DNA of 64,000 nucleotides from Bacteroidota bacterium (GTDB lineage: Bacteria > Bacteroidota > Bacteroidia > B-17B0 > Aurantibacillaceae). Position 1 is the stretch's first letter. Each line of letters begins with the position of its first letter. Below the pieces are notes generated by a model that was not told the DNA's origin, made no database searches, and worked only from the letters and a program-made list of their open reading frames with translations. Below, one piece after another: positions 1-64,000 of this stretch. Position numbers and translations under genes: made by a program. Location: contig JAHBTI010000014.1 of NCBI GenBank assembly GCA_019638705.1, positions 1 to 64,000 of the forward strand, written 5' to 3'.

Positions 1-2517
1 TGTACCTGTGTTTACGCTGTTGCAAAGCAAAGTGTTTTGGTTATGTAAATTTCCTGTAAGCGGAATTAATGATGAAAATGTAACAATGCTGTCTTTGTAG
101 CAACCTGTGCCAATATCGTAAGCGGTAACGGTATAGGTGTTGGGGTTTAAACCTGTGGCTACCGCACCGTTTTGGTTGGTGGGTTGCCATGTGTAGTTAT
201 ATGCACCATAGCCTCCACTTGGTGTTACGGTGGCAGAGCCGAGATTAGCGCAGGTTATAGTGTGCGTGTTAAAAGAAAGTGTTGGTAATGGAAATACAAA
301 TACTTGGGTGGTTTCTGTGCTTGTGCAGCCGCCAATGCCTGTGCCTGTTACAGTATAAATACTTGTACTTGGCGGGCTGACACTGATTGAATTATTTGAA
401 ATATTATTTGGCAACCAAGTGTAAGTATTAGCACCACTCGCATTTAAGTTTGCCGTAAAGTTTGGGCAAATGCTTTGGGTGGGCGTTATGGTTAAATTTG
501 GATTAGCATAAAAATTTACTTGTGTTGTTTCGCTTGTGCTGCAAATGCTGTTGGCGGCGGTAACTGTGTAAACTGTTACAGGCACAGTCGGCGAAACAAC
601 GATTGAATTTGAAGTAATATTTACAGGCTGCCATGTGTAATTTGTTGAACCGCTTACGTTGAGTGTAGCACTTTGGTTAGTGCAAATAGTTTGGTTAGCG
701 GAAACGTTTAGTACAGGGTAATCACAGTAATTTACGGACACAGTGCTTGTTATGCCGCAAGTATTATTTGTTGCGCTAAGTGTGTAAACTGTTACAGGCA
801 CAGTTGGTGAAACAACTATGGAATTTGTGTTTGCACCACTTGGCTGCCATGTGTAACCGCTTGCGCCGCTTGTGCTAAGCGTGGCGGACTGACCTGTGCA
901 TATAGTTTGATTGGGTAAAGCAGTTAGCGGGGGATTTGGAATATAATTTATGGAAATGGTATTGCTTTCTGTGCAATTATTGGCATCAGTAACGTTTACC
1001 GTGTAAATATGAGTGCCTGCAAGGGTTTGGGTAACTATGGCTACCGAAAAGTTTGTGCCTGTACTCCAACTGTAAGTAAGGCTATTGCCTGTGCCACCGC
1101 TTGCCGTTGCTGTAAGCAGCACGCCACCGCCTGCGCATACGCTTGGGCTGCTGCTTGTAATGTTTACTGTTATGGCGGGCGGTTGCGTTATAATAATCAC
1201 GCTTTGCGAAGCACAACTCGTAGTGTCATCTACTGTTACCGTCCATGAACCTGCACTTATGTTATTTATATTTTGTGTGTTGAGTGTGCTTGTGCCGTTG
1301 CTCCATGTGTAGGTGGGTGTGCCCGAATTGCCTACCACCACCAATATGCCCGCGCTACCTGTACTTGCACCATAGCAAGTGCTTACATTGCTGCTGCCTA
1401 CGGTAAAGGTGAGGCAGGGTTGGGGTACAAACATAGCAGGAAGACCAAGCCTAACGACGGACGTTTGAGTTGCAATTCCCACAATTTGTCCATTCGCCAC
1501 AAAATTACAGCCTGCTCCGGCTACATTAGGGTTATTAATAACATGAAGAGATGTTGTGTTGAAAGCTGTAATATATATTTTTCCATTGGGAGCCAACTGT
1601 GCGGAAGCGTTAATTATAACAGTACCTCCACCATCTGAAGCTACAATTAATGAAGATGCTTGAATAGCCATATTAGACCCTGCGGATAAATCCCATTGCA
1701 TTACATTAGTGTGAGAACCATAAAGTTTTGTTCCGTCGGGCGAAAACTCACAGCCGTATCTACCTCCACCTCCTAAAGTTAAAGAATTACTAAGCACCCC
1801 TGTGCTTTTGTTAAAGTCGTATAATACTATACCATTGCCAGCACCGTATATAGCATTTGCAAATTTTTGTCCGTTGGGAGAGAATTTTATACAACCTACC
1901 TGTAAAGCTGACGGACCTATTGAGGATACAACGGCTGTAGTATTTACTCCTATTGCCGTAAGCAGATAGGCTTTATAGTTAGTTGTAGAGCGTTCTTGTG
2001 TCATTATCCAATAATCACCACCGTTGGCATGTTTGGTAGCGGCGAGTCTTTCGCAACTTGTGCCTGAACTTAAGGAAATATTTTTTACCATAACAGAACC
2101 TTGCCCTGCTGCCAAACTCATATCTACAATAGAGTAACACAAACCTGTGGTACTACCAACTACTGCCATAGTGAAGATATAATAAATGCTTGAACTGCCG
2201 GGTTGCCTAATAATAATTGCCGATTGTGCGGAGGAAAAGTCTCCATATAAGCCCGTACCGTTGGACATTGTGGTATGAGCAGCATTATAAACGGTTATCC
2301 CGTCTGTGTAAAACAATAAATTTCCTGTGCCATCTGCTATGCTTGCGCACCCCTCATGAGTATTCATGGCACTGTTGTTTAAAGGCGTTGGAGGATTGGT
2401 CATAAAATCCAAAGCGCAACCCCAACCAAAATACCATTTGGTATTTTCGTTTTGGGAAAAAACATGAATGGAACAAAACAAAATGAATAGAAGTAAATAT
2501 TTTTTTGATTGGCGCAA
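1..2517 (-). CDS. Secreted Ig-like/beta-propeller adhesin, 3' end beyond window
   Basis: The minus-strand frame is open for 839 codons from 2517 to the window edge, so the C-terminus is missing. There is no ATG at the front. A TTG at 2517 gives a clean signal peptide (basic start, hydrophobic LLLFILF, cleavage after VFSQ), so I chose it. About residues 25-330 look like a degenerate propeller, with 'FSPNGQKF' and 'FSPDGTKL' repeats and an 'IADGTGNLLFYTDG' opening. Then come several PKD/Ig-like modules of about 80 residues with 'YTW' cores and alternating 'ICTGQSATL' / 'VYTVTA' strands. This is the usual build of Bacteroidota surface or gliding adhesins, which end in a T9SS sorting domain; that domain would lie outside the window. 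The ligand is unknown. Confidence 0.85.
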   Translation of the reverse strand, partial: MRQSKKYLLLFILFCSIHVFSQNENTKWYFGWGCALDFMTNPPTPLNNSAMNTHEGCASIADGTGNLLFYTDGITVYNAAHTTMSNGTGLYGDFSSAQSAIIIRQPGSSSIYYIFTMAVVGSTTGLCYSIVDMSLAAGQGSVMVKNISLSSGTSCERLAATKHANGGDYWIMTQERSTTNYKAYLLTAIGVNTTAVVSSIGPSALQVGCIKFSPNGQKFANAIYGAGNGIVLYDFNKSTGVLSNSLTLGGGGRYGCEFSPDGTKLYGSHTNVMQWDLSAGSNMAIQASSLIVASDGGGTVIINASAQLAPNGKIYITAFNTTSLHVINNPNVAGAGCNFVANGQIVGIATQTSVVRLGLPAMFVPQPCLTFTVGSSNVSTCYGASTGSAGILVVVGNSGTPTYTWSNGTSTLNTQNINNISAGSWTVTVDDTTSCASQSVIIITQPPAITVNITSSSPSVCAGGGVLLTATASGGTGNSLTYSWSTGTNFSVAIVTQTLAGTHIYTVNVTDANNCTESNTISINYIPNPPLTALPNQTICTGQSATLSTSGASGYTWQPSGANTNSIVVSPTVPVTVYTLSATNNTCGITSTVSVNYCDYPVLNVSANQTICTNQSATLNVSGSTNYTWQPVNITSNSIVVSPTVPVTVYTVTAANSICSTSETTQVNFYANPNLTITPTQSICPNFTANLNASGANTYTWLPNNISNNSISVSPPSTSIYTVTGTGIGGCTSTETTQVFVFPLPTLSFNTHTITCANLGSATVTPSGGYGAYNYTWQPTNQNGAVATGLNPNTYTVTAYDIGTGCYKDSIVTFSSLIPLTGNLHNQNTLLCNSVNTGT

Positions 2518-2553
2518 AATGTTTGCTTTAAGGGTGCGGAAATTTACAAAATA

Positions 2554-2594
2554 TAAAATCCATTTGAAAACTTAATTTCCAAATGGATTTTAAT
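2554..2594 (-). terminator. Hairpin terminator between two T9SS genes
   Basis: Arms AAAATCCATTTG and CAAATGGATTTT pair perfectly around a 12-nt loop. It lies 17 bp after the stop of the S74-domain gene and just before the next gene, and is followed on the minus strand by a T-rich stretch. Confidence 0.65.
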
Positions 2595-2610
2595 AAGATG
2601 GTAATCAAGA

Positions 2611-3939
2611 TTATTTGTTTGAAACTACCATTTTTTTAGTGCCAAGCACTTCACCGTTGCTAACAATGGAGTATAGATAAATACCTTCGCCCGGCAAATC
2701 TTTAGCTTCTATTGTTACACTTCCCGTTGTTGCAGTAAGAGAGTAAGTAAAAAATTTTTTGCCCGAATAATCGCAAACCATAAGATAAGCCACGTTTACA
2801 GAGGTAGGCAGGCTGTAATTAATAACGGTGTTTTGGTCAAAAGGATTAGGTTTATTTTGTTCCATGTAAAAACCATTGGCAAAGTTCAGTTCTTCTGCGC
2901 TTGTAGTGCTGTTTTGTTTTTGCGAAGCAGCTAATTGATTTTCAAGATTATTTATTTTTTGCCCTTGTTCTTTAACAACTTCCAATAACACAGGTATCAT
3001 GCCTTGATAATCCACAGCATAATAGCCTTTTGTATCTTCTTTTACCAAGTCGGGAAATACTTCTTTTAACTCCTGCGCAATAAAACCAATATGTGACCTG
3101 TTGTCAAAGTTTTTTTCTTTAAACTCGTCCGCTCTGAATTTATAGCTGTAACCATTTAACCTTTGGATTTTTTCAGACACATTATCAAGTCGGGTGATGT
3201 CTTTTTTTAAACGCTTATCTGAACTAGTCCATGTACCACTGGTGCAATTGGCTGTGCCGTTTATCATAACGTTGCCTACAAAATAACCAGCCCAATCACT
3301 CGTACCCGATAAACTGTTTACATCACCGTAAATTGCAGCGTTTATTGCTGAAGGATTGATATTACTGCCAATTTTACCGTAAACACCTGCGTTAATGTTT
3401 GAGCCGGGCGTTGTACCTGTTTCTCCGTAAATGCCGTAGTTGTCGGTAGTTCCCGCGTCAGCAAGTCCATGAATGGCATAAACGTTTGTAGCTGCAACGT
3501 TATCAAGAACATCTAATTTAGCGGTTGGGGAGGTTAAACCTGTTCCTATCCCCACATTGCCTGTGGTGTTTTCAATAAACAGACGTGTGAGAGATGCGGC
3601 ATTTTCGTAAAGATAAAAATCTCCTGAACTGTTGTGATTAATAGACCAAAAATCTCCTGTTCCCGCAGTATTTTGAAGAAATAAGGAAATATCTCCGCCA
3701 CTTGTTTGGTCTATCATAATACCGTTATTTGGAATGCTTGTATGAACTTCTAATTGATAGGTAGTGGGCGCAGCACCTGTACCACAACCTACCTTGCCGT
3801 CATGCCATATATCAACAGCATTTACTGCAGGGGTAACACCTGGATTCCAGTAGGGTGTTTGCCCATTCACATTTAAAGTGAACCCAACCGTTGCAATCGC
3901 TGCAAGAGCTACTGTTTTTTTAAGATTAAACTTTTTCAT
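2611..3939 (-). CDS. T9SS-secreted protein with peptidase S74 chaperone domain
   Basis: 442 residues. It has an N-terminal signal peptide (KKTVALAAIATVGFTLNVNG), a low-complexity beta region with 'GNVGIGTGL...PTAKLDV' repeats typical of trimeric fibre stalks, then an S74 intramolecular chaperone domain at about residues 238-340 (SSDKRLKKDI, HIGFIAQELKEVFPDLV, YQGMIPVLLEVVKEQ). A short coiled coil and a T9SS type A sorting domain follow (NPFDQNTVINYSLP ... GTKKMVVSNK). S74 domains trimerise and often self-cleave from phage tailspikes and bacterial fibres. Here the fibre would be exported by T9SS and anchored at the cell surface. The start ATG is preceded by an A/G-rich ribosome-binding stretch. 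Confidence 0.85.
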   Translation of the reverse strand: MKKFNLKKTVALAAIATVGFTLNVNGQTPYWNPGVTPAVNAVDIWHDGKVGCGTGAAPTTYQLEVHTSIPNNGIMIDQTSGGDISLFLQNTAGTGDFWSINHNSSGDFYLYENAASLTRLFIENTTGNVGIGTGLTSPTAKLDVLDNVAATNVYAIHGLADAGTTDNYGIYGETGTTPGSNINAGVYGKIGSNINPSAINAAIYGDVNSLSGTSDWAGYFVGNVMINGTANCTSGTWTSSDKRLKKDITRLDNVSEKIQRLNGYSYKFRADEFKEKNFDNRSHIGFIAQELKEVFPDLVKEDTKGYYAVDYQGMIPVLLEVVKEQGQKINNLENQLAASQKQNSTTSAEELNFANGFYMEQNKPNPFDQNTVINYSLPTSVNVAYLMVCDYSGKKFFTYSLTATTGSVTIEAKDLPGEGIYLYSIVSNGEVLGTKKMVVSNK

Positions 3940-3972
3940 TTTTATACACCCCCTTCCTTTTTAAAATTTGTG

Positions 3973-4003
3973 CCAAAGTACAATATCAAAATAACAATGT
4001 CAA
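3973..4003 (-). promoter_or_regulatory. Promoter of the S74-domain gene
   Basis: TTG (4003-4001), 20 bp, then TACTTTGG (3980-3973) resembles the Bacteroidota sigma-A pattern. The same stretch reads TTGGCAC, part of a sigma-54 -24 element; the -12 half is poor here. Confidence 0.45.
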
Positions 4004-4221
4004 GAAAAAATTTGTTTTTAACATTTGTATTTTATAAACCTGTTCCAGTAAAATTCAGTAATTCAGTATTTTAATCACGTGGTTTTTTATCAACAGGCAA
4101 AAAAACACCTAATTTATAGTGCAAGAAACTGTTTAAATTTCATTCTAAATTTTTCGCAATTCTCAAATTAAACTACAAAATATAGCAAGCCCCAAGCAAA
4201 CAAACATTTACCTTTAGTGCC

Positions 4222-5253
4222 ATGAACAGCAACCTTGATGCTAACGAAGAAAACCTTAGCCCTACCGACAAAGAAATGGAACGCGCTTTGCGCCCCGCTA
4301 TTTTTGACGATTTCAGCGGACAAGAAAGTGTGGTGGACAATCTCCGCGTGTTTGTGGCAGCCGCCAAACAAAGGCAGGAAGCCCTTGACCACGTTTTGCT
4401 TCATGGTCCTCCGGGTTTGGGAAAAACAACATTGGCACATATTATCACCAACGATTTGGGCGTAAACTTGCGTGTTACAAGCGGTCCCGTACTTGACAAA
4501 CCGGGCGATTTGGCGGGATTGCTTACCAACTTAGAACCTTACGACGTGTTGTTTATTGATGAAATTCACCGCCTAAGCCCTGTGGTGGAAGAATATTTGT
4601 ATTCCGCTATGGAAGATTACAAAATTGACATTATGATTGACAGCGGACCAAACGCCCGCACGGTGCAAATAAAATTAAATCCTTTTACTTTGGTTGGCGC
4701 AACTACTCGCAGCGGATTACTCACTTCCCCACTCCGCGCCCGCTTTGGCATTACAAGCCGCTTAAATTATTACGACAGTAAGGTTCTCACACGCATTGTG
4801 CAACGCAGTTCCGAAATTTTAAGTGTGGAAATTAAAGACGAAGCTGCTTACGAAATTGCCCGTCGCAGTCGCGGAACACCACGCATTGCCAATGCCCTGC
4901 TACGCCGCGTGCGCGATTTTGCACAAATAAAAGGCAGCGGATTAATTGATATTGATATGGCAAGCTATTCGCTGAAAGCCCTGAACGTGGACAAAAACGG
5001 CTTGGACGAAATGGATTTGCGAATTTTATCCTGCATTATTGATAAATTTAAAGGCGGTCCTGTCGGCATTAGCACCATTTCTTCTGCCGTTGGCGAAGAA
5101 GCGGGAACGATTGAAGAAGTATATGAGCCGTTTTTGGTGCAAGAGGGCTATCTCATGCGCACACCGCGCGGGCGTGAAGCCACAGAGTTGGCATACAAGC
5201 ATCTCAATAAAAACAGTTGGAAGAATAAAACGGGGGGATTGTTTGATGTTTAA
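4222..5253 (+). CDS. ruvB: Holliday junction branch migration ATPase RuvB
   Basis: 343 residues, the normal RuvB length. Motor of the RuvABC resolvasome: hexameric rings pump DNA through the RuvA-bound Holliday junction. Walker A GPPGLGKT is at residues 62-69, Walker B FIDEIH at 111-116, then a sensor 1 region ([10 protein letters not shown]), an arginine-finger stretch (ARFGITSRL) and a C-terminal winged helix ([11 protein letters not shown] ... TPRGREAT). It is monocistronic, and faces tsf tail to tail across a shared terminator. Confidence 0.98.
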
Positions 5254-5277
5254 TAAGCACAGAGGAAACAGAAATAA

Positions 5278-5312
5278 AAAACGGCTATCAATTTTTGATA
5301 GCCGTTTTTATA
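5278..5312. terminator. Bidirectional terminator between ruvB and tsf
   Basis: AAAAACGGCTATCAA / TTGATAGCCGTTTTT stem, with A-tract and T-tract on both sides, between convergent genes. Confidence 0.85.
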
Positions 5313-5325
5313 TATCATTAAATTT

Positions 5326-6150
5326 TTATGCTAACGAATAACGTTTTAAAGCCGTTACGGTAAGGTCTTTTTCAACGCTTTGCAAATATTGACGAACAGT
5401 TACTTTGTTGTCAATAAAATATTCCTGATTTAACAAAGTAAATTCTTTGTAAAATTTGTTCAGTTTGCCTTGCGCGATTTTTTCAACCATATCTTCCGCT
5501 TTACCTTCGGCACGGGTTGTTTCGCGGGCAATTTCCAATTCGCGTTCTATGGTTGTTTTATCCACATCGTCTTTGTCAATAGCCACAGGCGACATAGCAG
5601 CAGCTTGCATGGCAATGTTTTTAGCCACTTCATCGCTCACTTTTTTGTTAAAGCCGATGGCTACTGCCAAACGGTTGCCGGGGTGAATGTAACCCACAAC
5701 TTGTTCTGCGTTAACTAAACTGTAATAACCGATGTCAATTTTTTCACCGATTTTTCCAATTTGCTCCATGAACTTATCGTTAATGGTAATTTCGCTGTTG
5801 AAAGGCAATGCTTTTAATGCTTCAACGGTTTCAGGTTTTTTATCCAATGCAATCGCTGCTACGGTTTCTGCAAACTGAATAAATTCAGCATTTTTTGCCA
5901 CGAAATCGGTTTCGCAGTTTACGCTTACCACTACTGCGGTTTTGTTGTCCGATGCTGTTTTTGATAAAACAACACCTTCTTTAGCATCACGGTCAGCGCG
6001 GTTAGCGGCAACTTTTGCGCCTTTTTTGCGAAGAAAATCCACAGCGGCTTCAAAATCGCCGTTGCTTTCTTCCAATGCTTTTTTGCAATCCATCATGCCT
6101 GCGCCTGTTTGTTGGCGCAATTTGTTTACTTCTGTTGCTGTAATAGCCAT
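5326..6150 (-). CDS. tsf: Elongation factor Ts
   Basis: 274 residues. Guanine nucleotide exchange factor for EF-Tu. The N-terminal UBA-like domain (VNKLRQQTGAGMMDCKKAL) and the EF-Tu contact motif TDFVAKN are intact. It lies downstream of rpsB, the standard order, but 194 bp apart with a hairpin between, so tsf may be partly uncoupled from rpsB transcription. Confidence 0.97.
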   Translation of the reverse strand: MAITATEVNKLRQQTGAGMMDCKKALEESNGDFEAAVDFLRKKGAKVAANRADRDAKEGVVLSKTASDNKTAVVVSVNCETDFVAKNAEFIQFAETVAAIALDKKPETVEALKALPFNSEITINDKFMEQIGKIGEKIDIGYYSLVNAEQVVGYIHPGNRLAVAIGFNKKVSDEVAKNIAMQAAAMSPVAIDKDDVDKTTIERELEIARETTRAEGKAEDMVEKIAQGKLNKFYKEFTLLNQEYFIDNKVTVRQYLQSVEKDLTVTALKRYSLA

Positions 6151-6187
6151 TTTATTTTTCCTTTATTTAATTGTTATACTTTTTTTC

Positions 6188-6275
6188 TGCCACGAATTTC
6201 ACTAATTATCACAAAACAAATTCTAAATCCTAATATCTAAATTCTAATTTGTGTTATTCGTGTAATTAGTGGCTT
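6188..6275. repeat. Imperfect inverted repeat between rpsB and tsf
   Basis: GCCACGAATTTCACTAATTA at the left and a related reverse-complement arm ending AATTAGTGGC at the right, about 40 bp apart. This looks like a dispersed intergenic palindrome family, not a gene. Confidence 0.5.
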
Positions 6276-6289
6276 ATTATTTTCCTAAA

Positions 6290-6330
6290 AAAAACGGTCA
6301 GCCTGTTGCCAGAATGACCGCCTTTTTTTA
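6290..6330 (-). terminator. Terminator or attenuator after rpsB
   Basis: On the minus strand CGGTCA...TGACCG is followed by eight T residues, just past the rpsB stop. Confidence 0.7.
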
Positions 6331-6344
6331 ATCTTTATTTCAAA

Positions 6345-7190
6345 TTATTTTTTTGCTGCCAATCTGCGGCGCGGTTTTTTAGCTCCGCCTTTTTCGCTGC
6401 TGTTGCTGCTTCCTTCTTCTTCATCTTCCCCACCCTTGCTGTATTTTGAGTTCTCGGCAAATTCTTCGCTGCGTTCTTCTTCGTTATTGTCTTTATCAGA
6501 CTTGCGGTCTGCAAAGCCTTCTTTTACGGCATTTACCATTACATCTATAATGTAAGCAATAGAAGTTGAAGCATCATCGTTTGCAGGAACTGCATAATCA
6601 ACCAAATTTGGATTTGAGTTGGTATCAACGATTGCGAAAGTCGGGATATTTAAACGTTTTGCTTCTGCAACGGCAATGTGTTCTTTCGTGATGTCCACAA
6701 TAAACAAAGCGGCAGGCAAACGACCCAAATCAACTACCGAGCCAAACTGAGTTTCCAATTTTGCGCGCTCGCGCGAAAACTGCAAACGTTCGCGTTTTGA
6801 AATGTTGCTGAACGTTCCGTCTGCAAACATTTTATCAATTTGCCCCATACGGCGAACCGATTTGCGAATGGTTGCAAAATTGGTAAGCATACCGCCGGGC
6901 CAACGTTCGGTAACGTAAGGCATATTGATTGCTTTTACTTTTTCGGCAACAATATCTTTAGCTTGTTTTTTGGTAGCTACAAATAATACTTTGCGACCTG
7001 AACGTGCAATTTGTTTGATTGCGTTGGCTGCTTCGTCAATTTTAGCAACAGTTTTGTTCAAATCTATAATGTGAATTCCGTTTTTTTCAGCGTAAATGTA
7101 TGGAGCCATTGCAGGATTCCATTTGCTTTTAAGGTGACCAAAGTGCGCACCTGCTTCCAGTAATTCGTTAAATGATGGTTTTGCTGACAT
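6345..7190 (-). CDS. rpsB: 30S ribosomal protein S2
   Basis: 281 residues. The S2 core covers about residues 1-225 (GAHFGHLKSKWNPAM, RWPGGMLTNF, DTNSNPNLVDYAVPANDDA). A low-complexity acidic then basic tail of about 55 residues follows (about 226-281, ending KKPRRRLAAKK). C-terminal extensions of this sort vary between Bacteroidota and are probably disordered. Third gene of the L13-S9-S2-EF-Ts block. Confidence 0.97.
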   Translation of the reverse strand: MSAKPSFNELLEAGAHFGHLKSKWNPAMAPYIYAEKNGIHIIDLNKTVAKIDEAANAIKQIARSGRKVLFVATKKQAKDIVAEKVKAINMPYVTERWPGGMLTNFATIRKSVRRMGQIDKMFADGTFSNISKRERLQFSRERAKLETQFGSVVDLGRLPAALFIVDITKEHIAVAEAKRLNIPTFAIVDTNSNPNLVDYAVPANDDASTSIAYIIDVMVNAVKEGFADRKSDKDNNEEERSEEFAENSKYSKGGEDEEEGSSNSSEKGGAKKPRRRLAAKK

Positions 7191-7225
7191 TTGTTTGTAT
7201 TCTCTTTCTTCTTAAAATGTAAATA

Positions 7226-7612
7226 TTAACGTTTGCTGAACTGGAAGCGTGCACGGGCTTTCTTTTGACCGAATTTTTTACGCTCAACCATGCGCGGGTC
7301 GCGGGTAATTAAACCTGCTGCGCGCAAATCGGGTTTTAATTCGGGATTAATTTCAACTAATGCTTTTGCAATAGCCAAACGGATAGCCTGCGCCTGACCT
7401 GTGATGCCACCGCCTGCTACGTTTACTTTCACATCGTAATTATCACGAGCGTTTGAAACGTTTAACGATTGCGTAACATAATAATGCAACGTTGGGGTAG
7501 TGAAATATTCTTTGAAATCTCTTCCGTTTACTTCAATATTGCCTGTGCCTGCTGTTACATAAGCACGGGCTACCGAAGTTTTTCTGCGACCTGATGTATT
7601 GGTTACTTCCAT
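7226..7612 (-). CDS. rpsI: 30S ribosomal protein S9
   Basis: 128 residues. It starts with the S9 signature TSGRRKTSVARAYV and ends in the conserved basic tail FGQKKARARFQFSKR, whose last residues reach the P-site tRNA. 15 bp downstream of rplM and surely co-transcribed. Confidence 0.98.
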   Translation of the reverse strand: MEVTNTSGRRKTSVARAYVTAGTGNIEVNGRDFKEYFTTPTLHYYVTQSLNVSNARDNYDVKVNVAGGGITGQAQAIRLAIAKALVEINPELKPDLRAAGLITRDPRMVERKKFGQKKARARFQFSKR

Positions 7613-7627
7613 TTAATTTTTTTTGAA

Positions 7628-8083
7628 TTATTTAATTTTACTTAAATCTACTTTTTTTGGTTGTTGTGCTTCGTGTCCGTGTTCTGTACCTGCAAAAATA
7701 CGAACGTTAGTGTTTAACACACGACCTAAACGACCTTTTGGCAACATACCGTGAATGGCATGGGTTAAAATTTCGGTCGGTTTTTTAGCCAACAGTTCTT
7801 TTGGGGTAGTAAAACGCTGACCGCTTTGGTATCCTGTGTAACGGATATATTCTTTATCGGTTAGTTTTTTGCCTGTAAAACGAACTTTGTCGGCGTTAAT
7901 AATAATAACGTTGCTGCCCGAATCTGAATTAGGCGTAAAGCTTGTTTTGTGTTTGCCGCGAAGTAACATAGCTACTTTAGAAGCTAAACGTCCAACCACT
8001 TCGTTTTCAGCGTCAACCAACAACCACTCTTTGTTAGCAGTAGCCTTGTTGACAAATTTTGTTTTATAACTTAATGCGTCCAC
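7628..8083 (-). CDS. rplM: 50S ribosomal protein L13
   Basis: 151 residues from a GTG start at 8083 (VDALSYKTKFVNKATANKEW...). An upstream in-frame ATG at 8125 would add 14 residues with no counterpart in the family, and it overlaps the -7 box of the promoter at 8123-8152, so it would not be in the mRNA. The L13 core is intact (WLLVDAENEVVGRLASKVA, GMLPKGRLGR). First gene of the rplM-rpsI-rpsB-tsf block; its leader would be about 33 nt. Confidence 0.95.
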   Translation of the reverse strand: MDALSYKTKFVNKATANKEWLLVDAENEVVGRLASKVAMLLRGKHKTSFTPNSDSGSNVIIINADKVRFTGKKLTDKEYIRYTGYQSGQRFTTPKELLAKKPTEILTHAIHGMLPKGRLGRVLNTNVRIFAGTEHGHEAQQPKKVDLSKIK

Positions 8084-8122
8084 TTTTGTAAAAAATTTAA
8101 AGTTTGCCCGTTTAAGGGGCTG

Positions 8123-8152
8123 CAAATGTAGGCAGTTTTTTTAATCTCGCAA
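8123..8152 (-). promoter_or_regulatory. Strong promoter for the rplM operon
   Basis: TTG at 8152-8150, exactly 19 bp, then TACATTTG at 8130-8123: a full match to the Bacteroidota TTG/TAnnTTTG promoter. The expected transcription start is near 8116. Confidence 0.8.
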
Positions 8153-8274
8153 AACTTTTTTCTAAAAAGCCGAGTTTTTTTCAACAGGAATTGGCTTTTT
8201 GAACATTTTAGCGCGCTGTAAAGCTAAGAACCTGTTTAAAATTTATCTAATTTCACACATTCAATTTTACTGCA

Positions 8275-9324
8275 ATGAAACGTTTTATAAAAATTTTGTT
8301 TGTACTTTTTATTGTTGCGTTTGTTGCCTGTAAAACTGACCCGAAAATCAACACACCTTTGCCAAGCAATAATTTGAAAGAACTTATTCCTAATGGGTTT
8401 CCGCAGCCTGCCTACACATTTAGCATAAACAGCATTTCGCAGGATAGATTTATTTTGGGGCGCGAATTGTTTTATGAACGTATGCTAAGTGCGGATAATA
8501 CCATTTCCTGTGGTGATTGTCATCAGCAGTTTGTTGCTTTTGCCAACGCCGACCACCATTTAAGTCATGGTATTAACGGCTTGCTCGGAAAACGCAATTC
8601 GCCTGCTTTGTTTAACCTCACCTGGCACAGCAGCCTTATGCACGACGGCGGCGTAAGCAATCTGGAAGTGCAGCCTGCCGCGCCCATTGAAAACCCTGTG
8701 GAAATGGGGGAAACCCTTGCGAACGTGGTAAACAAGCTGCAAGTTAGTTCAAAATACAAAACCTTGTTTAAAAATGCTTACGGTACTGACAGCGTAACCA
8801 CACAGCGTATGTTTTATGCTATGGCGCAGTTTGTGGGCTTGATGTATTCTTACAAAAGCAAGTATGACGATGTGAAAAACAACCTAAAGGGCGCGCGGTT
8901 TAATGAAACCGAACAGCGCGGCTACACCTTATTTTTACAACATTGCAATGCCTGCCATAAAGAACCTTTGTTTTCTGATTTTAAATTCAGAAGCAACGGA
9001 TTGCCTGTTGATGCGCATTTGCAGGACAGTGGCAGAGCGCGCATAACCAACAGTGCGAATGATTTATATACATTTAAAACACCAAGTTTAAGAAACATTG
9101 CCCTCACGCAGCCATATATGCACGACGGGCGTTTTGGCACACTGCAACAATGTTTAGACCATTATACAGACGGAAACTTTAATCCAACCAACCTTGACCC
9201 CTTGCTGCAAACCAATTTACAGTTAAGCGCACAGGATAAGCATGATATTATTGCTTTTCTGCAAACGCTTACCGATTATGATTTTATTAACGACCCACGT
9301 TTTTCAGACCCAAATCATCAATAA
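8275..9324 (+). CDS. Di-haem cytochrome c peroxidase lipoprotein (MauG/CcpA family)
   Basis: 349 residues. Lipoprotein signal with lipobox cysteine at residue 19 (FIVAFVACK), so periplasmic and membrane-anchored. There are two c-type haem sites, CGDCH (79-83) and CNACH (224-228), the layout of bacterial di-haem peroxidases that reduce H2O2 with electrons from small cytochromes. The family also includes MauG-like oxidases, and sequence alone does not separate the two. A methionine in the 'QPYMHDGRFGTL' segment is a likely distal ligand. The next gene starts 116 bp on and is also a lipoprotein. Confidence 0.9.
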   Translation: MKRFIKILFVLFIVAFVACKTDPKINTPLPSNNLKELIPNGFPQPAYTFSINSISQDRFILGRELFYERMLSADNTISCGDCHQQFVAFANADHHLSHGINGLLGKRNSPALFNLTWHSSLMHDGGVSNLEVQPAAPIENPVEMGETLANVVNKLQVSSKYKTLFKNAYGTDSVTTQRMFYAMAQFVGLMYSYKSKYDDVKNNLKGARFNETEQRGYTLFLQHCNACHKEPLFSDFKFRSNGLPVDAHLQDSGRARITNSANDLYTFKTPSLRNIALTQPYMHDGRFGTLQQCLDHYTDGNFNPTNLDPLLQTNLQLSAQDKHDIIAFLQTLTDYDFINDPRFSDPNHQ

Positions 9325-9333
9325 TTTAACCAC

Positions 9334-9463
9334 ATAGAACACATAGACTAATGAACACTAATATTTTTAATAAAAGCAAGCGCACAGGCTTGTTGCTGCG
9401 CGACACGATTGTGAAAACTTTAAAAACAAAGTCAATAACTATGAAACTATGTGTCTTATGTGT
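9334..9463. repeat. Inverted repeat of CACATAG type
   Basis: CACATAGAACACATAG at the left and CTATGTGTCTTATGTG about 90 bp on are reverse complements at 14 of 16 positions. The right arm forms the first codons of the lipoprotein gene at 9441. Confidence 0.55.
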
Positions 9464-9806
9464 TTTAATTTTATTTTCTTCCTGCAAAAAAAATCAGTTG
9501 GGCGGAAAGTCTGTTATACAGGGCAAAGTCATACATCACAGCAAAAGAATTGCCAACGCCACGGTGTTTATTAAATATAATGCCAAAGAATTTCCCGGAA
9601 CGGACACCACCTTGTATGACGATAAAGTACGCGCAGATAAAGACGGGAATTATACGATGAAATGCTACAAAGGCAATTATTACCTGTTCGGGTTTGGGCG
9701 CGATTCGGCTATTGCAGCACCTTACATCGTCATTGGCGGAACACCTGTGCACATTCGCCATAATGAAACGCTGGACATTGATGTGGCAGTAACGGAGGGA
9801 GATTGA
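9441..9806 (+). CDS. Small lipoprotein with carboxypeptidase-regulatory-like domain
   Basis: 121 residues from the ATG at 9441, which opens directly into a lipoprotein signal (KLCVLCVLILFSSC). An ATG at 9351 would put 30 polar residues in front and is unlikely. After the cysteine comes one Ig-like beta-sandwich of the CarboxypepD_reg type (IQGKVIHHSKRIANATVFI ... KDGNYTMKCYKGNYYLFGF), common in Bacteroidota surface lipoproteins. No enzyme motif is visible. It may be co-transcribed with the peroxidase upstream. Confidence 0.75.
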   Translation: MKLCVLCVLILFSSCKKNQLGGKSVIQGKVIHHSKRIANATVFIKYNAKEFPGTDTTLYDDKVRADKDGNYTMKCYKGNYYLFGFGRDSAIAAPYIVIGGTPVHIRHNETLDIDVAVTEGD

Positions 9807-9827
9807 AATATATAGGATAACACATTT

Positions 9828-9856
9828 TTGTATTTCTGTAAAATGCTTTAATTTCG
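9828..9856 (+). promoter_or_regulatory. Promoter of the coiled-coil lipoprotein gene
   Basis: TTG at 9828, 18 bp, TAATTTCG at 9849-9856; one mismatch to TAnnTTTG. Confidence 0.45.
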
Positions 9857-9918
9857 TGCGCACTACCAAAACAGGTACAATTTAAAACACACATAAAAAA
9901 CAATCATCATCATTCATT

Positions 9919-10788
9919 ATGAAAAAAGTTAAAATAGCGGCACTTGCTTTGTGCCTCACAATGGGCAGCACAGTATTTAATTCGTGCGGCAACGATGCCG
10001 ATAAGGACAAAAATCCTTTGGCTGACAGTTTAAAAAACATAAATAACAATTTACAGGGGCAGTTAAGCGAAAAGGAAGAAGCCATTCAGGAATTTATTGC
10101 CTCTTTTAACGAAATTCAGGAAAACCTGAATGCCATTAAAGAAAAAGAAAAAATTGTAATAAGTGCTGCTGCTGCCAAAGGCGATGTGCGCAACAGGCAA
10201 AGCCAAATTAAAGACGACATTCAGTCTATTTACGATTTAATGACACAAAACAAAAACCGCATTAATTCGTTATCGCACAAGCTGAAAGAAAGTAATTTAA
10301 AAATGGCAGGTCTTGAGCAAATGATTGAGAATTTGCAAATTTCTTTGGCGCAAAAAGACACGGAAATTGTGGTGCTGAAAAACCGTATTGAAGGCTTAAA
10401 CCTTGAACTTGGCAGCATGACCGCCAATTACGAAAAAGCAAGTGCCGAAAGCGCGGCTAAAACCGATGAAATGAACACGGCGTATTATGCCATTGGCACT
10501 TCAAAAGAATTGATTGAGAAAAAAATAATTTCAAAAGAAGGCGGTTTTATCGGTTTGGGCAAAACCTCTACCATGAGTGCCGATTTTAATAAAACATATT
10601 TCTCAAAAATTAATATTACACAAACTTCAAGTATTAACATTGGTGCAAAAAAGGCTAAAGTGGTTAGCAATCACCCGAAAAGCTCCTATAAACTGGTGGG
10701 CGAAAAGCCTGTTCAAAAAATTGAAATTACCAATGTAACCGAGTTTTGGAGCAATTCAAAATACTTGGTAATTATCATTGAACAGTAA
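9919..10788 (+). CDS. Coiled-coil lipoprotein of unknown function
   Basis: 289 residues. Lipobox at TVFNSC (about residues 18-23), then a long heptad-rich coiled coil (about 32-190: NNNLQGQLSEKEEAIQEF ... IVVLKNRIEGLNLELGSM). The C-terminal about 90 residues are globular and beta-rich, with a 'KNxIxxKxGFIGLGKT' patch. Proteins of this shape recur in Bacteroidota, but I know no function for this one. Probably periplasmic, anchored to a membrane. Own promoter and strong terminator. Confidence 0.8.
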   Translation: MKKVKIAALALCLTMGSTVFNSCGNDADKDKNPLADSLKNINNNLQGQLSEKEEAIQEFIASFNEIQENLNAIKEKEKIVISAAAAKGDVRNRQSQIKDDIQSIYDLMTQNKNRINSLSHKLKESNLKMAGLEQMIENLQISLAQKDTEIVVLKNRIEGLNLELGSMTANYEKASAESAAKTDEMNTAYYAIGTSKELIEKKIISKEGGFIGLGKTSTMSADFNKTYFSKINITQTSSINIGAKKAKVVSNHPKSSYKLVGEKPVQKIEITNVTEFWSNSKYLVIIIEQ

Positions 10789-10807
10789 ACAAAAAGTTTT
10801 CAAAAAG

Positions 10808-10838
10808 AGCTTCCGTAAAAACGGAGGCTTTTTATTTT
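10808..10838 (+). terminator. Rho-independent terminator
   Basis: AGCTTCCGT-AAAA-ACGGAGGCT followed by TTTTTATTTT, 20 bp past the lipoprotein stop. Confidence 0.9.
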
Positions 10839-10888
10839 ACTGTTATATAAAATTTATTTACATTTAGCTCACTTTTAAACAAGCATTT

Positions 10889-11134
10889 ATGATTCGCATT
10901 GACATAAAATTGTTACCCGAAGATGAAAGCGGCAAAGACACCGCTCTTATATCAGCAGCCAACGCCGAAGCAGAAACAGGCGGTAAACATTTGGAACGGT
11001 TAATAGGCACACGCAAATGCCGTAAACACCCCAGCAACATTAATAAAATTCGCGTAATTGCGGTAAAAGGCGGCAGCCCAAAAATGGAAGTTTTAAATAT
11101 GTGCTGCGTGGATTTTTATAAGCGACTAAAATAA
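10889..11134 (+). CDS. Small hypothetical protein
   Basis: 81 residues, charged, with no signal peptide or membrane segment. It has three cysteines (RKCRKHP, MCCVDF) and a hydrophobic strand 'IRVIAVKGG'. I do not recognise the family. It stands alone between a strong terminator and the desaturase remnant. Regular codon use and a plausible start support a real gene. Confidence 0.55.
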   Translation: MIRIDIKLLPEDESGKDTALISAANAEAETGGKHLERLIGTRKCRKHPSNINKIRVIAVKGGSPKMEVLNMCCVDFYKRLK

Positions 11135-11137
11135 TTT

Positions 11138-11394
11138 TTAAGTAACATTTGAACCGATTGTAAAGGGTACCTTTTCAAAATAAGGAATACCAAATTCTTC
11201 GGCAGTTTATTTTACAATAGGAGCTATTTTCGGATAATGCACATGACAAATATTTGGAAACAAATGATGCTCTATCTGAAAATTAAGCCCGCCGACATAC
11301 CACGAAAGAATTTTACTTTTTCTTAAAAAATAACGGTTGTGTTTAATTGATGAATTGCCCAACAATTCTCTATTGTGCCAAATTCATCAGGCAT
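11138..11394 (-). pseudogene. Fatty acid desaturase C-terminal remnant
   Basis: Read on the minus strand, the DNA encodes '[14 protein letters not shown]', then after a one-base shift in a T-run '[18 protein letters not shown]' continuing to '[15 protein letters not shown]', a TAA stop, then 'TAEEFGIPYFEKVPF'. This is the last fifth of a front-end acyl-lipid/linoleoyl-CoA-type desaturase, including its third histidine box (QIEHH). The 5' four-fifths are absent, and one frameshift and one nonsense codon are visible, so the gene is dead. Confidence 0.8.
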
Positions 11395-11481
11395 CTACTC
11401 TATTTCTCAAAGTGGCGAAAAACAGATTTCTGTTTTTATCTCTGTCAATAAACCGAATTTGCTGCTAAATAGAAATGTGTG

Positions 11482-12336
11482 TTACAAGTACGGCAATAAG
11501 TTTTTGTTATTGCGCCTTAATCTTCGTATTGCCTTTTCTCTGATTTGCCTTACACGTTCTCTTGTGAGGTCAAGTTTTTCGCCGATTTCTTCCAACGACA
11601 AGGCTTGCGCTCCGTTTATTCCGTAAGATTGAATAATAACGCTCTGTTCCCGCTCGGTGAGGCATGATAAGGTTCTGTTTATTTCAATCCGTAATGAATC
11701 AAGCATCAATACATCGTCGGGTTTTTCGGCATCGGGGTTAAACACAACATCTAAAATTGTTGCATCTTCGCGGCTCGGTAAAAAAGCGTCTGTTGAAACA
11801 TGCCAACTTGAAGCACTTTGTGTGATGCTTATTTCAGCTTCGTTCATGTCAATTAATTCGGCTATTTCCGAATTGGTAGGCATACGTTCCAGTTGTTGTT
11901 CCAGCACACCTTGTGCTTTTCTTATTTTATTTAATGCGCTCACCTTATTCAAAGGCAACCTGATGACACGCGATTGTTCTGAAATTGCCTGCATAATGGC
12001 TTGCCTTATCCACCAAACCGCGTAAGAAATAAATTTAAACCCGCGAGTTTCGTCAAACCTTGAAGCGGCTTTAATTAAACCTACATTTCCTTCATTGATG
12101 AGGTCAGGCAAACTTATGCCCTGGTTTTGATATTGCTTTGCCACAGAAACCACAAATCTGAGATTTGCCGAAACCATTTTCTCTAAGGCTTCTTCATCGC
12201 CGCCTCTTATTTTTACGGCTAATGCGGTTTCTTCTTCAACAGTTATCATGGGCAATTTTGAAATATCCTGAAGATATTTATCCAATGAAGCCGCATCTCT
12301 GTTAGTGATGGATTTACTGATTTTTAATTGCCGCAT
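11482..12336 (-). CDS. rpoD: Primary RNA polymerase sigma factor RpoD/SigA
   Basis: 284 residues, the short primary sigma form of Bacteroidota (no large non-conserved region). Region 1.2 (DKYLQDISKLPMITVEEE), region 2 (LINEGNVGLIKAASRFD, RGFKFISYAVWWIRQAI), region 3 (RLPLNKVSALNKIRKAQ) and region 4 helix-turn-helix (LSLEEIGEKLDLTRERVRQI) are all present. It directs the TTG/TAnnTTTG promoters seen throughout this window. Confidence 0.96.
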   Translation of the reverse strand: MRQLKISKSITNRDAASLDKYLQDISKLPMITVEEETALAVKIRGGDEEALEKMVSANLRFVVSVAKQYQNQGISLPDLINEGNVGLIKAASRFDETRGFKFISYAVWWIRQAIMQAISEQSRVIRLPLNKVSALNKIRKAQGVLEQQLERMPTNSEIAELIDMNEAEISITQSASSWHVSTDAFLPSREDATILDVVFNPDAEKPDDVLMLDSLRIEINRTLSCLTEREQSVIIQSYGINGAQALSLEEIGEKLDLTRERVRQIREKAIRRLRRNNKNLLPYL

Positions 12337-12383
12337 GATTACTGTTTAAGTTTTAAAGAGTGTTTGTTAGTTTTTTGTTACAT

Positions 12384-12458
12384 TATCGTCATTGCAAGGC
12401 ACGAAGCAATCTGTTGTTAATGGCAGATTGCTTCGTCGTACCTCCGCGCAATGACGCA
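12384..12458. repeat. Dispersed palindrome, CGTCATTGC type
   Basis: Left arm CGTCATTGCAAGGCACGAAG and a reverse-complement right arm with CTTCGTCG and GCAATGACG, with a central AATCTG/CAGATT pairing. It matches a palindrome family I know from many Bacteroidota and other genomes. It lies between rpoD and the cold-shock gene. Confidence 0.75.
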
Positions 12459-12466
12459 GTATTATT

Positions 12467-12655
12467 TTACACTAATGCAACGTTAACTGCATTCAATCCT
12501 TTTTTTCCGTTTTCAACCTCAAAAGTTACTTCGTCGTTTTCACGAATATCTTCTTTTAAGCCTGAAACGTGTACGAAAACTTCTTCTCCGTCTTCTGCTT
12601 TAATAAATCCAAATCCTTTTGATTCATTAAAAAATTTAACTGTTCCTTTTTTCAT
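12467..12655 (-). CDS. Cold-shock protein, CspA family
   Basis: 62 residues, a single cold-shock domain with RNP1 (KGFGFI) and RNP2 (VFVHVSGL) motifs; a single-stranded RNA/DNA chaperone. The 5' leader is long, very AT-rich and holds a small GTCC-GGAC hairpin (about 12685-12700), as expected if expression is controlled through the mRNA leader. Confidence 0.93.
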   Translation of the reverse strand: MKKGTVKFFNESKGFGFIKAEDGEEVFVHVSGLKEDIRENDEVTFEVENGKKGLNAVNVALV

Positions 12656-12727
12656 TTTTCTTTTGTTTGTTTTGTGTCCGGTGTCGGACGGTTATTTATT
12701 TATTTTATTTATTTGTTTTAATATTTA

Positions 12728-13016
12728 TTTGTCTAAAGTCCCTCTGTCACTTCGAGTAGCCCGAAGAATGAGGGCGTATCGAGAAGTGATTTTGCAGCTT
12801 CAGTTCTTTATTTGTCTAAAGCCCCCTGTCACTTCGAGTAGCCCGAAGAATGAGGGCGTATCGAGAAGTGATTTTGCAGCTTCAGTTCTTTAATTTGTCT
12901 AAAATCCACTGTCACTTCGAGTAGCCCGAAGAATGAGGGCGTATCGAGAAGTGATTTTAACGACTTCAGTTCTCGATACGGTTTGCAAAGAGGCAGCAAA
13001 CCTACTCGAACTGACA
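12728..13016. repeat. REP-like array: three tandem copies plus one inverted
   Basis: A unit with TGTCACTTCGAGTAG ... GTATCGAGAAGTGA starts at 12745, 12827 and 12910 (period 82-83 bp, including the shared linker 'TTCAGTTCTTTA'). A fourth, diverged copy lies in opposite orientation at about 12965-13015 (TCTCGATACGG ... CCTACTCGAACTGACA). Each unit can fold into a hairpin. This fills the 390-bp gap between cspA and the helicase, and I see no gene in it. Confidence 0.85.
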
Positions 13017-13046
13017 ATTCTTTATTGGACTTTAGACAACCTCATT

Positions 13047-14168
13047 CTATGCAAAAGGGTGTGAAGCCACAACCTCTATTTTTTGCTTAATCAGCTTATT
13101 GATGTCTTTCATGTAATCCAATTCATCAACCGCGCAAAAAGAAAGTGCTTTGCCTGCCGAACCTGCACGTCCTGTGCGCCCTATACGATGCACATACGTT
13201 TCTGCCTGTTCGGGAATTTCGTAATTGATAACGTGAGATAACTTTTCTACATCAATGCCTCTTGAAGCAATGTCGGTGGCTACCAATACGCGAATGTTTC
13301 TGTTTTTAAATCCTTTTAAGGCGCGTTCTCTTGCGCCTTGCGATTTGTTGCCGTGAATGGCTTCGGAACTAATTCCGCTGTTGTTTAATTCTTTTGCTAC
13401 GCGGTCGGCTCCTCTTTTTGTTCGTGTAAATACCAAGGCGTGTTCTATTTTTCCTGAGTTCAAAACGTGTTTCAGCAACGACCTTTTGTTTTCTTTGGAA
13501 ACATAGTAAATGCTTTGCTCTACAAGCGTGGCTGTGGAAGAAACGGGCGACACGGAAATGTGAACAGGATTTTTTAATAAGGAGTTGGCAAGTTTCATGA
13601 TGTCAGGTGCAGCCGTTGCCGAAAAAAACAGCGTTTGACGTTGCGCAGGAAGTTTGGCAATTACCTTTTTTATATCGTTAATAAAACCCATGTCCAACAT
13701 TCTGTCTGCTTCATCAAGCACAAAATGTTCTATTTTATCTAATTTTATTAAACCCTGTTGCATAAAATCAAGCAGTCTTCCGGGTGTGGCAACTATAATA
13801 TCTGCGCCTTTGCGGAGTTCTTTTTCCTGATTTTTTTGCGAAACGCCGCCAAAAACAGTTACGTGCGATATGTTTACGTGTTTACTGTATAAGCGCAGAT
13901 TTTCGCTGATTTGTAAAGCAAGTTCGCGTGTTGGAGCTAAAATCAATGCTCTTGTATTTCGTGATGCTGCTTTGCTGTTTAATTGTTGTAAAATGGGAAG
14001 CGAAAAAGCCGCCGTTTTACCTGTACCTGTTTGTGCGCAGCCAAAAATATCTTTGCCGCCGAGTACGTGAGGTATTGCTTGTTCCTGAATGGGTGTGGGG
14101 CTGTTATAGCCCATGCTTTTAAGAGCCGTAATAAGCGGCTCTGTAAGCTTTAAATCGTTAAATGTCAT
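13047..14168 (-). CDS. DEAD-box ATP-dependent RNA helicase (RhlE-like)
   Basis: 373 residues from the ATG at 14168 (MTFNDLKLTEPLITALKSMG); an upstream ATG would add 11 residues outside the Q-motif. Motifs in order: Q motif (PTPIQEQAI), I AQTGTGKT, Ia PTRELA, II DEAD, III SAT, V ATDIASRGID, VI HRIGRTGR. It has a bare two-domain core with almost no C-terminal tail, so it lacks the basic extension of many RhlE proteins. Likely role in rRNA or mRNA remodelling, fitting its position beside cold-shock proteins. Confidence 0.93.
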   Translation of the reverse strand: MTFNDLKLTEPLITALKSMGYNSPTPIQEQAIPHVLGGKDIFGCAQTGTGKTAAFSLPILQQLNSKAASRNTRALILAPTRELALQISENLRLYSKHVNISHVTVFGGVSQKNQEKELRKGADIIVATPGRLLDFMQQGLIKLDKIEHFVLDEADRMLDMGFINDIKKVIAKLPAQRQTLFFSATAAPDIMKLANSLLKNPVHISVSPVSSTATLVEQSIYYVSKENKRSLLKHVLNSGKIEHALVFTRTKRGADRVAKELNNSGISSEAIHGNKSQGARERALKGFKNRNIRVLVATDIASRGIDVEKLSHVINYEIPEQAETYVHRIGRTGRAGSAGKALSFCAVDELDYMKDINKLIKQKIEVVASHPFA

Positions 14169-14483
14169 TATTGTTATTAAATTATTAATCGGGCTTGTCA
14201 TTTGAGTGTAACAACACCTTGCTTGCCTCGTAAAATTGTAAAGTTAAATTGAATGGTTGCCGACTAAATGGCATTCAGATTGTGATACAATCCTCTCAAA
14301 AGGATGCGCGAATGTAGGTATAATAAACCGAAGCGCAAAATAAATAAGTTTTTATAACAGAAAAGAACATTTGAACTTAGGTTGATAAGTGTATGCTTTG
14401 TTCAATAATCATTTCTTTATTTTTGCACGAAATCTGAGTGGGTTTAAATGTATAAATCGGCTTCAAACAGATTGTATAATTTC

Positions 14484-14936
14484 ATGGCGAAACCAAAACA
14501 AACCTATCAAAAAAACGAGAACGAAAAAAAGAGAAAGCGAAAGCAACAAGAAAAGGAAGACAAACGCGCATTAAGAAAAGCAAGTTCCAATAAAGGCAAA
14601 GGTTTGGAAAGCATGATGGCTTACATTGACCATAACGGGCAACTGACCGATACACCACCCGACCCAAAATTAAAAGTTGAAATAAAAGCAGAAGATATTC
14701 TTTTGGGAGCAAGAAGTTTTGTGAGAGAAGAATCTTCTGATTTAAAATCGGGAAAGGTGGTTATTTATAATGCCGACAAAGGGTTTGGATTTATTAAAAA
14801 CAGCATTTCGCAGGAAAAAGTATTTTTTCATGTGTCAGAAGCTGACTACGATATTCGTGAAGGCGATTTAGTGAGCTACAATATAGTTCATGGTGCAAGG
14901 GGTTTAAGTGCTGCCGGCATCACAAAACAAAAATAA
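14484..14936 (+). CDS. Cold-shock domain protein with basic N-terminal arm
   Basis: 150 residues from the ATG at 14484 (MAKPKQTYQKNENEKKRKR). The first about 45 residues are a strongly basic, probably disordered, RNA-binding arm; a linker with 'MMAYIDHNGQLTDTPPDP' follows, then a C-terminal cold-shock domain (KGFGFIKN, VFFHVSEADYDI). This longer form is characteristic of Bacteroidota. An upstream ATG at 14448 would add 12 residues outside the family pattern. Confidence 0.88.
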   Translation: MAKPKQTYQKNENEKKRKRKQQEKEDKRALRKASSNKGKGLESMMAYIDHNGQLTDTPPDPKLKVEIKAEDILLGARSFVREESSDLKSGKVVIYNADKGFGFIKNSISQEKVFFHVSEADYDIREGDLVSYNIVHGARGLSAAGITKQK

Positions 14937-14964
14937 TTTGGATATTTTCTCTGCGCTTTTTTTA

Positions 14965-14994
14965 GGTAAAGACACGATTAATCGCGTCTTTACC
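14965..14994. repeat. Palindrome, GGTAAAGAC type
   Basis: GGTAAAGACACGATTAATCG / CGTCTTTACC, a nearly perfect 30-bp palindrome between convergent genes. It looks like a dispersed intergenic repeat and may also end both transcripts. Confidence 0.7.
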
Positions 14995-14996
14995 TG

Positions 14997-17327
14997 TCAA
15001 TCAAATTTCCGCGTTTCATTTCCAACCTTTATAAAATAAATTCCGTTTTTAATTCGCTCACATTTTATTTGTGCTGCGCCATTCTCAATGTTCAATTTTT
15101 CATTCTTAATTACTTTTCCAAGCATATCATAAACAAAAATTTCAACTGTTCCCTCCTTTGGGCTTAGGCGGCTGACATCAAGAACTGAACCAACGGGGTT
15201 TGGATACACTCTCAAGGTTAAACTTTCATCTTTCAACTTACCTATTCCTGTTGTATCGCTTGGCGCGGCAGGTGTAGTAGCACAAGCCGTGTTACTGAAT
15301 GCGCTGCTGCCTACGCTGTTGGTAGCCGCTACTTTATAGCAATAGGTTGTAGTGTGTGTTAAACCCGTATGTGCATAGCTTGTAGTATTAGGAGGCAAAG
15401 TAGCCAACAAGCTGTATGTTGCGCTGCTGCCAAATGTGTAGTGCAATTCAAAGTTTGTTTCATCGCTGCTGTTATCATTCCACGCTACGTTATTGGTTAG
15501 GCTGCCGTTGTTTAGGGCGGTTAAGTTAAGCGGTGCGTTGGGTGTGCTTGTGGCGGTGGGTGCTGCGGGTGTGGTAGCGCAATCGGTATTGCTGAACGCG
15601 CTTGTGCCTATGCTGTTGGTTGCCGCTACTTTATAGCAATAAGTAGTTGTGTAACTTAAACCTGTATGCGCGTAGCTTGTAGTGTTGGCGGGTAGTGTAG
15701 CAAGCAAGCTGTATGTTGGGTTGCTGCCAAAGGTGTAGTGCAAGTCAAAGTTACTTTCATCATTGCTGTTATCTGTCCATGTTACGTTATTGGTAAGGCT
15801 GCCGTTATTAGTGGCAGTTAAAGCAAGCGGTGCGTTAGGTACTGTGCCTGTGGTGGGTGTATTGCCACAGCCATAACCAAATTTAGCCACAAAGCCGTCT
15901 TCTGCCCCGCCTATTATATTTACGGCTGTGCCTAAACTGTCTAACGTGCCGCCGAACATACCGCAGATATATACATTACCTTGATTATCCATATCTATAC
16001 CGTTAATTGCTTCTCTTGTATTAGCAGCATTGCTTCCTGTTTGAGGTAATTTATTAACATTTATAAAATTGCCCATTGCATCAAATTTACCTATACAGCT
16101 TTGTCGTGTAGCAGGATTAGAAGTATAAGTGGCAGTATTAAATGCTAAATAACCAGCAAGTGTTCCTGTACAATAAATGGTATCGTCTTTGCTTGTATAA
16201 GCAGGTGTTATATAATCCACATATTGCATGGTGGCTGCACTTGCGGATATTAAACTTCCTGTACTGGCACTAAAACGATAGAAGACATTTGCGTTTGCTG
16301 ATTGGATAGGAACAGGAGAATTGACAGCATAACCAAAAACGGTTGCTGTTCCCATAGCAGCCACTCCACCCGTAATAAACACAGTACCACTTGTGTCCAA
16401 AGTACATTTTCCTAATATATCACCGCCGACACCACTTGACATACTTACATTGAACCATAATAAACTTCCTGTGGGTGAACACTTCATAATTAAAGAATTT
16501 CCATTACCTGATGAAGCGTTTGTAAATGTTACAGGACTTCCCGCTATGGTTATTGAATTTGTGATATAACCTGATAGATATATATTGTCATTTTTATCAA
16601 GACACACGCCTCGTACACGAAATGCTGATGGTGCATAATTATAAGTAGCTGTTATAGTACCCAAAGCATTTACCACATAGCTTGATAAGGCATTTGTGAG
16701 AAAATAATTACCTTGACTGTTAATGAATAGCTTGGCAATACCCGACACAGTAGAAAAGCCTGCATAAGTGTTTATTATATTAATAAAATGCCCTGCTGTA
16801 TCAAATTTAGCTAAGAACGCGGGCGTATTGTTATTGTTATTGATTACTGTATCGTGTATTCCATCTCCAACAGTATATGAACTGCTTGCACTACTTCCTA
16901 ATACTATCACATGACCACTATTATCTAATACCAATGAATTAGCCCTATCTTCACCTGCTCCTCCCATTCTTCGCCACCATAGGGTTTTTCCACATGAATT
17001 AAATTTTATCAAATAAGCATCTCGTGCACCATAGCCGCCTGTTGTCGGAAATCCTGTGGTTTGGTTATCAAAAGCAGAGTTTTGAAAAAATGCGCCTACT
17101 GCATAGACGTTTCCAAAACTATCTACTTTTATATCATTAAATTGTTCATTTTGGTCGCCCATACCAAATGGTGGGTTATCATTAAAAGAGCCTACGCGTT
17201 TTGCCCATTGCCAACTTGGGGTTTGGGCATTTGCAAAAGCGCATATAAGCACACATAAAAAAAGTAATTTGGTTTTACAAAGGTTTTTTGCGGCTGTGTT
17301 TTGAGGTTTGTGAATATTCTGTTTCAT
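14997..17327 (-). CDS. T9SS-secreted SBBP propeller/FN3 protein
   Basis: 776 residues from the ATG at 17327, which leads into a signal peptide (KTKLLFLCVLICAFANAQ). A farther ATG at 17417 would add a spurious hydrophobic lead. Residues about 35-480 hold beta-propeller (SBBP) repeats ('DSFGNVYAVGAF', 'DNQGNVYICGMFGG', 'GAEDGFVAKFG'). Two tandem fibronectin III domains follow ('SLTNNVTWTDNSNDESNF', 'ATNSIGTSAFSN'), then a T9SS sorting domain (LRVYPNPVGSVLDV ... NGIYFIKVG). It is a paralogue of the 780-residue gene at 43284, with the same domain order. Confidence 0.88.
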   Translation of the reverse strand: MKQNIHKPQNTAAKNLCKTKLLFLCVLICAFANAQTPSWQWAKRVGSFNDNPPFGMGDQNEQFNDIKVDSFGNVYAVGAFFQNSAFDNQTTGFPTTGGYGARDAYLIKFNSCGKTLWWRRMGGAGEDRANSLVLDNSGHVIVLGSSASSSYTVGDGIHDTVINNNNNTPAFLAKFDTAGHFINIINTYAGFSTVSGIAKLFINSQGNYFLTNALSSYVVNALGTITATYNYAPSAFRVRGVCLDKNDNIYLSGYITNSITIAGSPVTFTNASSGNGNSLIMKCSPTGSLLWFNVSMSSGVGGDILGKCTLDTSGTVFITGGVAAMGTATVFGYAVNSPVPIQSANANVFYRFSASTGSLISASAATMQYVDYITPAYTSKDDTIYCTGTLAGYLAFNTATYTSNPATRQSCIGKFDAMGNFINVNKLPQTGSNAANTREAINGIDMDNQGNVYICGMFGGTLDSLGTAVNIIGGAEDGFVAKFGYGCGNTPTTGTVPNAPLALTATNNGSLTNNVTWTDNSNDESNFDLHYTFGSNPTYSLLATLPANTTSYAHTGLSYTTTYCYKVAATNSIGTSAFSNTDCATTPAAPTATSTPNAPLNLTALNNGSLTNNVAWNDNSSDETNFELHYTFGSSATYSLLATLPPNTTSYAHTGLTHTTTYCYKVAATNSVGSSAFSNTACATTPAAPSDTTGIGKLKDESLTLRVYPNPVGSVLDVSRLSPKEGTVEIFVYDMLGKVIKNEKLNIENGAAQIKCERIKNGIYFIKVGNETRKFD

Positions 17328-17357
17328 ATTGTATGTATTTTTTGTCAGGTAATACAT

Positions 17358-17376
17358 TACAAATATCGTGCCAAAG
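17358..17376 (-). promoter_or_regulatory. Possible sigma-54 promoter of the SBBP/FN3 gene
   Basis: TTGGCACG-ATAT-TTGTA on the minus strand closely fits the sigma-54 pattern TTGGCACG-N4-TTGCW and would start transcription about 20 nt before the ATG. An overlapping ACACTTTG could instead act as a sigma-A -7 box. Confidence 0.4.
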
Positions 17377-17467
17377 TGTAAAAATTTGTAAAAAAAATTA
17401 CCCTGATGTTGCGCCAATGTTTGGGAAAAGTAAAAATTAATGGGTAAAAAAACGGCTAAACTGAAAT

Positions 17468-17504
17468 AAAAAAACGCCTAACAAATTAAATGTTAAGCGT
17501 TTAT
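17468..17504 (-). terminator. Terminator after tRNA-Asp
   Basis: AAACGCTTAACA / TGTTAGGCGTTT stem followed by T residues on the minus strand, 12 bp past the tRNA. Confidence 0.7.
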
Positions 17505-17515
17505 GAAATATTACG

Positions 17516-17589
17516 CGGTCTGGACGGGACTCGAACCCGCGACCTCCGCCGTGACAGGGCGGCATTCTAACCAGCTGAACTACCAAAGC
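17516..17589 (-). tRNA. tRNA-Asp (GTC)
   Basis: 74 nt. The anticodon loop CTGTCAC gives GTC; the T-loop TTCGAGT and discriminator G are normal. The acceptor stem is GCTTTGG against CCAGACC: pair 2-71 is a C-C mismatch and pair 4-69 is a G-U. The altered 5' side abuts the left end of the accessory region (see 17591), so the first bases may come from mobile DNA. Confidence 0.9.
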
Positions 17590-17848
17590 GTTTTTCCAAA
17601 TCGCTGACTATTCCGGCGATTTGGAGGAAATGAAAAAAACTTTAACACACGGAAAGGGCGGCGGCGAAACTGATATTAAAGAATACTTAACACATGAGGG
17701 AATAGCCGCTAATAAACTGTTAATTGATACTTTAAAATTTACAGTTGCCAAACTTGCCCCGAGAAAATACGGCGACACTTTGAACCTAAATAATACAGTA
17801 GAAAAATTATCTCACGAAGATTTACTAAAAAGATTAAACGGTGATTAA
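17579..17848 (+). pseudogene. Recombinase-tail remnant joined to terminase-small-subunit-like sequence
   Basis: The frame is open from 17579 without a proper start. It first reads 'FFQIADYSGDLEEMKK', the same residues as the C-terminus of the recombinase at 56146. It continues in frame for about 60 residues ending '...NKLLIDTLKFTVAKLAPRKYGDTLNL...', a pattern like the C-termini of phage small terminase subunits (RLRVDTRKW..AKL.PKKYGDK). A TTG at 17621 could start a 75-residue product. Probably a scar of an integrated element; it is hard to say whether it is expressed. Confidence 0.5.
17591..17637 (+). repeat. Left copy of the 47-bp boundary repeat
   Basis: TTTTTCCAAATCGC ... GCGATTTGGAGGAAATG plus AAAAA; identical at 44 of 47 positions and in the same orientation as 57643-57689. 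It contains an inverted repeat (CCAAATCGC / GCGATTTGG). Candidate attachment site left of the 40-kb region, directly against tRNA-Asp. Confidence 0.6.
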
Positions 17849-17875
17849 AACTTATTTTGAGTTTTTTTATTTACT

Positions 17876-17932
17876 TTGAAATTTCAATATTTAAAATAAA
17901 TTTCATTTTCTGAAATATTAATAATACCTTTG
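17876..17932 (+). promoter_or_regulatory. Promoter/operator of the higBA operon
   Basis: The perfect palindrome TTGAAATTTCAA (17876-17887) lies upstream of a TACCTTTG -7 box (17925-17932). Inverted repeats here are the usual site for autorepression by the HigA antitoxin. Confidence 0.45.
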
Positions 17933-17941
17933 GGGCGTATA

Positions 17942-18238
17942 ATGGTTATCATTACAAAAACAAAGTTAAACGAATTTGGAGCAAAACACCCAACCTCAGC
18001 CGAAGCATTGAATAATTGGTACAGTATTGTGAGCGCGGCAAAGTGGAAAAACATAGCACAGGTAAGAAATGATTTTAGTTTTGTGGACTATGTAGGCAAT
18101 GATAGGTTTGTGTTTAACATTAAGGGTAACGAATTTCGTTTAATTGTAATGATACATTTTGATATTCGCACGGTGTACATACGCTTTGTTGGCACGCACG
18201 CCGAATACGATAAAATTAAAAACATTTCAGAAATATAG
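17942..18238 (+). CDS. higB: Type II toxin HigB (mRNA interferase)
   Basis: 98 residues from the ATG at 17942. It shows the HigB_toxin pattern: an N-terminal helix (LNEFGAKHPTSAEALNNWY), 'WKNIAQVRNDFSFVDYVG' and 'FRLIVMIHFDIRTVYIRFVGTHAEYDKI'. RelE-fold toxins of this group cleave ribosome-bound mRNA. The toxin gene comes first and the antitoxin follows after 4 bp, the normal HigBA order. Confidence 0.9.
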   Translation: MVIITKTKLNEFGAKHPTSAEALNNWYSIVSAAKWKNIAQVRNDFSFVDYVGNDRFVFNIKGNEFRLIVMIHFDIRTVYIRFVGTHAEYDKIKNISEI

Positions 18239-18242
18239 AGCC

Positions 18243-18629
18243 ATGATAGACAAAGTAAGAACCGAAAAACAATACAGCCAAGTAATGGCAATGATAGAAA
18301 ACTATCTTTCAAAAGCCACAAAGGGCGGCGGGTTCAAAAGTTTGAGCAAAAAAGAAAATGAGGAACTTAAAAAACTCTCATTACTTGCCGAACAATACGA
18401 GGACGAAGTATTGAAAGTAATGCCTTTGCCTGTAACCCTTGAAAACGTGGTATCGGTAAAAATGCAGGAACTAAACATAACCCAAGCCAAACTTGCCCAA
18501 ATGCTGAATATGGGAACGGCAAAGCTGAGCCAAATACTTAACCACAAACGCAAACCCGATGTACCATTTTTAAAAGCCGTACACGAAAAATTAGGCGTGG
18601 ACGGGAATTTTATTTTAGAGCGGGTGTAA
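18243..18629 (+). CDS. higA: Antitoxin HigA with XRE-type helix-turn-helix
   Basis: 128 residues from the ATG at 18243; longer frames upstream overlap higB and are spurious. The N-terminal half is helical (VMAMIENYLSKATKGGGF); the C-terminal XRE domain contains 'LNITQAKLAQMLNMGTAKLSQI' as its helix-turn-helix. It binds HigB and represses its own operon. Confidence 0.9.
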   Translation: MIDKVRTEKQYSQVMAMIENYLSKATKGGGFKSLSKKENEELKKLSLLAEQYEDEVLKVMPLPVTLENVVSVKMQELNITQAKLAQMLNMGTAKLSQILNHKRKPDVPFLKAVHEKLGVDGNFILERV

Positions 18630-18655
18630 TTTCCCGTTTTCAAAAAACAACCTTG

Positions 18656-18688
18656 CAAAACCTCAGCCGAAAAGTTGAGGTTTTTTGT
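18656..18688 (+). terminator. Terminator after higBA
   Basis: AACCTCA ... TGAGGTT followed by TTTTTG, 30 bp past the higA stop. Confidence 0.7.
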
Positions 18689-18979
18689 TTTGGCTGAAAT
18701 ATCAAAAACTATGTTTCCGATTTCGGCAAAATGGCATTATAAAAGTTGAGGTAAACTTTAGCCTAAAAAGGGGATTTTTTAGCAAAAAAAGGGGAAAATT
18801 AGGGGATTAACTAAAATAAAAACGGCTCAAATGTTTGATTTTAAAACATTTGAGCCGAAGTAGTGGCGGGCACAAAGATACAGATTTCAAACCAATTTCT
18901 AAAAGATTTGGAAAAAATATCTGATTATCTGAATGTTCGCAAAAAGAAACTAATGCCTAAGAAGTAGGTACTTTTTCAT
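18689..18979. other. Non-coding gap with a strong hairpin
   Basis: No gene seen. It holds a near-perfect hairpin CGGCTCAAATGTTT / AAACATTTGAGCCG at 18823-18858, followed on the minus strand by TTTTTATTTT, so it is a terminator in that direction. A minus-strand TATCTTTG box lies just before it at 18880-18873. Short repeated AAAAAGGGG runs occur at 18765-18800. Confidence 0.5.
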
Positions 18980-19360
18980 TTATAATTTTTCCGTGTAGTC
19001 TTTCCCATAACGTTTTACCATTTCGCTTTCGGGTAAATCCCAAGTAGCACTATTGTACAAGCTAATTTTAAGAAATTTCTCAAAGTCTTTTGCTGAACCA
19101 AGTTGCTTTTCAAGTTTGAGTAGTTTATCTAATGCGTTATGTATGCTTTTTTCTATATCAAGCATTAACACTCGCATTTCTTTGTCTGAAATACGGCTGA
19201 CTTCTGTCCAAGCAATTTCTCCAAAAGGAGTAACCACTTTTACATCGGAATAATCCCCTGTTCTCGTTTTTGGGAAAATACCTGCGTGGAGGTCTTCCAC
19301 TTTAGTATTGCGAACTCCGTATAGAGCAATATATCTTGCAATAAGTTCATTTCGTTTCAT
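18980..19360 (-). CDS. Small hypothetical protein of accessory region
   Basis: 126 residues from the ATG at 19360. Soluble, mixed charge. 'MKRNELIARYIALYGVRNTKVEDLHAG' suggests an N-terminal helical segment; 'PFGEIAWTEVSRISDKEMRVLM' and a later coiled segment (HNALDKLLKLEKQLG) follow. I do not recognise the family. It sits between the toxin-antitoxin pair and the large membrane protein, a typical accessory or defence setting. Confidence 0.6.
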   Translation of the reverse strand: MKRNELIARYIALYGVRNTKVEDLHAGIFPKTRTGDYSDVKVVTPFGEIAWTEVSRISDKEMRVLMLDIEKSIHNALDKLLKLEKQLGSAKDFEKFLKISLYNSATWDLPESEMVKRYGKDYTEKL

Positions 19361-19446
19361 GGTCAAATGTACAGTACAAACTCAACCTGTCAAATAAGGT
19401 ACTCACCTTTAATATCACATTCGGCAAAATAAATATGACAAAATAT

Positions 19447-19454
19447 TATCTTTG
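19447..19454 (+). promoter_or_regulatory. -7 box of the gene at 19567
   Basis: TATCTTTG fits TAnnTTTG; no convincing TTG at -33. Downstream there is an imperfect inverted repeat with arms AGCCAAC and GTTGGC flanking about 45 bp. Confidence 0.35.
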
Positions 19455-19566
19455 TATAAATAAACCCCAACTTTATGTGGTAAAGCCAACCAAAATATGA
19501 AGATTGGCGAACATTTATAGGAATATATACAAGTTGGCAGCAAGTTTAAACGACACATAAACACAA

Positions 19567-21618
19567 ATGAAAGAAAATAACCTTTTAGCATCAGTTGCAT
19601 TATTTAGCGAGCTGTATAACAACGAAAATTACAACAACATTACAGACATATTGGGAGAGTTCATTAAAGGTGTTGTTGTAACTGAAAATAAATGGACAAT
19701 TAATTCCACCGAATTAAGAAATCTTTTGGTATCAATTTACGACTTTGACATACCAGAAGCGGTAATTAGAACAACAGTAAAAACCCGCCTTAAAGACATA
19801 AGTACAATGCAAAACGGTTATTATGTTTTTAATAATTCCATTAAAACTGACTTTGATAAAATAAATTCGGCATTCACTTCAATTCAGAATAGACAAAATA
19901 AAATAATATCTCAATTAATTTCATTTGTTGAAAAACAAGAAGAAATAACTATTTCAGAACAAGAAAAGAAAGTTGTAATTGAAAACTTAAACAGATATTT
20001 ATTAGATAACGGTGTTACTGAAAAGTACTCAAAATATATAAGTGCTTTCATTATAGCTAATCAAAACCAATCTGATTTTACAAATGATTTAAACTTAATA
20101 AAAGAAGGGATTATTTTATATCAAGGTATAAGATACACATCAGACATAAATGAGTTAGGAAAATGGACATCAGAATTAACAATATATCTAAGTCCTGAAC
20201 ATTTATTTAATTCATTAGGCTACAATGGCGTATTATTCAAACAAATTTTTGATGATTTTTATAGCTTGGTAAATGAAATAAATATATCTAACAAAAATAA
20301 AAATGGTGAAAAGTTAATTGAGTTAAAATATTTAGAAGAAACAAAAGACGAAATAGATGCTTTTTTTCAGACAGCAGAAAATATTTTCAAAGGTAATGTA
20401 GCCTTGGACACAACGAAACCTGCGATGAAAACAATTCTTGAAGGTTGCAAAAGTTTAAGTGATATTAAGAAAAAGAAAGTTCAATTTGAAACAGAGCTTA
20501 CCCGAAAAGGAATTTTATTAAAAGAATTTAAAACAATTTCTATTTACAAATACACAGACTACGTTGTAGATGATGAAAGTATATTAGAAGAACTAAAGAA
20601 AAAAGCCGAAGAAAAAAATAGATGGTTTGACGAAAATCTTTGCCGACAATTTTTTAGAATTTTCACTAAAATAAACTATTTACGCGGCGGTGAAAGTAAA
20701 ACTAAATTTGAAAAAATAGGTAGTATTTACATCACAGGCAATAGATTTGGCTTGTTTTTGGCACACAACAATAAAGTAAAATTTAAGGAAGGTGATATTC
20801 CTTTTGCCAAAGACCTTGATTACATTACAAGTAAATTTTGGTTTAAACTAAAAAAAGGTTTTAACAAAGGTTCTTCCATACCAAAATCATTTGATGTAGT
20901 TACAAAAGCACAAATTATTATTTCTTCACAGTTAAATCAAACTGTTTTTCAAGAATACCAAAATCTTCAAAAACAATTAAAAGACGGTTCTCTTACAGTA
21001 GAACAAGCTAAACAATTTAGCTTTGAATTAAGACAAAAACCGAACAAACCTGAAGAAATTACAATAGAAACCATTGATAATTCATTAGACTTTTTGACTA
21101 ACGACTCTTACTTTGAGGATTTGCATAGAGAAAAGGAACAAAAAGACATATTATTAAAAGAAACATTAAGAACTAACGAAGCATTGGTAAATGAACTGAG
21201 AAAGAGAGATGAAATAGAACAAGCAAATCAAGAAAAAATAAAAAATGAGAGGATTGAGAAAGAAAGAGTTGAATTTGTAAATACAAAATGGAATGAATAC
21301 AAAAAAACACAAATTAAAAGTGTAATTTATTTTTTCTTCATTATAGTTATTACAGCCTTACCTGTTGCTATAACTCTTATTTTAAAATGTAGTAATAAAT
21401 TAAATTCATGGATTAATTCTATTGGTAATTATCAATATTTAATTTGGGGGTTGTTAATCGTTATATTCCTATTAGAGATTTTAGGACGTTCTTATTTATT
21501 CAACAAAGAAAAAACCAAGCAGGGTTGGATTAGTTTGATAAATTTTATTCGTGGAAAATCAAAACAAATTAAAGCCATAAAAGAAAGAGAGTTTGTAGAA
21601 GAATTTAAACCTGAATAA
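19567..21618 (+). CDS. AT-rich two-TM protein, possible defence effector
   Basis: 683 residues. The N-terminal 500 are soluble and largely helical, beginning 'LLASVALFSELYNNENYNNITDILGEFI'. A charged coiled coil follows (about 530-585), then two hydrophobic segments (VIYFFFIIVITALPVAITLIL at about 592-611, YLIWGLLIVIFLLEILG at about 635-652) and a basic C-terminal tail. No catalytic motif is recognised. The DNA is visibly more AT-rich than its neighbours, suggesting recent transfer. A sensor-plus-membrane layout beside a toxin-antitoxin pair and a recombinase island resembles abortive-infection proteins, but that is inference only. Confidence 0.7.
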   Translation: MKENNLLASVALFSELYNNENYNNITDILGEFIKGVVVTENKWTINSTELRNLLVSIYDFDIPEAVIRTTVKTRLKDISTMQNGYYVFNNSIKTDFDKINSAFTSIQNRQNKIISQLISFVEKQEEITISEQEKKVVIENLNRYLLDNGVTEKYSKYISAFIIANQNQSDFTNDLNLIKEGIILYQGIRYTSDINELGKWTSELTIYLSPEHLFNSLGYNGVLFKQIFDDFYSLVNEINISNKNKNGEKLIELKYLEETKDEIDAFFQTAENIFKGNVALDTTKPAMKTILEGCKSLSDIKKKKVQFETELTRKGILLKEFKTISIYKYTDYVVDDESILEELKKKAEEKNRWFDENLCRQFFRIFTKINYLRGGESKTKFEKIGSIYITGNRFGLFLAHNNKVKFKEGDIPFAKDLDYITSKFWFKLKKGFNKGSSIPKSFDVVTKAQIIISSQLNQTVFQEYQNLQKQLKDGSLTVEQAKQFSFELRQKPNKPEEITIETIDNSLDFLTNDSYFEDLHREKEQKDILLKETLRTNEALVNELRKRDEIEQANQEKIKNERIEKERVEFVNTKWNEYKKTQIKSVIYFFFIIVITALPVAITLILKCSNKLNSWINSIGNYQYLIWGLLIVIFLLEILGRSYLFNKEKTKQGWISLINFIRGKSKQIKAIKEREFVEEFKPE

Positions 21619-21744
21619 AACCAGCCGCCAACAAAAGTTTTTCATCAGACAAGCAAACGTTCAAGCGTGAAAAACCTATCGGACATTTCCACCGAACCAA
21701 ACACTAAGTTCCGAACCATTACCCATTTCATAATAGCAAAATAA

Positions 21745-21777
21745 AAAAAGGCGGAACAAAAAAAACTCCGCCTTTTT
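21745..21777. terminator. Bidirectional terminator at the end of the virus-like operon
   Basis: AAAAAAAGGCGGA / TCCGCCTTTTT with T-runs on both strands, immediately past the last minus-strand gene (stop at 21784). It also ends the plus-strand gene. Confidence 0.85.
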
Positions 21778-21783
21778 AATTCA

Positions 21784-23316
21784 TTACGCCGCTTCCCTCA
21801 AATACTCCTGTTCCTCAAAAATCCGCATTTCGCCGCCCTGATTGTATCTGCCGTTTTGTATTGCCAAACCCTTTTCGGGAATTTCAATCACACTATCCAC
21901 ATTGTGCTGAAATTCATTGCCGCCTCTGAAATTTCCCTCTTTGGTAGTTTGGAAAACATAAACAAAGGATTTTTCGGGATTAGCGTTTCGCAAGGCTTCC
22001 AAGTCGGAAGCCGATAGTTTTAAACTGTTTATACTGTCAAAGAAAATAAAATCATACAAACTCAAATCGGGCGGTATGCTTTCCGATACATACAAATTCG
22101 GGTGAGCCACTTCTTTTGCGTTCAGTTTGTTTTGCAAGGTCATATCTAAACCCTCCTCACGCGCCACATACAACACCTTACCGTGATTACGCGCCAAGTA
22201 GCCCGCAAAATCCATACACAAAAACGATTTACCCATTTTAGGTTTTCCGAATACCATTGCGGAAAATCCTTTGGCGGGGTCGCCGATGAGTTTACGGTAT
22301 TTGCCAACAAAACCCAACGTGCGGAATTGCATACGTTTAAAATCCATGCTGTTCATCACACCCGAAGACACATTTGGTTTTTGCTGCGCTTGGTAAATGC
22401 TGTTTGATTGTGTGCAGCTCGGCTCGCTGTTCATTGCAGGACAAGCACAACCTTCCAACACACCGTTCAATCCGTTGAGTTCGGGTTCTTCAATATTCAG
22501 TACGCTGTGCGATTTGTTTTTCACATACTGACTTAAATTGCTGTGCATTTGGTCAAATACTTTGATGTACTTATCTTTCTTGGTAATGTGTCCTTTGTCA
22601 AAGGCGCGTGTCATGGCTTCCATTAAACGTTTGGCATTTTCTTTCACGCCGTATTTTCCGTTCAGGCTGATGTAACGTTTAATCAAAGCCACAGAGGGCA
22701 TAATTTTTTGTTGAGCGATTAACGCTTTAAATTCCAAAATAATTTTCTGGTCTATTTGCACGGTAAAAGCCGATTTCATGTCGTTGTAACGTTTTATCAA
22801 CTTATCCTGTATGTATTCCATTTGCTTAGCATACGGCGAAGTTTTACGAATACGCTTTTCAATAATAGCTCTGTGCAAGGCATTGATAAAACGTAACAAA
22901 TCCTCTTTCGTTTTTCGTTTGCCGTTCATGGCAAGGTAACGGCGCATAAAACGTATTTCTTCGGGAATACGCTCTACCAACTCAATATCCTGTTCGTCCT
23001 CTGTGTGCGTTTGCACATGAACAATTTTCGGTTGATGTTCTTTCTTTGCTTTTGCTTGTGGCGAAGTTTCATGTTTGGGTGCTTTGTACGTGGAAACTGT
23101 TTTTTCGGGGCGGTTGTTTTGTTCAATTAAAAAAGCGTTCAACTTGTCAATGGTTGTATCAATCACTTTTTTAATGTTCGGATTTTCGTAAGCGTTCCAA
23201 TTTGTTCCGTTCTCTGTGGCTTTTAATACCCATTGATGAGCCTTAAATAAATTGTCGGGCAGTTCGGAATTATTTATTGCCTGTGTTTGTTGTATGTAAT
23301 TGTTTTTACTAATCAT
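21784..23316 (-). CDS. RecA/RadA-like P-loop ATPase of the virus-like block
   Basis: 510 residues. The C-terminal about 190 are a RecA-fold ATPase: Walker A GKPKMGKS (357-364) and a Walker B strand FIFFDSI (about 418). The N-terminal part contains an internal duplication of about 55 residues: 'RRYLAMNGKRKTKEDLLRF' (about 125) matches 'KRYISLNGKYGVKENAKRL' (about 213), each followed by 'RIRKTSPYAKQM' / 'HITKKDKYIKVF'. The ATPase could act in replication (helicase loader or RadA-like) or packaging. It lacks the FtsK/HerA features of known PRD1-type packaging ATPases. Last gene of the operon, 26 bp after the large helicase. Confidence 0.75.
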   Translation of the reverse strand: MISKNNYIQQTQAINNSELPDNLFKAHQWVLKATENGTNWNAYENPNIKKVIDTTIDKLNAFLIEQNNRPEKTVSTYKAPKHETSPQAKAKKEHQPKIVHVQTHTEDEQDIELVERIPEEIRFMRRYLAMNGKRKTKEDLLRFINALHRAIIEKRIRKTSPYAKQMEYIQDKLIKRYNDMKSAFTVQIDQKIILEFKALIAQQKIMPSVALIKRYISLNGKYGVKENAKRLMEAMTRAFDKGHITKKDKYIKVFDQMHSNLSQYVKNKSHSVLNIEEPELNGLNGVLEGCACPAMNSEPSCTQSNSIYQAQQKPNVSSGVMNSMDFKRMQFRTLGFVGKYRKLIGDPAKGFSAMVFGKPKMGKSFLCMDFAGYLARNHGKVLYVAREEGLDMTLQNKLNAKEVAHPNLYVSESIPPDLSLYDFIFFDSINSLKLSASDLEALRNANPEKSFVYVFQTTKEGNFRGGNEFQHNVDSVIEIPEKGLAIQNGRYNQGGEMRIFEEQEYLREAA

Positions 23317-23342
23317 GCTTCGTGTTTTTTGTAATGAAAAAA

Positions 23343-26300
23343 TTATGCTGCCATATCCAAATCCAATTCTAAAGCCAATAAAATAGCCTCTGACTCCAAT
23401 TCTAAAATTCGTATGCGTTCTGTTTCCGCTTCGTTCTCATCGGGCGGCAATTCAATTTTCTTGTGTGTGGACACACGCACCGTGTTTGTTTTTATTAAGG
23501 AAAGCATATTGGGCGCAATCTGTACACTTACGCTGAATTTGTTTTGCAGAATATCCGCAAAGGCTTCCGCATTTTCTTTGGGCAAGTAGGCTTGCATTTT
23601 GTCGGCTGTTTTCTCAAACATTCCTTTTTCCAAAAGTTGCAACAAATCATTGTCCAAATAAATCTCACCGCCCTTGCTGCGCGATAGCGGCACAATCACA
23701 CGGAAATTATTTCCCGCTTCAAAAAACGCAATATCGTTGGAAGCATACAAAGCCCTGCCGTTAGACAAGGATTGTAAAATAGGCAGAGCTTTAATAATGG
23801 GAACAGTAATGTGTTTTAAGGCTTCTTTCGGCTGCCATTCTTCGGGCATTAAAATTCCTTTTTTGGTTTGTCCGTTCATTGTGGTATAACTTACCAACTT
23901 GCCGCTTTTCTCTGTACCAAAGGCTTGTAAGAGGTTGCCCGTAATGATGTAACGAATGCCTCTGTCTTTGTTTTTCTGTTTTATTTCTTCGTTCCATTCG
24001 TTTAACAAATCCTCTTGCGCAGGTTGCTCTGTATCATGGCTCGCCGAAATAATATTGGCAATGTCATTATTAAAACTTGCGGGTATAGCAAAATACTTGC
24101 TGCTGTTGGCAATGGCTATGCGTACACGCACCACGCTCGGCGCATACGGATTTTTCTTTTTCTTGTCAATCATTATTCCCAAACTCACCGCCAACACTCT
24201 TTCGTTGCCGTTGTCAAACGTAACCACAGGATAAGCTAACTTACGACCTATGGTAAAGAAATTTAAAATGCGTTGTAAATGTTCCTGTTTGTGTTTGTAA
24301 GATTTGTTGATTTGCTCTGCTGCCAAAACACGCGCCGCATTCAATTCTTTTTCTCTTTCTATTTTAGCTTGACTATATGCTGTATCACCTTCCTTTTCTC
24401 GTATCTTTTGAAGTTTCTTTTCGTTTGGAATTTCTTTTATCAGCGTGTCGTATTTTCCTTGACTGTCTTTTAATTCCGTTTCGCGGCGTGTTTCCATTGT
24501 GTTAGTAAAATCATCTAACAGTTCGCGTTTGTGTTCTTCCGCATATTTTCCTGCCAATGTTTCGTTCAACATATTTTCAAGTTCTGTTTTAGAAAACGGT
24601 TTTTTCAAAATATTTGCCTGTACTTTTTCTATCATGCTGTCATCACCAAACGAGCTTTCACCGCCTCTGCCTACTTTGACGATATTTGTTTCAAGGGTTT
24701 CCGCTTGTAAATTCAGGGCTTCCACTTCCAAATCATAGTCGCCGATTTGTTTTAAGTATTCCACATAATCGTTGTAACGCTCTGTTATCTCTGCGTAAAA
24801 ATCTGCCTGCATTTGTGTTGATAATACCGCCACACGCCCCGATACGCGGTGCGCTGCTTCTTCCGTATTTTCCGAACTTGTGCTGCTTGCGTTCAAATGC
24901 AAAGGGTCGCCCAACAACTCATTGATGTTGGGATTTTCCAAAAGATATTCTTTCACCACTTTGTCGCCGTACTTATTCAGAAAATCGGGTACATCTAAAA
25001 TCTTGGTGCTTTGTTTTTGGTTGGAAGTGGTGTTCGCGTCCAATGATTTTAATTTCTTTTGCAACATCATCATCAAACGTTTTTCGGCGGGAATGGCAGA
25101 AATAACATAATCGTAAATCGGTTTTAAAATTTGTCCTGTGCGATTAATGCGCCCGCGTTTTTGTACTTCGGTATTAATATCCAATTCGGCTTGCAAGACA
25201 ATCATCACACGCTGTTTCACTTGCTCTGCGGGAACTTTGGGCGTTACAATGGCGTGAGCCGAAGCCCCTGTACTGCCCGACTGATTAATCATCAGTACGT
25301 CCATTTCATTATTGTTAAATAGACGAAATGCGTCATTGGTCGTTAAACGTTTGCGTGATGTTACCAAACCCTTATTGCCTTGTGCATTGGGTTGTACGGC
25401 AAACTTTCTCCCTGTTACTTCGGCAACACGATAGCCCGCGCTTTCCAATTTTTGTATAATTAAATCTATCGGGCTGATTGAAATGCCTGTGCTGATTTGA
25501 TTGATGTTGTTTAAAATACGCTCGTATTCTTTTCTTGCTTCCTCGTCTAAATCGGATAAGGTAAATTCCTTGAATATGGATTGTCCGTTCACATCTTTTT
25601 CGGTGTAACGCATGACACCGCTCAAGCCTTTTCTTAATACTTCGGCAAAATCGTTGTTGATTAAATCACCGTCCCCCACAGGCAAACCTTTTTCGTTTTC
25701 CATTTGCTCAATAAAACTTCCCATAGTGGAAGCAAAAGCAATCACAGGTTTTTTACCTTCTTTCAAACGTTGAATGGTGCGCTCTGCAACCGCTTCGGCT
25801 TTAATGCTGAACAACATTTGATTAATCACGTTGAACACTTTTGAGAAGTAAGGCAGATTGTCCACACCTGCCTGTGATGTTCCCTCACGTATTTCAATTT
25901 CTTTTCCCTCTGCAACGGCAACCTTATCTAATTCTTCTACCTGCTTATCAATAAAATTACTTTGAAAGGCAATGATGTCGCGCAGGGCTTGTGTAATCAA
26001 GTCGGCAGTTTGCTTGTGCTTGACTTCGTAATTATCCAACGAAATATAATTGACTTCCACGCCCTCAAAACTGCGTTCGCGGCGTATCATCTGCCCCTCT
26101 GCCACCAACTGACTTGATAAAATTTCCTGCAAAGCAACACCGCCTTTTTGTATGGCTTCCACCAATTCGTCTTTAGTCATGTTGGCTTCGCTGATAGCAG
26201 TTTTCATGGCATAAATCGGCATATTGTCGGGGCGTTTGGCAAAGGTGGCAGAAAGAAAAACCACACCCGAACATTCGTGAACAACGTATTGCATGAACGC

Positions 26301-28172
26301 ACCTGTATTGCTTGAGCCGCTTGAATTATGCGCCTCGTCCATAATGAGTAAATTGTCTTTTGCAATTTGTCTTAGGAAGTTTGGTTTTTCGGGTTTCTTG
26401 TCGGGTGAATTAAACTGCGAATATGTGCCGACTACAAAATCATAGTGTGCGGGAATTTCACCGCTCTGAAAAATGCTTGACTGTTCGGCTGATGATAACG
26501 CCTGATACACGATGTTGCCGTCTTCGTCTTTAATATCTGTTTTAGCTTCTCTGCCGTTAATGATAAATGGTTTTAAGTGCGGCGAGCCGATAGCAACAAG
26601 GTCGCGGTAGATGTCGGAAAACAAATTTGCTTTTTCTGTTATGAAAATTGGTTTTAATCCGCGCTGCACGGCGTAGCGTATCATGGCGGCGGCAATGCGC
26701 CCTTTACCAATGCCTGTTTGGTCGCCGATAATCATACCTTGCCCTTTGGCTTCCACGTTGTATATCGCCATAGCCACCGCGTCCGTTTGTTCGGCGGACA
26801 AGGCTTGGCACAAAGCGGTATGCGAAGTATAACCTAAACGGTGTCGCACAAAATTATCCATGTTGCCGCCCACTTCCGTTTTTATGCGCGTGAGTGCGGC
26901 TTGTGTTTCGTAGCTCATGGAGTCAGGAACTTGTGTGTTTAAGACTACACAACTTTGTGAAGCGGGTAAATAAGGCGCACCCAAATCATTTTCGTTTTCC
27001 GTGTTTTCATCATCTTTAAATGAAGCTAAAATGTCCAAGCCTTCTTTCAGTAATGCTTCTATGTTTGTATTCATGTCTTGGTTGTTTGTGCTGTAATAAA
27101 TTGTCGGGTTGTTTATTTCGTCTTCGTTTACCCATTGCATGACCTTATAAAACAATTCGTCAAAGGATTTTATCGCTTTGTCCTGTGCTTCATTCTTAAC
27201 AGGGGCTGCCCCTTGCGGCTTGTCTTTTTTACCGTCAATTAAAATCAGTCGCACAGGAAAACTTGTGCCTTGCCGTGTGTAAAGTCTGTCGCCGTTAATT
27301 TGTATAACATCTGTTACATGATAATAACAGTAGAGGTAATTGAAAAAAATTCTGTTTTTACCTCTTTCAATTCTTCCCAATGTATCCCATTTGGTATGAC
27401 CGCCGATGATGATAGCAGCTTTGCCATTACTCACCATTCTGTCTAACGCACGCAAAGCCATGAGGTGGTCTAATACCTTTATGGGATAACCTTTGTAATC
27501 AACGGCTTTGTTTAAAACCCCGAAAGGCGGATTGGTTACTACTGCCTTGATTTGTCCGTAACTGTCCAAAAAGTGAAACGGCTCTGTGGCATCTTCCTTT
27601 GTTACCAAAGCAAAACCCTGTGTCTGTAAATTTCGGTTACGGGTTCTGTCAATTTCGTTTACATACACGCGGTTTGGTTTTGCGGCAATGGTCAATAAAC
27701 CGTTGCCTGCACTCGGCTCAAAGGCATACGCATTGTTGTTCTGCAAATCGGGTAAACCGCAAAACACACCCATTAAATACGCAATGGGTGCAGGTGTGGA
27801 ATACTGTTGTAACATAATACTCTGACTTGTGCGGTGGGAGAGTATCATTTGATTGTTATACAAGGCAACAATCTTGTCGTATTTTTCTTTTACAGTTCCC
27901 TCGCTGTGTGCCAATTCCCGCGCTACGTTTACGATAGCCAATTCGGTGAGTTCTTTGATTTCCGTTTGGTCGCGTATTTGCAACGAATAGGCAAGTGCTT
28001 CCACGCTTCGTTTTGTGTGCTTATACCCCACGCGCAAATCCTTTTGCATATAGTAAACAAACTCCTGATAGTTTTCGGGCAAGCCATGAAAGGCGGGCAA
28101 CACCGATGTTGTATCGGTGTTGCCCAAAACATGAAGATTAGATTTCCGTTTCTGAAATTTCTTGTTCTTCAT
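23343..28172 (-). CDS. DNA methyltransferase-Strawberry notch helicase fusion
   Basis: 1609 residues. An N-terminal N6-adenine-type methyltransferase carries motif I EPSAGNG (152-158) and motif IV NPPF (214-217). A Strawberry-notch-type SF2 helicase follows, with Walker A GDQTGIGKG (483-491), DEAH (612-615), 'LSATFAKRP' (about 640) and the C-terminal SNO helicase half ('INQSGSTGASAH', 'QKRGRINRTGQ'). A long coiled-coil/beta region covers residues 1120-1609. Such fusions are known on plasmids and phages, and are thought to modify and remodel element DNA or counter restriction. This is the only obvious replication-scale enzyme in the block. The gene ends 26 bp before the ATPase, with the same strand and codon style. 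Confidence 0.9.
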   Translation of the reverse strand: MKNKKFQKRKSNLHVLGNTDTTSVLPAFHGLPENYQEFVYYMQKDLRVGYKHTKRSVEALAYSLQIRDQTEIKELTELAIVNVARELAHSEGTVKEKYDKIVALYNNQMILSHRTSQSIMLQQYSTPAPIAYLMGVFCGLPDLQNNNAYAFEPSAGNGLLTIAAKPNRVYVNEIDRTRNRNLQTQGFALVTKEDATEPFHFLDSYGQIKAVVTNPPFGVLNKAVDYKGYPIKVLDHLMALRALDRMVSNGKAAIIIGGHTKWDTLGRIERGKNRIFFNYLYCYYHVTDVIQINGDRLYTRQGTSFPVRLILIDGKKDKPQGAAPVKNEAQDKAIKSFDELFYKVMQWVNEDEINNPTIYYSTNNQDMNTNIEALLKEGLDILASFKDDENTENENDLGAPYLPASQSCVVLNTQVPDSMSYETQAALTRIKTEVGGNMDNFVRHRLGYTSHTALCQALSAEQTDAVAMAIYNVEAKGQGMIIGDQTGIGKGRIAAAMIRYAVQRGLKPIFITEKANLFSDIYRDLVAIGSPHLKPFIINGREAKTDIKDEDGNIVYQALSSAEQSSIFQSGEIPAHYDFVVGTYSQFNSPDKKPEKPNFLRQIAKDNLLIMDEAHNSSGSSNTGAFMQYVVHECSGVVFLSATFAKRPDNMPIYAMKTAISEANMTKDELVEAIQKGGVALQEILSSQLVAEGQMIRRERSFEGVEVNYISLDNYEVKHKQTADLITQALRDIIAFQSNFIDKQVEELDKVAVAEGKEIEIREGTSQAGVDNLPYFSKVFNVINQMLFSIKAEAVAERTIQRLKEGKKPVIAFASTMGSFIEQMENEKGLPVGDGDLINNDFAEVLRKGLSGVMRYTEKDVNGQSIFKEFTLSDLDEEARKEYERILNNINQISTGISISPIDLIIQKLESAGYRVAEVTGRKFAVQPNAQGNKGLVTSRKRLTTNDAFRLFNNNEMDVLMINQSGSTGASAHAIVTPKVPAEQVKQRVMIVLQAELDINTEVQKRGRINRTGQILKPIYDYVISAIPAEKRLMMMLQKKLKSLDANTTSNQKQSTKILDVPDFLNKYGDKVVKEYLLENPNINELLGDPLHLNASSTSSENTEEAAHRVSGRVAVLSTQMQADFYAEITERYNDYVEYLKQIGDYDLEVEALNLQAETLETNIVKVGRGGESSFGDDSMIEKVQANILKKPFSKTELENMLNETLAGKYAEEHKRELLDDFTNTMETRRETELKDSQGKYDTLIKEIPNEKKLQKIREKEGDTAYSQAKIEREKELNAARVLAAEQINKSYKHKQEHLQRILNFFTIGRKLAYPVVTFDNGNERVLAVSLGIMIDKKKKNPYAPSVVRVRIAIANSSKYFAIPASFNNDIANIISASHDTEQPAQEDLLNEWNEEIKQKNKDRGIRYIITGNLLQAFGTEKSGKLVSYTTMNGQTKKGILMPEEWQPKEALKHITVPIIKALPILQSLSNGRALYASNDIAFFEAGNNFRVIVPLSRSKGGEIYLDNDLLQLLEKGMFEKTADKMQAYLPKENAEAFADILQNKFSVSVQIAPNMLSLIKTNTVRVSTHKKIELPPDENEAETERIRILELESEAILLALELDLDMAA

Positions 28173-28173
28173 G

Positions 28174-28749
28174 TTATTTGTAATCTAAAACGAGCCTGTC
28201 ATTCCAAACATTGTCAAAGTTCTTGTTACCATCTGCCCACTCATAAGTAAATATGCCGTCATGGTTGGTGATTTTTTGTATTGCAAAAACTTCCAAATCT
28301 GGTCTTGCTGCGGGGCTTGCAAAGCCTTTGTATATCACGTAAGGATTGGTTTCGTCCACAATCACAGGCTCAAAAAACACTTTGCCGTCCAATGTGATGA
28401 TGGTGGCTTTAATATCCCGTATTAATCCGTCAATAACCGATAGCTTGTCCAATTCCTCTATTTGTTTTGCTTCGGTTGCGCCCCCTGCCGCAGTACCGCC
28501 GCCGTCCGAGCCTTGCAGCATGGCGTTAATGGCTTCCCTTAATTCGGTGGGATTTGCCGTTAGCGGTTGTGTTACATCTGTGTAAGGTACATACACATTG
28601 TACAACGCGCCCTTGCCGCTGTCAATCTTAATGATGTTGTTTTGCACAACGGCTATCTCAATAATTTGCGCTTTAACAATGTTGCGCACCGATGTACCCG
28701 ATGTGATTTTTAAACTTGCGCCGTTGTTCTCTATGGTAATTGCTGCCAT
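28174..28749 (-). CDS. Phage-type virion-associated protein (inferred)
   Basis: 191 residues. The N-terminal beta domain (about 1-75; VYVPYTDVTQPLTANPTEL) and the C-terminal domain (about 118-191) are joined by a Gly/Ala linker (GSDGGGTAAGGATEA). The C-terminal pattern 'VDETNPYVIYKGFA ... ITWADG-like YEWADGNKNFDNVWNDR' resembles a module I associate with many phage structural genes. Its exact role is unknown. It abuts the helicase gene (1-bp gap) and is surely co-transcribed. Confidence 0.6.
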   Translation of the reverse strand: MAAITIENNGASLKITSGTSVRNIVKAQIIEIAVVQNNIIKIDSGKGALYNVYVPYTDVTQPLTANPTELREAINAMLQGSDGGGTAAGGATEAKQIEELDKLSVIDGLIRDIKATIITLDGKVFFEPVIVDETNPYVIYKGFASPAARPDLEVFAIQKITNHDGIFTYEWADGNKNFDNVWNDRLVLDYK

Positions 28750-28774
28750 GTTCTGTTTTGTTTTTTATTTGTTA

Positions 28775-29005
28775 TTACTTGTTTTTGTTTTGCGTGTCCT
28801 GTTCGTTTGCTTTGTTATTATCCTTGTTCTGTTTTGCTTCAAAGGTTTTGGCAAAAAATTCCCCTACCCATGCCCCGATGAAGCCGCCTGTCATCACATA
28901 AGGCACGGTTTCGCGGGTGTGTGCCTTGCTGTAATAGTAAGCGGTCAAAGAGCCTAACAACGTAAAAACGGACACCCATGTTTTTTCTTTCAGTCGTATT
29001 TTCAT
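28775..29005 (-). CDS. Small membrane protein of the virus-like block
   Basis: 76 residues with two hydrophobic stretches (VSVFTLLGSLTAYYY, MTGGFIGAWVGEFFA) and a Lys/Asn/Gln-rich tail. No family recognised. One of several tiny membrane proteins in this operon. Confidence 0.6.
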   Translation of the reverse strand: MKIRLKEKTWVSVFTLLGSLTAYYYSKAHTRETVPYVMTGGFIGAWVGEFFAKTFEAKQNKDNNKANEQDTQNKNK

Positions 29006-29019
29006 GTTTGGTTTACACG

Positions 29020-29670
29020 TTATTGAATGGCTTGTTTAACGATTAACGTGCTTGCTACTCCGCTCACAAACAACAAGCCGCTTGCCAAAATTTTGTTTTG
29101 CCTGTTTTTCTTTTTTTGAATTTTGTAGGCAATGTTCAACTGTTCGGTTAAATGCCGTTCGCGTTCCTGCTGCTCTTTCTGCAAATCCCGAAATATATTT
29201 TCGTTTTGCCTGTACAGATAAACGGAACTGTCGCGGTTGGCGACAAGGCGTTCCAATGCGTGTATAACTTCGCTGCAAGTGCTGTCCTGTACAAGCTGCG
29301 CCGCCATGTAATTTTCTGTTATCGGAATAATCGTGTCGGCAATTATGGGTAAACTGTCGTACCGTTTTAAACTTTGCTTTAACCGTATTCCAAAAAACTT
29401 TGTTTTAGCGCGTGAAACTGCCAACGATTTTTTCTTTGTATTTGTAACTTTTTTCAAGCTGTCGTTCGTGCTTTGTAAAGCAGATATTTTTGCTTCGTGC
29501 TGCTTTAAAAAAAATTGCTTTTCGTTTCTCCACTTATGCAGATAGGTAGTGTCCTGCGGCGGCGGAGAATGTTTTTCCCTGAAGCTGTGCCAAAGCGCAC
29601 TCGCAGCGATGAGAATTAAATACAGCGTAAAAATGACAAGCATTCCGTTTTTCTTTAGTTTGGATTTCAT
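29020..29670 (-). CDS. Membrane-anchored coiled-coil protein (spanin-like shape)
   Basis: 216 residues: an N-terminal TM (MLVIFTLYLILIAASALW, about 9-26), a long central coiled coil (about 45-180), and a second hydrophobic segment near the C-terminus (ILASGLLFVSGVASTLIV). The layout could bridge envelope layers like a phage spanin or form part of an internal-membrane virion. No sequence family is recognised. Confidence 0.6.
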   Translation of the reverse strand: MKSKLKKNGMLVIFTLYLILIAASALWHSFREKHSPPPQDTTYLHKWRNEKQFFLKQHEAKISALQSTNDSLKKVTNTKKKSLAVSRAKTKFFGIRLKQSLKRYDSLPIIADTIIPITENYMAAQLVQDSTCSEVIHALERLVANRDSSVYLYRQNENIFRDLQKEQQERERHLTEQLNIAYKIQKKKNRQNKILASGLLFVSGVASTLIVKQAIQ

Positions 29671-29707
29671 AATCGTTGTTTGTTTTTTAATTGTTCTTTT
29701 TTTCTTT

Positions 29708-29929
29708 TTATGGTTTGTTGGTCGGTCTTCGCTCTATGCTGTACCCGAAGCAGCCTGCGGCAATCAAACTCACTATGGAGTAAAACATATATTCGGGTGT
29801 GGTAACATTAAAGAGCAGTTGGGCTATCCAACTTGCAATCACCAAAAGCATACAGATAGCGATAATGAGTTCACGCAAACTGTATTCGTTGGTTTTGTCT
29901 TTCAGTAGATTTTTTAAAAAGCAACTCAT
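29708..29929 (-). CDS. Small two-TM membrane protein
   Basis: 73 residues from the ATG at 29929 (MSCFLKNLLKDKTNEYSLREL). An upstream start would lie deep inside the preceding gene. Two TM segments (LIIAICMLLVIASWIAQLLF, YMFYSIVSLIAAGCFGYSI). It overlaps the end of the YkuD-like gene by 59 bp. The size and two-helix form suit a holin, which would fit the two wall-cutting enzymes just upstream, but no holin family match is visible. Confidence 0.55.
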   Translation of the reverse strand: MSCFLKNLLKDKTNEYSLRELIIAICMLLVIASWIAQLLFNVTTPEYMFYSIVSLIAAGCFGYSIERRPTNKP

Positions 29930-30635
29930 TGTTTTTTTGTTTTTTGTTTTGTTTGTTATTTGTTTTCCTGTTTTGTTGCGTGTACAGATAATAACCTGCC
30001 GCGCCAACACCCAACAATCCCGCTGCGAAAAAACCTGCCCGCCTTATGCTTTGCCTGCGCCACGAACGAAAATCAATCAACGTATAAGTGAACTGATTTC
30101 CGTAGCGTTGCTCATGTTTTTTGCAGAGCTGCATGAACGTTGCAAAGTCGCTTGCGTTTTCAAAGACCTGACAGCCTGCCGAATTTTTATCAACTGTTTT
30201 TGTTGTGCCTGTGCTGTTGGCTCTGTGTATGTTTATGCTAAACAGTCCGCTCATTTTTTTGCCGTTGTAAAAATCCAATATGGCGTTTCGGTCATAGTCG
30301 CGCATGATTGTAACAGGATTTTGCTGTACTAAGGCTTCGTATTTTCCCTGATGTAAGCCGATAGCATAAGCGTTTTTGTATTGTCCCTCTGCCAATATTG
30401 CCGTGCCTTGTTCCTGCATGGGGTTTTCCAACCAAAATGTACCGGGGTCTGTGGTTATCTTAAACACATGGTATTCCCAATGCAAGGGGCTTGTTGTATA
30501 AAATACATGAAGCTCATCATCAAAGCGGTTGGGTATGGTGCTTTTGCTTCTTAACCCTACAATGTTGAATTGATACGGTTTTGAATACAAAACAAATCCC
30601 TTGTATTTTAACAAAGCCTTTAAGCGTTGCAACAT
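29871..30635 (-). CDS. YkuD-like (L,D-transpeptidase/endopeptidase fold) protein with C-terminal anchor
   Basis: 254 residues. The active-site pattern H-x14-S-x-G-C is present: 'INIHRANSTG' (H137) and 'NSAGCQVF' (S152, C155), the L,D-transpeptidase signature, also used by some phage wall-cleaving enzymes. A hydrophobic segment near residues 200-218 (AGFFAAGLLGVGAAGYYLY) and a polar Lys/Asn/Gln tail follow. It sits beside the amidase gene. It probably modifies or cuts peptidoglycan during entry or exit, tethered to a membrane. No signal peptide. Confidence 0.7.
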   Translation of the reverse strand: MLQRLKALLKYKGFVLYSKPYQFNIVGLRSKSTIPNRFDDELHVFYTTSPLHWEYHVFKITTDPGTFWLENPMQEQGTAILAEGQYKNAYAIGLHQGKYEALVQQNPVTIMRDYDRNAILDFYNGKKMSGLFSINIHRANSTGTTKTVDKNSAGCQVFENASDFATFMQLCKKHEQRYGNQFTYTLIDFRSWRRQSIRRAGFFAAGLLGVGAAGYYLYTQQNRKTNNKQNKKQKNNELLFKKSTERQNQRIQFA

Positions 30636-30647
30636 TTTCCTTTTTTC

Positions 30648-31088
30648 TTATGCCGCCAAATCAATATCGGGCTGATAATTTTTCAGCCATGTTTTCGCGT
30701 CAAACGAAGGACAATCTTTGTGAACGTTCGGAAAATCCCTGTGTCCACATATTTCCGCGCCCTGATATTTTTCGGTCAATCTCACCACCAAATCAAAGAG
30801 TGAATTTTCCTGTGCGCGTGTAATGGTGTCTTTTGCTTTACCCGCTTTGTCAATGCCGCCGATGTATGCCACATTGATACATTCGCTATTGTGTTTGTAC
30901 ACGCCATTGCTGTTTTTGTCTTCGTCCAAAAGTTGCACTACTTCGCCATTGGCTTTGATGATGTAGTGATAACCCGATGTGTCGCCCCAACCGCGTTTTT
31001 CTTTCCAATATTTTTTTATGCTTTCAATGGAAGCGTTCGGTTGTGTTGCGGTGCAATGCACCACGATGTATTTGATGTTCCGTTTCAT
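30648..31088 (-). CDS. N-acetylmuramoyl-L-alanine amidase (amidase_2, T7 lysozyme-like)
   Basis: 146 residues, a single catalytic domain with no signal peptide. Zinc ligands and catalytic residues fit the family: H in 'IVVHCTAT', the 'GYHYIIKANGEVVQL' strand, and 'ICGHRDFPNVHKDCPSFD' giving the second H and the Cys/Asp end. It cleaves the lactyl-L-Ala bond of peptidoglycan. Single-domain amidases like this are common lysis or entry enzymes of phages and mobile elements. Confidence 0.92.
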   Translation of the reverse strand: MKRNIKYIVVHCTATQPNASIESIKKYWKEKRGWGDTSGYHYIIKANGEVVQLLDEDKNSNGVYKHNSECINVAYIGGIDKAGKAKDTITRAQENSLFDLVVRLTEKYQGAEICGHRDFPNVHKDCPSFDAKTWLKNYQPDIDLAA

Positions 31089-31126
31089 ATTTATTTTTTT
31101 TTAGTTGTAAGTCTTGGCTCTTGTGT

Positions 31127-32035
31127 CTATTCTTTGTAGTAACTGATGTGTGCGCTTTCGGTCAGAAAAAAATGTTTGTCCTGTTCAAAGAGGGTATGCT
31201 TGCCGCGCCGTGCAACTTCTTTTCCAAGCACCATGTTGGCGGGAACGTTCACAAACTCTTTGGGATTTTTCCAAACTTTTGTCGGGCGCGTGGTGATGAG
31301 TAGTTTTTCATTTTCCAATCCCGATAACGACCACTTGTCGCCGTTATACTTTAATCCCATGTTGGAAAATGCCAAGCGTATGGCTTGTTTCTGCTGCTCA
31401 TCGCTAAAACTGTTGAGTATTCCGTTTACAAGGGTTTGGCGCACGCCGCCAATGCGGTGGTTCATAAAAGCATTGCTTACCGCCTGATAATCGTTGGTGT
31501 TGCGCAAGGTTTTAAGCAAAGAGATAACCTTGTTAAAATCCTTTTTGTTTGCTGCCGTGTACAGTTGTTCGGCGGTTTGTACGGGGTCGGGACTGCTGCC
31601 CTTAGTCAAAACATTAAACGTGCTTTCGTCTATGCTTTCAGGCAAGCCCGCTTTTTTCAGAGCTGCCACCGTTTCCGAGCCAAAGTCGCCGTCTGCACCG
31701 TACTTAGGTAAACTGTCTTTGCCGTATTTCGCAATCAATGCTTCCTGCAATAATTTTACGTTTACGCCTTTGCTTCCTTTTTTCAAGGGAAAACCGTCCG
31801 TTGCTTGCGTTGTTGTTTTCGCTTTTGGTTTCGCGGCGGTATTGGCTGAAACTGTTTTTGCGGAAACATCAGGCGTGTTTGCGTAGTTGTCGTTATCTGC
31901 CGCCTGTGCTTTTTTCTTTTTCCAATACTGCCAACCGAAATAACTCAATACGCCTGTTCCTGCTATGCCCAAGCCGATGAACAACCATTTTTTGCCCTTG
32001 CCTTTTTTTGTTGTGTTACTGATATTTTTTTTCAT
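31127..32035 (-). CDS. TM protein with peptidoglycan-binding and annexin-like domains
   Basis: 302 residues from the ATG at 32035, which avoids overlap with the gene before it. One N-terminal TM (WLFIGLGIAGTGVLSYFGWQYW, about 17-38), an Ala/Thr/Lys linker, a PG_binding_1 domain at 83-142 (LKKGSKGVNVKLLQEALIA, YGADGDFGSETVAAL), one annexin-like repeat at about 155-225 (AEQLYTAANKKDFNKVISL ... QQKQAIRLAFSNMG), then a small beta domain to the end. It would link a membrane to the cell wall. The annexin-like repeat pairs it with the next gene upstream. Confidence 0.7.
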   Translation of the reverse strand: MKKNISNTTKKGKGKKWLFIGLGIAGTGVLSYFGWQYWKKKKAQAADNDNYANTPDVSAKTVSANTAAKPKAKTTTQATDGFPLKKGSKGVNVKLLQEALIAKYGKDSLPKYGADGDFGSETVAALKKAGLPESIDESTFNVLTKGSSPDPVQTAEQLYTAANKKDFNKVISLLKTLRNTNDYQAVSNAFMNHRIGGVRQTLVNGILNSFSDEQQKQAIRLAFSNMGLKYNGDKWSLSGLENEKLLITTRPTKVWKNPKEFVNVPANMVLGKEVARRGKHTLFEQDKHFFLTESAHISYYKE

Positions 32036-32048
32036 GCTCTCTTGTTGT

Positions 32049-32774
32049 TTATGCTTTTGGTTTTGCAAGAATGATGTTCATGTAGTCGGAATATTCCCAA
32101 AATTCTAACTCACTTTTTAATGCTTTGGTCAAATCTTCGCCGTATGCTTTGTAGTACGCCGCACCCACCTGAACATAATCGGCTTGCGTGGGGATTTCGG
32201 TAAACACGGCTCTAATGGCTTTCTCGTCTGTACCGGGAATAAAACCGTAAGTCTTGTCAAAGGCTGCTTTCAAGCGTTTTGCCCAAGCGATGTATTGATT
32301 GGCGTTTATCGCTTGTCCTGTTTTTTCGGGCTTGCCTGCTATGATTTGCAGCATTTCGTTGTACTCGCTTGCTTGCAGTTCATCGCTCATGTCCTTGTAC
32401 ATATTTCTGTTGTACTCTTTTTGATATGCCTTAAACACTTTGTTCAGCTCGTCTTTGCTTTTGATAGATATTAATGTTCTGCGCAATGCTTCGGTGTCCG
32501 TTCCCCACCAACCGTCATTCTCAAATGCCATTTTGATTTGCTTGGCGAGGGTTTCGGGTGTGCCGTCCTCAAAACTTTTTGAATGGGCTTTGTTGGACAC
32601 GGCTCTGTCAATCGCCTTTTTTCCAAGCAGCACCAAGCCGCCTAAACCAAGCGCAGCCAACACCGAGTAAACAATTTTTTCTTTCAGGCTCATGCCTTGC
32701 TCTTTTGTTTTCGGTGTTGTGCTTGCTGCTTTGATGTTGCGTTGTATGACTTTTTTAATGAGTGCGTTGTTCAT
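32049..32774 (-). CDS. Membrane-anchored protein with two annexin-like repeats
   Basis: 241 residues. A TM segment (YSVLAALGLGGLVLLGKKAI, about 35-54), then two repeats of about 73 residues: 74-146 with 'WWGTDTEALRRTLISIKSKDEL ... YKDMSDELQASEYNEML', and 164-236 with 'GFIPGTDEKAIRAVFTEIP ... LTKALKSELEFWEYSDYM'. Both carry the annexin hallmark GTD(E/T) in a loop and an acidic residue about 40 positions on, the type II calcium site arrangement (GxGT...D/E). Annexins bind phospholipid through calcium. Bacterial annexins are rare and mostly from environmental genomes. Confidence 0.65.
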   Translation of the reverse strand: MNNALIKKVIQRNIKAASTTPKTKEQGMSLKEKIVYSVLAALGLGGLVLLGKKAIDRAVSNKAHSKSFEDGTPETLAKQIKMAFENDGWWGTDTEALRRTLISIKSKDELNKVFKAYQKEYNRNMYKDMSDELQASEYNEMLQIIAGKPEKTGQAINANQYIAWAKRLKAAFDKTYGFIPGTDEKAIRAVFTEIPTQADYVQVGAAYYKAYGEDLTKALKSELEFWEYSDYMNIILAKPKA

Positions 32775-32775
32775 T

Positions 32776-32831
32776 TGCTTATTGCCTATTGCAAATTGCT
32801 TATTGCATATTATCTATTGCCTATTGCTGAT
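32776..32831. repeat. Heptamer tandem repeat (TATTGCC type)
   Basis: Degenerate tandem 7-mers (CTATTGC, TTATTGC, CAAATTGC) fill the gap between two genes; the same motif recurs at 33096-33145. Confidence 0.7.
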
Positions 32832-33013
32832 TACACGCCTAACGCCTTTTTCGCCATTGCTGTTTTAATCGGGTCGTGCTTCACGATGTGCGCCAACTTT
32901 TCCAATTCCTTTGCGGATAGCTTGGAGGCTAATGTTGTTAAGGCTTGCATTTTAATATCGGCTTCTTTTTCGTTGTTCGCTGTAATAGCGATGTCGTAAT
33001 TATGCTTTGTCAT
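32831..33013 (-). CDS. Small conserved helical protein
   Basis: 60 residues. 'ANNEKEADIKMQALTTLASKLSAKELEKLAHIVKHDPIKTAMAKKALGV' is a compact helical protein of the type I have seen in Bacteroidota mobile elements. No named function. Flanked on both sides by heptamer repeats, the upstream copy lying in its leader. Confidence 0.6.
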   Translation of the reverse strand: MTKHNYDIAITANNEKEADIKMQALTTLASKLSAKELEKLAHIVKHDPIKTAMAKKALGV

Positions 33014-33095
33014 ATTTTTTAGTTTAAAAGTTAGAAAGTTTTGAAAGTTGAAAAGTTTGCTGCTTTATCTTCTTTCATTTTTTTTGTTTTGTGTT

Positions 33096-33145
33096 GCTCA
33101 TTGCCTATTGCCTATTGCCTATTGCAAATTGCTCATTGCCTATTG
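33096..33145. repeat. Second heptamer array (TATTGCC type)
   Basis: At least four tandem TTGCCTA units plus variants. The stop codon of the 298-residue gene (33140-33142) falls inside the array. Confidence 0.7.
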
Positions 33146-34036
33146 CTGTTCTTCTTGCTCGTCTTCGCTCTCGTCTTCCTGTGAAAGAAAATCAATCAAG
33201 ATTTGCAACTGCGTTTTGTCCTTGCTTAGAAAATCCAAAAGTTCCATAACGGCAGACATTTCTTCTTCGCTGTACAATTTTTCCAACTCACGCATAAGGC
33301 GAATAAATGTTTGTTCTTCCTCGCTTAGTGCGGGTGCGGCGGCGGTGTCCGACAGCGTACTGTTGTCTTTTTTGGAAAATGATACTTCGGCGTTTTCGTT
33401 GGTGTCAGTTTTGTTCTCTTGCTCAATCAAACCTGCTAACCCTGCTGTGGCGGGCAGTTTGGCAAGTAAGTGAGTATTGCGTTTTACCAAACCCTCAAGG
33501 GCTAAGGAAAGAACATCGCCCAAATGAATGCCGCCGATTTTGTTGCCGTTGGCTTTTGCCTCTTTAATGGCGGCGCGGTATTCTTCAATTTCGTTTTCCC
33601 TTTCTTCCAACTCCTCGCGTAATTCCTCGTTCTCGCTTAGCAGCACAGCAATTTGCCGTTGTTCGGCACTTTGTTTGTTTTTTTCTTCCCGCCAATCGTT
33701 CAGCGAAGTTTTGGAATGTGGTTTTGTCGTTTCAAAACCGTTTAATCCGATGTTGTTCGCTTCGGTACGGTTGCGGGCTTTGAGCATAAACACATATTGG
33801 TCGTTGCGCGGCGAAGCGGAAGAGTTGTAAATCAAAATTCTGATTTGTTCGGTGTCCGCGTTCATGTAATCCTCATAAGCGTCAAAGTCATTCGGCTCGT
33901 CCGTTTTGGGAACGGCTTTGAGATTGTCCACAAAAATTTCGTAGTGCTTGGCTTTTCCTTTTTGCGCCATTGACACCAAATGATTTTTTAAGCGGTCAAT
34001 TTTTTGTTGGTCAAAATTGTCAAATTGTATAGGCAT
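33140..34036 (-). CDS. Acidic coiled-coil protein of the virus-like block
   Basis: 298 residues. An N-terminal alpha/beta domain (about 1-115; 'YEIFVDNLKAVP', 'QIRILIYNSSASPRNDQYVFML') is followed by a coiled coil (about 118-160) and a very acidic C-terminal third (EEEQTFIRLMRELEKLYSEEEM ... DESEDEQEEQQ). No TM. Scaffold-like composition; possible scaffolding or assembly protein, inferred only from shape and position next to the beta-rich genes. Confidence 0.6.
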   Translation of the reverse strand: MPIQFDNFDQQKIDRLKNHLVSMAQKGKAKHYEIFVDNLKAVPKTDEPNDFDAYEDYMNADTEQIRILIYNSSASPRNDQYVFMLKARNRTEANNIGLNGFETTKPHSKTSLNDWREEKNKQSAEQRQIAVLLSENEELREELEERENEIEEYRAAIKEAKANGNKIGGIHLGDVLSLALEGLVKRNTHLLAKLPATAGLAGLIEQENKTDTNENAEVSFSKKDNSTLSDTAAAPALSEEEQTFIRLMRELEKLYSEEEMSAVMELLDFLSKDKTQLQILIDFLSQEDESEDEQEEQQ

Positions 34037-34048
34037 ATTTTTTCGTTT

Positions 34049-34375
34049 TTATTTTTCTGTGTTGCGTTTTGGTATCACCTGTATAAACCGCAGGTGATTA
34101 ATTCGGTTGGCGTTGTTGCTGATGTGCATTATTCCCTGATGTTCGTAATTCTGCTCGTTGCCGTTATTCTGAACGGTGTCGTACAGCCCGAAGTCTGACT
34201 CCACTTTCACGTCTTCAACTTCTTCCACGAGTACGAACACATGACCGCAAGCATTGATTTCTATGCTTTCATTGGCTTGCAGCACAAAATGTCTGAAACG
34301 CAAATGGTAGTTTTTGCCGTGTCCCAATTCTTCCATGCGGCGCGGGATATATTCTAAAGCTAAGGCTATGGTCAT
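34049..34375 (-). CDS. Small beta-rich protein
   Basis: 108 residues with predicted alternating strands ('NYHLRFRHFVLQANESIEINACG', 'GHVFVLVEEVEDVKVES', 'INHLRFIQVIPK'). No family recognised. 13 bp after the acidic coiled-coil gene. Size and strand pattern would suit a minor capsid or vertex protein. Confidence 0.55.
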   Translation of the reverse strand: MTIALALEYIPRRMEELGHGKNYHLRFRHFVLQANESIEINACGHVFVLVEEVEDVKVESDFGLYDTVQNNGNEQNYEHQGIMHISNNANRINHLRFIQVIPKRNTEK

Positions 34376-34385
34376 GTTTTGTTGT

Positions 34386-34997
34386 TTAGTCTTGTGCTGC
34401 TTTTCGTTCTATCCACAGATACACATTTACGATGTAATCGGGATTTTGTCCGCTGCTCTTGTCCTTGTAAACGCCTGTTATCACAGGGTTTTTGCCGTTG
34501 AGTGAAATTTCATCTTCAAAGCATTGCGTTTGGTGCGTGTAAGCAAACGCTTTCCAAAATGCGTTGAGTGAAAAATCTTTTTCGCCGATGTTGTTCTCGC
34601 TTGCCTTGATGTCGGCGGTATAAAAAATATCGGCTTCATCGCAGCTCTGCAAACGCAACTCTCCGAACAATTCATTACGCTGAAAATTTTTCATCAACTC
34701 ATCGCTTGGTGTTTCCGTTGGCGGTGCTGTGCTGTCCGTTGTCGGCGGCGGCGTTACCTCTGTTCTGTCCTCTCCCTCTTTCGGCGGCTCTTTCGGTGGC
34801 TCTGAGGGCGGCAAGGGCGGGTCTGGCAAGGGCGGCTCAATCGGCGGCGTGGGTATTTCAGTAACTTTTAACTGCCTGTGTCCGTATTCCACGCCCACAA
34901 TACGCCCGCAATTCTGCGGCAGCTTTACCTGAAACACATACACCTGTTTTGATTTGGTGATGTGCATTTTGATTGCAAATACCTGTTCGCGTATCAT
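34386..34997 (-). CDS. Beta protein with a proline-rich hinge
   Basis: 203 residues. A short N-terminal strand domain (1-48), a Pro/Glu/Thr-rich hinge at about 49-98 (PPIEPPLPDPPLPPSEPP...), and a C-terminal beta domain ending 'DYIVNVYLWIERK', which resembles the end of the next gene ('AYRVSLYLDCEM'). The long proline hinge separating two domains recalls spike or fibre proteins on tailless virions. Function unknown. Confidence 0.6.
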   Translation of the reverse strand: MIREQVFAIKMHITKSKQVYVFQVKLPQNCGRIVGVEYGHRQLKVTEIPTPPIEPPLPDPPLPPSEPPKEPPKEGEDRTEVTPPPTTDSTAPPTETPSDELMKNFQRNELFGELRLQSCDEADIFYTADIKASENNIGEKDFSLNAFWKAFAYTHQTQCFEDEISLNGKNPVITGVYKDKSSGQNPDYIVNVYLWIERKAAQD

Positions 34998-35002
34998 ACT
35001 GC

Positions 35003-35380
35003 TTATGCTTCCATTTCACAATCCAAATACAACGACACTCGGTAAGCCGCAAAGCTGGTGCGCGTGTCGGGATTGTCCGTGTAACTTAATTTAATGATAC
35101 CGTTGCCCGTGTTCACATTGCCCAAATCGTAATAGCGTTGCTTGGGCGAAACGTTTATACCCGACATGAGTAATTTACTCTCGTAGTTTTCGGGGAAAAA
35201 TTCCTCGCTGTTGATTTCAATTTTCTGTGTGCCTCTGTAATACAGCAAATCGTCTTTGTCCGATGTGAGCAACACGCCTCTGACGGTTTTAATGCTTTTG
35301 TCCATTTCAAAGGTCTTGCTCAGCGATTGCCCGCTCGCGGTTATCTGTATATCAAATCGTTTTTTTACGGCTTTCAACAT
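35003..35380 (-). CDS. Small beta-sandwich protein, possible minor capsid
   Basis: 125 residues, almost wholly alternating beta strands ('KRFDIQITASGQSLSKTFEM', 'VRGVLLTSDKDDLLYYRG', 'YRVSLYLDCEMEA'). 'EEFFPENYESKLLMSGINVSPKQRYYDLG' is a distinctive segment. No named family. Lies immediately after the terminator behind the capsid candidate, 5 bp before the proline-hinge gene. Confidence 0.6.
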   Translation of the reverse strand: MLKAVKKRFDIQITASGQSLSKTFEMDKSIKTVRGVLLTSDKDDLLYYRGTQKIEINSEEFFPENYESKLLMSGINVSPKQRYYDLGNVNTGNGIIKLSYTDNPDTRTSFAAYRVSLYLDCEMEA

Positions 35381-35408
35381 TTTCTTTTTTTGTTTTTGTG
35401 TTACGCTT

Positions 35409-35445
35409 TAAAAAAGCCTGCCGCCGTTTACGACAGGCTTTTTAC
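35409..35445 (-). terminator. Terminator behind the capsid candidate
   Basis: AAAAAGCCTG...CAGGCTTTTT; on the minus strand the stem is followed by TTTTT. It sits between the 240-residue gene and the rest of the operon. Confidence 0.8.
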
Positions 35446-35473
35446 TTTTCATTTATAATTTTTACTTATGCGG

Positions 35474-36196
35474 TTATGGTGTAGTAATTGTTCCGTGCAA
35501 GCCTGCAAATACATGGGTTCTTGGGTCAATCCCGTCCATAGTGCCTAACTCAATGGTCATCTCTACCAAGATGTCATCTTGAACAAGGCGCGGGTTGGCA
35601 AGTTTGTAATAGCCAATCGGCACGTTGTGCATATTGCTTGTCTTAAACACATTGTTGGAAGTTTCAGGCACAATTTGTTTTTTGTTGCTCTTTAATGAAA
35701 ACTCTCCGTTGGCAATGGAAGGTATGGCGGCTATATCACCGAAGTTAATCGCCATGATTTTGTCTTTGGTGTTTTCTGTTGCTACGCCCGCCAACAATAC
35801 AATGCCACTTACCAACAAGGATTGATTTTTCGGAAGTTTTGCATTGGAGATGTTGCGCAAGCCGATTTCTTTGTCGTCCTGCGTTTCAAACAACTTGATT
35901 GTTTTACTGTTCACCTGCTTAATGCTGTATATCACCGTATCAGCCAATCGCAATTCACCTTTGGTTAAGGCTGCTTTGATGTGGTCGGGCAGTTCCGAAA
36001 AATGTTTTTCCATTTCTGCGCGTGAGCCTTTGCTCACACCGCCTGTGCTTGCCAATTTGTTTACCGTGCGTTGCCGTGCAATGGGGTTCATTTTGCGCAA
36101 TGCGCCTAACAGTTCCTCGTTGCCGTCCAAGCCCTCTAAGCCCAACAACGCACCTACGTTGTTGTATTCTTCTATTCCGTTTAACATTTCTAACAT
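35474..36196 (-). CDS. Candidate jelly-roll capsid protein
   Basis: 240 residues. The N-terminal about 70 are helical (MLEMLNGIEEYNNVGALLG ... PIARQRTVNKLAS). From about 85 on it is a continuous beta domain of about 155 residues (TVIYSIKQVNSKTIKLFET, SLLVSGIVLLAGVATEN, GYYKLANPRLVQDDILVEM) ending 'THVFAGLHGTIT'. The size fits a single jelly roll with an N-terminal arm. Its own terminator and long upstream leader suggest strong separate expression, as expected for a major structural protein. I cannot confirm the fold without structure prediction. Confidence 0.55.
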   Translation of the reverse strand: MLEMLNGIEEYNNVGALLGLEGLDGNEELLGALRKMNPIARQRTVNKLASTGGVSKGSRAEMEKHFSELPDHIKAALTKGELRLADTVIYSIKQVNSKTIKLFETQDDKEIGLRNISNAKLPKNQSLLVSGIVLLAGVATENTKDKIMAINFGDIAAIPSIANGEFSLKSNKKQIVPETSNNVFKTSNMHNVPIGYYKLANPRLVQDDILVEMTIELGTMDGIDPRTHVFAGLHGTITTP

Positions 36197-36239
36197 GATG
36201 TTTTGTTTTTTTGATTTGACTTTTATTTGTTTTTGATTA

Positions 36240-36365
36240 AGAACAAATACAGTTTGCTTTTTCTATCGCTCTCGTTATTCAGGGATTTGCTCTGTCTGCA
36301 ATGGGATTAAGCGTGAAACGCACAACTGTATTTTTCTTTTTTACTTTTTACTTTCAGTTTGCTGC
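36240..36365 (-). promoter_or_regulatory. Structured leader before the capsid candidate
   Basis: The gap is closed by complementary arms AAATACAGTT (36245-36254) and AACTGTATTT, about 75 nt apart, with a GCGTTTCACGC inner hairpin. Possible structured 5' region or separate promoter for the capsid candidate. Confidence 0.35.
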
Positions 36366-36962
36366 TTAAAAAAGCTGTTCTTCCAAGCCCATGATTTCTT
36401 CCTCTATGCCCGACATTCGGGATTGCTCGTATTCTTCACCGCTTGAAGCAATGGCTTCTTCTATCGCGTCCAAACCGCTCATATCAAGCTCTTGGTTTTG
36501 CGGATATTTAAAATATTGCACACTGCCCAATCCGTTCGTGCCTGTGTCGCCCGCACTTGCTTTGGGTTTGATGAATTTGTCAATGTAGAGGCGTTGCTTG
36601 ATGTTTTGCCCGAAAGATTTCATGCGTTCTTTCGCGCCGTCCAAACCCGAAAGGCTTGTGCCGTTCATTGCGCCCTGCCCGATTTGATAACCGCCCGAAG
36701 CCATCATACCCAAACCGAAACTTGTAGCCAATGATGAGCCGAGATAGTAACCAACCAACGATGTGCCTATGCCCACCAACAAAGAGGGCTTGCCGATTGC
36801 CGCACCTGCCAAGCCGCCGCCGACTGTACCCACGACCAAATCTTTTACCGTGCCGAGTGCGGAATGTTTAACGTTGCCCTTGCTGTTCGGCAAGTCCTGT
36901 ATGAACGCGCGAAAGTTCGTTTTGCCTTTCCTGCCTGATTTTTTCTTTTTCTTTTTAGCCAT
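36366..36962 (-). CDS. Glycine-rich membrane protein
   Basis: 198 residues from the ATG at 36962. A very basic N-terminus (MAKKKKKKSGRKGK) precedes a long Gly/Ala/Leu hydrophobic region (about 45-105: VGTVGGGLAGAAIG, LVGIGTSLVGYYLGSSL, GLGMMASGGYQIG) and an acidic C-terminus. The basic head plus glycine-zipper membrane segment suits a nucleic-acid-facing internal-membrane virion protein. Family unknown. Confidence 0.6.
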   Translation of the reverse strand: MAKKKKKKSGRKGKTNFRAFIQDLPNSKGNVKHSALGTVKDLVVGTVGGGLAGAAIGKPSLLVGIGTSLVGYYLGSSLATSFGLGMMASGGYQIGQGAMNGTSLSGLDGAKERMKSFGQNIKQRLYIDKFIKPKASAGDTGTNGLGSVQYFKYPQNQELDMSGLDAIEEAIASSGEEYEQSRMSGIEEEIMGLEEQLF

Positions 36963-36995
36963 GTCTGTTTTGTTTTTTTTTGTTTGTTGCTGCAC

Positions 36996-38960
36996 TTACA
37001 TTAAAGCGATGTTGGATTTTTTTCCCTGCCTGCTTTGTCGTTTGCCTGTCTTCCTTTTTCTTTTCTTTCCGCTACGCTTGCCTACGCCGTTCAAGCCGTT
37101 GCCCCCGCCCGATGATTTTTTCTTGGTTTTGTTTTTGCCTGCTATCATGCGGTAACCTGCATACAACACGCCCGCCACACCTACACCTATGCCCACAGGT
37201 TTGAGCCATTTTTTATTGTTTTCCCAAAAGGCTTTTATTTTTCCTGCTTTGCTTACGGTGCTTGCCGTGTTGCTGTTTGCCGTTGCGGTGTTTGTCGTTT
37301 TACTTGCGGCGGGAAGCGCGTTGTTTGTGCTTGGTGTTTCTTCATTCATGTTGTCTTCGTCTGTATCGTTAGGGGCTGCACTTCGGGATTGCGCCGAATA
37401 ATCGGTGTCCTCGCCGCCCTCATCGTAATTTGATGATGTGTCGGCAGAATAATTTTCGCTTGTGCTGCTTTCACCGCCGCCGCTTGTTCTAACGGTGGCT
37501 TCGCCGTCTTCACTTGCACTTGCATCGCTGTTTTCTTCTGCTGCGCTTGTGCGATTGTTGTTTGCGGCGGTGCTTGCACTTGTTGGCTTGTTGTTTGCGG
37601 CGGCTGCTTTTGCGGCTTTGGCTTTTTTGTTCGGAAACAAATTGCCCAACGATTTTATTAAAGCGGCTATGCTGCCCATAACGGCGGTGGCGGCGGTAAT
37701 AGCGGCAGTTGCTGTTACCGCGCCTAATTCGCCAAGTCCTTCCATTTCGCCCATGCCTTCTATAAACTCATCGCGATATACTTCGCCGAGCAATTCGCCC
37801 AAGTTGTCTGTTGCGCCTAAGTCTGTTGTTCCGATTTCGTTTTCATCAATCAAACCCAAGCCGCTCACTTCTTTGTTAGGATTGCCTTTGCCCGATAGTA
37901 TGGCTTGTTTTAAGTTTTCGGGTTTGCCGCCTGCGGTGTAAAATATGTTCTCTGTTTTGGTGAGAATATTTTTGAGCTTGCCGTACTTGGTCATGTCCAT
38001 ACCTTTGGCGCGGGCTTGGTCTTCGCTCAGGTATGCCCACTTTAAGTTTTCGGCAACGTGCAAAACGTTCAGCTTCATGGAAGCCAACACACCTGCGCGT
38101 AACAGAGCCGTAGCGGGATTAACCTTGTTGGTTACGTTCAGCACTTTTTTGGTTACCTGCTTTGCTTTCTGCAAATTCTTTTTCAGGTTCTCTTTTGTTT
38201 TTGCAGGAAGTTTGGGCTTAATGGCTGCCAACTTTGGTTTAGCGGCGGCAATTTTTGTTTTCAGTTTTTGCAAGGGTTTGGGTTTCGGCTTGCTTGGTGC
38301 TGCACTTGCTTTTTTCTTAAAGAGTTTGCCTAAATCTCCGAACTCACCGTTCATGCCCGAAAACGTTTGCATATCTACATTGCCGCGCGTTCTGTTTTCT
38401 GTTTCGTCTTCTATTCCGTCTAAGTAGTGTAAATCCATTTTAAAATCTTTTTTTTCTGAATAAGGTTCTTCGTAGTTAAATCTGTTTACCACGCAATCCA
38501 TTGTGATATAGTTGCCGTTCCCTAACGGCACTATGGGATAGATGTGCTGAAAATTGTCTTTCCAATATTTTGTAATGCGGTGGATTACACGAAAGCCCAA
38601 TGATGTTAAGCACGTTGAAATAAACGTGGTAAAGCAATCACAGTCGCCAACGCCGTCATGTATCAGCCTGCGCGGGCTGCGCACCTGCTCTTGTCCGCGC
38701 TCGTCTTTTTGGTAGCGTATGTGATATTTTACAAAGTGCCATAGTTTTTCGCAAGCGGCATACATGGGCAAGCCGCGCAATTCCTGATTGACATAAGCCT
38801 CTACCTGCCACTGTGTTTTTTTGACTACCTGCGGAATAAACTTCACCGTGTCGGCAACGTTCGCGCCTTTTTTCATGGTCTTATCTATCGCCGTTGCTTT
38901 TGGGAACAGGTGGCGGTACGGCTCAAGGCTTTCTAATTTTACTTGTATAATCGCTTCCAT
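36996..38960 (-). CDS. Transglutaminase-like protein with long disordered region and C-terminal TM
   Basis: 654 residues. Transglutaminase-like fold at about 60-190 with a plausible triad: Cys107 (GVGDCDCF), His139 (NFQHIYP), Asp155 (YITMDC). Then a Lys/Ala-rich basic region (about 220-290), a helical domain, a low-complexity Ala/Ser/Asn/Glu region (about 450-570) and a TM helix near the C-terminus (VGIGVGVAGVLYAGYRMIAG, about 590-610) with a strongly basic tail. Could process structural proteins as a protease or cross-link them. In this context it is a maturation-enzyme candidate. Confidence 0.75.
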   Translation of the reverse strand: MEAIIQVKLESLEPYRHLFPKATAIDKTMKKGANVADTVKFIPQVVKKTQWQVEAYVNQELRGLPMYAACEKLWHFVKYHIRYQKDERGQEQVRSPRRLIHDGVGDCDCFTTFISTCLTSLGFRVIHRITKYWKDNFQHIYPIVPLGNGNYITMDCVVNRFNYEEPYSEKKDFKMDLHYLDGIEDETENRTRGNVDMQTFSGMNGEFGDLGKLFKKKASAAPSKPKPKPLQKLKTKIAAAKPKLAAIKPKLPAKTKENLKKNLQKAKQVTKKVLNVTNKVNPATALLRAGVLASMKLNVLHVAENLKWAYLSEDQARAKGMDMTKYGKLKNILTKTENIFYTAGGKPENLKQAILSGKGNPNKEVSGLGLIDENEIGTTDLGATDNLGELLGEVYRDEFIEGMGEMEGLGELGAVTATAAITAATAVMGSIAALIKSLGNLFPNKKAKAAKAAAANNKPTSASTAANNNRTSAAEENSDASASEDGEATVRTSGGGESSTSENYSADTSSNYDEGGEDTDYSAQSRSAAPNDTDEDNMNEETPSTNNALPAASKTTNTATANSNTASTVSKAGKIKAFWENNKKWLKPVGIGVGVAGVLYAGYRMIAGKNKTKKKSSGGGNGLNGVGKRSGKKRKRKTGKRQSRQGKKSNIALM

Positions 38961-38964
38961 GTTT

Positions 38965-39453
38965 TTAGCTCGCGGGTTTTAGCGTGATGTTGCTTGTTGT
39001 TTCGTAAGGCAGCTGCTTCCAACCTAAATCAATGGTGGTAATGGTGCTTATTAAAATGTTTGCTTCTTTTTTGTTTACTAAAAGATTGTATAAGCCTGCA
39101 CCAAGTGAGAGTAAATTGAGAAGCGGCATTTTTATCATGATGCTTTCTATCACGGCTTCGCCATACGCGGGAATTGTTATGTCCTTGTTGATGACCTGCG
39201 ATGAGCCGATAACTTTATCCGCATACAACACTTTTACAAAGGGGAATTTAATTTTGAAAGTGCTGTTGGTTGGGTTTTTCAGTTGCAAGTCTATCCGCAC
39301 GGTTAAGCCGTCTGTTTTTAAGGAATGTATGCTGGCTTTGGCTACGGTTTCTAACTGTACGCTTGTGCGCTTCATGCGGGTAATGTATGTGATGATACCT
39401 GCAATGCCTGCGCCTATTGCCGTGCCTGTGATTATTTTTTTCCAATTCGCCAT
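38965..39453 (-). CDS. LEA14/WHy-like beta protein with N-terminal TM
   Basis: 162 residues. An N-terminal hydrophobic anchor (IITGTAIGAGIAGIITYITRM) precedes an LEA type 2-like fibronectin-type fold ('VRIDLQLKNPTNSTFKIKFPFVKVLYAD', 'IPAYGEAVIESIMIKMPLL'). LEA14-like domains occur in stress proteins and lipid/outer-membrane-linked proteins. Here it would be a virion or membrane surface protein. It ends 4 bp before the transglutaminase gene. Confidence 0.7.
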   Translation of the reverse strand: MANWKKIITGTAIGAGIAGIITYITRMKRTSVQLETVAKASIHSLKTDGLTVRIDLQLKNPTNSTFKIKFPFVKVLYADKVIGSSQVINKDITIPAYGEAVIESIMIKMPLLNLLSLGAGLYNLLVNKKEANILISTITTIDLGWKQLPYETTSNITLKPAS

Positions 39454-39486
39454 GTGTTGTTTTTCCTTACGCGCTGTGTGATTTTT

Positions 39487-39684
39487 TTACTCTGCCTTTC
39501 TTTTGTGTTTGTTTGCCGCACGGCGTGAGAAGTAGTCGCCCGCCAATTTGAACGACATCCAAATTGCCCCGCCTATGGCGGCTTTAATGGCATACGCCGC
39601 CAAGCCCGAATAATCCAAATTGGCGAACAGGATTGCGCCTGTGAGGAATGTGTGGGAAGCCGTGTCATTTGTGTTTACTTTCAT
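39487..39684 (-). CDS. Small two-TM protein
   Basis: 65 residues from the ATG at 39684 (MKVNTNDTASHTF). Hydrophobic segments TGAILFANLDYSGLAAYAI and IGGAIWMSFKLAG, then a basic tail (RRAANKHKRKAE). No family recognised. An upstream start would add a Lys-rich lead with no support. Confidence 0.5.
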   Translation of the reverse strand: MKVNTNDTASHTFLTGAILFANLDYSGLAAYAIKAAIGGAIWMSFKLAGDYFSRRAANKHKRKAE

Positions 39685-39815
39685 TTTTTTCTGTTTTGGT
39701 TTTGTTGTTATTAATTTTTTGATGATTACGGAAACAAAGGTGTGGCAAGGCTCTGACACGCTGACCGCGTTTACTTCGTGCTTAGTTCCTCTCGTCTTCT
39801 TTTTGCTGATTTTTT

Positions 39816-40043
39816 TCAGTTTGTTTCGTTTACAATTTTGCCCGATATGCCGTAAGTGTCAATGATAAACTTAACTTGCTTGGTGCTGTACAGATTGCCC
39901 ATTGGCTTGCCAATAGAAGGCTCTATGGCTTTGAGCCATTTTTGTCTGATGTGTTTGGGTATGCCTAAGATTTGACAGATTTCTTTTTTGGTGTAAGGTT
40001 TTAGCACAAAGGCTTCTTTCATTACGGTTACTTTTTTTTCCAT
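39816..40043 (-). CDS. Small HTH-like DNA-binding protein, paralogue of 40459
   Basis: 75 residues from the ATG at 40043. 'LKPYTKKEICQILGIPKHIRQKWLKAIEPSIG' looks like a helix-turn-helix of the excisionase/MerR-like kind; 'YSTKQVKFIIDTYG' follows. It aligns over its length with the divergently transcribed gene at 40459 (VKPYTNKELSGLFNTGERTFRREI ... WSVKQVEKIMEILG). Candidate regulator of the minus-strand operon. Confidence 0.65.
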   Translation of the reverse strand: MEKKVTVMKEAFVLKPYTKKEICQILGIPKHIRQKWLKAIEPSIGKPMGNLYSTKQVKFIIDTYGISGKIVNETN

Positions 40044-40064
40044 TTTTTTGATTTGAGGGTGCAA

Positions 40065-40458
40065 AACTGCAATACCTCAAACCCGCCCCTGTCGCGTTTG
40101 TCCGAGAACATCTCCCTTTGCCCCGATATGTCCTGACAAAGCCAAATCTGTCCGAAAAATCTTTTGGTTTTTAAACTTTTTGCGCTGAAATGTTTACTGA
40201 AACAGCTGCTTAGTACCTGAGAAATTCGGATAATTTTAATACGATAAATACACACAAACATGAACAAAGAAAAAACAGAAACAGAAAAATGGAAGTATGT
40301 GAAAAGGCAGATATAGTGCTGCTTTTACACAGATAACAAAAAAATCTTAGCAACAGTTTACAACCTAATTATGGTACACATGACATTCAGGGAGCGAACT
40401 CACACACGGCATTCTAAACAAAGAACAAGGAAGAAAGATGAATGTAAGAACTACTATC
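40065..40458. promoter_or_regulatory. Divergent regulatory region at the head of the virus-like block
   Basis: 394 bp without a supported gene between the two HTH paralogues. TGTCC occurs three times at 40099, 40129 and 40149 within related contexts (TTTGTCCGAG, ATATGTCCTGAC, ATCTGTCCGAAA), which could be operator sites. An 18-codon reading frame at 40259 (MNKEKTETEKWKY...) is probably too short to count. Confidence 0.4.
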
Positions 40459-40662
40459 ATGTCAGTAGAGGTGAAACCCTACACCAACAAAGAGCTATCA
40501 GGGCTTTTCAATACGGGCGAGAGAACATTCCGCCGAGAGATTGCAAAAATCAAACACCACTTAGGCGAACGCAACGGACACCGTTGGAGTGTGAAACAAG
40601 TAGAAAAAATCATGGAGATTTTGGGAAGACCTTATCAGGTGATTGAGGAAGAAACTTACTAA
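40459..40662 (+). CDS. Small HTH-like DNA-binding protein, divergent paralogue
   Basis: 67 residues from the ATG at 40459 (MSVEVKPYTNKELS). Same fold pattern as the gene at 39816, in opposite orientation, giving a face-off of two related regulators around a shared control region. The only plus-strand gene of the block; followed by its own terminator. Confidence 0.65.
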   Translation: MSVEVKPYTNKELSGLFNTGERTFRREIAKIKHHLGERNGHRWSVKQVEKIMEILGRPYQVIEEETY

Positions 40663-40668
40663 AAGCAC

Positions 40669-40700
40669 CAAAGCCTAAACCACCATAGGTTTAGGCTTAT
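40669..40700 (+). terminator. Terminator at the right end of the virus-like block
   Basis: AAGCCTAAACC-ACCATA-GGTTTAGGCTT, a perfect 11-bp stem just after the HTH gene. Confidence 0.75.
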
Positions 40701-40780
40701 TGCCAAATTTTATTTGGTTGCCCGATAGCCGAAAGCTATGGGGTGGGGCGGTGCTTTGGGGGTGAGAATAAACACACAAA

Positions 40781-43270
40781 CTACTCTTTCACCACTTTCA
40801 AAACTTTCACGGCATTATTTGACATTACTTTCAGATAATAAACGCCGTTGGATAGTTCGCGAATGTTAAAATTGATTTTATCATCACTCGTAGAATTTGA
40901 AAAAATTATTCTTCCTGTCAGGTCAAGCAATTCAATAGTTTTGTTTGCACCGTTGTTTAACTCAAGAGTAAACGCGCCGTTGTTGGGATTAGGATAAACA
41001 TTCAGTTCTAAACTTTCGGTTTTAAATTCCTCAAAGCCTGTACAATTAGAAACAAACTGCTCATAATTGGTTTTTCCCACACAACCGTAATCATCTGTGC
41101 CGCTTATTGTATAGGCAGTTGTTGCGCTTAACCATACGGTAATAGTTTGAGTTGCTTGGTTAAAAAAGTTTTCTCCCGCCCATGTGTAAGTGTTTGCGCC
41201 GCTTGCGTTCAGCGTTACGCTTGTATTCATGCAAATTGTTCCTGTGCTGTTTGATGATGTTATGCTGAGTGTGGGCAAACCAAGCACCGTAACGGATTGA
41301 ACAGCTACGTTAGTGCAGTTATTCGTATTGGTTACTGTTACGCTGTATGTGGCGTTTGTATTTGGCGTTACCGAAATAGCCGAAGATGTATTATTGTTTT
41401 CACTCCAAGTGTATGTAGGTGCGTTGCTTGTTACCTGCAAAATTGCCGAATTACCCGCACACAAAGTATTTGTGCTTGCCGCAATAGAAACTGTCGGTAA
41501 TGGATTAACCTGTAATGCCGTTGTTTCAGTATCTACGCAACCAAACGCGGTTTTGCCTGTTACCGTGTAATTGGTGTTTGCCGTTGGCGTTACAACAATA
41601 ATTGTGCCTGTTTGTGCATTGTTGCTCCACGAATAGGTGGCTGCACCGCTCGCCGTGAGCGTAGCAGAACTGCCGACACACACGGCGGAACTGCTATTGT
41701 TTATACTCACGGTGGGAATAGGGTTTACGCTCACCACCACACTCGCCGTGTTTCTGCAACTGTTGGTTGCCGTGCCTGTGGCGGCAAAGGTGTAGCTGCC
41801 GCTTAGCGTAGGCGTTACGCTGATGTTGGTGGTTGTGTAGCTTGGCGTGGTATTCCACGTATAGTTAGTTGCACCGCTTGCCGTTAAATTTACCGTGCCG
41901 CCCAAACATAAGGAAAGCGTGTTGCTTATCACGTTTACGGTTGGCGAGGGCGTAAGGCTAAGATTAACGGCGGTGGTAACAGGGCTGTAATTATTGCAAG
42001 CCGCAAAACTTGTAACGCTGTATGTGCCCATAAACATAGGCTGTATTACTATGCTTGACACGGTGGTTTGTGATGAACCCCACAAAAAAGAACTCCACGA
42101 AAAGGTGCTTGCCGTTGAGTTGGAAGCGGTGGCGGTAAGTGTAACGGTATTGCCTGCACACACAGGCGAAGCACTTATAACAACTGTGCCTGTGTTGCAA
42201 AAGGAACGTATGACATCGTTTGATTGGTCGGCAATAAACACTCTGCCTGTGGCATCTACGGCTACGTCCGCAGGGTGTTGCAAGGCGGCAAGTGTGGGAA
42301 AGCCGTTGTTGCCACTCCACCCCGAAGCACCTGTGCCTGCAATAGTGGCAATGATACCGTAAGGCGTAATCACACGTATGCGGTGGTTGTCCATATCGGC
42401 AAGGTACAGGTTGCCTATGGCATCTACTGCCATGCCTGAAGGTTGGTTTAGCAGCGCATTGACAGAGTAACCACCATTAACGCTGTAACCTGTGGTAAGG
42501 CTGCCCGCAATGGTGCTGATAATTCCTGTGATTGCATCTACTTTGCGTATGCGTGTCGCCCCCTCGCAGATGTATAAATTACCTGCTGCATCTACCGCTA
42601 CGCGGTTAGGAAAAGCCAACTGAGCGGCAGTAGCAAGTCCGCTGTCCCCGCCGTAGCCGTTAGTGCCTGTACCTGCTACGGTGGTAATTGTGCCGCTTGT
42701 GCTTATTTTACGAACACGGTTATTGGCACAGTCGGCAAAATAAATATTACCCGCCACATCACAGGCTATACCTGTGGGAATGTTTATTACGGCTGCTGTG
42801 GCAAGCCCGCCATCGCCGCCGTAACCGTAAGTGCCATTACCTGTTATGGTGGTAATAATGCCTGTGCTTGCCGTTACCTTGCGTATGCGGCTGTCTGCTG
42901 CATCGGCTATGTATAAATTACCTGCGGTATCTGTGGCTACCGCAGCGGGCATCATTATTTGCGCTGCCGTTGCAAGTCCACCGTCCCCGCTGAAACCTGC
43001 TACACCTGTTCCAGCTACGGTGGTTATAATGCCTGTACCTGCGGCTACCATACGCACACGGTAATTTTGGCTGTCTGCAATATAGAGGTCGCCTGCGGCA
43101 TTAAGAGCTACACCAAGTGGTTTTTTCAGCGAGGCTGCCGTTGCAAGCCCGCCGTCCCCGCCATAAGAGTTGGCAAACTGAACACCTGCGTAGTTGTTTA
43201 TTATTTGGGCAGAACCGTATAAGGTTGTAAACGCTGCTATACACAGAGTTATTGTTCTTTTAAACTGCAT
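40781..43270 (-). CDS. T9SS-secreted NHL-propeller/Ig-like protein
   Basis: 829 residues. Signal peptide (TITLCIAAFTTLYGSAQ), then six NHL-type repeats of about 57 residues (residues about 25-365, each with 'GDGGLATAA', 'PxGVAxDxxGNLYIAD', 'NxRVRKV'). They should form a six-bladed propeller. Four or five Ig/PKD-like modules with 'TYTWS' cores follow, then a T9SS type A sorting domain (LNVYPNPNNGAFTLELN ... GVYYLKVMSNN). A secreted or surface-bound binding protein. 13 bp after the 780-residue gene, so co-transcribed. Confidence 0.88.
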   Translation of the reverse strand: MQFKRTITLCIAAFTTLYGSAQIINNYAGVQFANSYGGDGGLATAASLKKPLGVALNAAGDLYIADSQNYRVRMVAAGTGIITTVAGTGVAGFSGDGGLATAAQIMMPAAVATDTAGNLYIADAADSRIRKVTASTGIITTITGNGTYGYGGDGGLATAAVINIPTGIACDVAGNIYFADCANNRVRKISTSGTITTVAGTGTNGYGGDSGLATAAQLAFPNRVAVDAAGNLYICEGATRIRKVDAITGIISTIAGSLTTGYSVNGGYSVNALLNQPSGMAVDAIGNLYLADMDNHRIRVITPYGIIATIAGTGASGWSGNNGFPTLAALQHPADVAVDATGRVFIADQSNDVIRSFCNTGTVVISASPVCAGNTVTLTATASNSTASTFSWSSFLWGSSQTTVSSIVIQPMFMGTYSVTSFAACNNYSPVTTAVNLSLTPSPTVNVISNTLSLCLGGTVNLTASGATNYTWNTTPSYTTTNISVTPTLSGSYTFAATGTATNSCRNTASVVVSVNPIPTVSINNSSSAVCVGSSATLTASGAATYSWSNNAQTGTIIVVTPTANTNYTVTGKTAFGCVDTETTALQVNPLPTVSIAASTNTLCAGNSAILQVTSNAPTYTWSENNNTSSAISVTPNTNATYSVTVTNTNNCTNVAVQSVTVLGLPTLSITSSNSTGTICMNTSVTLNASGANTYTWAGENFFNQATQTITVWLSATTAYTISGTDDYGCVGKTNYEQFVSNCTGFEEFKTESLELNVYPNPNNGAFTLELNNGANKTIELLDLTGRIIFSNSTSDDKINFNIRELSNGVYYLKVMSNNAVKVLKVVKE

Positions 43271-43283
43271 AAATTTTTTAGTT

Positions 43284-45626
43284 TTATTCTACCACTACTT
43301 TTTTGGTTAAAACTGCTTTGTCGCTTGAAAGTTTCAGCACATACAAGCCTTTTTCTTTCGGCATACTTACTTGGCGTATGTTTTCGCCCTGCGATGTATT
43401 TATGTTTTCGGTGTAAATCATTTTTCCTGTCAGGTCAAACACTTCTATTGTTGCCTCACCGCCTGTGCTTGCAAAGCGCAGGGTTACATCGCCCGCAGTA
43501 GGGTTAGGGTAAATTTCCAAAATTCGGTTGCTGTTGCCAAATTCTGCTATGCCTACACCGTTGGCGGGTGTGCTTACACACGCCGTGTTGCTTGGTGCGC
43601 TGCTGCCTACGCCGTTAGTTGCCACTACTTGGTAACAGTAAACAGTGCTGTATGTTAAAGCGGTATGCGTGTAGCTTGTAGTATTAGCGGGCAAGGTAGC
43701 CAGCACGCTGAACGTTGAACTGCCTGCACCGATTTTGTAATACAGCACAAAATTATCTTCATTCGTGCTGTTATCTGTCCAACTCACGTTGTTAGTTAGG
43801 CTGCCATTATTAGTAGCCGTAAGGTTAAGCGGTGTGTTAGGGACTTGTGGTGTGGCGGTGGTGGGTGTAGCCGCGCAGTCTATATTGGTATATACGCTGT
43901 ACCCTACGCCATTAACGGCACGTGCTTTGTAGCAATAGTTGCTGTTATAGCTCAAGCCTGTATGCGTGTAGCTTGTGGTGTTTGCGGGCAAGGTGGCAAG
44001 CAAGCTGTAAGCCCCGCCATTAGTGGAACTCCACAACTCAAAGCCTGTTTCGTACTGCGCGTTATCTATCCATGTTATATGGTTGGTAAGCGTGGCTTGG
44101 TACACCGCTGCCAAACTTGTGGGGGGCAGCGGGCTTAGGTTTGTGTTATTGGAGTTACAAGCAAAACCGTACTTGGCGGTAAAGCCGTCTTCTGTACCGC
44201 CGTATTTAATTACTGCTGTGCCTGCGCTATCTAATGTACCGCCAAACATACCGCCTATGTATATGTTACCTTGTTCGTTTACATCAAGTGAAGTTATATC
44301 TTCCATGACACCGCCCGATGCCATGCTTCCCGATTGAGGAAGCATATTAACGCTAATAGTGTTTATGGAGTTCCCTGTAAGAGTGAATTTACCTATACAA
44401 CTTTGCCGCCCGCCTATGTGAGGATTAGAAGTATAGGTGGCTGTATTGAACGCAAGATATCTGGCAATCGTACCTGTGCAATAAATATTGTTATCTCGGT
44501 CTGTATATCTCGGTGAAATAAAATCTTGTGCAAAAATAGTACCCGTGGCTCCTGATAATAAGTTTCCTGTATTGGCATCAAATACATAAAATACATTTGC
44601 GTATTGTGAAACATATTGGGAACTGACAGTATAACCAAAAACACTTATCCCTAACAGGGCTACCCCCCCTGTTATAACCTTAGTGCCGCTCGTATCTATG
44701 GTACAAAACCGCAATACATCTCCGCCGAGGTTTTGGCTCGGGGTGCTTGTTTTATGCCATAATAAGTTCCCTGTAGGAGAAAACTTCATAATTAAACCAT
44801 TACCAGACCCTTGAGGAACATTGGTAGTTGTTATTACTATTCCCGAAGCTATGGTTGTGGTAAATGTGAAAGAACCACTTAAATAAACATTATCATTTTT
44901 ATCCAAAACAACATCACGAATAATAGGAATAAAACCCGATGTTTGGGCATAACTGTATGTATTTGTAACAACCCCTAAGGTGTTTACCCTTGCAGCCTGT
45001 AAGCCGCTTGAAACAAAATAATCGCCCTGACTTGTGATAAATACTTTATACAGTTTTGCGCTACCAAGAATAGATATGGGATTAGGAGATATGGGATTAG
45101 TGTGTATATCTATAAAACTCCCTGATGTGTCAAATCTTGCTAAAAAATTGCCGCTAATGCTCATTACGGTTGATTGTATATTGTTACCATCAAGCGTGAA
45201 TGTAGAGGCACAATTCCCTACTACTATTACTTGTCCATTGTCGTCTAAAACCAACGAAGTAATTATATCATCGCTTATTCCCCCCATTCTGCGCCACCAC
45301 AAAGTTGTACCGCATGAATTATACTTTATTAAGTAAGCGTCAAGGAAGCCATAGCCCCCTGTTGCAGAGGCTACGGTTGAGGAGGTGGCAGCATTGTTAA
45401 ATATAGGGTTGTTGTAAAAATAGCCTACGGCATACACATTGCCGTATTTATCTGCTTTTACATCGGTAATCATTTCGTTGCCTGTGTTCCCGCTGTTGTC
45501 AAGCTGGCTGCCCACCTGCTTAGCCCATTGCCAAGATTGGCTTTGCGCTTGGCTGCATAAGCTGCACAGCAAAAACATCAGTAAAAGTGGGATAGCGTTA
45601 GAAGTAGTTTTAGTTTTAGTTCTCAT
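43284..45626 (-). CDS. T9SS-secreted SBBP propeller/FN3 protein, paralogue of 14997
   Basis: 780 residues. Signal peptide (AIPLLLMFLLCSLCSQAQ), propeller repeats ('DKYGNVYAVGYF', 'NEQGNIYIGGMFGG', 'GTEDGFTAKYG'), two fibronectin III domains ('LTNNVSWTDNSTNEDNF', 'TNGVGSSAPSN') and a T9SS sorting domain (LEIYPNPTAGDVTLRFAS ... VLTKKVVVE). Domain order and many segments ('SCGTTLWWRRMGG', 'TYTSNP') match the gene at 14997, so the two arose by duplication. This copy lies inside the tRNA-bounded region and the other just outside. Confidence 0.88.
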   Translation of the reverse strand: MRTKTKTTSNAIPLLLMFLLCSLCSQAQSQSWQWAKQVGSQLDNSGNTGNEMITDVKADKYGNVYAVGYFYNNPIFNNAATSSTVASATGGYGFLDAYLIKYNSCGTTLWWRRMGGISDDIITSLVLDDNGQVIVVGNCASTFTLDGNNIQSTVMSISGNFLARFDTSGSFIDIHTNPISPNPISILGSAKLYKVFITSQGDYFVSSGLQAARVNTLGVVTNTYSYAQTSGFIPIIRDVVLDKNDNVYLSGSFTFTTTIASGIVITTTNVPQGSGNGLIMKFSPTGNLLWHKTSTPSQNLGGDVLRFCTIDTSGTKVITGGVALLGISVFGYTVSSQYVSQYANVFYVFDANTGNLLSGATGTIFAQDFISPRYTDRDNNIYCTGTIARYLAFNTATYTSNPHIGGRQSCIGKFTLTGNSINTISVNMLPQSGSMASGGVMEDITSLDVNEQGNIYIGGMFGGTLDSAGTAVIKYGGTEDGFTAKYGFACNSNNTNLSPLPPTSLAAVYQATLTNHITWIDNAQYETGFELWSSTNGGAYSLLATLPANTTSYTHTGLSYNSNYCYKARAVNGVGYSVYTNIDCAATPTTATPQVPNTPLNLTATNNGSLTNNVSWTDNSTNEDNFVLYYKIGAGSSTFSVLATLPANTTSYTHTALTYSTVYCYQVVATNGVGSSAPSNTACVSTPANGVGIAEFGNSNRILEIYPNPTAGDVTLRFASTGGEATIEVFDLTGKMIYTENINTSQGENIRQVSMPKEKGLYVLKLSSDKAVLTKKVVVE

Positions 45627-45654
45627 TTTTTCAGTTACATTAAATGTTAATAGT

Positions 45655-45662
45655 CAAATTTA
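45655..45662 (-). promoter_or_regulatory. -7 box of the 780/829-residue operon
   Basis: TAAATTTG on the minus strand, a full TAnnTTTG match 29 bp before the ATG; no clear TTG at -33. Confidence 0.4.
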
Positions 45663-45781
45663 GTTTATTTTATAAACGGTTGTATGTGTTTTTACTCACT
45701 CATACACGCCTTTTACTCAATCAAAAGGGCGTTTCACCCAATCGGGGATTTTTTGGACGTCAGATTAGCGGTTTTTTTCAT

Positions 45782-45873
45782 TGAACTTGATAATTGAATA
45801 AGTAACATTGAACAGTTTGCAAAACTTATTTCCATGTAAAATTTGCAATGTTCAATGTTACTTTTCTTTAAAT
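45782..45873. repeat. Inverted repeat, AGTAACATTGAACA type
   Basis: AAGTAACATTGAACA and TGTTCAATGTTACTTTT arms about 45 bp apart. The same family is at 62346-62432. Confidence 0.7.
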
Positions 45874-45888
45874 CTTAAATCAAACTTC

Positions 45889-48800
45889 CTATCTCTGTAT
45901 TATCAGTTTTTTCACCAACACGGTTTGGCTGCCGTTTATGGCTTTCAAAAAATACATACCCGCTGGTAATGACGAGGTGTTAATCTCTACCTTGCCTTTA
46001 GTTGTGTTCAGCGGTATTTCCTGTATAATTCTGCCGTTCAGGTCTATAATGCAGAGCCTGTTCGCCTCCATTACATTATCCAGCGTGTATTCGGCTATGG
46101 TGTAGTCTTCCGTAGGGTTAGGATACAAATTCACCTCTGCCGTGCTTATTAAGCGCAGTTGGTCTTGGTCGCAGGGCTGCGGGTGTACGCAAAATATCCG
46201 CCTGCACTTTGCGTGTGTTGCCACATTGGTAGCTACCAGCGTAAAACATTGCGGAGGGTTTGCAGCATCGTATGGTATTTGCAAAAAGCTGGCAGTATAG
46301 GTTGTGCCACCGGGGTTTATGACATTAGACGAAAGCCCGCCCACAATACCCTGCGATGAAATCAGGTAATACGTGTAGGTTGCGCCTGAAGGATTGTTAA
46401 TGTCATACGATACTTCATAATATACCTGACCCAAACTGTTTACCGAATAACACACAGAGGTTTGCGGCTGTATATTCAAATTGCAGTTTGGCAGGTTTTG
46501 CGAGCAGGGCTGCATAACTATCAAAGTAACGCACACCTGACTGTAACACCACTGCAAGTTGCCGTCATCATCTTCGTATTGAAGATACGCATCTATGCAC
46601 AGCACAGCGTCAGGTGTAGGCGTATCGGTAAATGTGCCGCTTATGCTGTTCCACCCTGCGGTAAAAATAAAGCTGTTAGGGCTTATGTTCCCCTGTGCCG
46701 TGCTTATGTGCATTGTGCCCGAAAACGGAGCAAAGAAATCTACGTGATAATGATATCTTGGGTTGCCGTTGGCATCAAGCCCCATGCAGTCGGTTATAAA
46801 ATTCTGCCATTCTATGTTGCAGGTTTGCGTAATGCCGCAGGGCAGCAAGTCCACACAGTAATCCCAGCCGCAGGGTGCGTCAGTAGCATCGTCATCGGCT
46901 ATGCTAAAGTGCAGACACAGTTGAGTAACACCGTAAGTGGGAATAAAATTGCCCGAAATGATGTTCATACCGGGGTTTAGCATGGTTACAGGCGGTGTTA
47001 GCGATAACGCACCGCTGCCAGCAGTAATGGTAACGTTGGCAGGAGAGCCGCCGTAATAGAAAACCGCAAACTGAAAATCATAGCCCCCATCGGGCGAACA
47101 AATTAATTGGTTAATTTCCACTATCATGTCTTGACAGGTAGGGCAAGGCACTACGTTAAGCTCAATGGGTTTTGACGTGTCGGTGCAACCATGCCCTGTG
47201 GTAAGGGTTAATTGATATTCCCCCGCATTAGTGCCGCCCGGCATGGTGCTTGGGTTGGTTAAAATAAGCGGTGTATTGGTAGAGCCAGATGCCACAATTC
47301 CAAAACCCGTTTTTTTCCATTCATAATATGAATAGTCGTCAGGCACAGGTATTATGGTTGTGCCTGTATCGCATATATCATAGCAACCGTAAATCAAAGA
47401 ATTAAAGTCGGGCAATGCCCATACATGAGCAGTATCGGCAAGGCTGGCACAGCCAAACTCGTCTATCACCGAAGCCCAATAAGCCCCCGCAGGAATTACG
47501 TTTATGGAAGTGCCCTGCTGCCCTGTATTCCACACTATGCTGGAGTATGTGCCCGAAGGCGTAGCCGTCAGGTTAATGAAGTTGCCTGTTTCGCATATAT
47601 CTGTTCCCACAACAGGCATGGCAGGGCTTGGATGTACGGTAATGGTTACAGGCGAGCCGAGTGCCTTGCAGCTGAGCGTGGACGAGGTTTCGGTAATTAA
47701 ACCCTGCAAAGACAATGTGCCTGTGCCGCCTGCAAAATACCCCGGTGTCATTGCCGAGCAAACACCCGATGGAGGCGGGAACAAAGGCGAAGTACAGGCT
47801 GATGTGGTAAACGTGCCGTAATATGGCGAGTATAACAGATTGGAAGGGAACGCCTGACTGTATATCCATTGGTAGGTGTAGCCTGTGCCTCTGTTAATAG
47901 ACAGCAAAGGCATATCGCCGAAGCAATAGCTTAAATTCCCGCCTATTTCGGGGGCAGGCACTATAATTACCTGCACCTGCGCGCTTGCCCTGTTGCTTCG
48001 GCAACCAAAATTGTCCGTTAATTGCACACTGTATGTGCCTGCCTGCGATACCGAAATGCTTGAGGTGCTGGCAAAGTTTGACCACGTGTAAGTGAACGGC
48101 GAATTGGGGTTTGACGAACCTGCCGTTAATGTCGCAGTAGTGCCATCGCAGATTTGAACAAATGAAGGGGTAATTACCGCCGCATTTGGATTAACATTAA
48201 ACATATTTTGGTAGATTGTTATAAGCGAAGAACTGCTGACAACCTGACAACCGTAAATATCCGTTATTGTAAGATAAACGTTAGGATTAAGCCCGCCGCT
48301 AAAATTATATGTCCTTACCCCATTCGGAGTTGGGTTTTGCGTAAGCAAATCCGAACCATCTCCAAAATCCCACAGATATTGAGTAATACCTAAGGTAGGC
48401 GATGAGGTATTGTTAAAAATAACAGGATTGCCCTCGCACATACCGCTCGGTACTGTAAACCCTGCCGCAGGGCGTTGGGGTATTACTATGGTTTTAGTTG
48501 CCACGCAGCTTGTGCCGCCGCCTGTAATGGTGTGCTGCACAAGGTATGTGCCCCCAAGCAAGCCCCATATTTGGTCTTGGTTGCTGCTTGAATTGGCGTA
48601 TGTCGGCGAGCTTGAGGTTACGCTCCAGCTAAAAGTCGGGCTTGTAGGCGGTGTCCAATTACTTTGGTCTATAAAACTTACGTCCAAATTGGGCGAGCCG
48701 CAGTTAAGGTCGTATTTAAAATCGGCTTGTACAGGCACTTCAATTACATAATCAAACTCCTCCGTGCAAGTTCCCCATTGCGCGGTAACCAAAACATGGT

Positions 48801-51783
48801 AAAAGCCGCTCATGGGAAACGTGTAGGTGGGATTTGGCAGCGTGCTGTTTGAGGCATCGGGAAACACCCAATTAATAATTGTGCCTATGCCCGATGCCGT
48901 GCCGCCAAACGTGGCGGTAGTGCAGCTAAGCGTGCGCGTAATGGAAACAGTACCCCCGCCGCAGCCGCTTGAAGATGTGCAGTTCGTAGAAACATTTACC
49001 GCCGTAACTGCCGTACAGCCGTTTATGGTTACGCTCATGCTGTGTACACCTGTATCGGAAGTATTAATACTGTTGCCACCTGTGGTGGGAATGTAGGACG
49101 GTGGTACGCTCCACACATAAACAGGTGTTCCTGTAATGGTTTGTGCCGCAGCATACAAGGTGTAAGGGAACGGCTGAATACTCGGACAACCGCCGCTCAG
49201 TATTTGAGGGCTTGTAATATGCGCCAAAGGCGTAGGTTTTACATTAATGATTGTATTGGTGGTTACAGTACCTACACAGCCGTTGGGGTTGGTAACGGTA
49301 AGGCTCACCGTATGGGGCGATACGGAGGTATAAACGGTGGTGGTAGAGGTAAGCGATACCCCCGATGCGGTGCTGCCGTTGCCGAAATCCCAAGCATAAG
49401 TGCCTGCCACAGGTGGTGAAGCGGAGAAAACAACAGGTTGATTTTCGCAAATATCTGTCGGCACAATAATAGAGGGCGCGGTAGGCGGCGTAAGCGTAAT
49501 GGTAATGGCTGAAACATTGGTTGTGCCGCATTGGGCTATTTGCAGCGAAAGCGTAACAACAGCGGGGCTTGAACTTGGCGCGTTATTAAACTGAACATTT
49601 ATGTTATCAGACCCTGCGCCGCTTATAATGCTGCCGAGAGTTGAAGGTACAAGTGTCCATGTATAACCGTCCACCGCACTTGGCGTGGAGTAAGAAGTGG
49701 ATTGATTAAAACAAAGGGACGTGTTGCCGTTAATAACAGGCGGCGGCAATGCTGGCGGTGTTATGTTGTAAATGGTAGGCACACTTTCGCAGCTTGGCGG
49801 AAATATACCCACTTGGCTCAAGGCAATAGACCACGCTGAGCCTGATGAGTTCCATAATACCGAAACGGCGTTACCGTTAGCCGAACTCGGCTGACCGTTG
49901 GTTATCTGCCAACGCAGATAATAGTTGTTGCTTGTCGGTACGCCTGTGTACAGGTTTGTTCCGCCGGGGCAAAGCGTAGGCGTAATGTTTGCCGTAACCT
50001 GTGGCGGTCTTGCCACTACCTGCACCTGAAAAGCACGGGGCGTAGAGCAATAATTGCCTGTCAGGTCTTGAGCGAAAATTACATACGCCCCCGCAGTCGG
50101 AAAGGTGTAGGAAGCATTGTTTGCGCCCGAAGCAATGGTAACCGTGCCGCCTGTGGGGTCTTCCACCCACCAATCGGCTGACGAGCTGTTGGAAACATAG
50201 TTTCCCTGTGAGCCTTCGCACACCTGCTCGTCCCCTGTAATTATCAGTTTCTGCGTAACCTTAACTTCAACTACCGCGCTGCCTGAACAGCCCAAAAACG
50301 GATTGGAATAGGTTACTATTACCGAATTTACGGTAGTGGCTTGTCCCCAAAAAACAGAAATGTTATGAGTTCCTTGTCCGCTTAAAATTGTGCCGCTTGA
50401 GGCAGGCAATATTTGCCAGCTGTATGAAGTGGCGGGAACATTAGGCACATTATAAAATGTAGTGGCATTTTCGCAAGCAGGATTAGCACCTGTTATGGTA
50501 GTGGTTGGCGTTAAAATAGGCACTAATACCGAAGTGGGGTAAGGACAACCGCCGCAACTTAGGTCGGGTTGCAGAACAATACTGCCGGGCGCGTTTGTTC
50601 CCCAAGCCACATCAATACAAGCTGTATTTAAGCCTCCGCCTGCTGAAGTAATTGTGCCGTTGGTAACAGTCCATTGCAGTTGAGTACAAGTTGTATTATA
50701 ATAATCTGTGCAATAAGTATCGTAAGAGTTATAACATAGCGGCGAAACACAATAAATATCAGCCCCCGGCTGTCCATCAACTTCAATCGTAATTTCCATA
50801 CTGTCCTTACAATGACATTGATTTTCCACAATTAGTTTTGCAATAAATGTTCCCGCAGATGAATAAGTATGTGTAGGAAATTGTTGTGTGGAATATGTGC
50901 CGTCCCCAAAATCCCACAACCACGAGGCTATGGTAGAATTGACATCGGCGGTGCTTTGGTCAAAAAAGGCAACGGTAGAATTGTAACAAATATAAACTGT
51001 ACCGCTACCGTCAGGCGCGGGAAAAGTGGAGAACGAGGCTTGCGGGCGGGCAATAATGCGCAGACAAACATCAACGCTGTCCGAGCAGCCTGTAATAGGG
51101 TCGGTTTCACTCAGGCGCAATGTTATTTGTCCGCTTGGTGCGCCCCATTGTACATCAACCTCGCCTGTGCTTGGATTAGCCGTTAGCCCGATAGCAGCCG
51201 AAACAGGAATAACACTCCAATTATAAACATGACCAGCAAGGAATTGTCCAACCTTGTATCTGTATATAGTTGAGTCGCAAACCAAGTAGCAGTTATCTAT
51301 TGAGTCCTGCACAACAGGTCGTCCATCTCGTATTCTTTGAATTTGGTAACTGCAACCGTTGGCGTTCTCAGGCACTACTTCAGGCTGAGGCAGAGGATTT
51401 ACCCACACAACAAGCGAGGGCGAGCCTGCAACAGGTGAGCCGTTGTTATCATACACAAAAAGTGTAATGGTAACGTTGCCGCTTGAAGGCGGCGCACCAA
51501 AAGTTACGGCAAGCGAATTGCTGTTTGCCGTGTTTGCCGAAACACCTGTAACGTTCCACAGATACGTGTAGCCCGATGTGTAGGGTACGGAATACATTTG
51601 CGAGGAGTTGGCGCAAACAACGGAATTTCCGCTAATGCTTTGCGCCTGCAATGCGGGCGAAGCCGCAATAAACATGATAAACAAACAAGCAAGGAGTGTA
51701 CTCAACCTGCTTTTGTTTTTTGGTGTTGATTGTGTTTGGGCGGTAACTGTATCGCCGAAACAAGTTTGATAATTTTTTTTCAT
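45889..51783 (-). CDS. Giant T9SS-secreted PKD-domain adhesin
   Basis: 1964 residues. The N-terminus is extended (about 30 polar residues) before a signal peptide (LLACLFIMFIAASPALQAQ). It contains many PKD/Ig-like modules; clear PKD cores are 'WLWDFGDGTYSTQQFPTH', 'YAWDFGNGSTASG' and 'YLWDFGDGSDLLTQNP'. Cysteine-rich modules near the C-terminus (CGWDYCVDLLPCG, CYSQVCVTL) precede a T9SS type A sorting domain (VNLYPNPTEDYTIAEYTL ... GMYFLKAINGSQTVLVKK). Likely a long surface adhesin or gliding-type filament. It lies directly downstream of, and in line with, the two-component genes. Confidence 0.9.
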   Translation of the reverse strand: MKKNYQTCFGDTVTAQTQSTPKNKSRLSTLLACLFIMFIAASPALQAQSISGNSVVCANSSQMYSVPYTSGYTYLWNVTGVSANTANSNSLAVTFGAPPSSGNVTITLFVYDNNGSPVAGSPSLVVWVNPLPQPEVVPENANGCSYQIQRIRDGRPVVQDSIDNCYLVCDSTIYRYKVGQFLAGHVYNWSVIPVSAAIGLTANPSTGEVDVQWGAPSGQITLRLSETDPITGCSDSVDVCLRIIARPQASFSTFPAPDGSGTVYICYNSTVAFFDQSTADVNSTIASWLWDFGDGTYSTQQFPTHTYSSAGTFIAKLIVENQCHCKDSMEITIEVDGQPGADIYCVSPLCYNSYDTYCTDYYNTTCTQLQWTVTNGTITSAGGGLNTACIDVAWGTNAPGSIVLQPDLSCGGCPYPTSVLVPILTPTTTITGANPACENATTFYNVPNVPATSYSWQILPASSGTILSGQGTHNISVFWGQATTVNSVIVTYSNPFLGCSGSAVVEVKVTQKLIITGDEQVCEGSQGNYVSNSSSADWWVEDPTGGTVTIASGANNASYTFPTAGAYVIFAQDLTGNYCSTPRAFQVQVVARPPQVTANITPTLCPGGTNLYTGVPTSNNYYLRWQITNGQPSSANGNAVSVLWNSSGSAWSIALSQVGIFPPSCESVPTIYNITPPALPPPVINGNTSLCFNQSTSYSTPSAVDGYTWTLVPSTLGSIISGAGSDNINVQFNNAPSSSPAVVTLSLQIAQCGTTNVSAITITLTPPTAPSIIVPTDICENQPVVFSASPPVAGTYAWDFGNGSTASGVSLTSTTTVYTSVSPHTVSLTVTNPNGCVGTVTTNTIINVKPTPLAHITSPQILSGGCPSIQPFPYTLYAAAQTITGTPVYVWSVPPSYIPTTGGNSINTSDTGVHSMSVTINGCTAVTAVNVSTNCTSSSGCGGGTVSITRTLSCTTATFGGTASGIGTIINWVFPDASNSTLPNPTYTFPMSGFYHVLVTAQWGTCTEEFDYVIEVPVQADFKYDLNCGSPNLDVSFIDQSNWTPPTSPTFSWSVTSSSPTYANSSSNQDQIWGLLGGTYLVQHTITGGGTSCVATKTIVIPQRPAAGFTVPSGMCEGNPVIFNNTSSPTLGITQYLWDFGDGSDLLTQNPTPNGVRTYNFSGGLNPNVYLTITDIYGCQVVSSSSLITIYQNMFNVNPNAAVITPSFVQICDGTTATLTAGSSNPNSPFTYTWSNFASTSSISVSQAGTYSVQLTDNFGCRSNRASAQVQVIIVPAPEIGGNLSYCFGDMPLLSINRGTGYTYQWIYSQAFPSNLLYSPYYGTFTTSACTSPLFPPPSGVCSAMTPGYFAGGTGTLSLQGLITETSSTLSCKALGSPVTITVHPSPAMPVVGTDICETGNFINLTATPSGTYSSIVWNTGQQGTSINVIPAGAYWASVIDEFGCASLADTAHVWALPDFNSLIYGCYDICDTGTTIIPVPDDYSYYEWKKTGFGIVASGSTNTPLILTNPSTMPGGTNAGEYQLTLTTGHGCTDTSKPIELNVVPCPTCQDMIVEINQLICSPDGGYDFQFAVFYYGGSPANVTITAGSGALSLTPPVTMLNPGMNIISGNFIPTYGVTQLCLHFSIADDDATDAPCGWDYCVDLLPCGITQTCNIEWQNFITDCMGLDANGNPRYHYHVDFFAPFSGTMHISTAQGNISPNSFIFTAGWNSISGTFTDTPTPDAVLCIDAYLQYEDDDGNLQWCYSQVCVTLIVMQPCSQNLPNCNLNIQPQTSVCYSVNSLGQVYYEVSYDINNPSGATYTYYLISSQGIVGGLSSNVINPGGTTYTASFLQIPYDAANPPQCFTLVATNVATHAKCRRIFCVHPQPCDQDQLRLISTAEVNLYPNPTEDYTIAEYTLDNVMEANRLCIIDLNGRIIQEIPLNTTKGKVEINTSSLPAGMYFLKAINGSQTVLVKKLIIQR

Positions 51784-51910
51784 ATACCGTAGTATTTTAT
51801 GTTACGGCAACGAAATTGGAGTTAAAAAATGGGAAAATATTTATGTAAAAGCGACAATCTTTTGTGTAAAACCGACAAAATTTACCGTTTTCCGTTTGCT
51901 AAAAATGTCA

Positions 51911-53266
51911 TTATTGTCTATTATGTATTCCTCGCCAATCTTTGTTTACTTTGTATTCACTCGGAGAAAGCCCTGTATGCTGTTTAAAAACAGTTGTGAA
52001 ATGATTTATACTGCTAAAATTTAAACTATCGGCTATTTCTCCAATAGTTTGGTCGCTATTGTGTAAAGCATTTTTTGCCAATTCAATGTAATATTCCAAA
52101 ATCATTTGTTTTGGTGTTTTATTACAAAGTTGCTTGCACATATAACTCAGTCGCCGTTCTGTTAAATTAAGTCTGTTACAATATTTGTCCAATTTAACGT
52201 GCGGAGAATTAAATTCTCTAATCAATAAAGTAAACTGCCGCAAATAGAATTTTTCTTTGTTAGTATCCGTTAAATATCCTTTTTCCGTATATACTCTATG
52301 TAAAGTCAAAAACAAAAACTCACTCAAACTTTTAAGAGCAAACCCTCTTTCATTGGATTTTTTATTGTATTCGGATACACATTTTTCGATAATTTCGTTT
52401 AACTCTTGGTATTCACGAATGTTCAAAACCAATCCACAATCAAGCAAGGACAATAATTTACTGTCTTTCTTAAACAGATTTTCAAGTGCAACATCTGAAT
52501 AGTTAAAAACATAACCCTCTGCGTTTATGTGCAATGTGAATGAATGCAGAGTGTTTTTTGGAATGGCTATCAACGTATGATTACGAATTTGATATTGTTT
52601 TTCTTCCAACACTATGTCGCCGCCGCCTTTTTCTACTACGATTAACTGAAATAAATTAGCGTGAGAATGTAACCCGATATTGTTATTATGTTTTACACTA
52701 TCTTCCTGTATAGAAAAAATATTTACCAAGCCTCGTTCAAGTTCAATCGTGTCATTGCCATAAGAGCCTTTGTATCTTGGAAAATTATTTATGTCGCTTT
52801 TTGATGTTACGCCACCGTTGGGATTGATAGAAAAAGAAACACGTTCTGCACTTTCCGACAGCATGGACATAATTTTATCATCGTAAAAAAATCCTGTGTC
52901 GTAAACGGTTTCTATGGTTTTACCTAATACCTCAAGGGTACTGTCTTTAGATAAAAACGCACTGCTTCCTTTTTTCATAAACCTGATGATAGTTTTATCT
53001 TGATAATCGGCACTTATCATAATCACCTTTATATCGGGATACAGTTCTTTTATTTTTTCTAAAGTTTCCGTATCGGTGGTGTCGGGCATTTGTATATCAA
53101 GAAAAAGTATGTCGGGCGTTTTAGTTTCCAAGTTGTCAAAAACTTCTTTGGCATTGATTGCCTCAAATACAATATTGCTGAAATCCAATGTTTCTAATGT
53201 GGATATGAAGCCTTTTCTGAAAATAGAATGGTCATCGGCAATGGCAATTTTAATGTCGGTTTCCAT
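51911..53266 (-). CDS. Response regulator: receiver-cupin-AraC fusion
   Basis: 451 residues. A receiver domain at 1-125 has the acidic pair D11/D12, phosphoacceptor D57 (ILFLDIQMP) and Lys107 (LSKDS). A cupin-type AraC N-terminal sensor covers about 175-290 ('LFQLIVVEKGGGDIVLEEKQY', 'LIAIPKNTLHSFTLH'), and an AraC/XylS helix-turn-helix about 345-445 ('IGEIADSLNFSSINHFTTVF'). The receiver looks like those of NarL-type regulators, but the output is a complete ligand-sensing AraC protein, so it could combine phosphorylation with small-molecule sensing. Partner kinase 24 bp upstream. Confidence 0.85.
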   Translation of the reverse strand: METDIKIAIADDHSIFRKGFISTLETLDFSNIVFEAINAKEVFDNLETKTPDILFLDIQMPDTTDTETLEKIKELYPDIKVIMISADYQDKTIIRFMKKGSSAFLSKDSTLEVLGKTIETVYDTGFFYDDKIMSMLSESAERVSFSINPNGGVTSKSDINNFPRYKGSYGNDTIELERGLVNIFSIQEDSVKHNNNIGLHSHANLFQLIVVEKGGGDIVLEEKQYQIRNHTLIAIPKNTLHSFTLHINAEGYVFNYSDVALENLFKKDSKLLSLLDCGLVLNIREYQELNEIIEKCVSEYNKKSNERGFALKSLSEFLFLTLHRVYTEKGYLTDTNKEKFYLRQFTLLIREFNSPHVKLDKYCNRLNLTERRLSYMCKQLCNKTPKQMILEYYIELAKNALHNSDQTIGEIADSLNFSSINHFTTVFKQHTGLSPSEYKVNKDWRGIHNRQ

Positions 53267-53290
53267 AGTGTTAGTGTAGTTTTAGTTTAG

Positions 53291-54088
53291 CTAAATGGGA
53301 ACGGTAAGTCTTACACCCGAAGTATCAACTTTACTGAAATAATGTATTTCCCCTTTCAATAATTCAATTCTTCCGTGTAAAGATTTTAATCCAAGCCCCT
53401 GTGTTTTTTCTTTTAGTTCATTAATTGTTTTGTCATCTGTACCTTTGCCATTGTACGCAAAAAGAAAAACAACGTTGCCTTTTTCGGTATTTACACTTAC
53501 CGTTATTGTGTTTGGATTATCATGTTTGATGATGTTGTGTAATAATTCAAGCACTACGCGGTAAAGCTGCAAGCGTTGAGGGTGGGAAAAATAATGCTCG
53601 CTTTCGGCAGGCAAAAAATTTTTAAAATCAATTTTAAGAGACGAATTGCTTACCTGTTTAACGTAAAATCCCAAAGTAGAAAATAAGCCGTCATTTGCAA
53701 GAAAAGAGGGAACTAAATCGTGTGTTGTATTTTCTATCATTTCACGGGTTTTACTCACCAAAGCTATTGTATCGGCATAATCGGGAACTTTGTTTTTATT
53801 GTTGTTATAGTTGTACTCATAAACCCGCAGCTTATTATTAATCACGAATAACATAGGCTTTATTTCATCGTGCAGGTTTCTTGCTATGCGCAATTTTTCA
53901 TTTTCCTGTGTTTGAATAAGCGCGTTGTACAGTTCTTTTTTAAATTGTGTTGCCTGTAATTCGTCTGAAATTTTTTTCATACGCAGGTTATGCCCGTGAT
54001 ATAAAACAAAAGCAATAATTGCAATGGCAATAAAGGTCATTACAAAAGTGCCTGTGCTAATCCATATTATTTCTCCGCAATCTTCCAT
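53291..54088 (-). CDS. Histidine kinase (HisKA_3 type), one TM
   Basis: 265 residues. One TM helix (about 10-30) and no extracellular sensor domain to speak of. Dimerisation/phosphoacceptor helix with His73 (RIARNLHDEIKPML); N box 'ELLHNIIKHDN' and a terse ATP lid 'GLGLKSLHGRIELLKG'. The G1 box is degenerate (YNGKGTDD in place of DNGxG), but the ATPase core seems usable. With no sensor of its own, it may take its signal from the six-TM protein whose gene overlaps its start by 22 bp. Confidence 0.85.
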   Translation of the reverse strand: MEDCGEIIWISTGTFVMTFIAIAIIAFVLYHGHNLRMKKISDELQATQFKKELYNALIQTQENEKLRIARNLHDEIKPMLFVINNKLRVYEYNYNNNKNKVPDYADTIALVSKTREMIENTTHDLVPSFLANDGLFSTLGFYVKQVSNSSLKIDFKNFLPAESEHYFSHPQRLQLYRVVLELLHNIIKHDNPNTITVSVNTEKGNVVFLFAYNGKGTDDKTINELKEKTQGLGLKSLHGRIELLKGEIHYFSKVDTSGVRLTVPI

Positions 54089-54681
54089 ACGCCTGTTGCA
54101 AGTAGTGTGTTATAAATAATATTTGAAATAAGGTGATAGCCCCAAAGGAAATTGGTATAGCTCTCATTTGGGCTTACAAAAAAATGTTCGGAACTTAAAA
54201 CGAATAAATTGGTAGTGAAATACCAAAGAAAAGCCGTATTAATCCAAAAGAAATAATATTGCGTTAATACAGGTATATCGGTTTTTTTGACAAGATGAAA
54301 ATAATAGTACAGCACAAACCCTAAAATAAATAATGTTTCGGCAATGTTTAATCTATCATTGAGCAAGTTTTTATAAAAGGTAATGAATGTGAATACGGCA
54401 AGTATCAATACACAGACATAGGCAATCAATTTTGCTGTTTTAATTTCAGTTTTTCGCGAAATGATAAGCAATATAAAAGAACCTTCAAGAAAAGTGTAAA
54501 CGGTGTACAGTCTAATAATGTGCAAACCATTAACAGCCATAAAATACGCGACTACTTCACAAAGTACAACTGCTGTAACAAAACAAAAAATCAACCGTTC
54601 TTTTTTAAAGTTTCCATTAAAGAAAAACAGAAATAGCGGCAACGCACTACTAAGAGCGGATAGATTTATGAAATATTGCAA
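54067..54681 (-). CDS. Six-TM membrane protein linked to the histidine kinase
   Basis: 204 residues with about six hydrophobic helices (LSALSSALPLFLFFFNG, LIFCFVTAVVLCEVVAYFMAV, LIAYVCVLILAVFTFITFY, LFILGFVLYYYFHLV, YYFFWINTAFLWYFTTNLFVL, LISNIIYNTLLATGVW). No catalytic motif. The overlap with the kinase start indicates translational coupling, and a role as its sensory membrane partner is the simplest reading. Confidence 0.75.
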   Translation of the reverse strand: MQYFINLSALSSALPLFLFFFNGNFKKERLIFCFVTAVVLCEVVAYFMAVNGLHIIRLYTVYTFLEGSFILLIISRKTEIKTAKLIAYVCVLILAVFTFITFYKNLLNDRLNIAETLFILGFVLYYYFHLVKKTDIPVLTQYYFFWINTAFLWYFTTNLFVLSSEHFFVSPNESYTNFLWGYHLISNIIYNTLLATGVWKIAEK

Positions 54682-54687
54682 TCGGGG

Positions 54688-55002
54688 TTAACTATTTAAT
54701 GAGTTTGAACCACCACAGTATGGTGGACAAAGTTGAGATTTCTCAGCCAATACACCTGTGTACAAATCATCTCCGTTAGCGTTTACACCTGTTATTACTA
54801 ATTGTTTTGTACCGTCATCTTTCTGTGCATAGTAAATTCTTATGCCGACACAACTTTCCTGCGCTAAAATTTTGAGTATTGCTTTTTCACCGAAATAATG
54901 CCCCAACGTTGCACCTGTGGGATTGTTATCTCTGTAATTTTTGGTTAAGTGCGCCGCTTCGGGCAAGGTAATTGAATGGTCTTCGTTTCCTGTAAATGTC
55001 AT
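54688..55002 (-). CDS. Small soluble protein heading the signalling cassette
   Basis: 104 residues, no signal peptide. 'HSITLPEAAHLTKNYRDNNP', 'YFGEKAILKILAQESCVGIRIYYAQKDDGTKQLVITGVNANGDD', ending with 'CPPYCGGSNS'. I have seen this small-protein type repeatedly in Bacteroidota but know no function. 6 bp before the six-TM gene, so it is the first gene of the four-gene operon. Confidence 0.65.
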   Translation of the reverse strand: MTFTGNEDHSITLPEAAHLTKNYRDNNPTGATLGHYFGEKAILKILAQESCVGIRIYYAQKDDGTKQLVITGVNANGDDLYTGVLAEKSQLCPPYCGGSNSLNS

Positions 55003-55886
55003 AATATTTTATATTTAATTAGTGGCTGCAATTATAAAAATAAAAAATCATTACCTGAATGAGATTAATCATTAATTGTATAATTTAATGAAAAGGTGAT
55101 ACAAAATTGTTAAGAATGATACAAAAACCTCCCAAACATCAGTATCTCCCCAAACCTCTTTCAATCGTTCCTTAACGATTGTTGCCGTTTAGTCAATCAG
55201 TCCCAAAATCCTGTACAAACATATCGCAATAATCAAATGCGTGTTGTCAATCCTATCTCAATTTTTAAAATCGTGTTTCAAAATGCGCATTGTATCGTCC
55301 GTAAAAAAGACATTTATGTTTTCAATTTTGAAATTCATGCAAACAAAGCCTTGCGTTTTGATTTTATATACTTCCGAATGAAAACAACGTGTGTTTTAAT
55401 GTTGAAATGCACTACCGTAATTTTTAAAATCGTGTAAGCAAATATTTTTATTTTGCTTCAAACAATGTTTTGCTGCTTCCAAACAAAACAAAGATTGTTT
55501 TAATCCTGACAAATCATTCGGCAATCCTTACAATTATGTAAACAAACAACGTTTGTATAATCCCGAACAAAATAAATTTTGTTTTTAAACGGCATTTAAT
55601 ACGCCTTGTATTATTCCTTAAAAAATAAATTTTGTGTTTCAATTCATTCAAAATTATTCTCAACACGAAACAAAACGAAAGACATCAAAAAGCAAAAACA
55701 AATCGTGCCTGACAGAGATTAAAAACAATTCATTCACGGTACACCTGTTTTTTTTAAGTTTCATTTTCGCGGCGGGGAATTGTAATTATTAACAAGGGTT
55801 TGTTTTTACTATATTGATTATCAATATATTATAATATTTATTTCAGTTATATTTGTAACAACAAAGCCCGATAAACTATTGGGAAA
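55003..55886. other. AT-rich non-coding region full of short imperfect palindromes
   Basis: 884 bp with no convincing gene (a 66-codon frame at 55237 is low-complexity and not supported). From about 55385 to 55650 it has a degenerate series of units pairing an ACAAA side with a TTTGT side and ending TTNTAATCC or TTGTATTATTCC. ATTTTTAAAATCGTGT occurs twice (55260, 55420). It may hold recombinase binding sites or an origin. Confidence 0.5.
55811..55855 (+). promoter_or_regulatory. Operator and -7 box of the recombinase operon
   Basis: Perfect palindrome ATATTGATTATCAATAT (55811-55827), then TATATTTG (55848-55855), a full TAnnTTTG match, 31 bp before the first ATG. Confidence 0.5.
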
Positions 55887-56144
55887 ATGCAAAAAGAAAT
55901 ATGGCTCAATCCAAACAAAGAAGAATTAACGGTAGAAAAAGCAAAAGAACTTTTAGGAGAGAAAAACACTTACACAGACGAACAACTGCAAGAACTTGTT
56001 TTCAGCATTAAAACATTCGTTCACATCATCATTCAGTATCAAAAGAAACAAGACAAACTAAAAGAAGAACAAAACAGAAAAAAGAAACACAAAAACAAAC
56101 AAGAAACAGAACACGAAAACCAACAACTAAAATTAGCAGCGTAA
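55887..56144 (+). CDS. Small helical protein upstream of the recombinase
   Basis: 85 residues, very basic and helical, with a Lys/Gln/Glu-rich C-terminal half. 'LTVEKAKELLGEKNTYTDEQLQELVFSIKTFVHI' forms the ordered part. Its stop is 1 bp from the recombinase ATG, so the two are coupled. It may be a recombination directionality factor or simply an accessory protein. Family not recognised. Confidence 0.65.
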   Translation: MQKEIWLNPNKEELTVEKAKELLGEKNTYTDEQLQELVFSIKTFVHIIIQYQKKQDKLKEEQNRKKKHKNKQETEHENQQLKLAA

Positions 56145-56145
56145 T

Positions 56146-57855
56146 ATGACGACAGAACAACAAAGAACACTTGACCAAAACTTTGGCAGATATGGCAAAA
56201 CAACCATTAAAAAAGTGGATAGTAAAATGGTAGTCAAATACACCCGCGTATCAGGTGGAAAACAAATGCTTAATGACTCCATTGAAACACAAAACAAATA
56301 CATTGATGAATTTGCTCAAAAATTCGGTTTACAGGTTGTTGCCGCATTCGGCGACACACACGAAAGTGCAAAGACCGATGACCGCAAGGAATTTCAACGT
56401 ATGATAGATTTTTGTAAACGCAGCAGAGGGAAAATAAGCACCATACTCGTTTACAAAATGACACGCTTCAGTCGCACAGGCGGCAAAGCCATTTCCATTG
56501 CCGATGAATTGCGCAACAAATACGGCATTCACATCATAGCCGTTACAGAGCCAATGGACACAAGCAATCCCAACGGTGTACTCTTTCAGGAAATGCAACT
56601 CATCTTTGCCAAATGGGATAATGTGCAACGCCAACAAGTAACATCGGCGGGTATGAAATCAAAATACGGTAAAGGCGAATGGCTGACCAAACCACCGCAA
56701 GGTTATGATATTGTTCGCTCAAACGGAGAACGAAAAATTGTGATTAATGCAGAGGGACAAAAGATAAAAAAAGCGTGGGAATGGAAACTAAAGGGAATGA
56801 AAAATGAGGAAATTATGGACTTGCTTTACAGAAAAACAGGCTTGAAATTATACAAACAACAGATTTACAAAATCTTTAAAAATCCATTTTATTGCGGATT
56901 AATTTCTCACGGCTTACTGAACGGAAAAGTGGTAGAGGGCAAGCATGAAAAAATGATAAGTAAAGAAGAGTTTTTTAAAATCCATAATTTGCGAATACAA
57001 TCCACTCGCTGTGGTGTTCCGCACAAAAAAGAAAACGAAGCATTGCCCTTAAAAGTATTTGTAAAATGTAATGACTGCGGTGAGCCGTTTACAGGCTTTA
57101 TCGTGAAAAAGAAAAGATTGTATTACTACAAATGCAGAAAAATAGGTTGTAAATCAAACAAAAGCGCAAAGGGTATGCACAAACTTTTTATTGACGAATT
57201 AAAAAAGTTCAATGCAAAAAAAGAACATTTACCCTGCATTGCTTTTGAAATGGAACGCGCTTATTTTTCACAAAATCAAGACGGCATAGAAAGAGAAGTT
57301 GAGTTGAAAAATCGTTTATCGGAATTAAAAACAGAAATGGAACGCTTGGACGAAAAGTATTATATCAAAGAAGAATTGAATAAAGAAAAGTACGATAGAA
57401 TGCTTATAAAACTTATGCAAGAGGAGAAAGAAATTTACGATTATATGAGCGATTGTTCAATTTCTATTTCAAACCTCAAAGAAAAAATTATTGAAGCGGG
57501 TGAGTTAGCCTCAAAACTCCCGTCATTGTGGGAAAATAACGACTTACCCGAAAAAGAAATGTTGCAAAAATTGGTATATCCTGACGGAATACCGTATGAC
57601 AAGAAAACTCAGTCATTTCAAACCACAAGAACTAACGAGGTATTTTTCCAAATCGCAGACTACTCCTGCGATTTGGAGGAAATGAAAAAGGGACTGAATA
57701 CTCATTTATGTACTCAGTCCCTTTCTGCGGTCAGGGGGGGATTCGAACCCCCGGTACAGTTTAACCCGTACGACAGTTTAGCAAACTGTTGGTTTCAGCC
57801 ACTCACCCACCTAACCAATTTTTTGCCCAAATCAAATTTGGGAGTGCAAATCTAA
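56146..57855 (+). CDS. Large serine recombinase running into tRNA-Ser
   Basis: 569 residues. Catalytic domain with Ser36 (YTRVSGGKQ) and 'KMTRFSRTGGKAIS'; a Recombinase domain (PPQGYDIV ... NPFYCGLI); a zinc ribbon (CNDCGEPF ... CRKIGC); and a coiled coil (about 375-450). The natural end is about 'YPDGIPYDKKTQSFQTTRTNEVFFQIADYSCDLEEMKK' (residue about 515). The last 55 residues are read from the terminator and antisense of tRNA-Ser (GGFEPPVQFNPYDS...), so the gene crosses the element/chromosome junction. It probably integrates the flanking region at tRNA loci. Confidence 0.92.
   Translation: MTTEQQRTLDQNFGRYGKTTIKKVDSKMVVKYTRVSGGKQMLNDSIETQNKYIDEFAQKFGLQVVAAFGDTHESAKTDDRKEFQRMIDFCKRSRGKISTILVYKMTRFSRTGGKAISIADELRNKYGIHIIAVTEPMDTSNPNGVLFQEMQLIFAKWDNVQRQQVTSAGMKSKYGKGEWLTKPPQGYDIVRSNGERKIVINAEGQKIKKAWEWKLKGMKNEEIMDLLYRKTGLKLYKQQIYKIFKNPFYCGLISHGLLNGKVVEGKHEKMISKEEFFKIHNLRIQSTRCGVPHKKENEALPLKVFVKCNDCGEPFTGFIVKKKRLYYYKCRKIGCKSNKSAKGMHKLFIDELKKFNAKKEHLPCIAFEMERAYFSQNQDGIEREVELKNRLSELKTEMERLDEKYYIKEELNKEKYDRMLIKLMQEEKEIYDYMSDCSISISNLKEKIIEAGELASKLPSLWENNDLPEKEMLQKLVYPDGIPYDKKTQSFQTTRTNEVFFQIADYSCDLEEMKKGLNTHLCTQSLSAVRGGFEPPVQFNPYDSLANCWFQPLTHLTNFLPKSNLGVQI
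57643..57689 (+). repeat. Right copy of the 47-bp boundary repeat
   Basis: 44 of 47 bases match 17591-17637. Here it codes for the recombinase C-terminus, and its final AAAAA doubles as the T-run of the tRNA-Ser terminator. Candidate attachment site at the right junction. Confidence 0.6.
57685..57724 (-). terminator. Terminator of tRNA-Ser
   Basis: GGGACTGAGTAC ... GTATTCAGTCCC followed by TTTTT on the minus strand, just past the tRNA 3' end. Confidence 0.8.
57728..57816 (-). tRNA. tRNA-Ser (GCT)
   Basis: 89 nt with a long variable arm. Acceptor GGTTAGG/CCTGACC (one G-U pair), anticodon loop TTTGCTAA giving GCT, T-loop TTCGAAT, discriminator G. Confidence 0.95.
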
Positions 57856-57902
57856 GTAAATTTTATTTACAAGTGCAGGGTTTTTAATTTTTTTTCCGCG
57901 CC

Positions 57903-58397
57903 TCACAAATACAGGTCTATCAAGCCTTGCGGGGCATTGTAAAATATTTTTTTGTTGGTTTCATCTACGCTTTCCATAAAATCTTCCACCAAAGGCAAAA
58001 TCACTTCTTTGTTGTTTAATTTCACGGTAACCAACACCTGATGTCCGTTATCGCTTACTTCTAAAATGTTTCCTAAGCTGCCGTGCGTTTTATCAATCAG
58101 TTCAAAGCCAAGCAAGTCGGGCGTTTCGTCTTCGGCAGCAATAAATTTTTCTTCGGCAAACACTTTTTTTCCTACCAACAGCTTTGCTTTTTCAAGGCTG
58201 TCAATGTCTTCCAACGCAATAATTAATCCTGCTTTGTTTTCTTTTACATCAGAAATAAAAAAAGGGGCTTTGCCTGTGGCACTTTCTACAAGCAGGGCTT
58301 TGGCTTCGTCCACAAAAAAGTTTTTTTCCAAGCGCAAAATTAATTGCCCTTTAATGCCGTGCGTTTTGCTGAAATATCCTACCTGAACAAATTCCAA
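57903..58397 (-). CDS. rimM: 16S rRNA processing protein RimM
   Basis: 164 residues. N-terminal RimM beta barrel (VGYFSKTHGIKGQLILRLE) and C-terminal PRC-barrel (DLLGFELIDKTHGSLGNILEV ... VILPLVEDFMESVDETNKKIFYNAPQGLIDLY). A 30S maturation factor that binds S19. It follows pyrG by 2 bp, so the two are co-transcribed. Confidence 0.95.
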   Translation of the reverse strand: MEFVQVGYFSKTHGIKGQLILRLEKNFFVDEAKALLVESATGKAPFFISDVKENKAGLIIALEDIDSLEKAKLLVGKKVFAEEKFIAAEDETPDLLGFELIDKTHGSLGNILEVSDNGHQVLVTVKLNNKEVILPLVEDFMESVDETNKKIFYNAPQGLIDLYL

Positions 58398-58399
58398 AT

Positions 58400-60043
<1,644 letters not shown>

Positions 60044-60111
60044 CGAAATTACGGAAAAAATTTGTTCAACTTAAAAGTAAGTTGTTGGGCAGAGTTTTGA
60101 TTAGGTGATAA

Positions 60112-60164
60112 TGTCGCAGCATTACAAATGCCTCGCTCCGCAAAATTTGTAATTCTGCTGCAAT
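60112..60164. repeat. Palindromic repeat, GCAGCATTACAAAT type
   Basis: GCAGCATTACAAAT and ATTTGTAATTCTGCTGC arms around a GC-rich loop (CTCGCTCCGC); it looks like a dispersed intergenic palindrome. Between pyrH and pyrG, and may act as a transcript end for pyrH. Confidence 0.6.
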
Positions 60165-60171
60165 AAAAAAA

Positions 60172-60879
60172 TCAAACTTCAACCAAAGTTCCAATCTTTT
60201 CGCCTACAACCAAGTTTTTGAGATTGTCTTTTTTATTCATGTCAAAAACAATGATTGGTAAATTGTTTTCTTCGCAAAGTGTAAAGGCAGTCATGTCCAT
60301 AATGTTTAGGTTTTTTTCGTAGGCTTCTTTAAAAGACAGTTTTTCATATTTGGTAGCGTTTTTATCTTTTTCGGGGTCGGCGGTATAAATGCCGTCCACG
60401 CGCGTACCTTTTAAAACCACGTTGGCTTCAATTTCAATAGCACGTAACACGCCTGCCGTATCGGTTGTAAAATAAGGGTTTCCCGTGCCTGCGCCAAAAA
60501 TTACTACGCGACCTTTTTCTAAATGCCTCACTGCTTTGCGGCGAATAAACGGTTCGCAAATTTGTTCCATTTTTATTGCACTTTGCAAACGTGTTTGTAC
60601 ACCCAAACCTTCCAAGGCACTTTGTATTGCCATAGAATTAATTACGGTTGCCAACATTCCCATATAATCGCCGTGCACTCTGTCCATGCCGCCTTTTTCG
60701 GCTTGTATGCCTCTGAAAATATTTCCGCCGCCAATGACTATTGCCACCTGGCAACCTGCCTCGTAAACCGATTTTATTTCATGCGCATATTCCATTAAGC
60801 GTTGTTGGTCAATGCCAAAGCCTTTGCTTCCCATTAAGGCTTCGCCGCTTAGTTTTAAAAGAATTCGTTTGTATTTCAT
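60172..60879 (-). CDS. pyrH: Uridylate kinase (UMP kinase)
   Basis: 235 residues. Amino-acid-kinase fold: '[11 protein letters not shown]', 'GGGNIFRG', '[19 protein letters not shown]', '[11 protein letters not shown]'. Hexameric bacterial UMP kinase making UDP. With pyrG it supplies pyrimidine nucleotides. Confidence 0.97.
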
Positions 60880-60882
60880 ATT

Positions 60883-60956
60883 AAGTTCAAAGTTTATAGT
60901 TGAATGTTTGAAGTTTATAGTTTATAGTTTATAGTTTGAAGTTTTTAGTTTGAAGT
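60883..60956. repeat. Heptamer tandem repeat (GTTTATA/GTTTGAA)
   Basis: About ten degenerate 7-mers (AGTTTAT, AGTTTGA) directly upstream of pyrH, filling its leader. Confidence 0.7.
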
Positions 60957-60970
60957 TGAGATTGAATTGG

Positions 60971-61414
60971 TTAATTTCTTTTTTTGTACAAACCTTTTTT
61001 CAAATCATTTACGGTAACAAAAATTTTGTAGCCTTTGGCTTCCACACCGTTTATGAGTTTTTTGTCCAAAGTCCATATTTTGTAGCCTTTGTAGCGGTTT
61101 AGTGCCACAAAATAAATGTCATTAAAATCAACACCCGCCACAATTTTAAAAGCAGTTTGTAAATGCTTTTCGGGAATTTCTAAAACATCAATAATTTTAA
61201 TTCGGCTTTTGTAAAATGCAACTTGGGCTTTCAGTTCTTTATTATTCAGAGGGCTTACTTTGGCTATTTTGGAATAATGTTTTTCAATTTCTTCAAACAA
61301 AAAACTTGGTGCGGTAAATTGCAATTTGCTTTTTTCTTTAAAGATACCTGCTATACTTCCATTTGGTGAAATGAGTGCGCTTACAACAACGCTGCTATCA
61401 GAAATAACAATCAT
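60971..61414 (-). CDS. PIN-domain toxin (VapC-like)
   Basis: 147 residues. PIN fold with acidic residues at the expected places: Asp6 near the N-terminus (VISDSSVVVSAL), Glu at 'FEEIEKHY', and 'GVDFNDIYFVALNRYKG' giving the third and fourth. It probably cleaves RNA. The start codon overlaps the stop of the upstream 50-residue gene as ATGA. Confidence 0.85.
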   Translation of the reverse strand: MIVISDSSVVVSALISPNGSIAGIFKEKSKLQFTAPSFLFEEIEKHYSKIAKVSPLNNKELKAQVAFYKSRIKIIDVLEIPEKHLQTAFKIVAGVDFNDIYFVALNRYKGYKIWTLDKKLINGVEAKGYKIFVTVNDLKKGLYKKRN

Positions 61415-61563
61415 TTATGTTTAATCATTTCCAAAAAAACACGTTCGGCTATTCCTTTGTTTATTTCATTGGAAATTTGCATCACCATTTTTTCTTTTTT
61501 TGCGCGCACTTTTCGGTTTTTATATTGCGTTTTTTTAGCAGTTTTTTTGATAACAGTTGCCAT
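61411..61563 (-). CDS. Small basic antitoxin-like partner of the PIN toxin
   Basis: 50 residues, very basic: 'ATVIKKTAKKTQYKNRKVRAKKEKM', then a helical 'VMQISNEINKGIAERVFLEM'. Its stop overlaps the PIN start by the ATGA arrangement, the usual sign of translational coupling in toxin-antitoxin pairs. The family is not recognised. The second half could be the toxin-binding helix. Confidence 0.65.
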   Translation of the reverse strand: MATVIKKTAKKTQYKNRKVRAKKEKMVMQISNEINKGIAERVFLEMIKHK

Positions 61564-61667
61564 AGTATGGCGAAAGTACAAAATATTTTTGAAAATATTT
61601 TACCTTTAAATAAAAACGGAGGATTTATAGCCACAGATTAAACAGGCTTTTAGATTTTAGAATTTCC

Positions 61668-62321
61668 CTACGGTATATTCATATACTTATGCGTTTGCAA
61701 GCTGATTGACCACTTCGGGTTTTGTTTTACATACTCAATAATTATCGGCAGCAGTTGCGCGTGTTTGCTCCATTCGGGTTGCAGGTACAAATAACAATTT
61801 TCGTTTACGTTTTGCGCCTGTTCTTCTGCCCATTTAAAATCGTGTTGGTTAAAGATGATTACTTTCAGTTCGTTTGCTTTTTTAAAAACTTGGGGCAATG
61901 GTGGCATCGTTTTTTTCGGCGAAAGGCAAATCCAGTCCCAGTTTCCGGACAGGGCGTAAGCACCCGAAGTTTCAATAAAGGTTTCCATGTTTTTTTCTTT
62001 CAGGCGTTTGGTCAGGTAATCTAAATTGTAAATCAAAGGCTCGCCGCCTGTAACCACCACGCTTTGCGCTTTCCAAGCCATTACGTTTTCAATTATTTTA
62101 TCGGTTGGTGTTAAAGGGTGAATGTTTGCATTCCAGCTTTCTTTTACATCGCACCAATGGCAACCCACATCGCAGCCGCCCAAGCGAATAAAATACGCAG
62201 CCTTTCCTGTATTAAATCCTTCGCCCTGAATGGTGTAAAACTCTTCCATTAAAGGCAGAAGTTTTCCTGCGTTTAACAGGGCTTGGTCTTCGGAGTTTAC
62301 GTTTTGTAATTTGTATTCCAC
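61668..62321 (-). CDS. queE: 7-carboxy-7-deazaguanine synthase (radical SAM)
   Basis: 217 residues from a GTG at 62321; a farther ATG at 62375 lies in the repeat at 62346-62432 and would add an unrelated hydrophobic lead. The radical SAM cluster motif is C-x3-C-x2-C in 'GGCDVGCHWCDVKESW'. 'PLMEEFYTIQGEGFNTGKAA' and 'VVVTGGEPLIYNLD' are typical. It makes the 7-deazaguanine core in queuosine biosynthesis. Confidence 0.93.
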   Translation of the reverse strand: MEYKLQNVNSEDQALLNAGKLLPLMEEFYTIQGEGFNTGKAAYFIRLGGCDVGCHWCDVKESWNANIHPLTPTDKIIENVMAWKAQSVVVTGGEPLIYNLDYLTKRLKEKNMETFIETSGAYALSGNWDWICLSPKKTMPPLPQVFKKANELKVIIFNQHDFKWAEEQAQNVNENCYLYLQPEWSKHAQLLPIIIEYVKQNPKWSISLQTHKYMNIP

Positions 62322-62345
62322 AGGGCGCAAAAGTACAGATAAGAT

Positions 62346-62432
62346 AAGTAACATTGAACATTGATAATTGAACATTGAAAATGTATTAACGTAAAATGTT
62401 CAATGTTACTTTTTCAATTATCAATGTTCAAT
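62346..62432. repeat. Inverted repeat, AGTAACATTGAACA type, between queE and bshA
   Basis: AAGTAACATTGAACATTGAT and ATCAATGTTCAATTT/TTCAATGTTACTT arms; same family as 45782-45873. Lies in the divergent promoter region. Confidence 0.75.
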
Positions 62433-62455
62433 TTCTAATTTGTAATTTAGCACTT

Positions 62456-63577
62456 ATGAATATCGGTATGGTTTGCTTCCCAACCTATGGCGGAAGCGGG
62501 GTTGTAGCCACAGAACTTGGCATTGCGCTTGCAAACAAAGGACACAAAGTTCATTTTATGTCTTACTCTCAACCGTTTCGTTTGAGTTTGTTCAACGAAA
62601 ATTTGTTTTATCACGAATTTAATGTGAATGATTATCCCCTGTTTGAATACCAACCTTACGAAAGTGTGCTGGCAAGCAAAATTGTAGATGTGGCAATGTA
62701 TGAGCATTTAGATGTGCTGCACGTTCACTACGCTATTCCGCACGCTTCGGTGGCGTATATGGCGCAGCAAATTTTAAAATCAAAAAAAATAAGCCTGCCT
62801 TACATTACCACCCTGCACGGCACAGACATTACGCTCGTGGGGCGCGACCCTGCCTTTGAACCTGTTATCCGTTTTTCGCTTAATCACAGCAACGCCATTA
62901 CGGCGGTGAGCGAAAGTCTGCGGAAAGATACTTTGAGTATGTTTAAAATTGACAACAAAATTTCGGTTATTCCCAATTTTATAAACATTAAAGACTACGC
63001 AAGCAAAGACCATTGCATAAAGCGAAAATACGCGCCAAACGGCGAAAAAATAGTGGTTCACATCAGTAATTTTCGCAAAGTGAAACGTGTGGAAGATGTG
63101 ATTGAAATTTTTGCGCAGATAAAAAACGCGCTTCCCGCAAAACTAATTTTGGTGGGCGACGGACCTGAACGCCTTGCGGTGGAAGGCTTGGCAAGGCAAC
63201 TCAACGTTTACCACGATGTAACGTTTTTGGGGAAAATTACCGACCCTAAAGAATTTTTAAGCGTGGCAGATTTGTTTTTACTGCCCTCTGAAACCGAAAG
63301 TTTTGGTTTGGCGGCTTTGGAAGCTATGGCAATGAAAGTACCTGTTATCAGCAGCAACAGCGGCGGACTGCCCGAAGTAAATATTGACGGAAAGACAGGT
63401 TTTTTAAGCAATGTTGGCGATGTAAACGACATGGCAGCTAACGCCATAAAAATTTTAAGCAGCGACAAACTGCACCAAACGTTTAGAAAAAATGCTTTTG
63501 CTCAGGCTCAAAAATTTGACATTGAAAAAATTTTACCGATGTACGAAAATTTGTATCAGCAGGTGTATAAAGGATAA
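62456..63577 (+). CDS. bshA: N-acetyl-alpha-D-glucosaminyl L-malate synthase BshA
   Basis: 373 residues from the ATG at 62456; an earlier frame start lies in the repeat. GT4 glycosyltransferase: 'VCFPTYGGSGVVATELGIAL', 'LHVHYAIPHA', 'HISNFRKVKRVEDVI', 'LLPSETESFGLAALEAMA'. It makes GlcNAc-malate, the first step to bacillithiol. Bacillithiol occurs in Firmicutes and in many Bacteroidota. Confidence 0.95.
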   Translation: MNIGMVCFPTYGGSGVVATELGIALANKGHKVHFMSYSQPFRLSLFNENLFYHEFNVNDYPLFEYQPYESVLASKIVDVAMYEHLDVLHVHYAIPHASVAYMAQQILKSKKISLPYITTLHGTDITLVGRDPAFEPVIRFSLNHSNAITAVSESLRKDTLSMFKIDNKISVIPNFINIKDYASKDHCIKRKYAPNGEKIVVHISNFRKVKRVEDVIEIFAQIKNALPAKLILVGDGPERLAVEGLARQLNVYHDVTFLGKITDPKEFLSVADLFLLPSETESFGLAALEAMAMKVPVISSNSGGLPEVNIDGKTGFLSNVGDVNDMAANAIKILSSDKLHQTFRKNAFAQAQKFDIEKILPMYENLYQQVYKG

Positions 63578-63582
63578 CTCCA

Positions 63583-63999
63583 TTACTGCTTGGGCATACG
63601 CACAAAAAACGAAAAGCCGTTTTTCTCATACAACTTGGTGAGTTCTTTGTTTGCCGTTATTTCCCACTCGTCTTTTGTTTTTGAAACAATGTAAGCAGGA
63701 CGGTCAATTTTTCCGCTTTGCATCCAAATGCTGTTGGCGGTAGAAAAACTTGAAAACCGCGAATAGCCCTGCTCTTCCATAACATTTAACTGTTTTTCAA
63801 TAAACGACATTTGGTCAGGGTTTGTATAATCACCGGGCAAACGGTTTGAATAAAAAATATACGCATAACTTTTAAAGCGGTGCGTTTCCACATAGCAGTT
63901 TTGTTTGGCACATTCCCTGTAAAACTCAATGGCAGCGTGCTGCGTGTATTGTTCTGCTTTTGGGATAATGAGTGCAATGCCGAGGTAAACAAACAGTAA
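63583..63999 (-). CDS. Membrane glycosyltransferase (GT39/ArnT-like), 5' end beyond window
   Basis: 139 codons to the right edge. The C-terminal part of a TM glycosyltransferase: '...LLFVYLGIALIIPKAEQYTQHAAIEFYREC' ends a TM helix and starts the periplasmic tail, then 'HRFKSYAYIFYSNRLPGD' and a beta-rich end '...NGFSFFVRMPKQ'. This is the pattern of Bacteroidota GT39/PMT-type proteins. A GTG at 63891 is internal and not the start. Tail to tail with bshA. Confidence 0.7.
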   Translation of the reverse strand, partial: LLFVYLGIALIIPKAEQYTQHAAIEFYRECAKQNCYVETHRFKSYAYIFYSNRLPGDYTNPDQMSFIEKQLNVMEEQGYSRFSSFSTANSIWMQSGKIDRPAYIVSKTKDEWEITANKELTKLYEKNGFSFFVRMPKQ

Positions 64000-64000
64000 A

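Follow-up and report, generated by a model that had tools for sequence, protein, structure and literature searches.

The nearest described analogues of the locus analysed here are tailless viruses with single jelly-roll capsid proteins. SSIP-1, a tailless dsDNA phage, is membrane-containing with two types of major capsid protein, and its genome was described in a 2019 review as resembling hardly anything in GenBank (PMC6356626). With the Sphaerolipoviridae, Simuloviridae and P23-77, our locus shares two single jelly-roll proteins (predicted here), the lack of a tail and the expectation of internal membrane proteins; unlike in those viruses, no A32/FtsK-type packaging ATPase was recognised, no sequence similarity was found, the hosts are Bacteroidota and the elements are integrated, at roughly 30-50 kb. 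FLiP and PhiCjT23 (Finnlakeviridae) are also membrane-containing phages of Bacteroidota, but have a double jelly-roll major capsid protein and a small ssDNA genome. Tycheposons and capsid-forming PICIs (cf-PICIs) are tRNA-linked integrative islands with cargo, and cf-PICIs encode their own capsid genes; the elements described here differ in encoding (predicted) tailless jelly-roll capsids.

The window, meaning the whole stretch of DNA analysed, comprises 64,000 nt of contig JAHBTI010000014.1 (GCA_019638705.1), forward strand, with genes lettered A to V and X (Table 1). An earlier note on this DNA had read the operon at 21784-40662 as an integrated tailless virus, and this reading was supported by jelly-roll models of P and O, by homologues of SSIP-1 structural proteins and by a tRNA-associated recombinase. 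We consider it highly probable that the locus is an integrated temperate virus, distantly related to SSIP-1, with a tailless icosahedral, probably membrane-containing particle. The operon was found to hold 22 ORFs, 21 of them on the minus strand and mostly 0-60 bp apart, in agreement with the roughly 20 consecutive, nearly all co-oriented genes first described. The two divergent HTH genes at its head, U (39816) and V (40438), are indeed paralogues, since the same ORFs in other loci match both. Terminators had been proposed on both sides; hairpins at 21777-21745 and 40698-40671 came top of the hairpin scan, but such sites were not enriched as a class over shuffles (38 found, 31.4 expected). As to its extent, the operon corresponds to the virion/ATPase module of a larger element, which probably reaches the recombinase end at 57855.

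Table 1. Features of the window, in order of position
Feature	Coordinates	Strand	Evidence or remark
Candidate left end, 48-bp direct repeat (45/48) of recombinase 3' region	17590..17637		abuts tRNA-Asp (17515-17589)
HigB-like toxin and HTH_3 protein (likely antitoxin)	17930..18629	+	HigB_toxin 1.2e-31, HTH_3 7.3e-7
X, 683-aa accessory gene, AT-rich	19567..21618	+	without Pfam or PADLOC match
A, RecA-like/AAA_25-like ATPase, candidate packaging motor	21784..23316	-	AAA_25 below cutoff; SSIP-1 gp40 homologue
B, adenine methylase and strawberry-notch helicase, DarB-like	23343..28172	-	Helicase_C_4/AAA_34; phrog_14770 5.5e-78
C, conserved core protein	28174..28749	-	61 loci
D, small, hydrophobic segment	28775..29005	-	62 loci; segment in all orthologues at >1.2
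E, hydrophobic segments at N- and C-terminal ends	29020..29670	-	hydropathy scan
F, one-segment membrane protein	29708..29908	-	64 loci; hydropathy
G, endolysin-like	29871..30635	-	phrog_3000 1.4e-35; phrog_33083 endolysin 6.3e-13
H, N-acetylmuramoyl-L-alanine amidase	30648..31088	-	Amidase_2 1.7e-17; phrog_822
I, peptidoglycan-binding-like, N-terminal hydrophobic segment	31127..32032	-	PHROG endolysin 1.1e-7; Pfam sub-threshold
J, annexin-repeat protein, N-terminal membrane segment	32049..32774	-	Annexin 2e-12; TM scan
K, small conserved core protein	32831..33013	-	75 loci
L, conserved core protein	33140..34036	-	80 loci
M, conserved core protein	34049..34375	-	82 loci
N, proline-rich linker, fast evolving	34386..34997	-	56 loci
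O, second single jelly-roll protein (second capsid protein or penton)	35003..35380	-	model; 83 loci
P, likely major capsid protein, helical N-terminus and single jelly roll (82-240)	35474..36196	-	predicted structure
Q, Gly-rich, hydrophobic segment	36366..36962	-	83 loci; segment in 99% of orthologues at >1.2
R, transglutaminase-like virion protein	36996..38960	-	homologue of SSIP-1 structural gp34
S, LEA_2-like, N-terminal membrane anchor	38965..39453	-	LEA_2 0.014, below cutoff; hydropathy
T, small protein, hydrophobic segment in 70% of orthologues	39487..39681	-	75 loci
U, small HTH-like regulator	39816..40064	-	70 loci
V, paralogue of U, divergent in window	40438..40662	+	61 loci
Cargo-position region: T9SS-sorted NHL/SBBP/PKD proteins, response regulator, histidine kinase	40781..55002	-	Por_Secre_tail etc.
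Small gene before recombinase	55887..56144	+	homologues precede recombinase in G407, G410
Large serine recombinase (integrase)	56146..57855	+	Resolvase 4.5e-25, Recombinase 2.2e-7; 3' end overlaps tRNA-Ser
Candidate right end, 48-bp repeat inside recombinase 3' end	57642..57689		before tRNA-Ser terminator
tRNA-Ser(gct), likely host target	57727..57816	-	rimM-pyrG context kept in relatives

One scan of Bacteroidota genomes identified 151 relatives of P, including in named strains of Puia, Chitinophaga, Flavisolibacter and Niastella, and two matches were found in IMG/VR, a ratio opposite to that of a common lytic virus. SSIP-1 came from a hypersaline isolate (a salt-loving bacterium), whereas this family comes from groundwater, bioreactor, soil and cultured Bacteroidota; a literature search found no report of it. 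The search for syntenic blocks in other Bacteroidota, which had been suggested as a check, yielded the same gene order in 85 loci, with 18 gene families recurring in that order in at least 60 of them. Values of dN/dS, mostly 0.01-0.2, indicate strong purifying selection on the capsid genes, which together with the shared order shows that the operon is not a chance arrangement: genes U to A form one module under purifying selection.

The proposed jelly-roll test on the beta-rich proteins at 35474 (P) and 35003 (O) was carried out by modelling, and both were found to be single jelly rolls, P behind a helical N-terminus and O with eight strands (pLDDT 94.9). The best fold match of P was VP4 of SPV1 (Portogloboviridae; Z 8.9, 3.7 A over 150), but this is an archaeal virus and sequence identity is 10%; O matched HHIV-2 and SPV1 (Z 8.4). 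Among the solved structures nearest to the two models, vertical jelly-roll capsid proteins from tailless viruses predominated (SPV1, HHIV-2, SH1, PRD1); the structure search also matched the P23-77 type, and the FLiP penton was among the weaker matches of P. The P model further matched BFVD entries I1ZBH9 and I1ZBI0, which, assigned by length alone (211 and 256 aa), would be SSIP-1 gp46 and gp47. Sequence profiles of P and O found no match in the PDB, and the case for capsid proteins is therefore built on predicted folds plus context; P against annotated phages gave one irrelevant match (E 8), and neither protein matched a PHROG. A double jelly-roll chain of the PRD1, PM2 or FLiP type was not found in the two modelled proteins, as P holds one such domain and O is one, and two single jelly-roll major capsid proteins, a Halopanivirales-type feature, are what P and O are predicted to be. 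The nearest analogues are therefore SSIP-1 and the SH1/P23-77 type; of the likeness to PRD1, PM2 and FLiP drawn earlier, the predicted tailless jelly-roll capsid stands, but the rolls are single. On these models, P is likely the major capsid protein and O may be a second capsid protein or penton. N is possibly a spike.

Sequence homology to SSIP-1 was detected in proteins other than P and O. R matched the structural protein gp34 (profile E 2.2e-13; hhalign 96.8%), itself a Transglut_core protein (8.9e-7), and A matched the structural ATPase gp40 (profile E 6.4e-13; hhalign 96.8%); these ranked first and second among about 300 hhalign pairs, with a weak match of B to gp43 third (hhalign 34%). 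All three SSIP-1 proteins are annotated as structural. SSIP-1 also encodes an integrase, but a tyrosine one rather than serine, its gene order is rearranged, and its capsid proteins gave no sequence signal with P or O by hhalign. Neither these homologues nor the tRNA-associated recombinase had been foreseen by the earlier note, and both strengthen the virus reading. The RecA-like ATPase was confirmed: A, present in 18/18 genomes searched, resembles AAA_25/KaiC-type ATPases more than the A32/FtsK type usual in packaging; ATPases of Bacteroides phages, p00 among them, match it as well. No A32/FtsK family match to A was found in Pfam. It may serve as the packaging motor. For the proposed methylase-helicase B, the strawberry-notch helicase was recovered, and the methylase half is indicated by the weak hhalign match to gp43 and by the sequence itself; in other copies B is replaced by a small DNA methylase. 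The same domain pair occurs in DarB of phage P1, a head-carried methylase-helicase that shields injected DNA from restriction, although the helicase of B is of the strawberry-notch type and its virion location is surmised from gp43. R had no match at E 0.01 among annotated phages, and X, A and B gave nothing in PADLOC.

Hydrophobic segments were called by Kyte-Doolittle hydropathy at a strict (>1.6) and a relaxed (>1.2) threshold. Five window proteins (E, F, J, R and S) carry a segment at the strict setting; at the relaxed one, almost every orthologue of D, E, F, I, J, Q, R and S keeps one, as do 70% of those of T and 53% of those of G. Thus, of the at least ten one-segment products claimed, eight to ten of the ten stand across window proteins and orthologues. 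The particle would probably have an internal membrane. The peptidoglycan genes were likewise recovered (Amidase_2 in H, endolysin-like G, and weak peptidoglycan binding in I). As first noted, no tail, portal or large-terminase genes were seen: searches of the operon proteins against Pfam and PHROGs (for T and V, Pfam only) gave no match to these or to the other Caudoviricetes hallmark, the HK97 capsid. A 75-aa terminase-small-like ORF lies at 17621 (Sf6_terminase 1.9e-5, below cutoff), and no replication initiator was recognised.

A whole-window comparison revealed 48-bp direct repeats 40.05 kb apart, which suggest element ends at 17590 and 57689; the HigB-like toxin/HTH_3 pair sits just inward of the former. 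Searches for att sites in limited zones gave chance repeats only, and a search for an empty site with joined flanks found none spanning both window ends, only separate tRNA-Ser and tRNA-Asp matches. The tRNA-Ser-rimM-pyrG host context occurs without P in relatives. The tRNA-Asp at 17515 was disfavoured as the target because its 3' end faces away from the element. A 15-bp tRNA-Ser repeat was found in G407, and exact repeats at the recombinase-tRNA junctions of five relatives included none that was convincing, consistent with a short shared core or with ends beyond the pieces. The large serine recombinase lies next to a tRNA at the element end here, in 7/8 contigs read through, and in G033 and G407. 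In some copies a tyrosine recombinase takes its place; a crude motif search for such enzymes in the flanks found none because the loci ended before the element did, and longer pieces showed recombinases. The recombinase and cargo would not be viral if two elements were stacked at the same tRNA, namely a provirus with the capsid genes and a recombinase island unrelated to it. This is unlikely: among 20 family copies with a serine recombinase on the same contig, it lies on the same side, divergent and 10-32 kb upstream of P, in 15, and compact copies (G432, G496) have little between operon and recombinase. The stacked arrangement would account for the five copies without the usual spacing, for G033, G407 and G410, where the recombinase is at the opposite end beside A, and for the frequency of the recombinase family without P (51/87 genomes, vs 32/87 with P).

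The cargo position is filled in relatives by unrelated genes, which include restriction systems, metal efflux, copper and arsenic genes; defence-type genes occupy the position of X in L153 and L154, and neighbours of relatives are often resistance and defence genes. Three loci (L025, L026, L028) share about 14.2 kb at 94-95% identity, with megablast similarity ending at the cargo side. Such genes between operon and recombinase are unusual for a phage and raise the alternative of a particle of viral origin that the host or a genomic island has retained and that would package the island and its cargo, or host DNA like a gene-transfer agent. The many genome copies against few in virome data also fit, as does G049, where in two instances ordinary metabolic genes separate the capsid module from a recombinase-A-B module 20-40 kb away. 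We nevertheless regard this alternative as improbable, somewhat more so than stacking: near-universal vertical inheritance without mobility, as expected of a gene-transfer agent, was not found. Instead, P is patchy even within one genus, with one to four divergent copies per genome, none with stop codons, and a recombinase is present at the tRNA. B and the repressor genes fit a virus that is transmitted, and the linked neighbours could be separate stacked islands.

A non-viral cell-surface or wall-remodelling system with ordinary jelly rolls is very improbable. Jelly-roll Z-scores are moderate, the non-viral enzyme PHM and other non-viral jelly rolls score near capsid proteins, and peptidoglycan and LEA_2-like genes are present; against this stand the SSIP-1 virion homologues R and A, the patchy multi-copy distribution and the recombinase-tRNA linkage. 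A conjugative or mobilisable element is the least credible reading, since no relaxase, coupling protein or Tra match was found in operon proteins, even though strawberry-notch methylase-helicases occur widely in other mobile elements (PMC5512222) and one locus, L156, has Tra-like genes (read from sequence) 22-31 kb from P, outside recombinase and tRNA. Homologues always beside conjugation or tail genes had been named as grounds for abandoning the virus reading; neither class recurred in the flanking or cargo genes of relatives.

For an integrated temperate virus, the following cycle is proposed. U, V and, in relatives, an XRE/ImmA-type repressor would keep the element silent until induction, when the recombinase would excise a circle. 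P and O would assemble into a shell around a vesicle, to which D, E, F, J, Q, R and S would give its shape, and A would power DNA packaging. B, carried in the particle, may, like P1 DarB, shield incoming DNA from restriction; the cell wall would be opened by H, G and I, and the recombinase would insert the circle at the terminator of a tRNA. Neither a particle nor an excision product or circular contig was seen, which was counted against the virus reading.

According to a 2016 paper, all known single beta-barrel capsid viruses came from extreme environments (PMC4958249); this family adds more than 100 genomic relatives in ordinary Bacteroidota, and with named carrier strains at hand, the lineage, capsid and packaging motor can be put to the test. 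Few of the hallmark genes that usually reveal a prophage are present in such elements, and the two IMG/VR matches and the lack of a PHROG match to the capsid proteins suggest that they have been largely overlooked. If cargo is packaged, they would offer genes for metal resistance and defence a means of transfer. Tentatively, the family may consist of self-packaging genomic islands, tRNA-targeted and roughly 30-50 kb long, each encoding a tailless jelly-roll particle lined with membrane and routinely bearing beneficial cargo that can be exchanged (restriction; resistance to metals, copper and arsenic; secreted adhesin-like proteins). Were this so, adaptive genes would have a way of spreading in capsids across the Bacteroidota.

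The gene block claimed by the earlier note at 21784-40662, read here as the virion/ATPase module of a larger integrated element, was found to be real by the ORF table and gene spacing; its genes are lettered A to V in coordinate order. The best two terminator-like hairpins of the window scan were located at the operon edges, this class as a whole not being enriched relative to shuffled sequence. Pfam and PHROGs analysis identified H as an Amidase_2 enzyme, G as an endolysin-like protein, I as a peptidoglycan-binding protein (weak match), J as carrying annexin repeats, B as a strawberry-notch helicase and A as an AAA_25-like ATPase. As had been claimed, no tail, portal or large terminase protein was matched among the operon proteins scanned by these means. 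The ten proposed membrane segments held in eight to ten gene families once orthologues were counted. Within 32775-33162, gene K is bordered on both sides by repeated copies of a 14-bp motif (TTGCCTATTGCCTA-like).

The jelly-roll fold expected among the beta-rich proteins was predicted for both P (35474) and O (35003). The P model (AlphaFold2, 53 homologues; pLDDT 77) consists of a helical N-terminal part followed by an eight-stranded region (residues 82-240), and its top Foldseek matches in the PDB were the capsid proteins of EhV-201, SPV1, SGIV and PBCV-1 and the FLiP penton. By a second aligner P was matched to SPV1 VP4 (Z 8.9, 3.7 A over 150 residues), followed at Z 7-8.6 by nucleocytoplasmic-virus MCPs, HHIV-2, SH1, PRD1 and P23-77, with PHM (Z 8.0) as the single non-viral family. 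The O model (pLDDT 94.9) is a complete single jelly roll, matched to PHM (8.9), HHIV-2 (8.4) and SPV1 (8.4); the Z values for both proteins are moderate, and a shell role is not proven by the fold alone. Sequence profiles of P and O matched no sequence in the PDB. The proposal that P and O are capsid proteins rests on predicted fold plus context.

Comparison with SSIP-1, a tailless membrane-containing phage of a salt-loving bacterium grouped with the vertical single beta-barrel viruses that have two MCP types (PMC4958249; PMC6356626), was informative for several genes. Among the viral structures matched by P are I1ZBH9 (211 aa) and I1ZBI0 (256 aa), whose lengths are those of SSIP-1 gp46 and gp47 and which we infer, by equal length, to be these proteins. 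Against a database of 45 SSIP-1 proteins, R matched the structural protein gp34 (profile E 2.2e-13) and A the structural ATPase gp40 (6.4e-13), the A match being less specific as ATPases of Bacteroides phages were matched too. Among about 300 pairs compared by hhalign, R/gp34 ranked first and A/gp40 second (96.8% each), with B/gp43 third (34%); gp43 is a structural protein annotated as a DNA methyltransferase, and gp34 has a Transglut_core domain that R carries weakly. The double-jelly-roll test was negative for P and O, both single jelly rolls in their predicted structures. Because of this result, and as A gave a below-cutoff AAA_25 match and no FtsK/A32 family match in Pfam, the element was not filed in an existing family. 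The earlier reading as a tailless, probably membrane-containing virus is supported by the jelly-roll models and the lack of tail, portal and large terminase matches; with single jelly rolls, the nearest analogues are SSIP-1 and SH1/P23-77-type viruses instead of PRD1, PM2 and FLiP. No description of the family was found in the literature searched, most subscription papers lying outside its reach. Overall, the element family is of the tailless vertical single-jelly-roll kind, a variant with SSIP-1 as its nearest relative.

Syntenic blocks were found elsewhere. Scanning genome contigs with the P alignment yielded 151 confirmed relatives, of which the best 80 were retained, compared with two in IMG/VR. 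The P homologue of a metagenomic viral contig is 79% identical, those of other genomes 53-70%. Examples of named carriers are Puia dinghuensis, Chitinophaga eiseniae and Flavisolibacter nicotianae. Within the host bacterial family P was present in 29 of 62 high-quality genomes, patchily within the genus, at 1-4 copies per genome and free of stop codons. Gene order was kept in 85 loci as (U) T S R Q P O N M L K J I H G F E D C, closed by B and A or replacements; a small DNA methylase often occupies the B position in copies without B. The presence counts (P 85, Q 83, O 83, M 82, R 81, L 80, S 77; 18 gene families in at least 60 loci) are lower bounds, as the loci are often incomplete. Gene insertions or replacements are seen behind P and in the H-G area, and several of these genes look, by sequence, like other wall-cutting enzymes. 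When pairs of close copies were compared, P, O, R, L and J had dN/dS values that mostly fell at 0.01-0.2, so the module is functional.

The larger element was examined through its recombinase. A was found in all 18 genomes searched. G033, G407 and G410 carry, downstream of A, a small gene and then a large serine recombinase, which is next to a tRNA in G033 and G407; in G404 and G408 a tyrosine recombinase is located there. For the family to which the window belongs, the serine recombinase lies on the opposite side of the operon. Among 20 P copies sharing a contig with a recombinase (pairs compiled by hand), the recombinase was 10.5-31.6 kb upstream of P and divergent in 15, and otherwise 5 and 43 kb downstream, 69 and 73 kb upstream, and 2.3 Mb away. 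Of eight contigs examined, the window among them, seven have a complementary tRNA after the recombinase (Ala, Leu, Phe, Arg, Lys, Ser, Ser); the sequence next to it in the remaining one, G420, resembles the 3' end of a tmRNA. The junctions have in common an AAAT(A/G)AAAAA-like stretch immediately ahead of the tRNA terminator hairpin, which suggests that the T-run of the tRNA terminator is what the integrase recognises. This recombinase family is very common in the host bacterial family, often beside a tRNA and often without capsid genes, and is probably used by many other islands. Two copies in G049 (L009, L010; G049:C3 53-208 kb) have the capsid module inverted and tens of kb from the recombinase-A-B module of that contig, metabolic genes separating the two modules.

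Features of the element and its candidate ends in the window
Feature	Position	Remark
48-bp repeat, left copy	17590-17637	45/48 identity to right copy; candidate left end
75-aa ORF	17621-17848	start overlaps left 48-bp repeat; weak match to terminase small subunit (Sf6_terminase)
HigB-like toxin + HTH antitoxin-like partner	17930-18629	just inside candidate left end
21 operon genes, minus strand	21784-40064	
Small divergent gene	40438	
Three very large T9SS-sorted repeat proteins	40781-51783	
Serine recombinase	56146-57855	overlaps tRNA-Ser(gct)
48-bp repeat, right copy	57642-57689	in recombinase 3' region
tRNA-Ser(gct)	57727-57816	

The 48-bp repeats are separated by 40,052 bp, compared with a 43.8-kb genome for SSIP-1; in G407, a 15-bp repeat of the tRNA-Ser 3' end was found 41.7 kb apart. 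In relatives without P (G461, G451), rimM and pyrG are still found next to tRNA-Ser, and its other flank holds ordinary genes. The left end is no more than a candidate, since a tRNA-Asp abuts it and the empty-site search found no relative in which tRNA-Ser and tRNA-Asp are joined. The 75-aa ORF could represent what was, prior to integration, the end of the recombinase reading frame.

Cargo, the unrelated genes between operon and recombinase, varied among relatives, including type I restriction genes in some copies, RND efflux (ACR_tran 2.3e-282), multicopper oxidase, and ArsR/ArsC-like genes with a major intrinsic protein; in some the interval was nearly empty. A 14.2-kb segment common to L025, L026 and L028 at 94-95% identity ends at the cargo side. 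The window has T9SS-sorted repeat proteins and a two-component pair in this position. Some of the material between operon and recombinase may instead belong to a separate island inserted at the tRNA that the element uses. The region 43284-45626 resembles a paralogue of 14997-17417, the latter outside the candidate left end. At L153:14847-17957, a candidate defence protein (PADLOC PDC-S60) lies directly behind A, in the spot of window gene 19567-21618.

Going beyond gene content, folds, homologies, selection and linkage, we infer a life cycle in which the integrated element would be silenced by U and V, and in relatives also by an XRE/ImmA-type protein (HTH_3 + Peptidase_M78), until excised by the recombinase. 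P and O would then assemble around a vesicle, together with the annexin protein and the one-segment proteins, A would package the DNA, and the wall would be opened by H, G and I. On entry, B may protect the DNA, by analogy with DarB of P1, a head protein acting in cis (PMC5512222).
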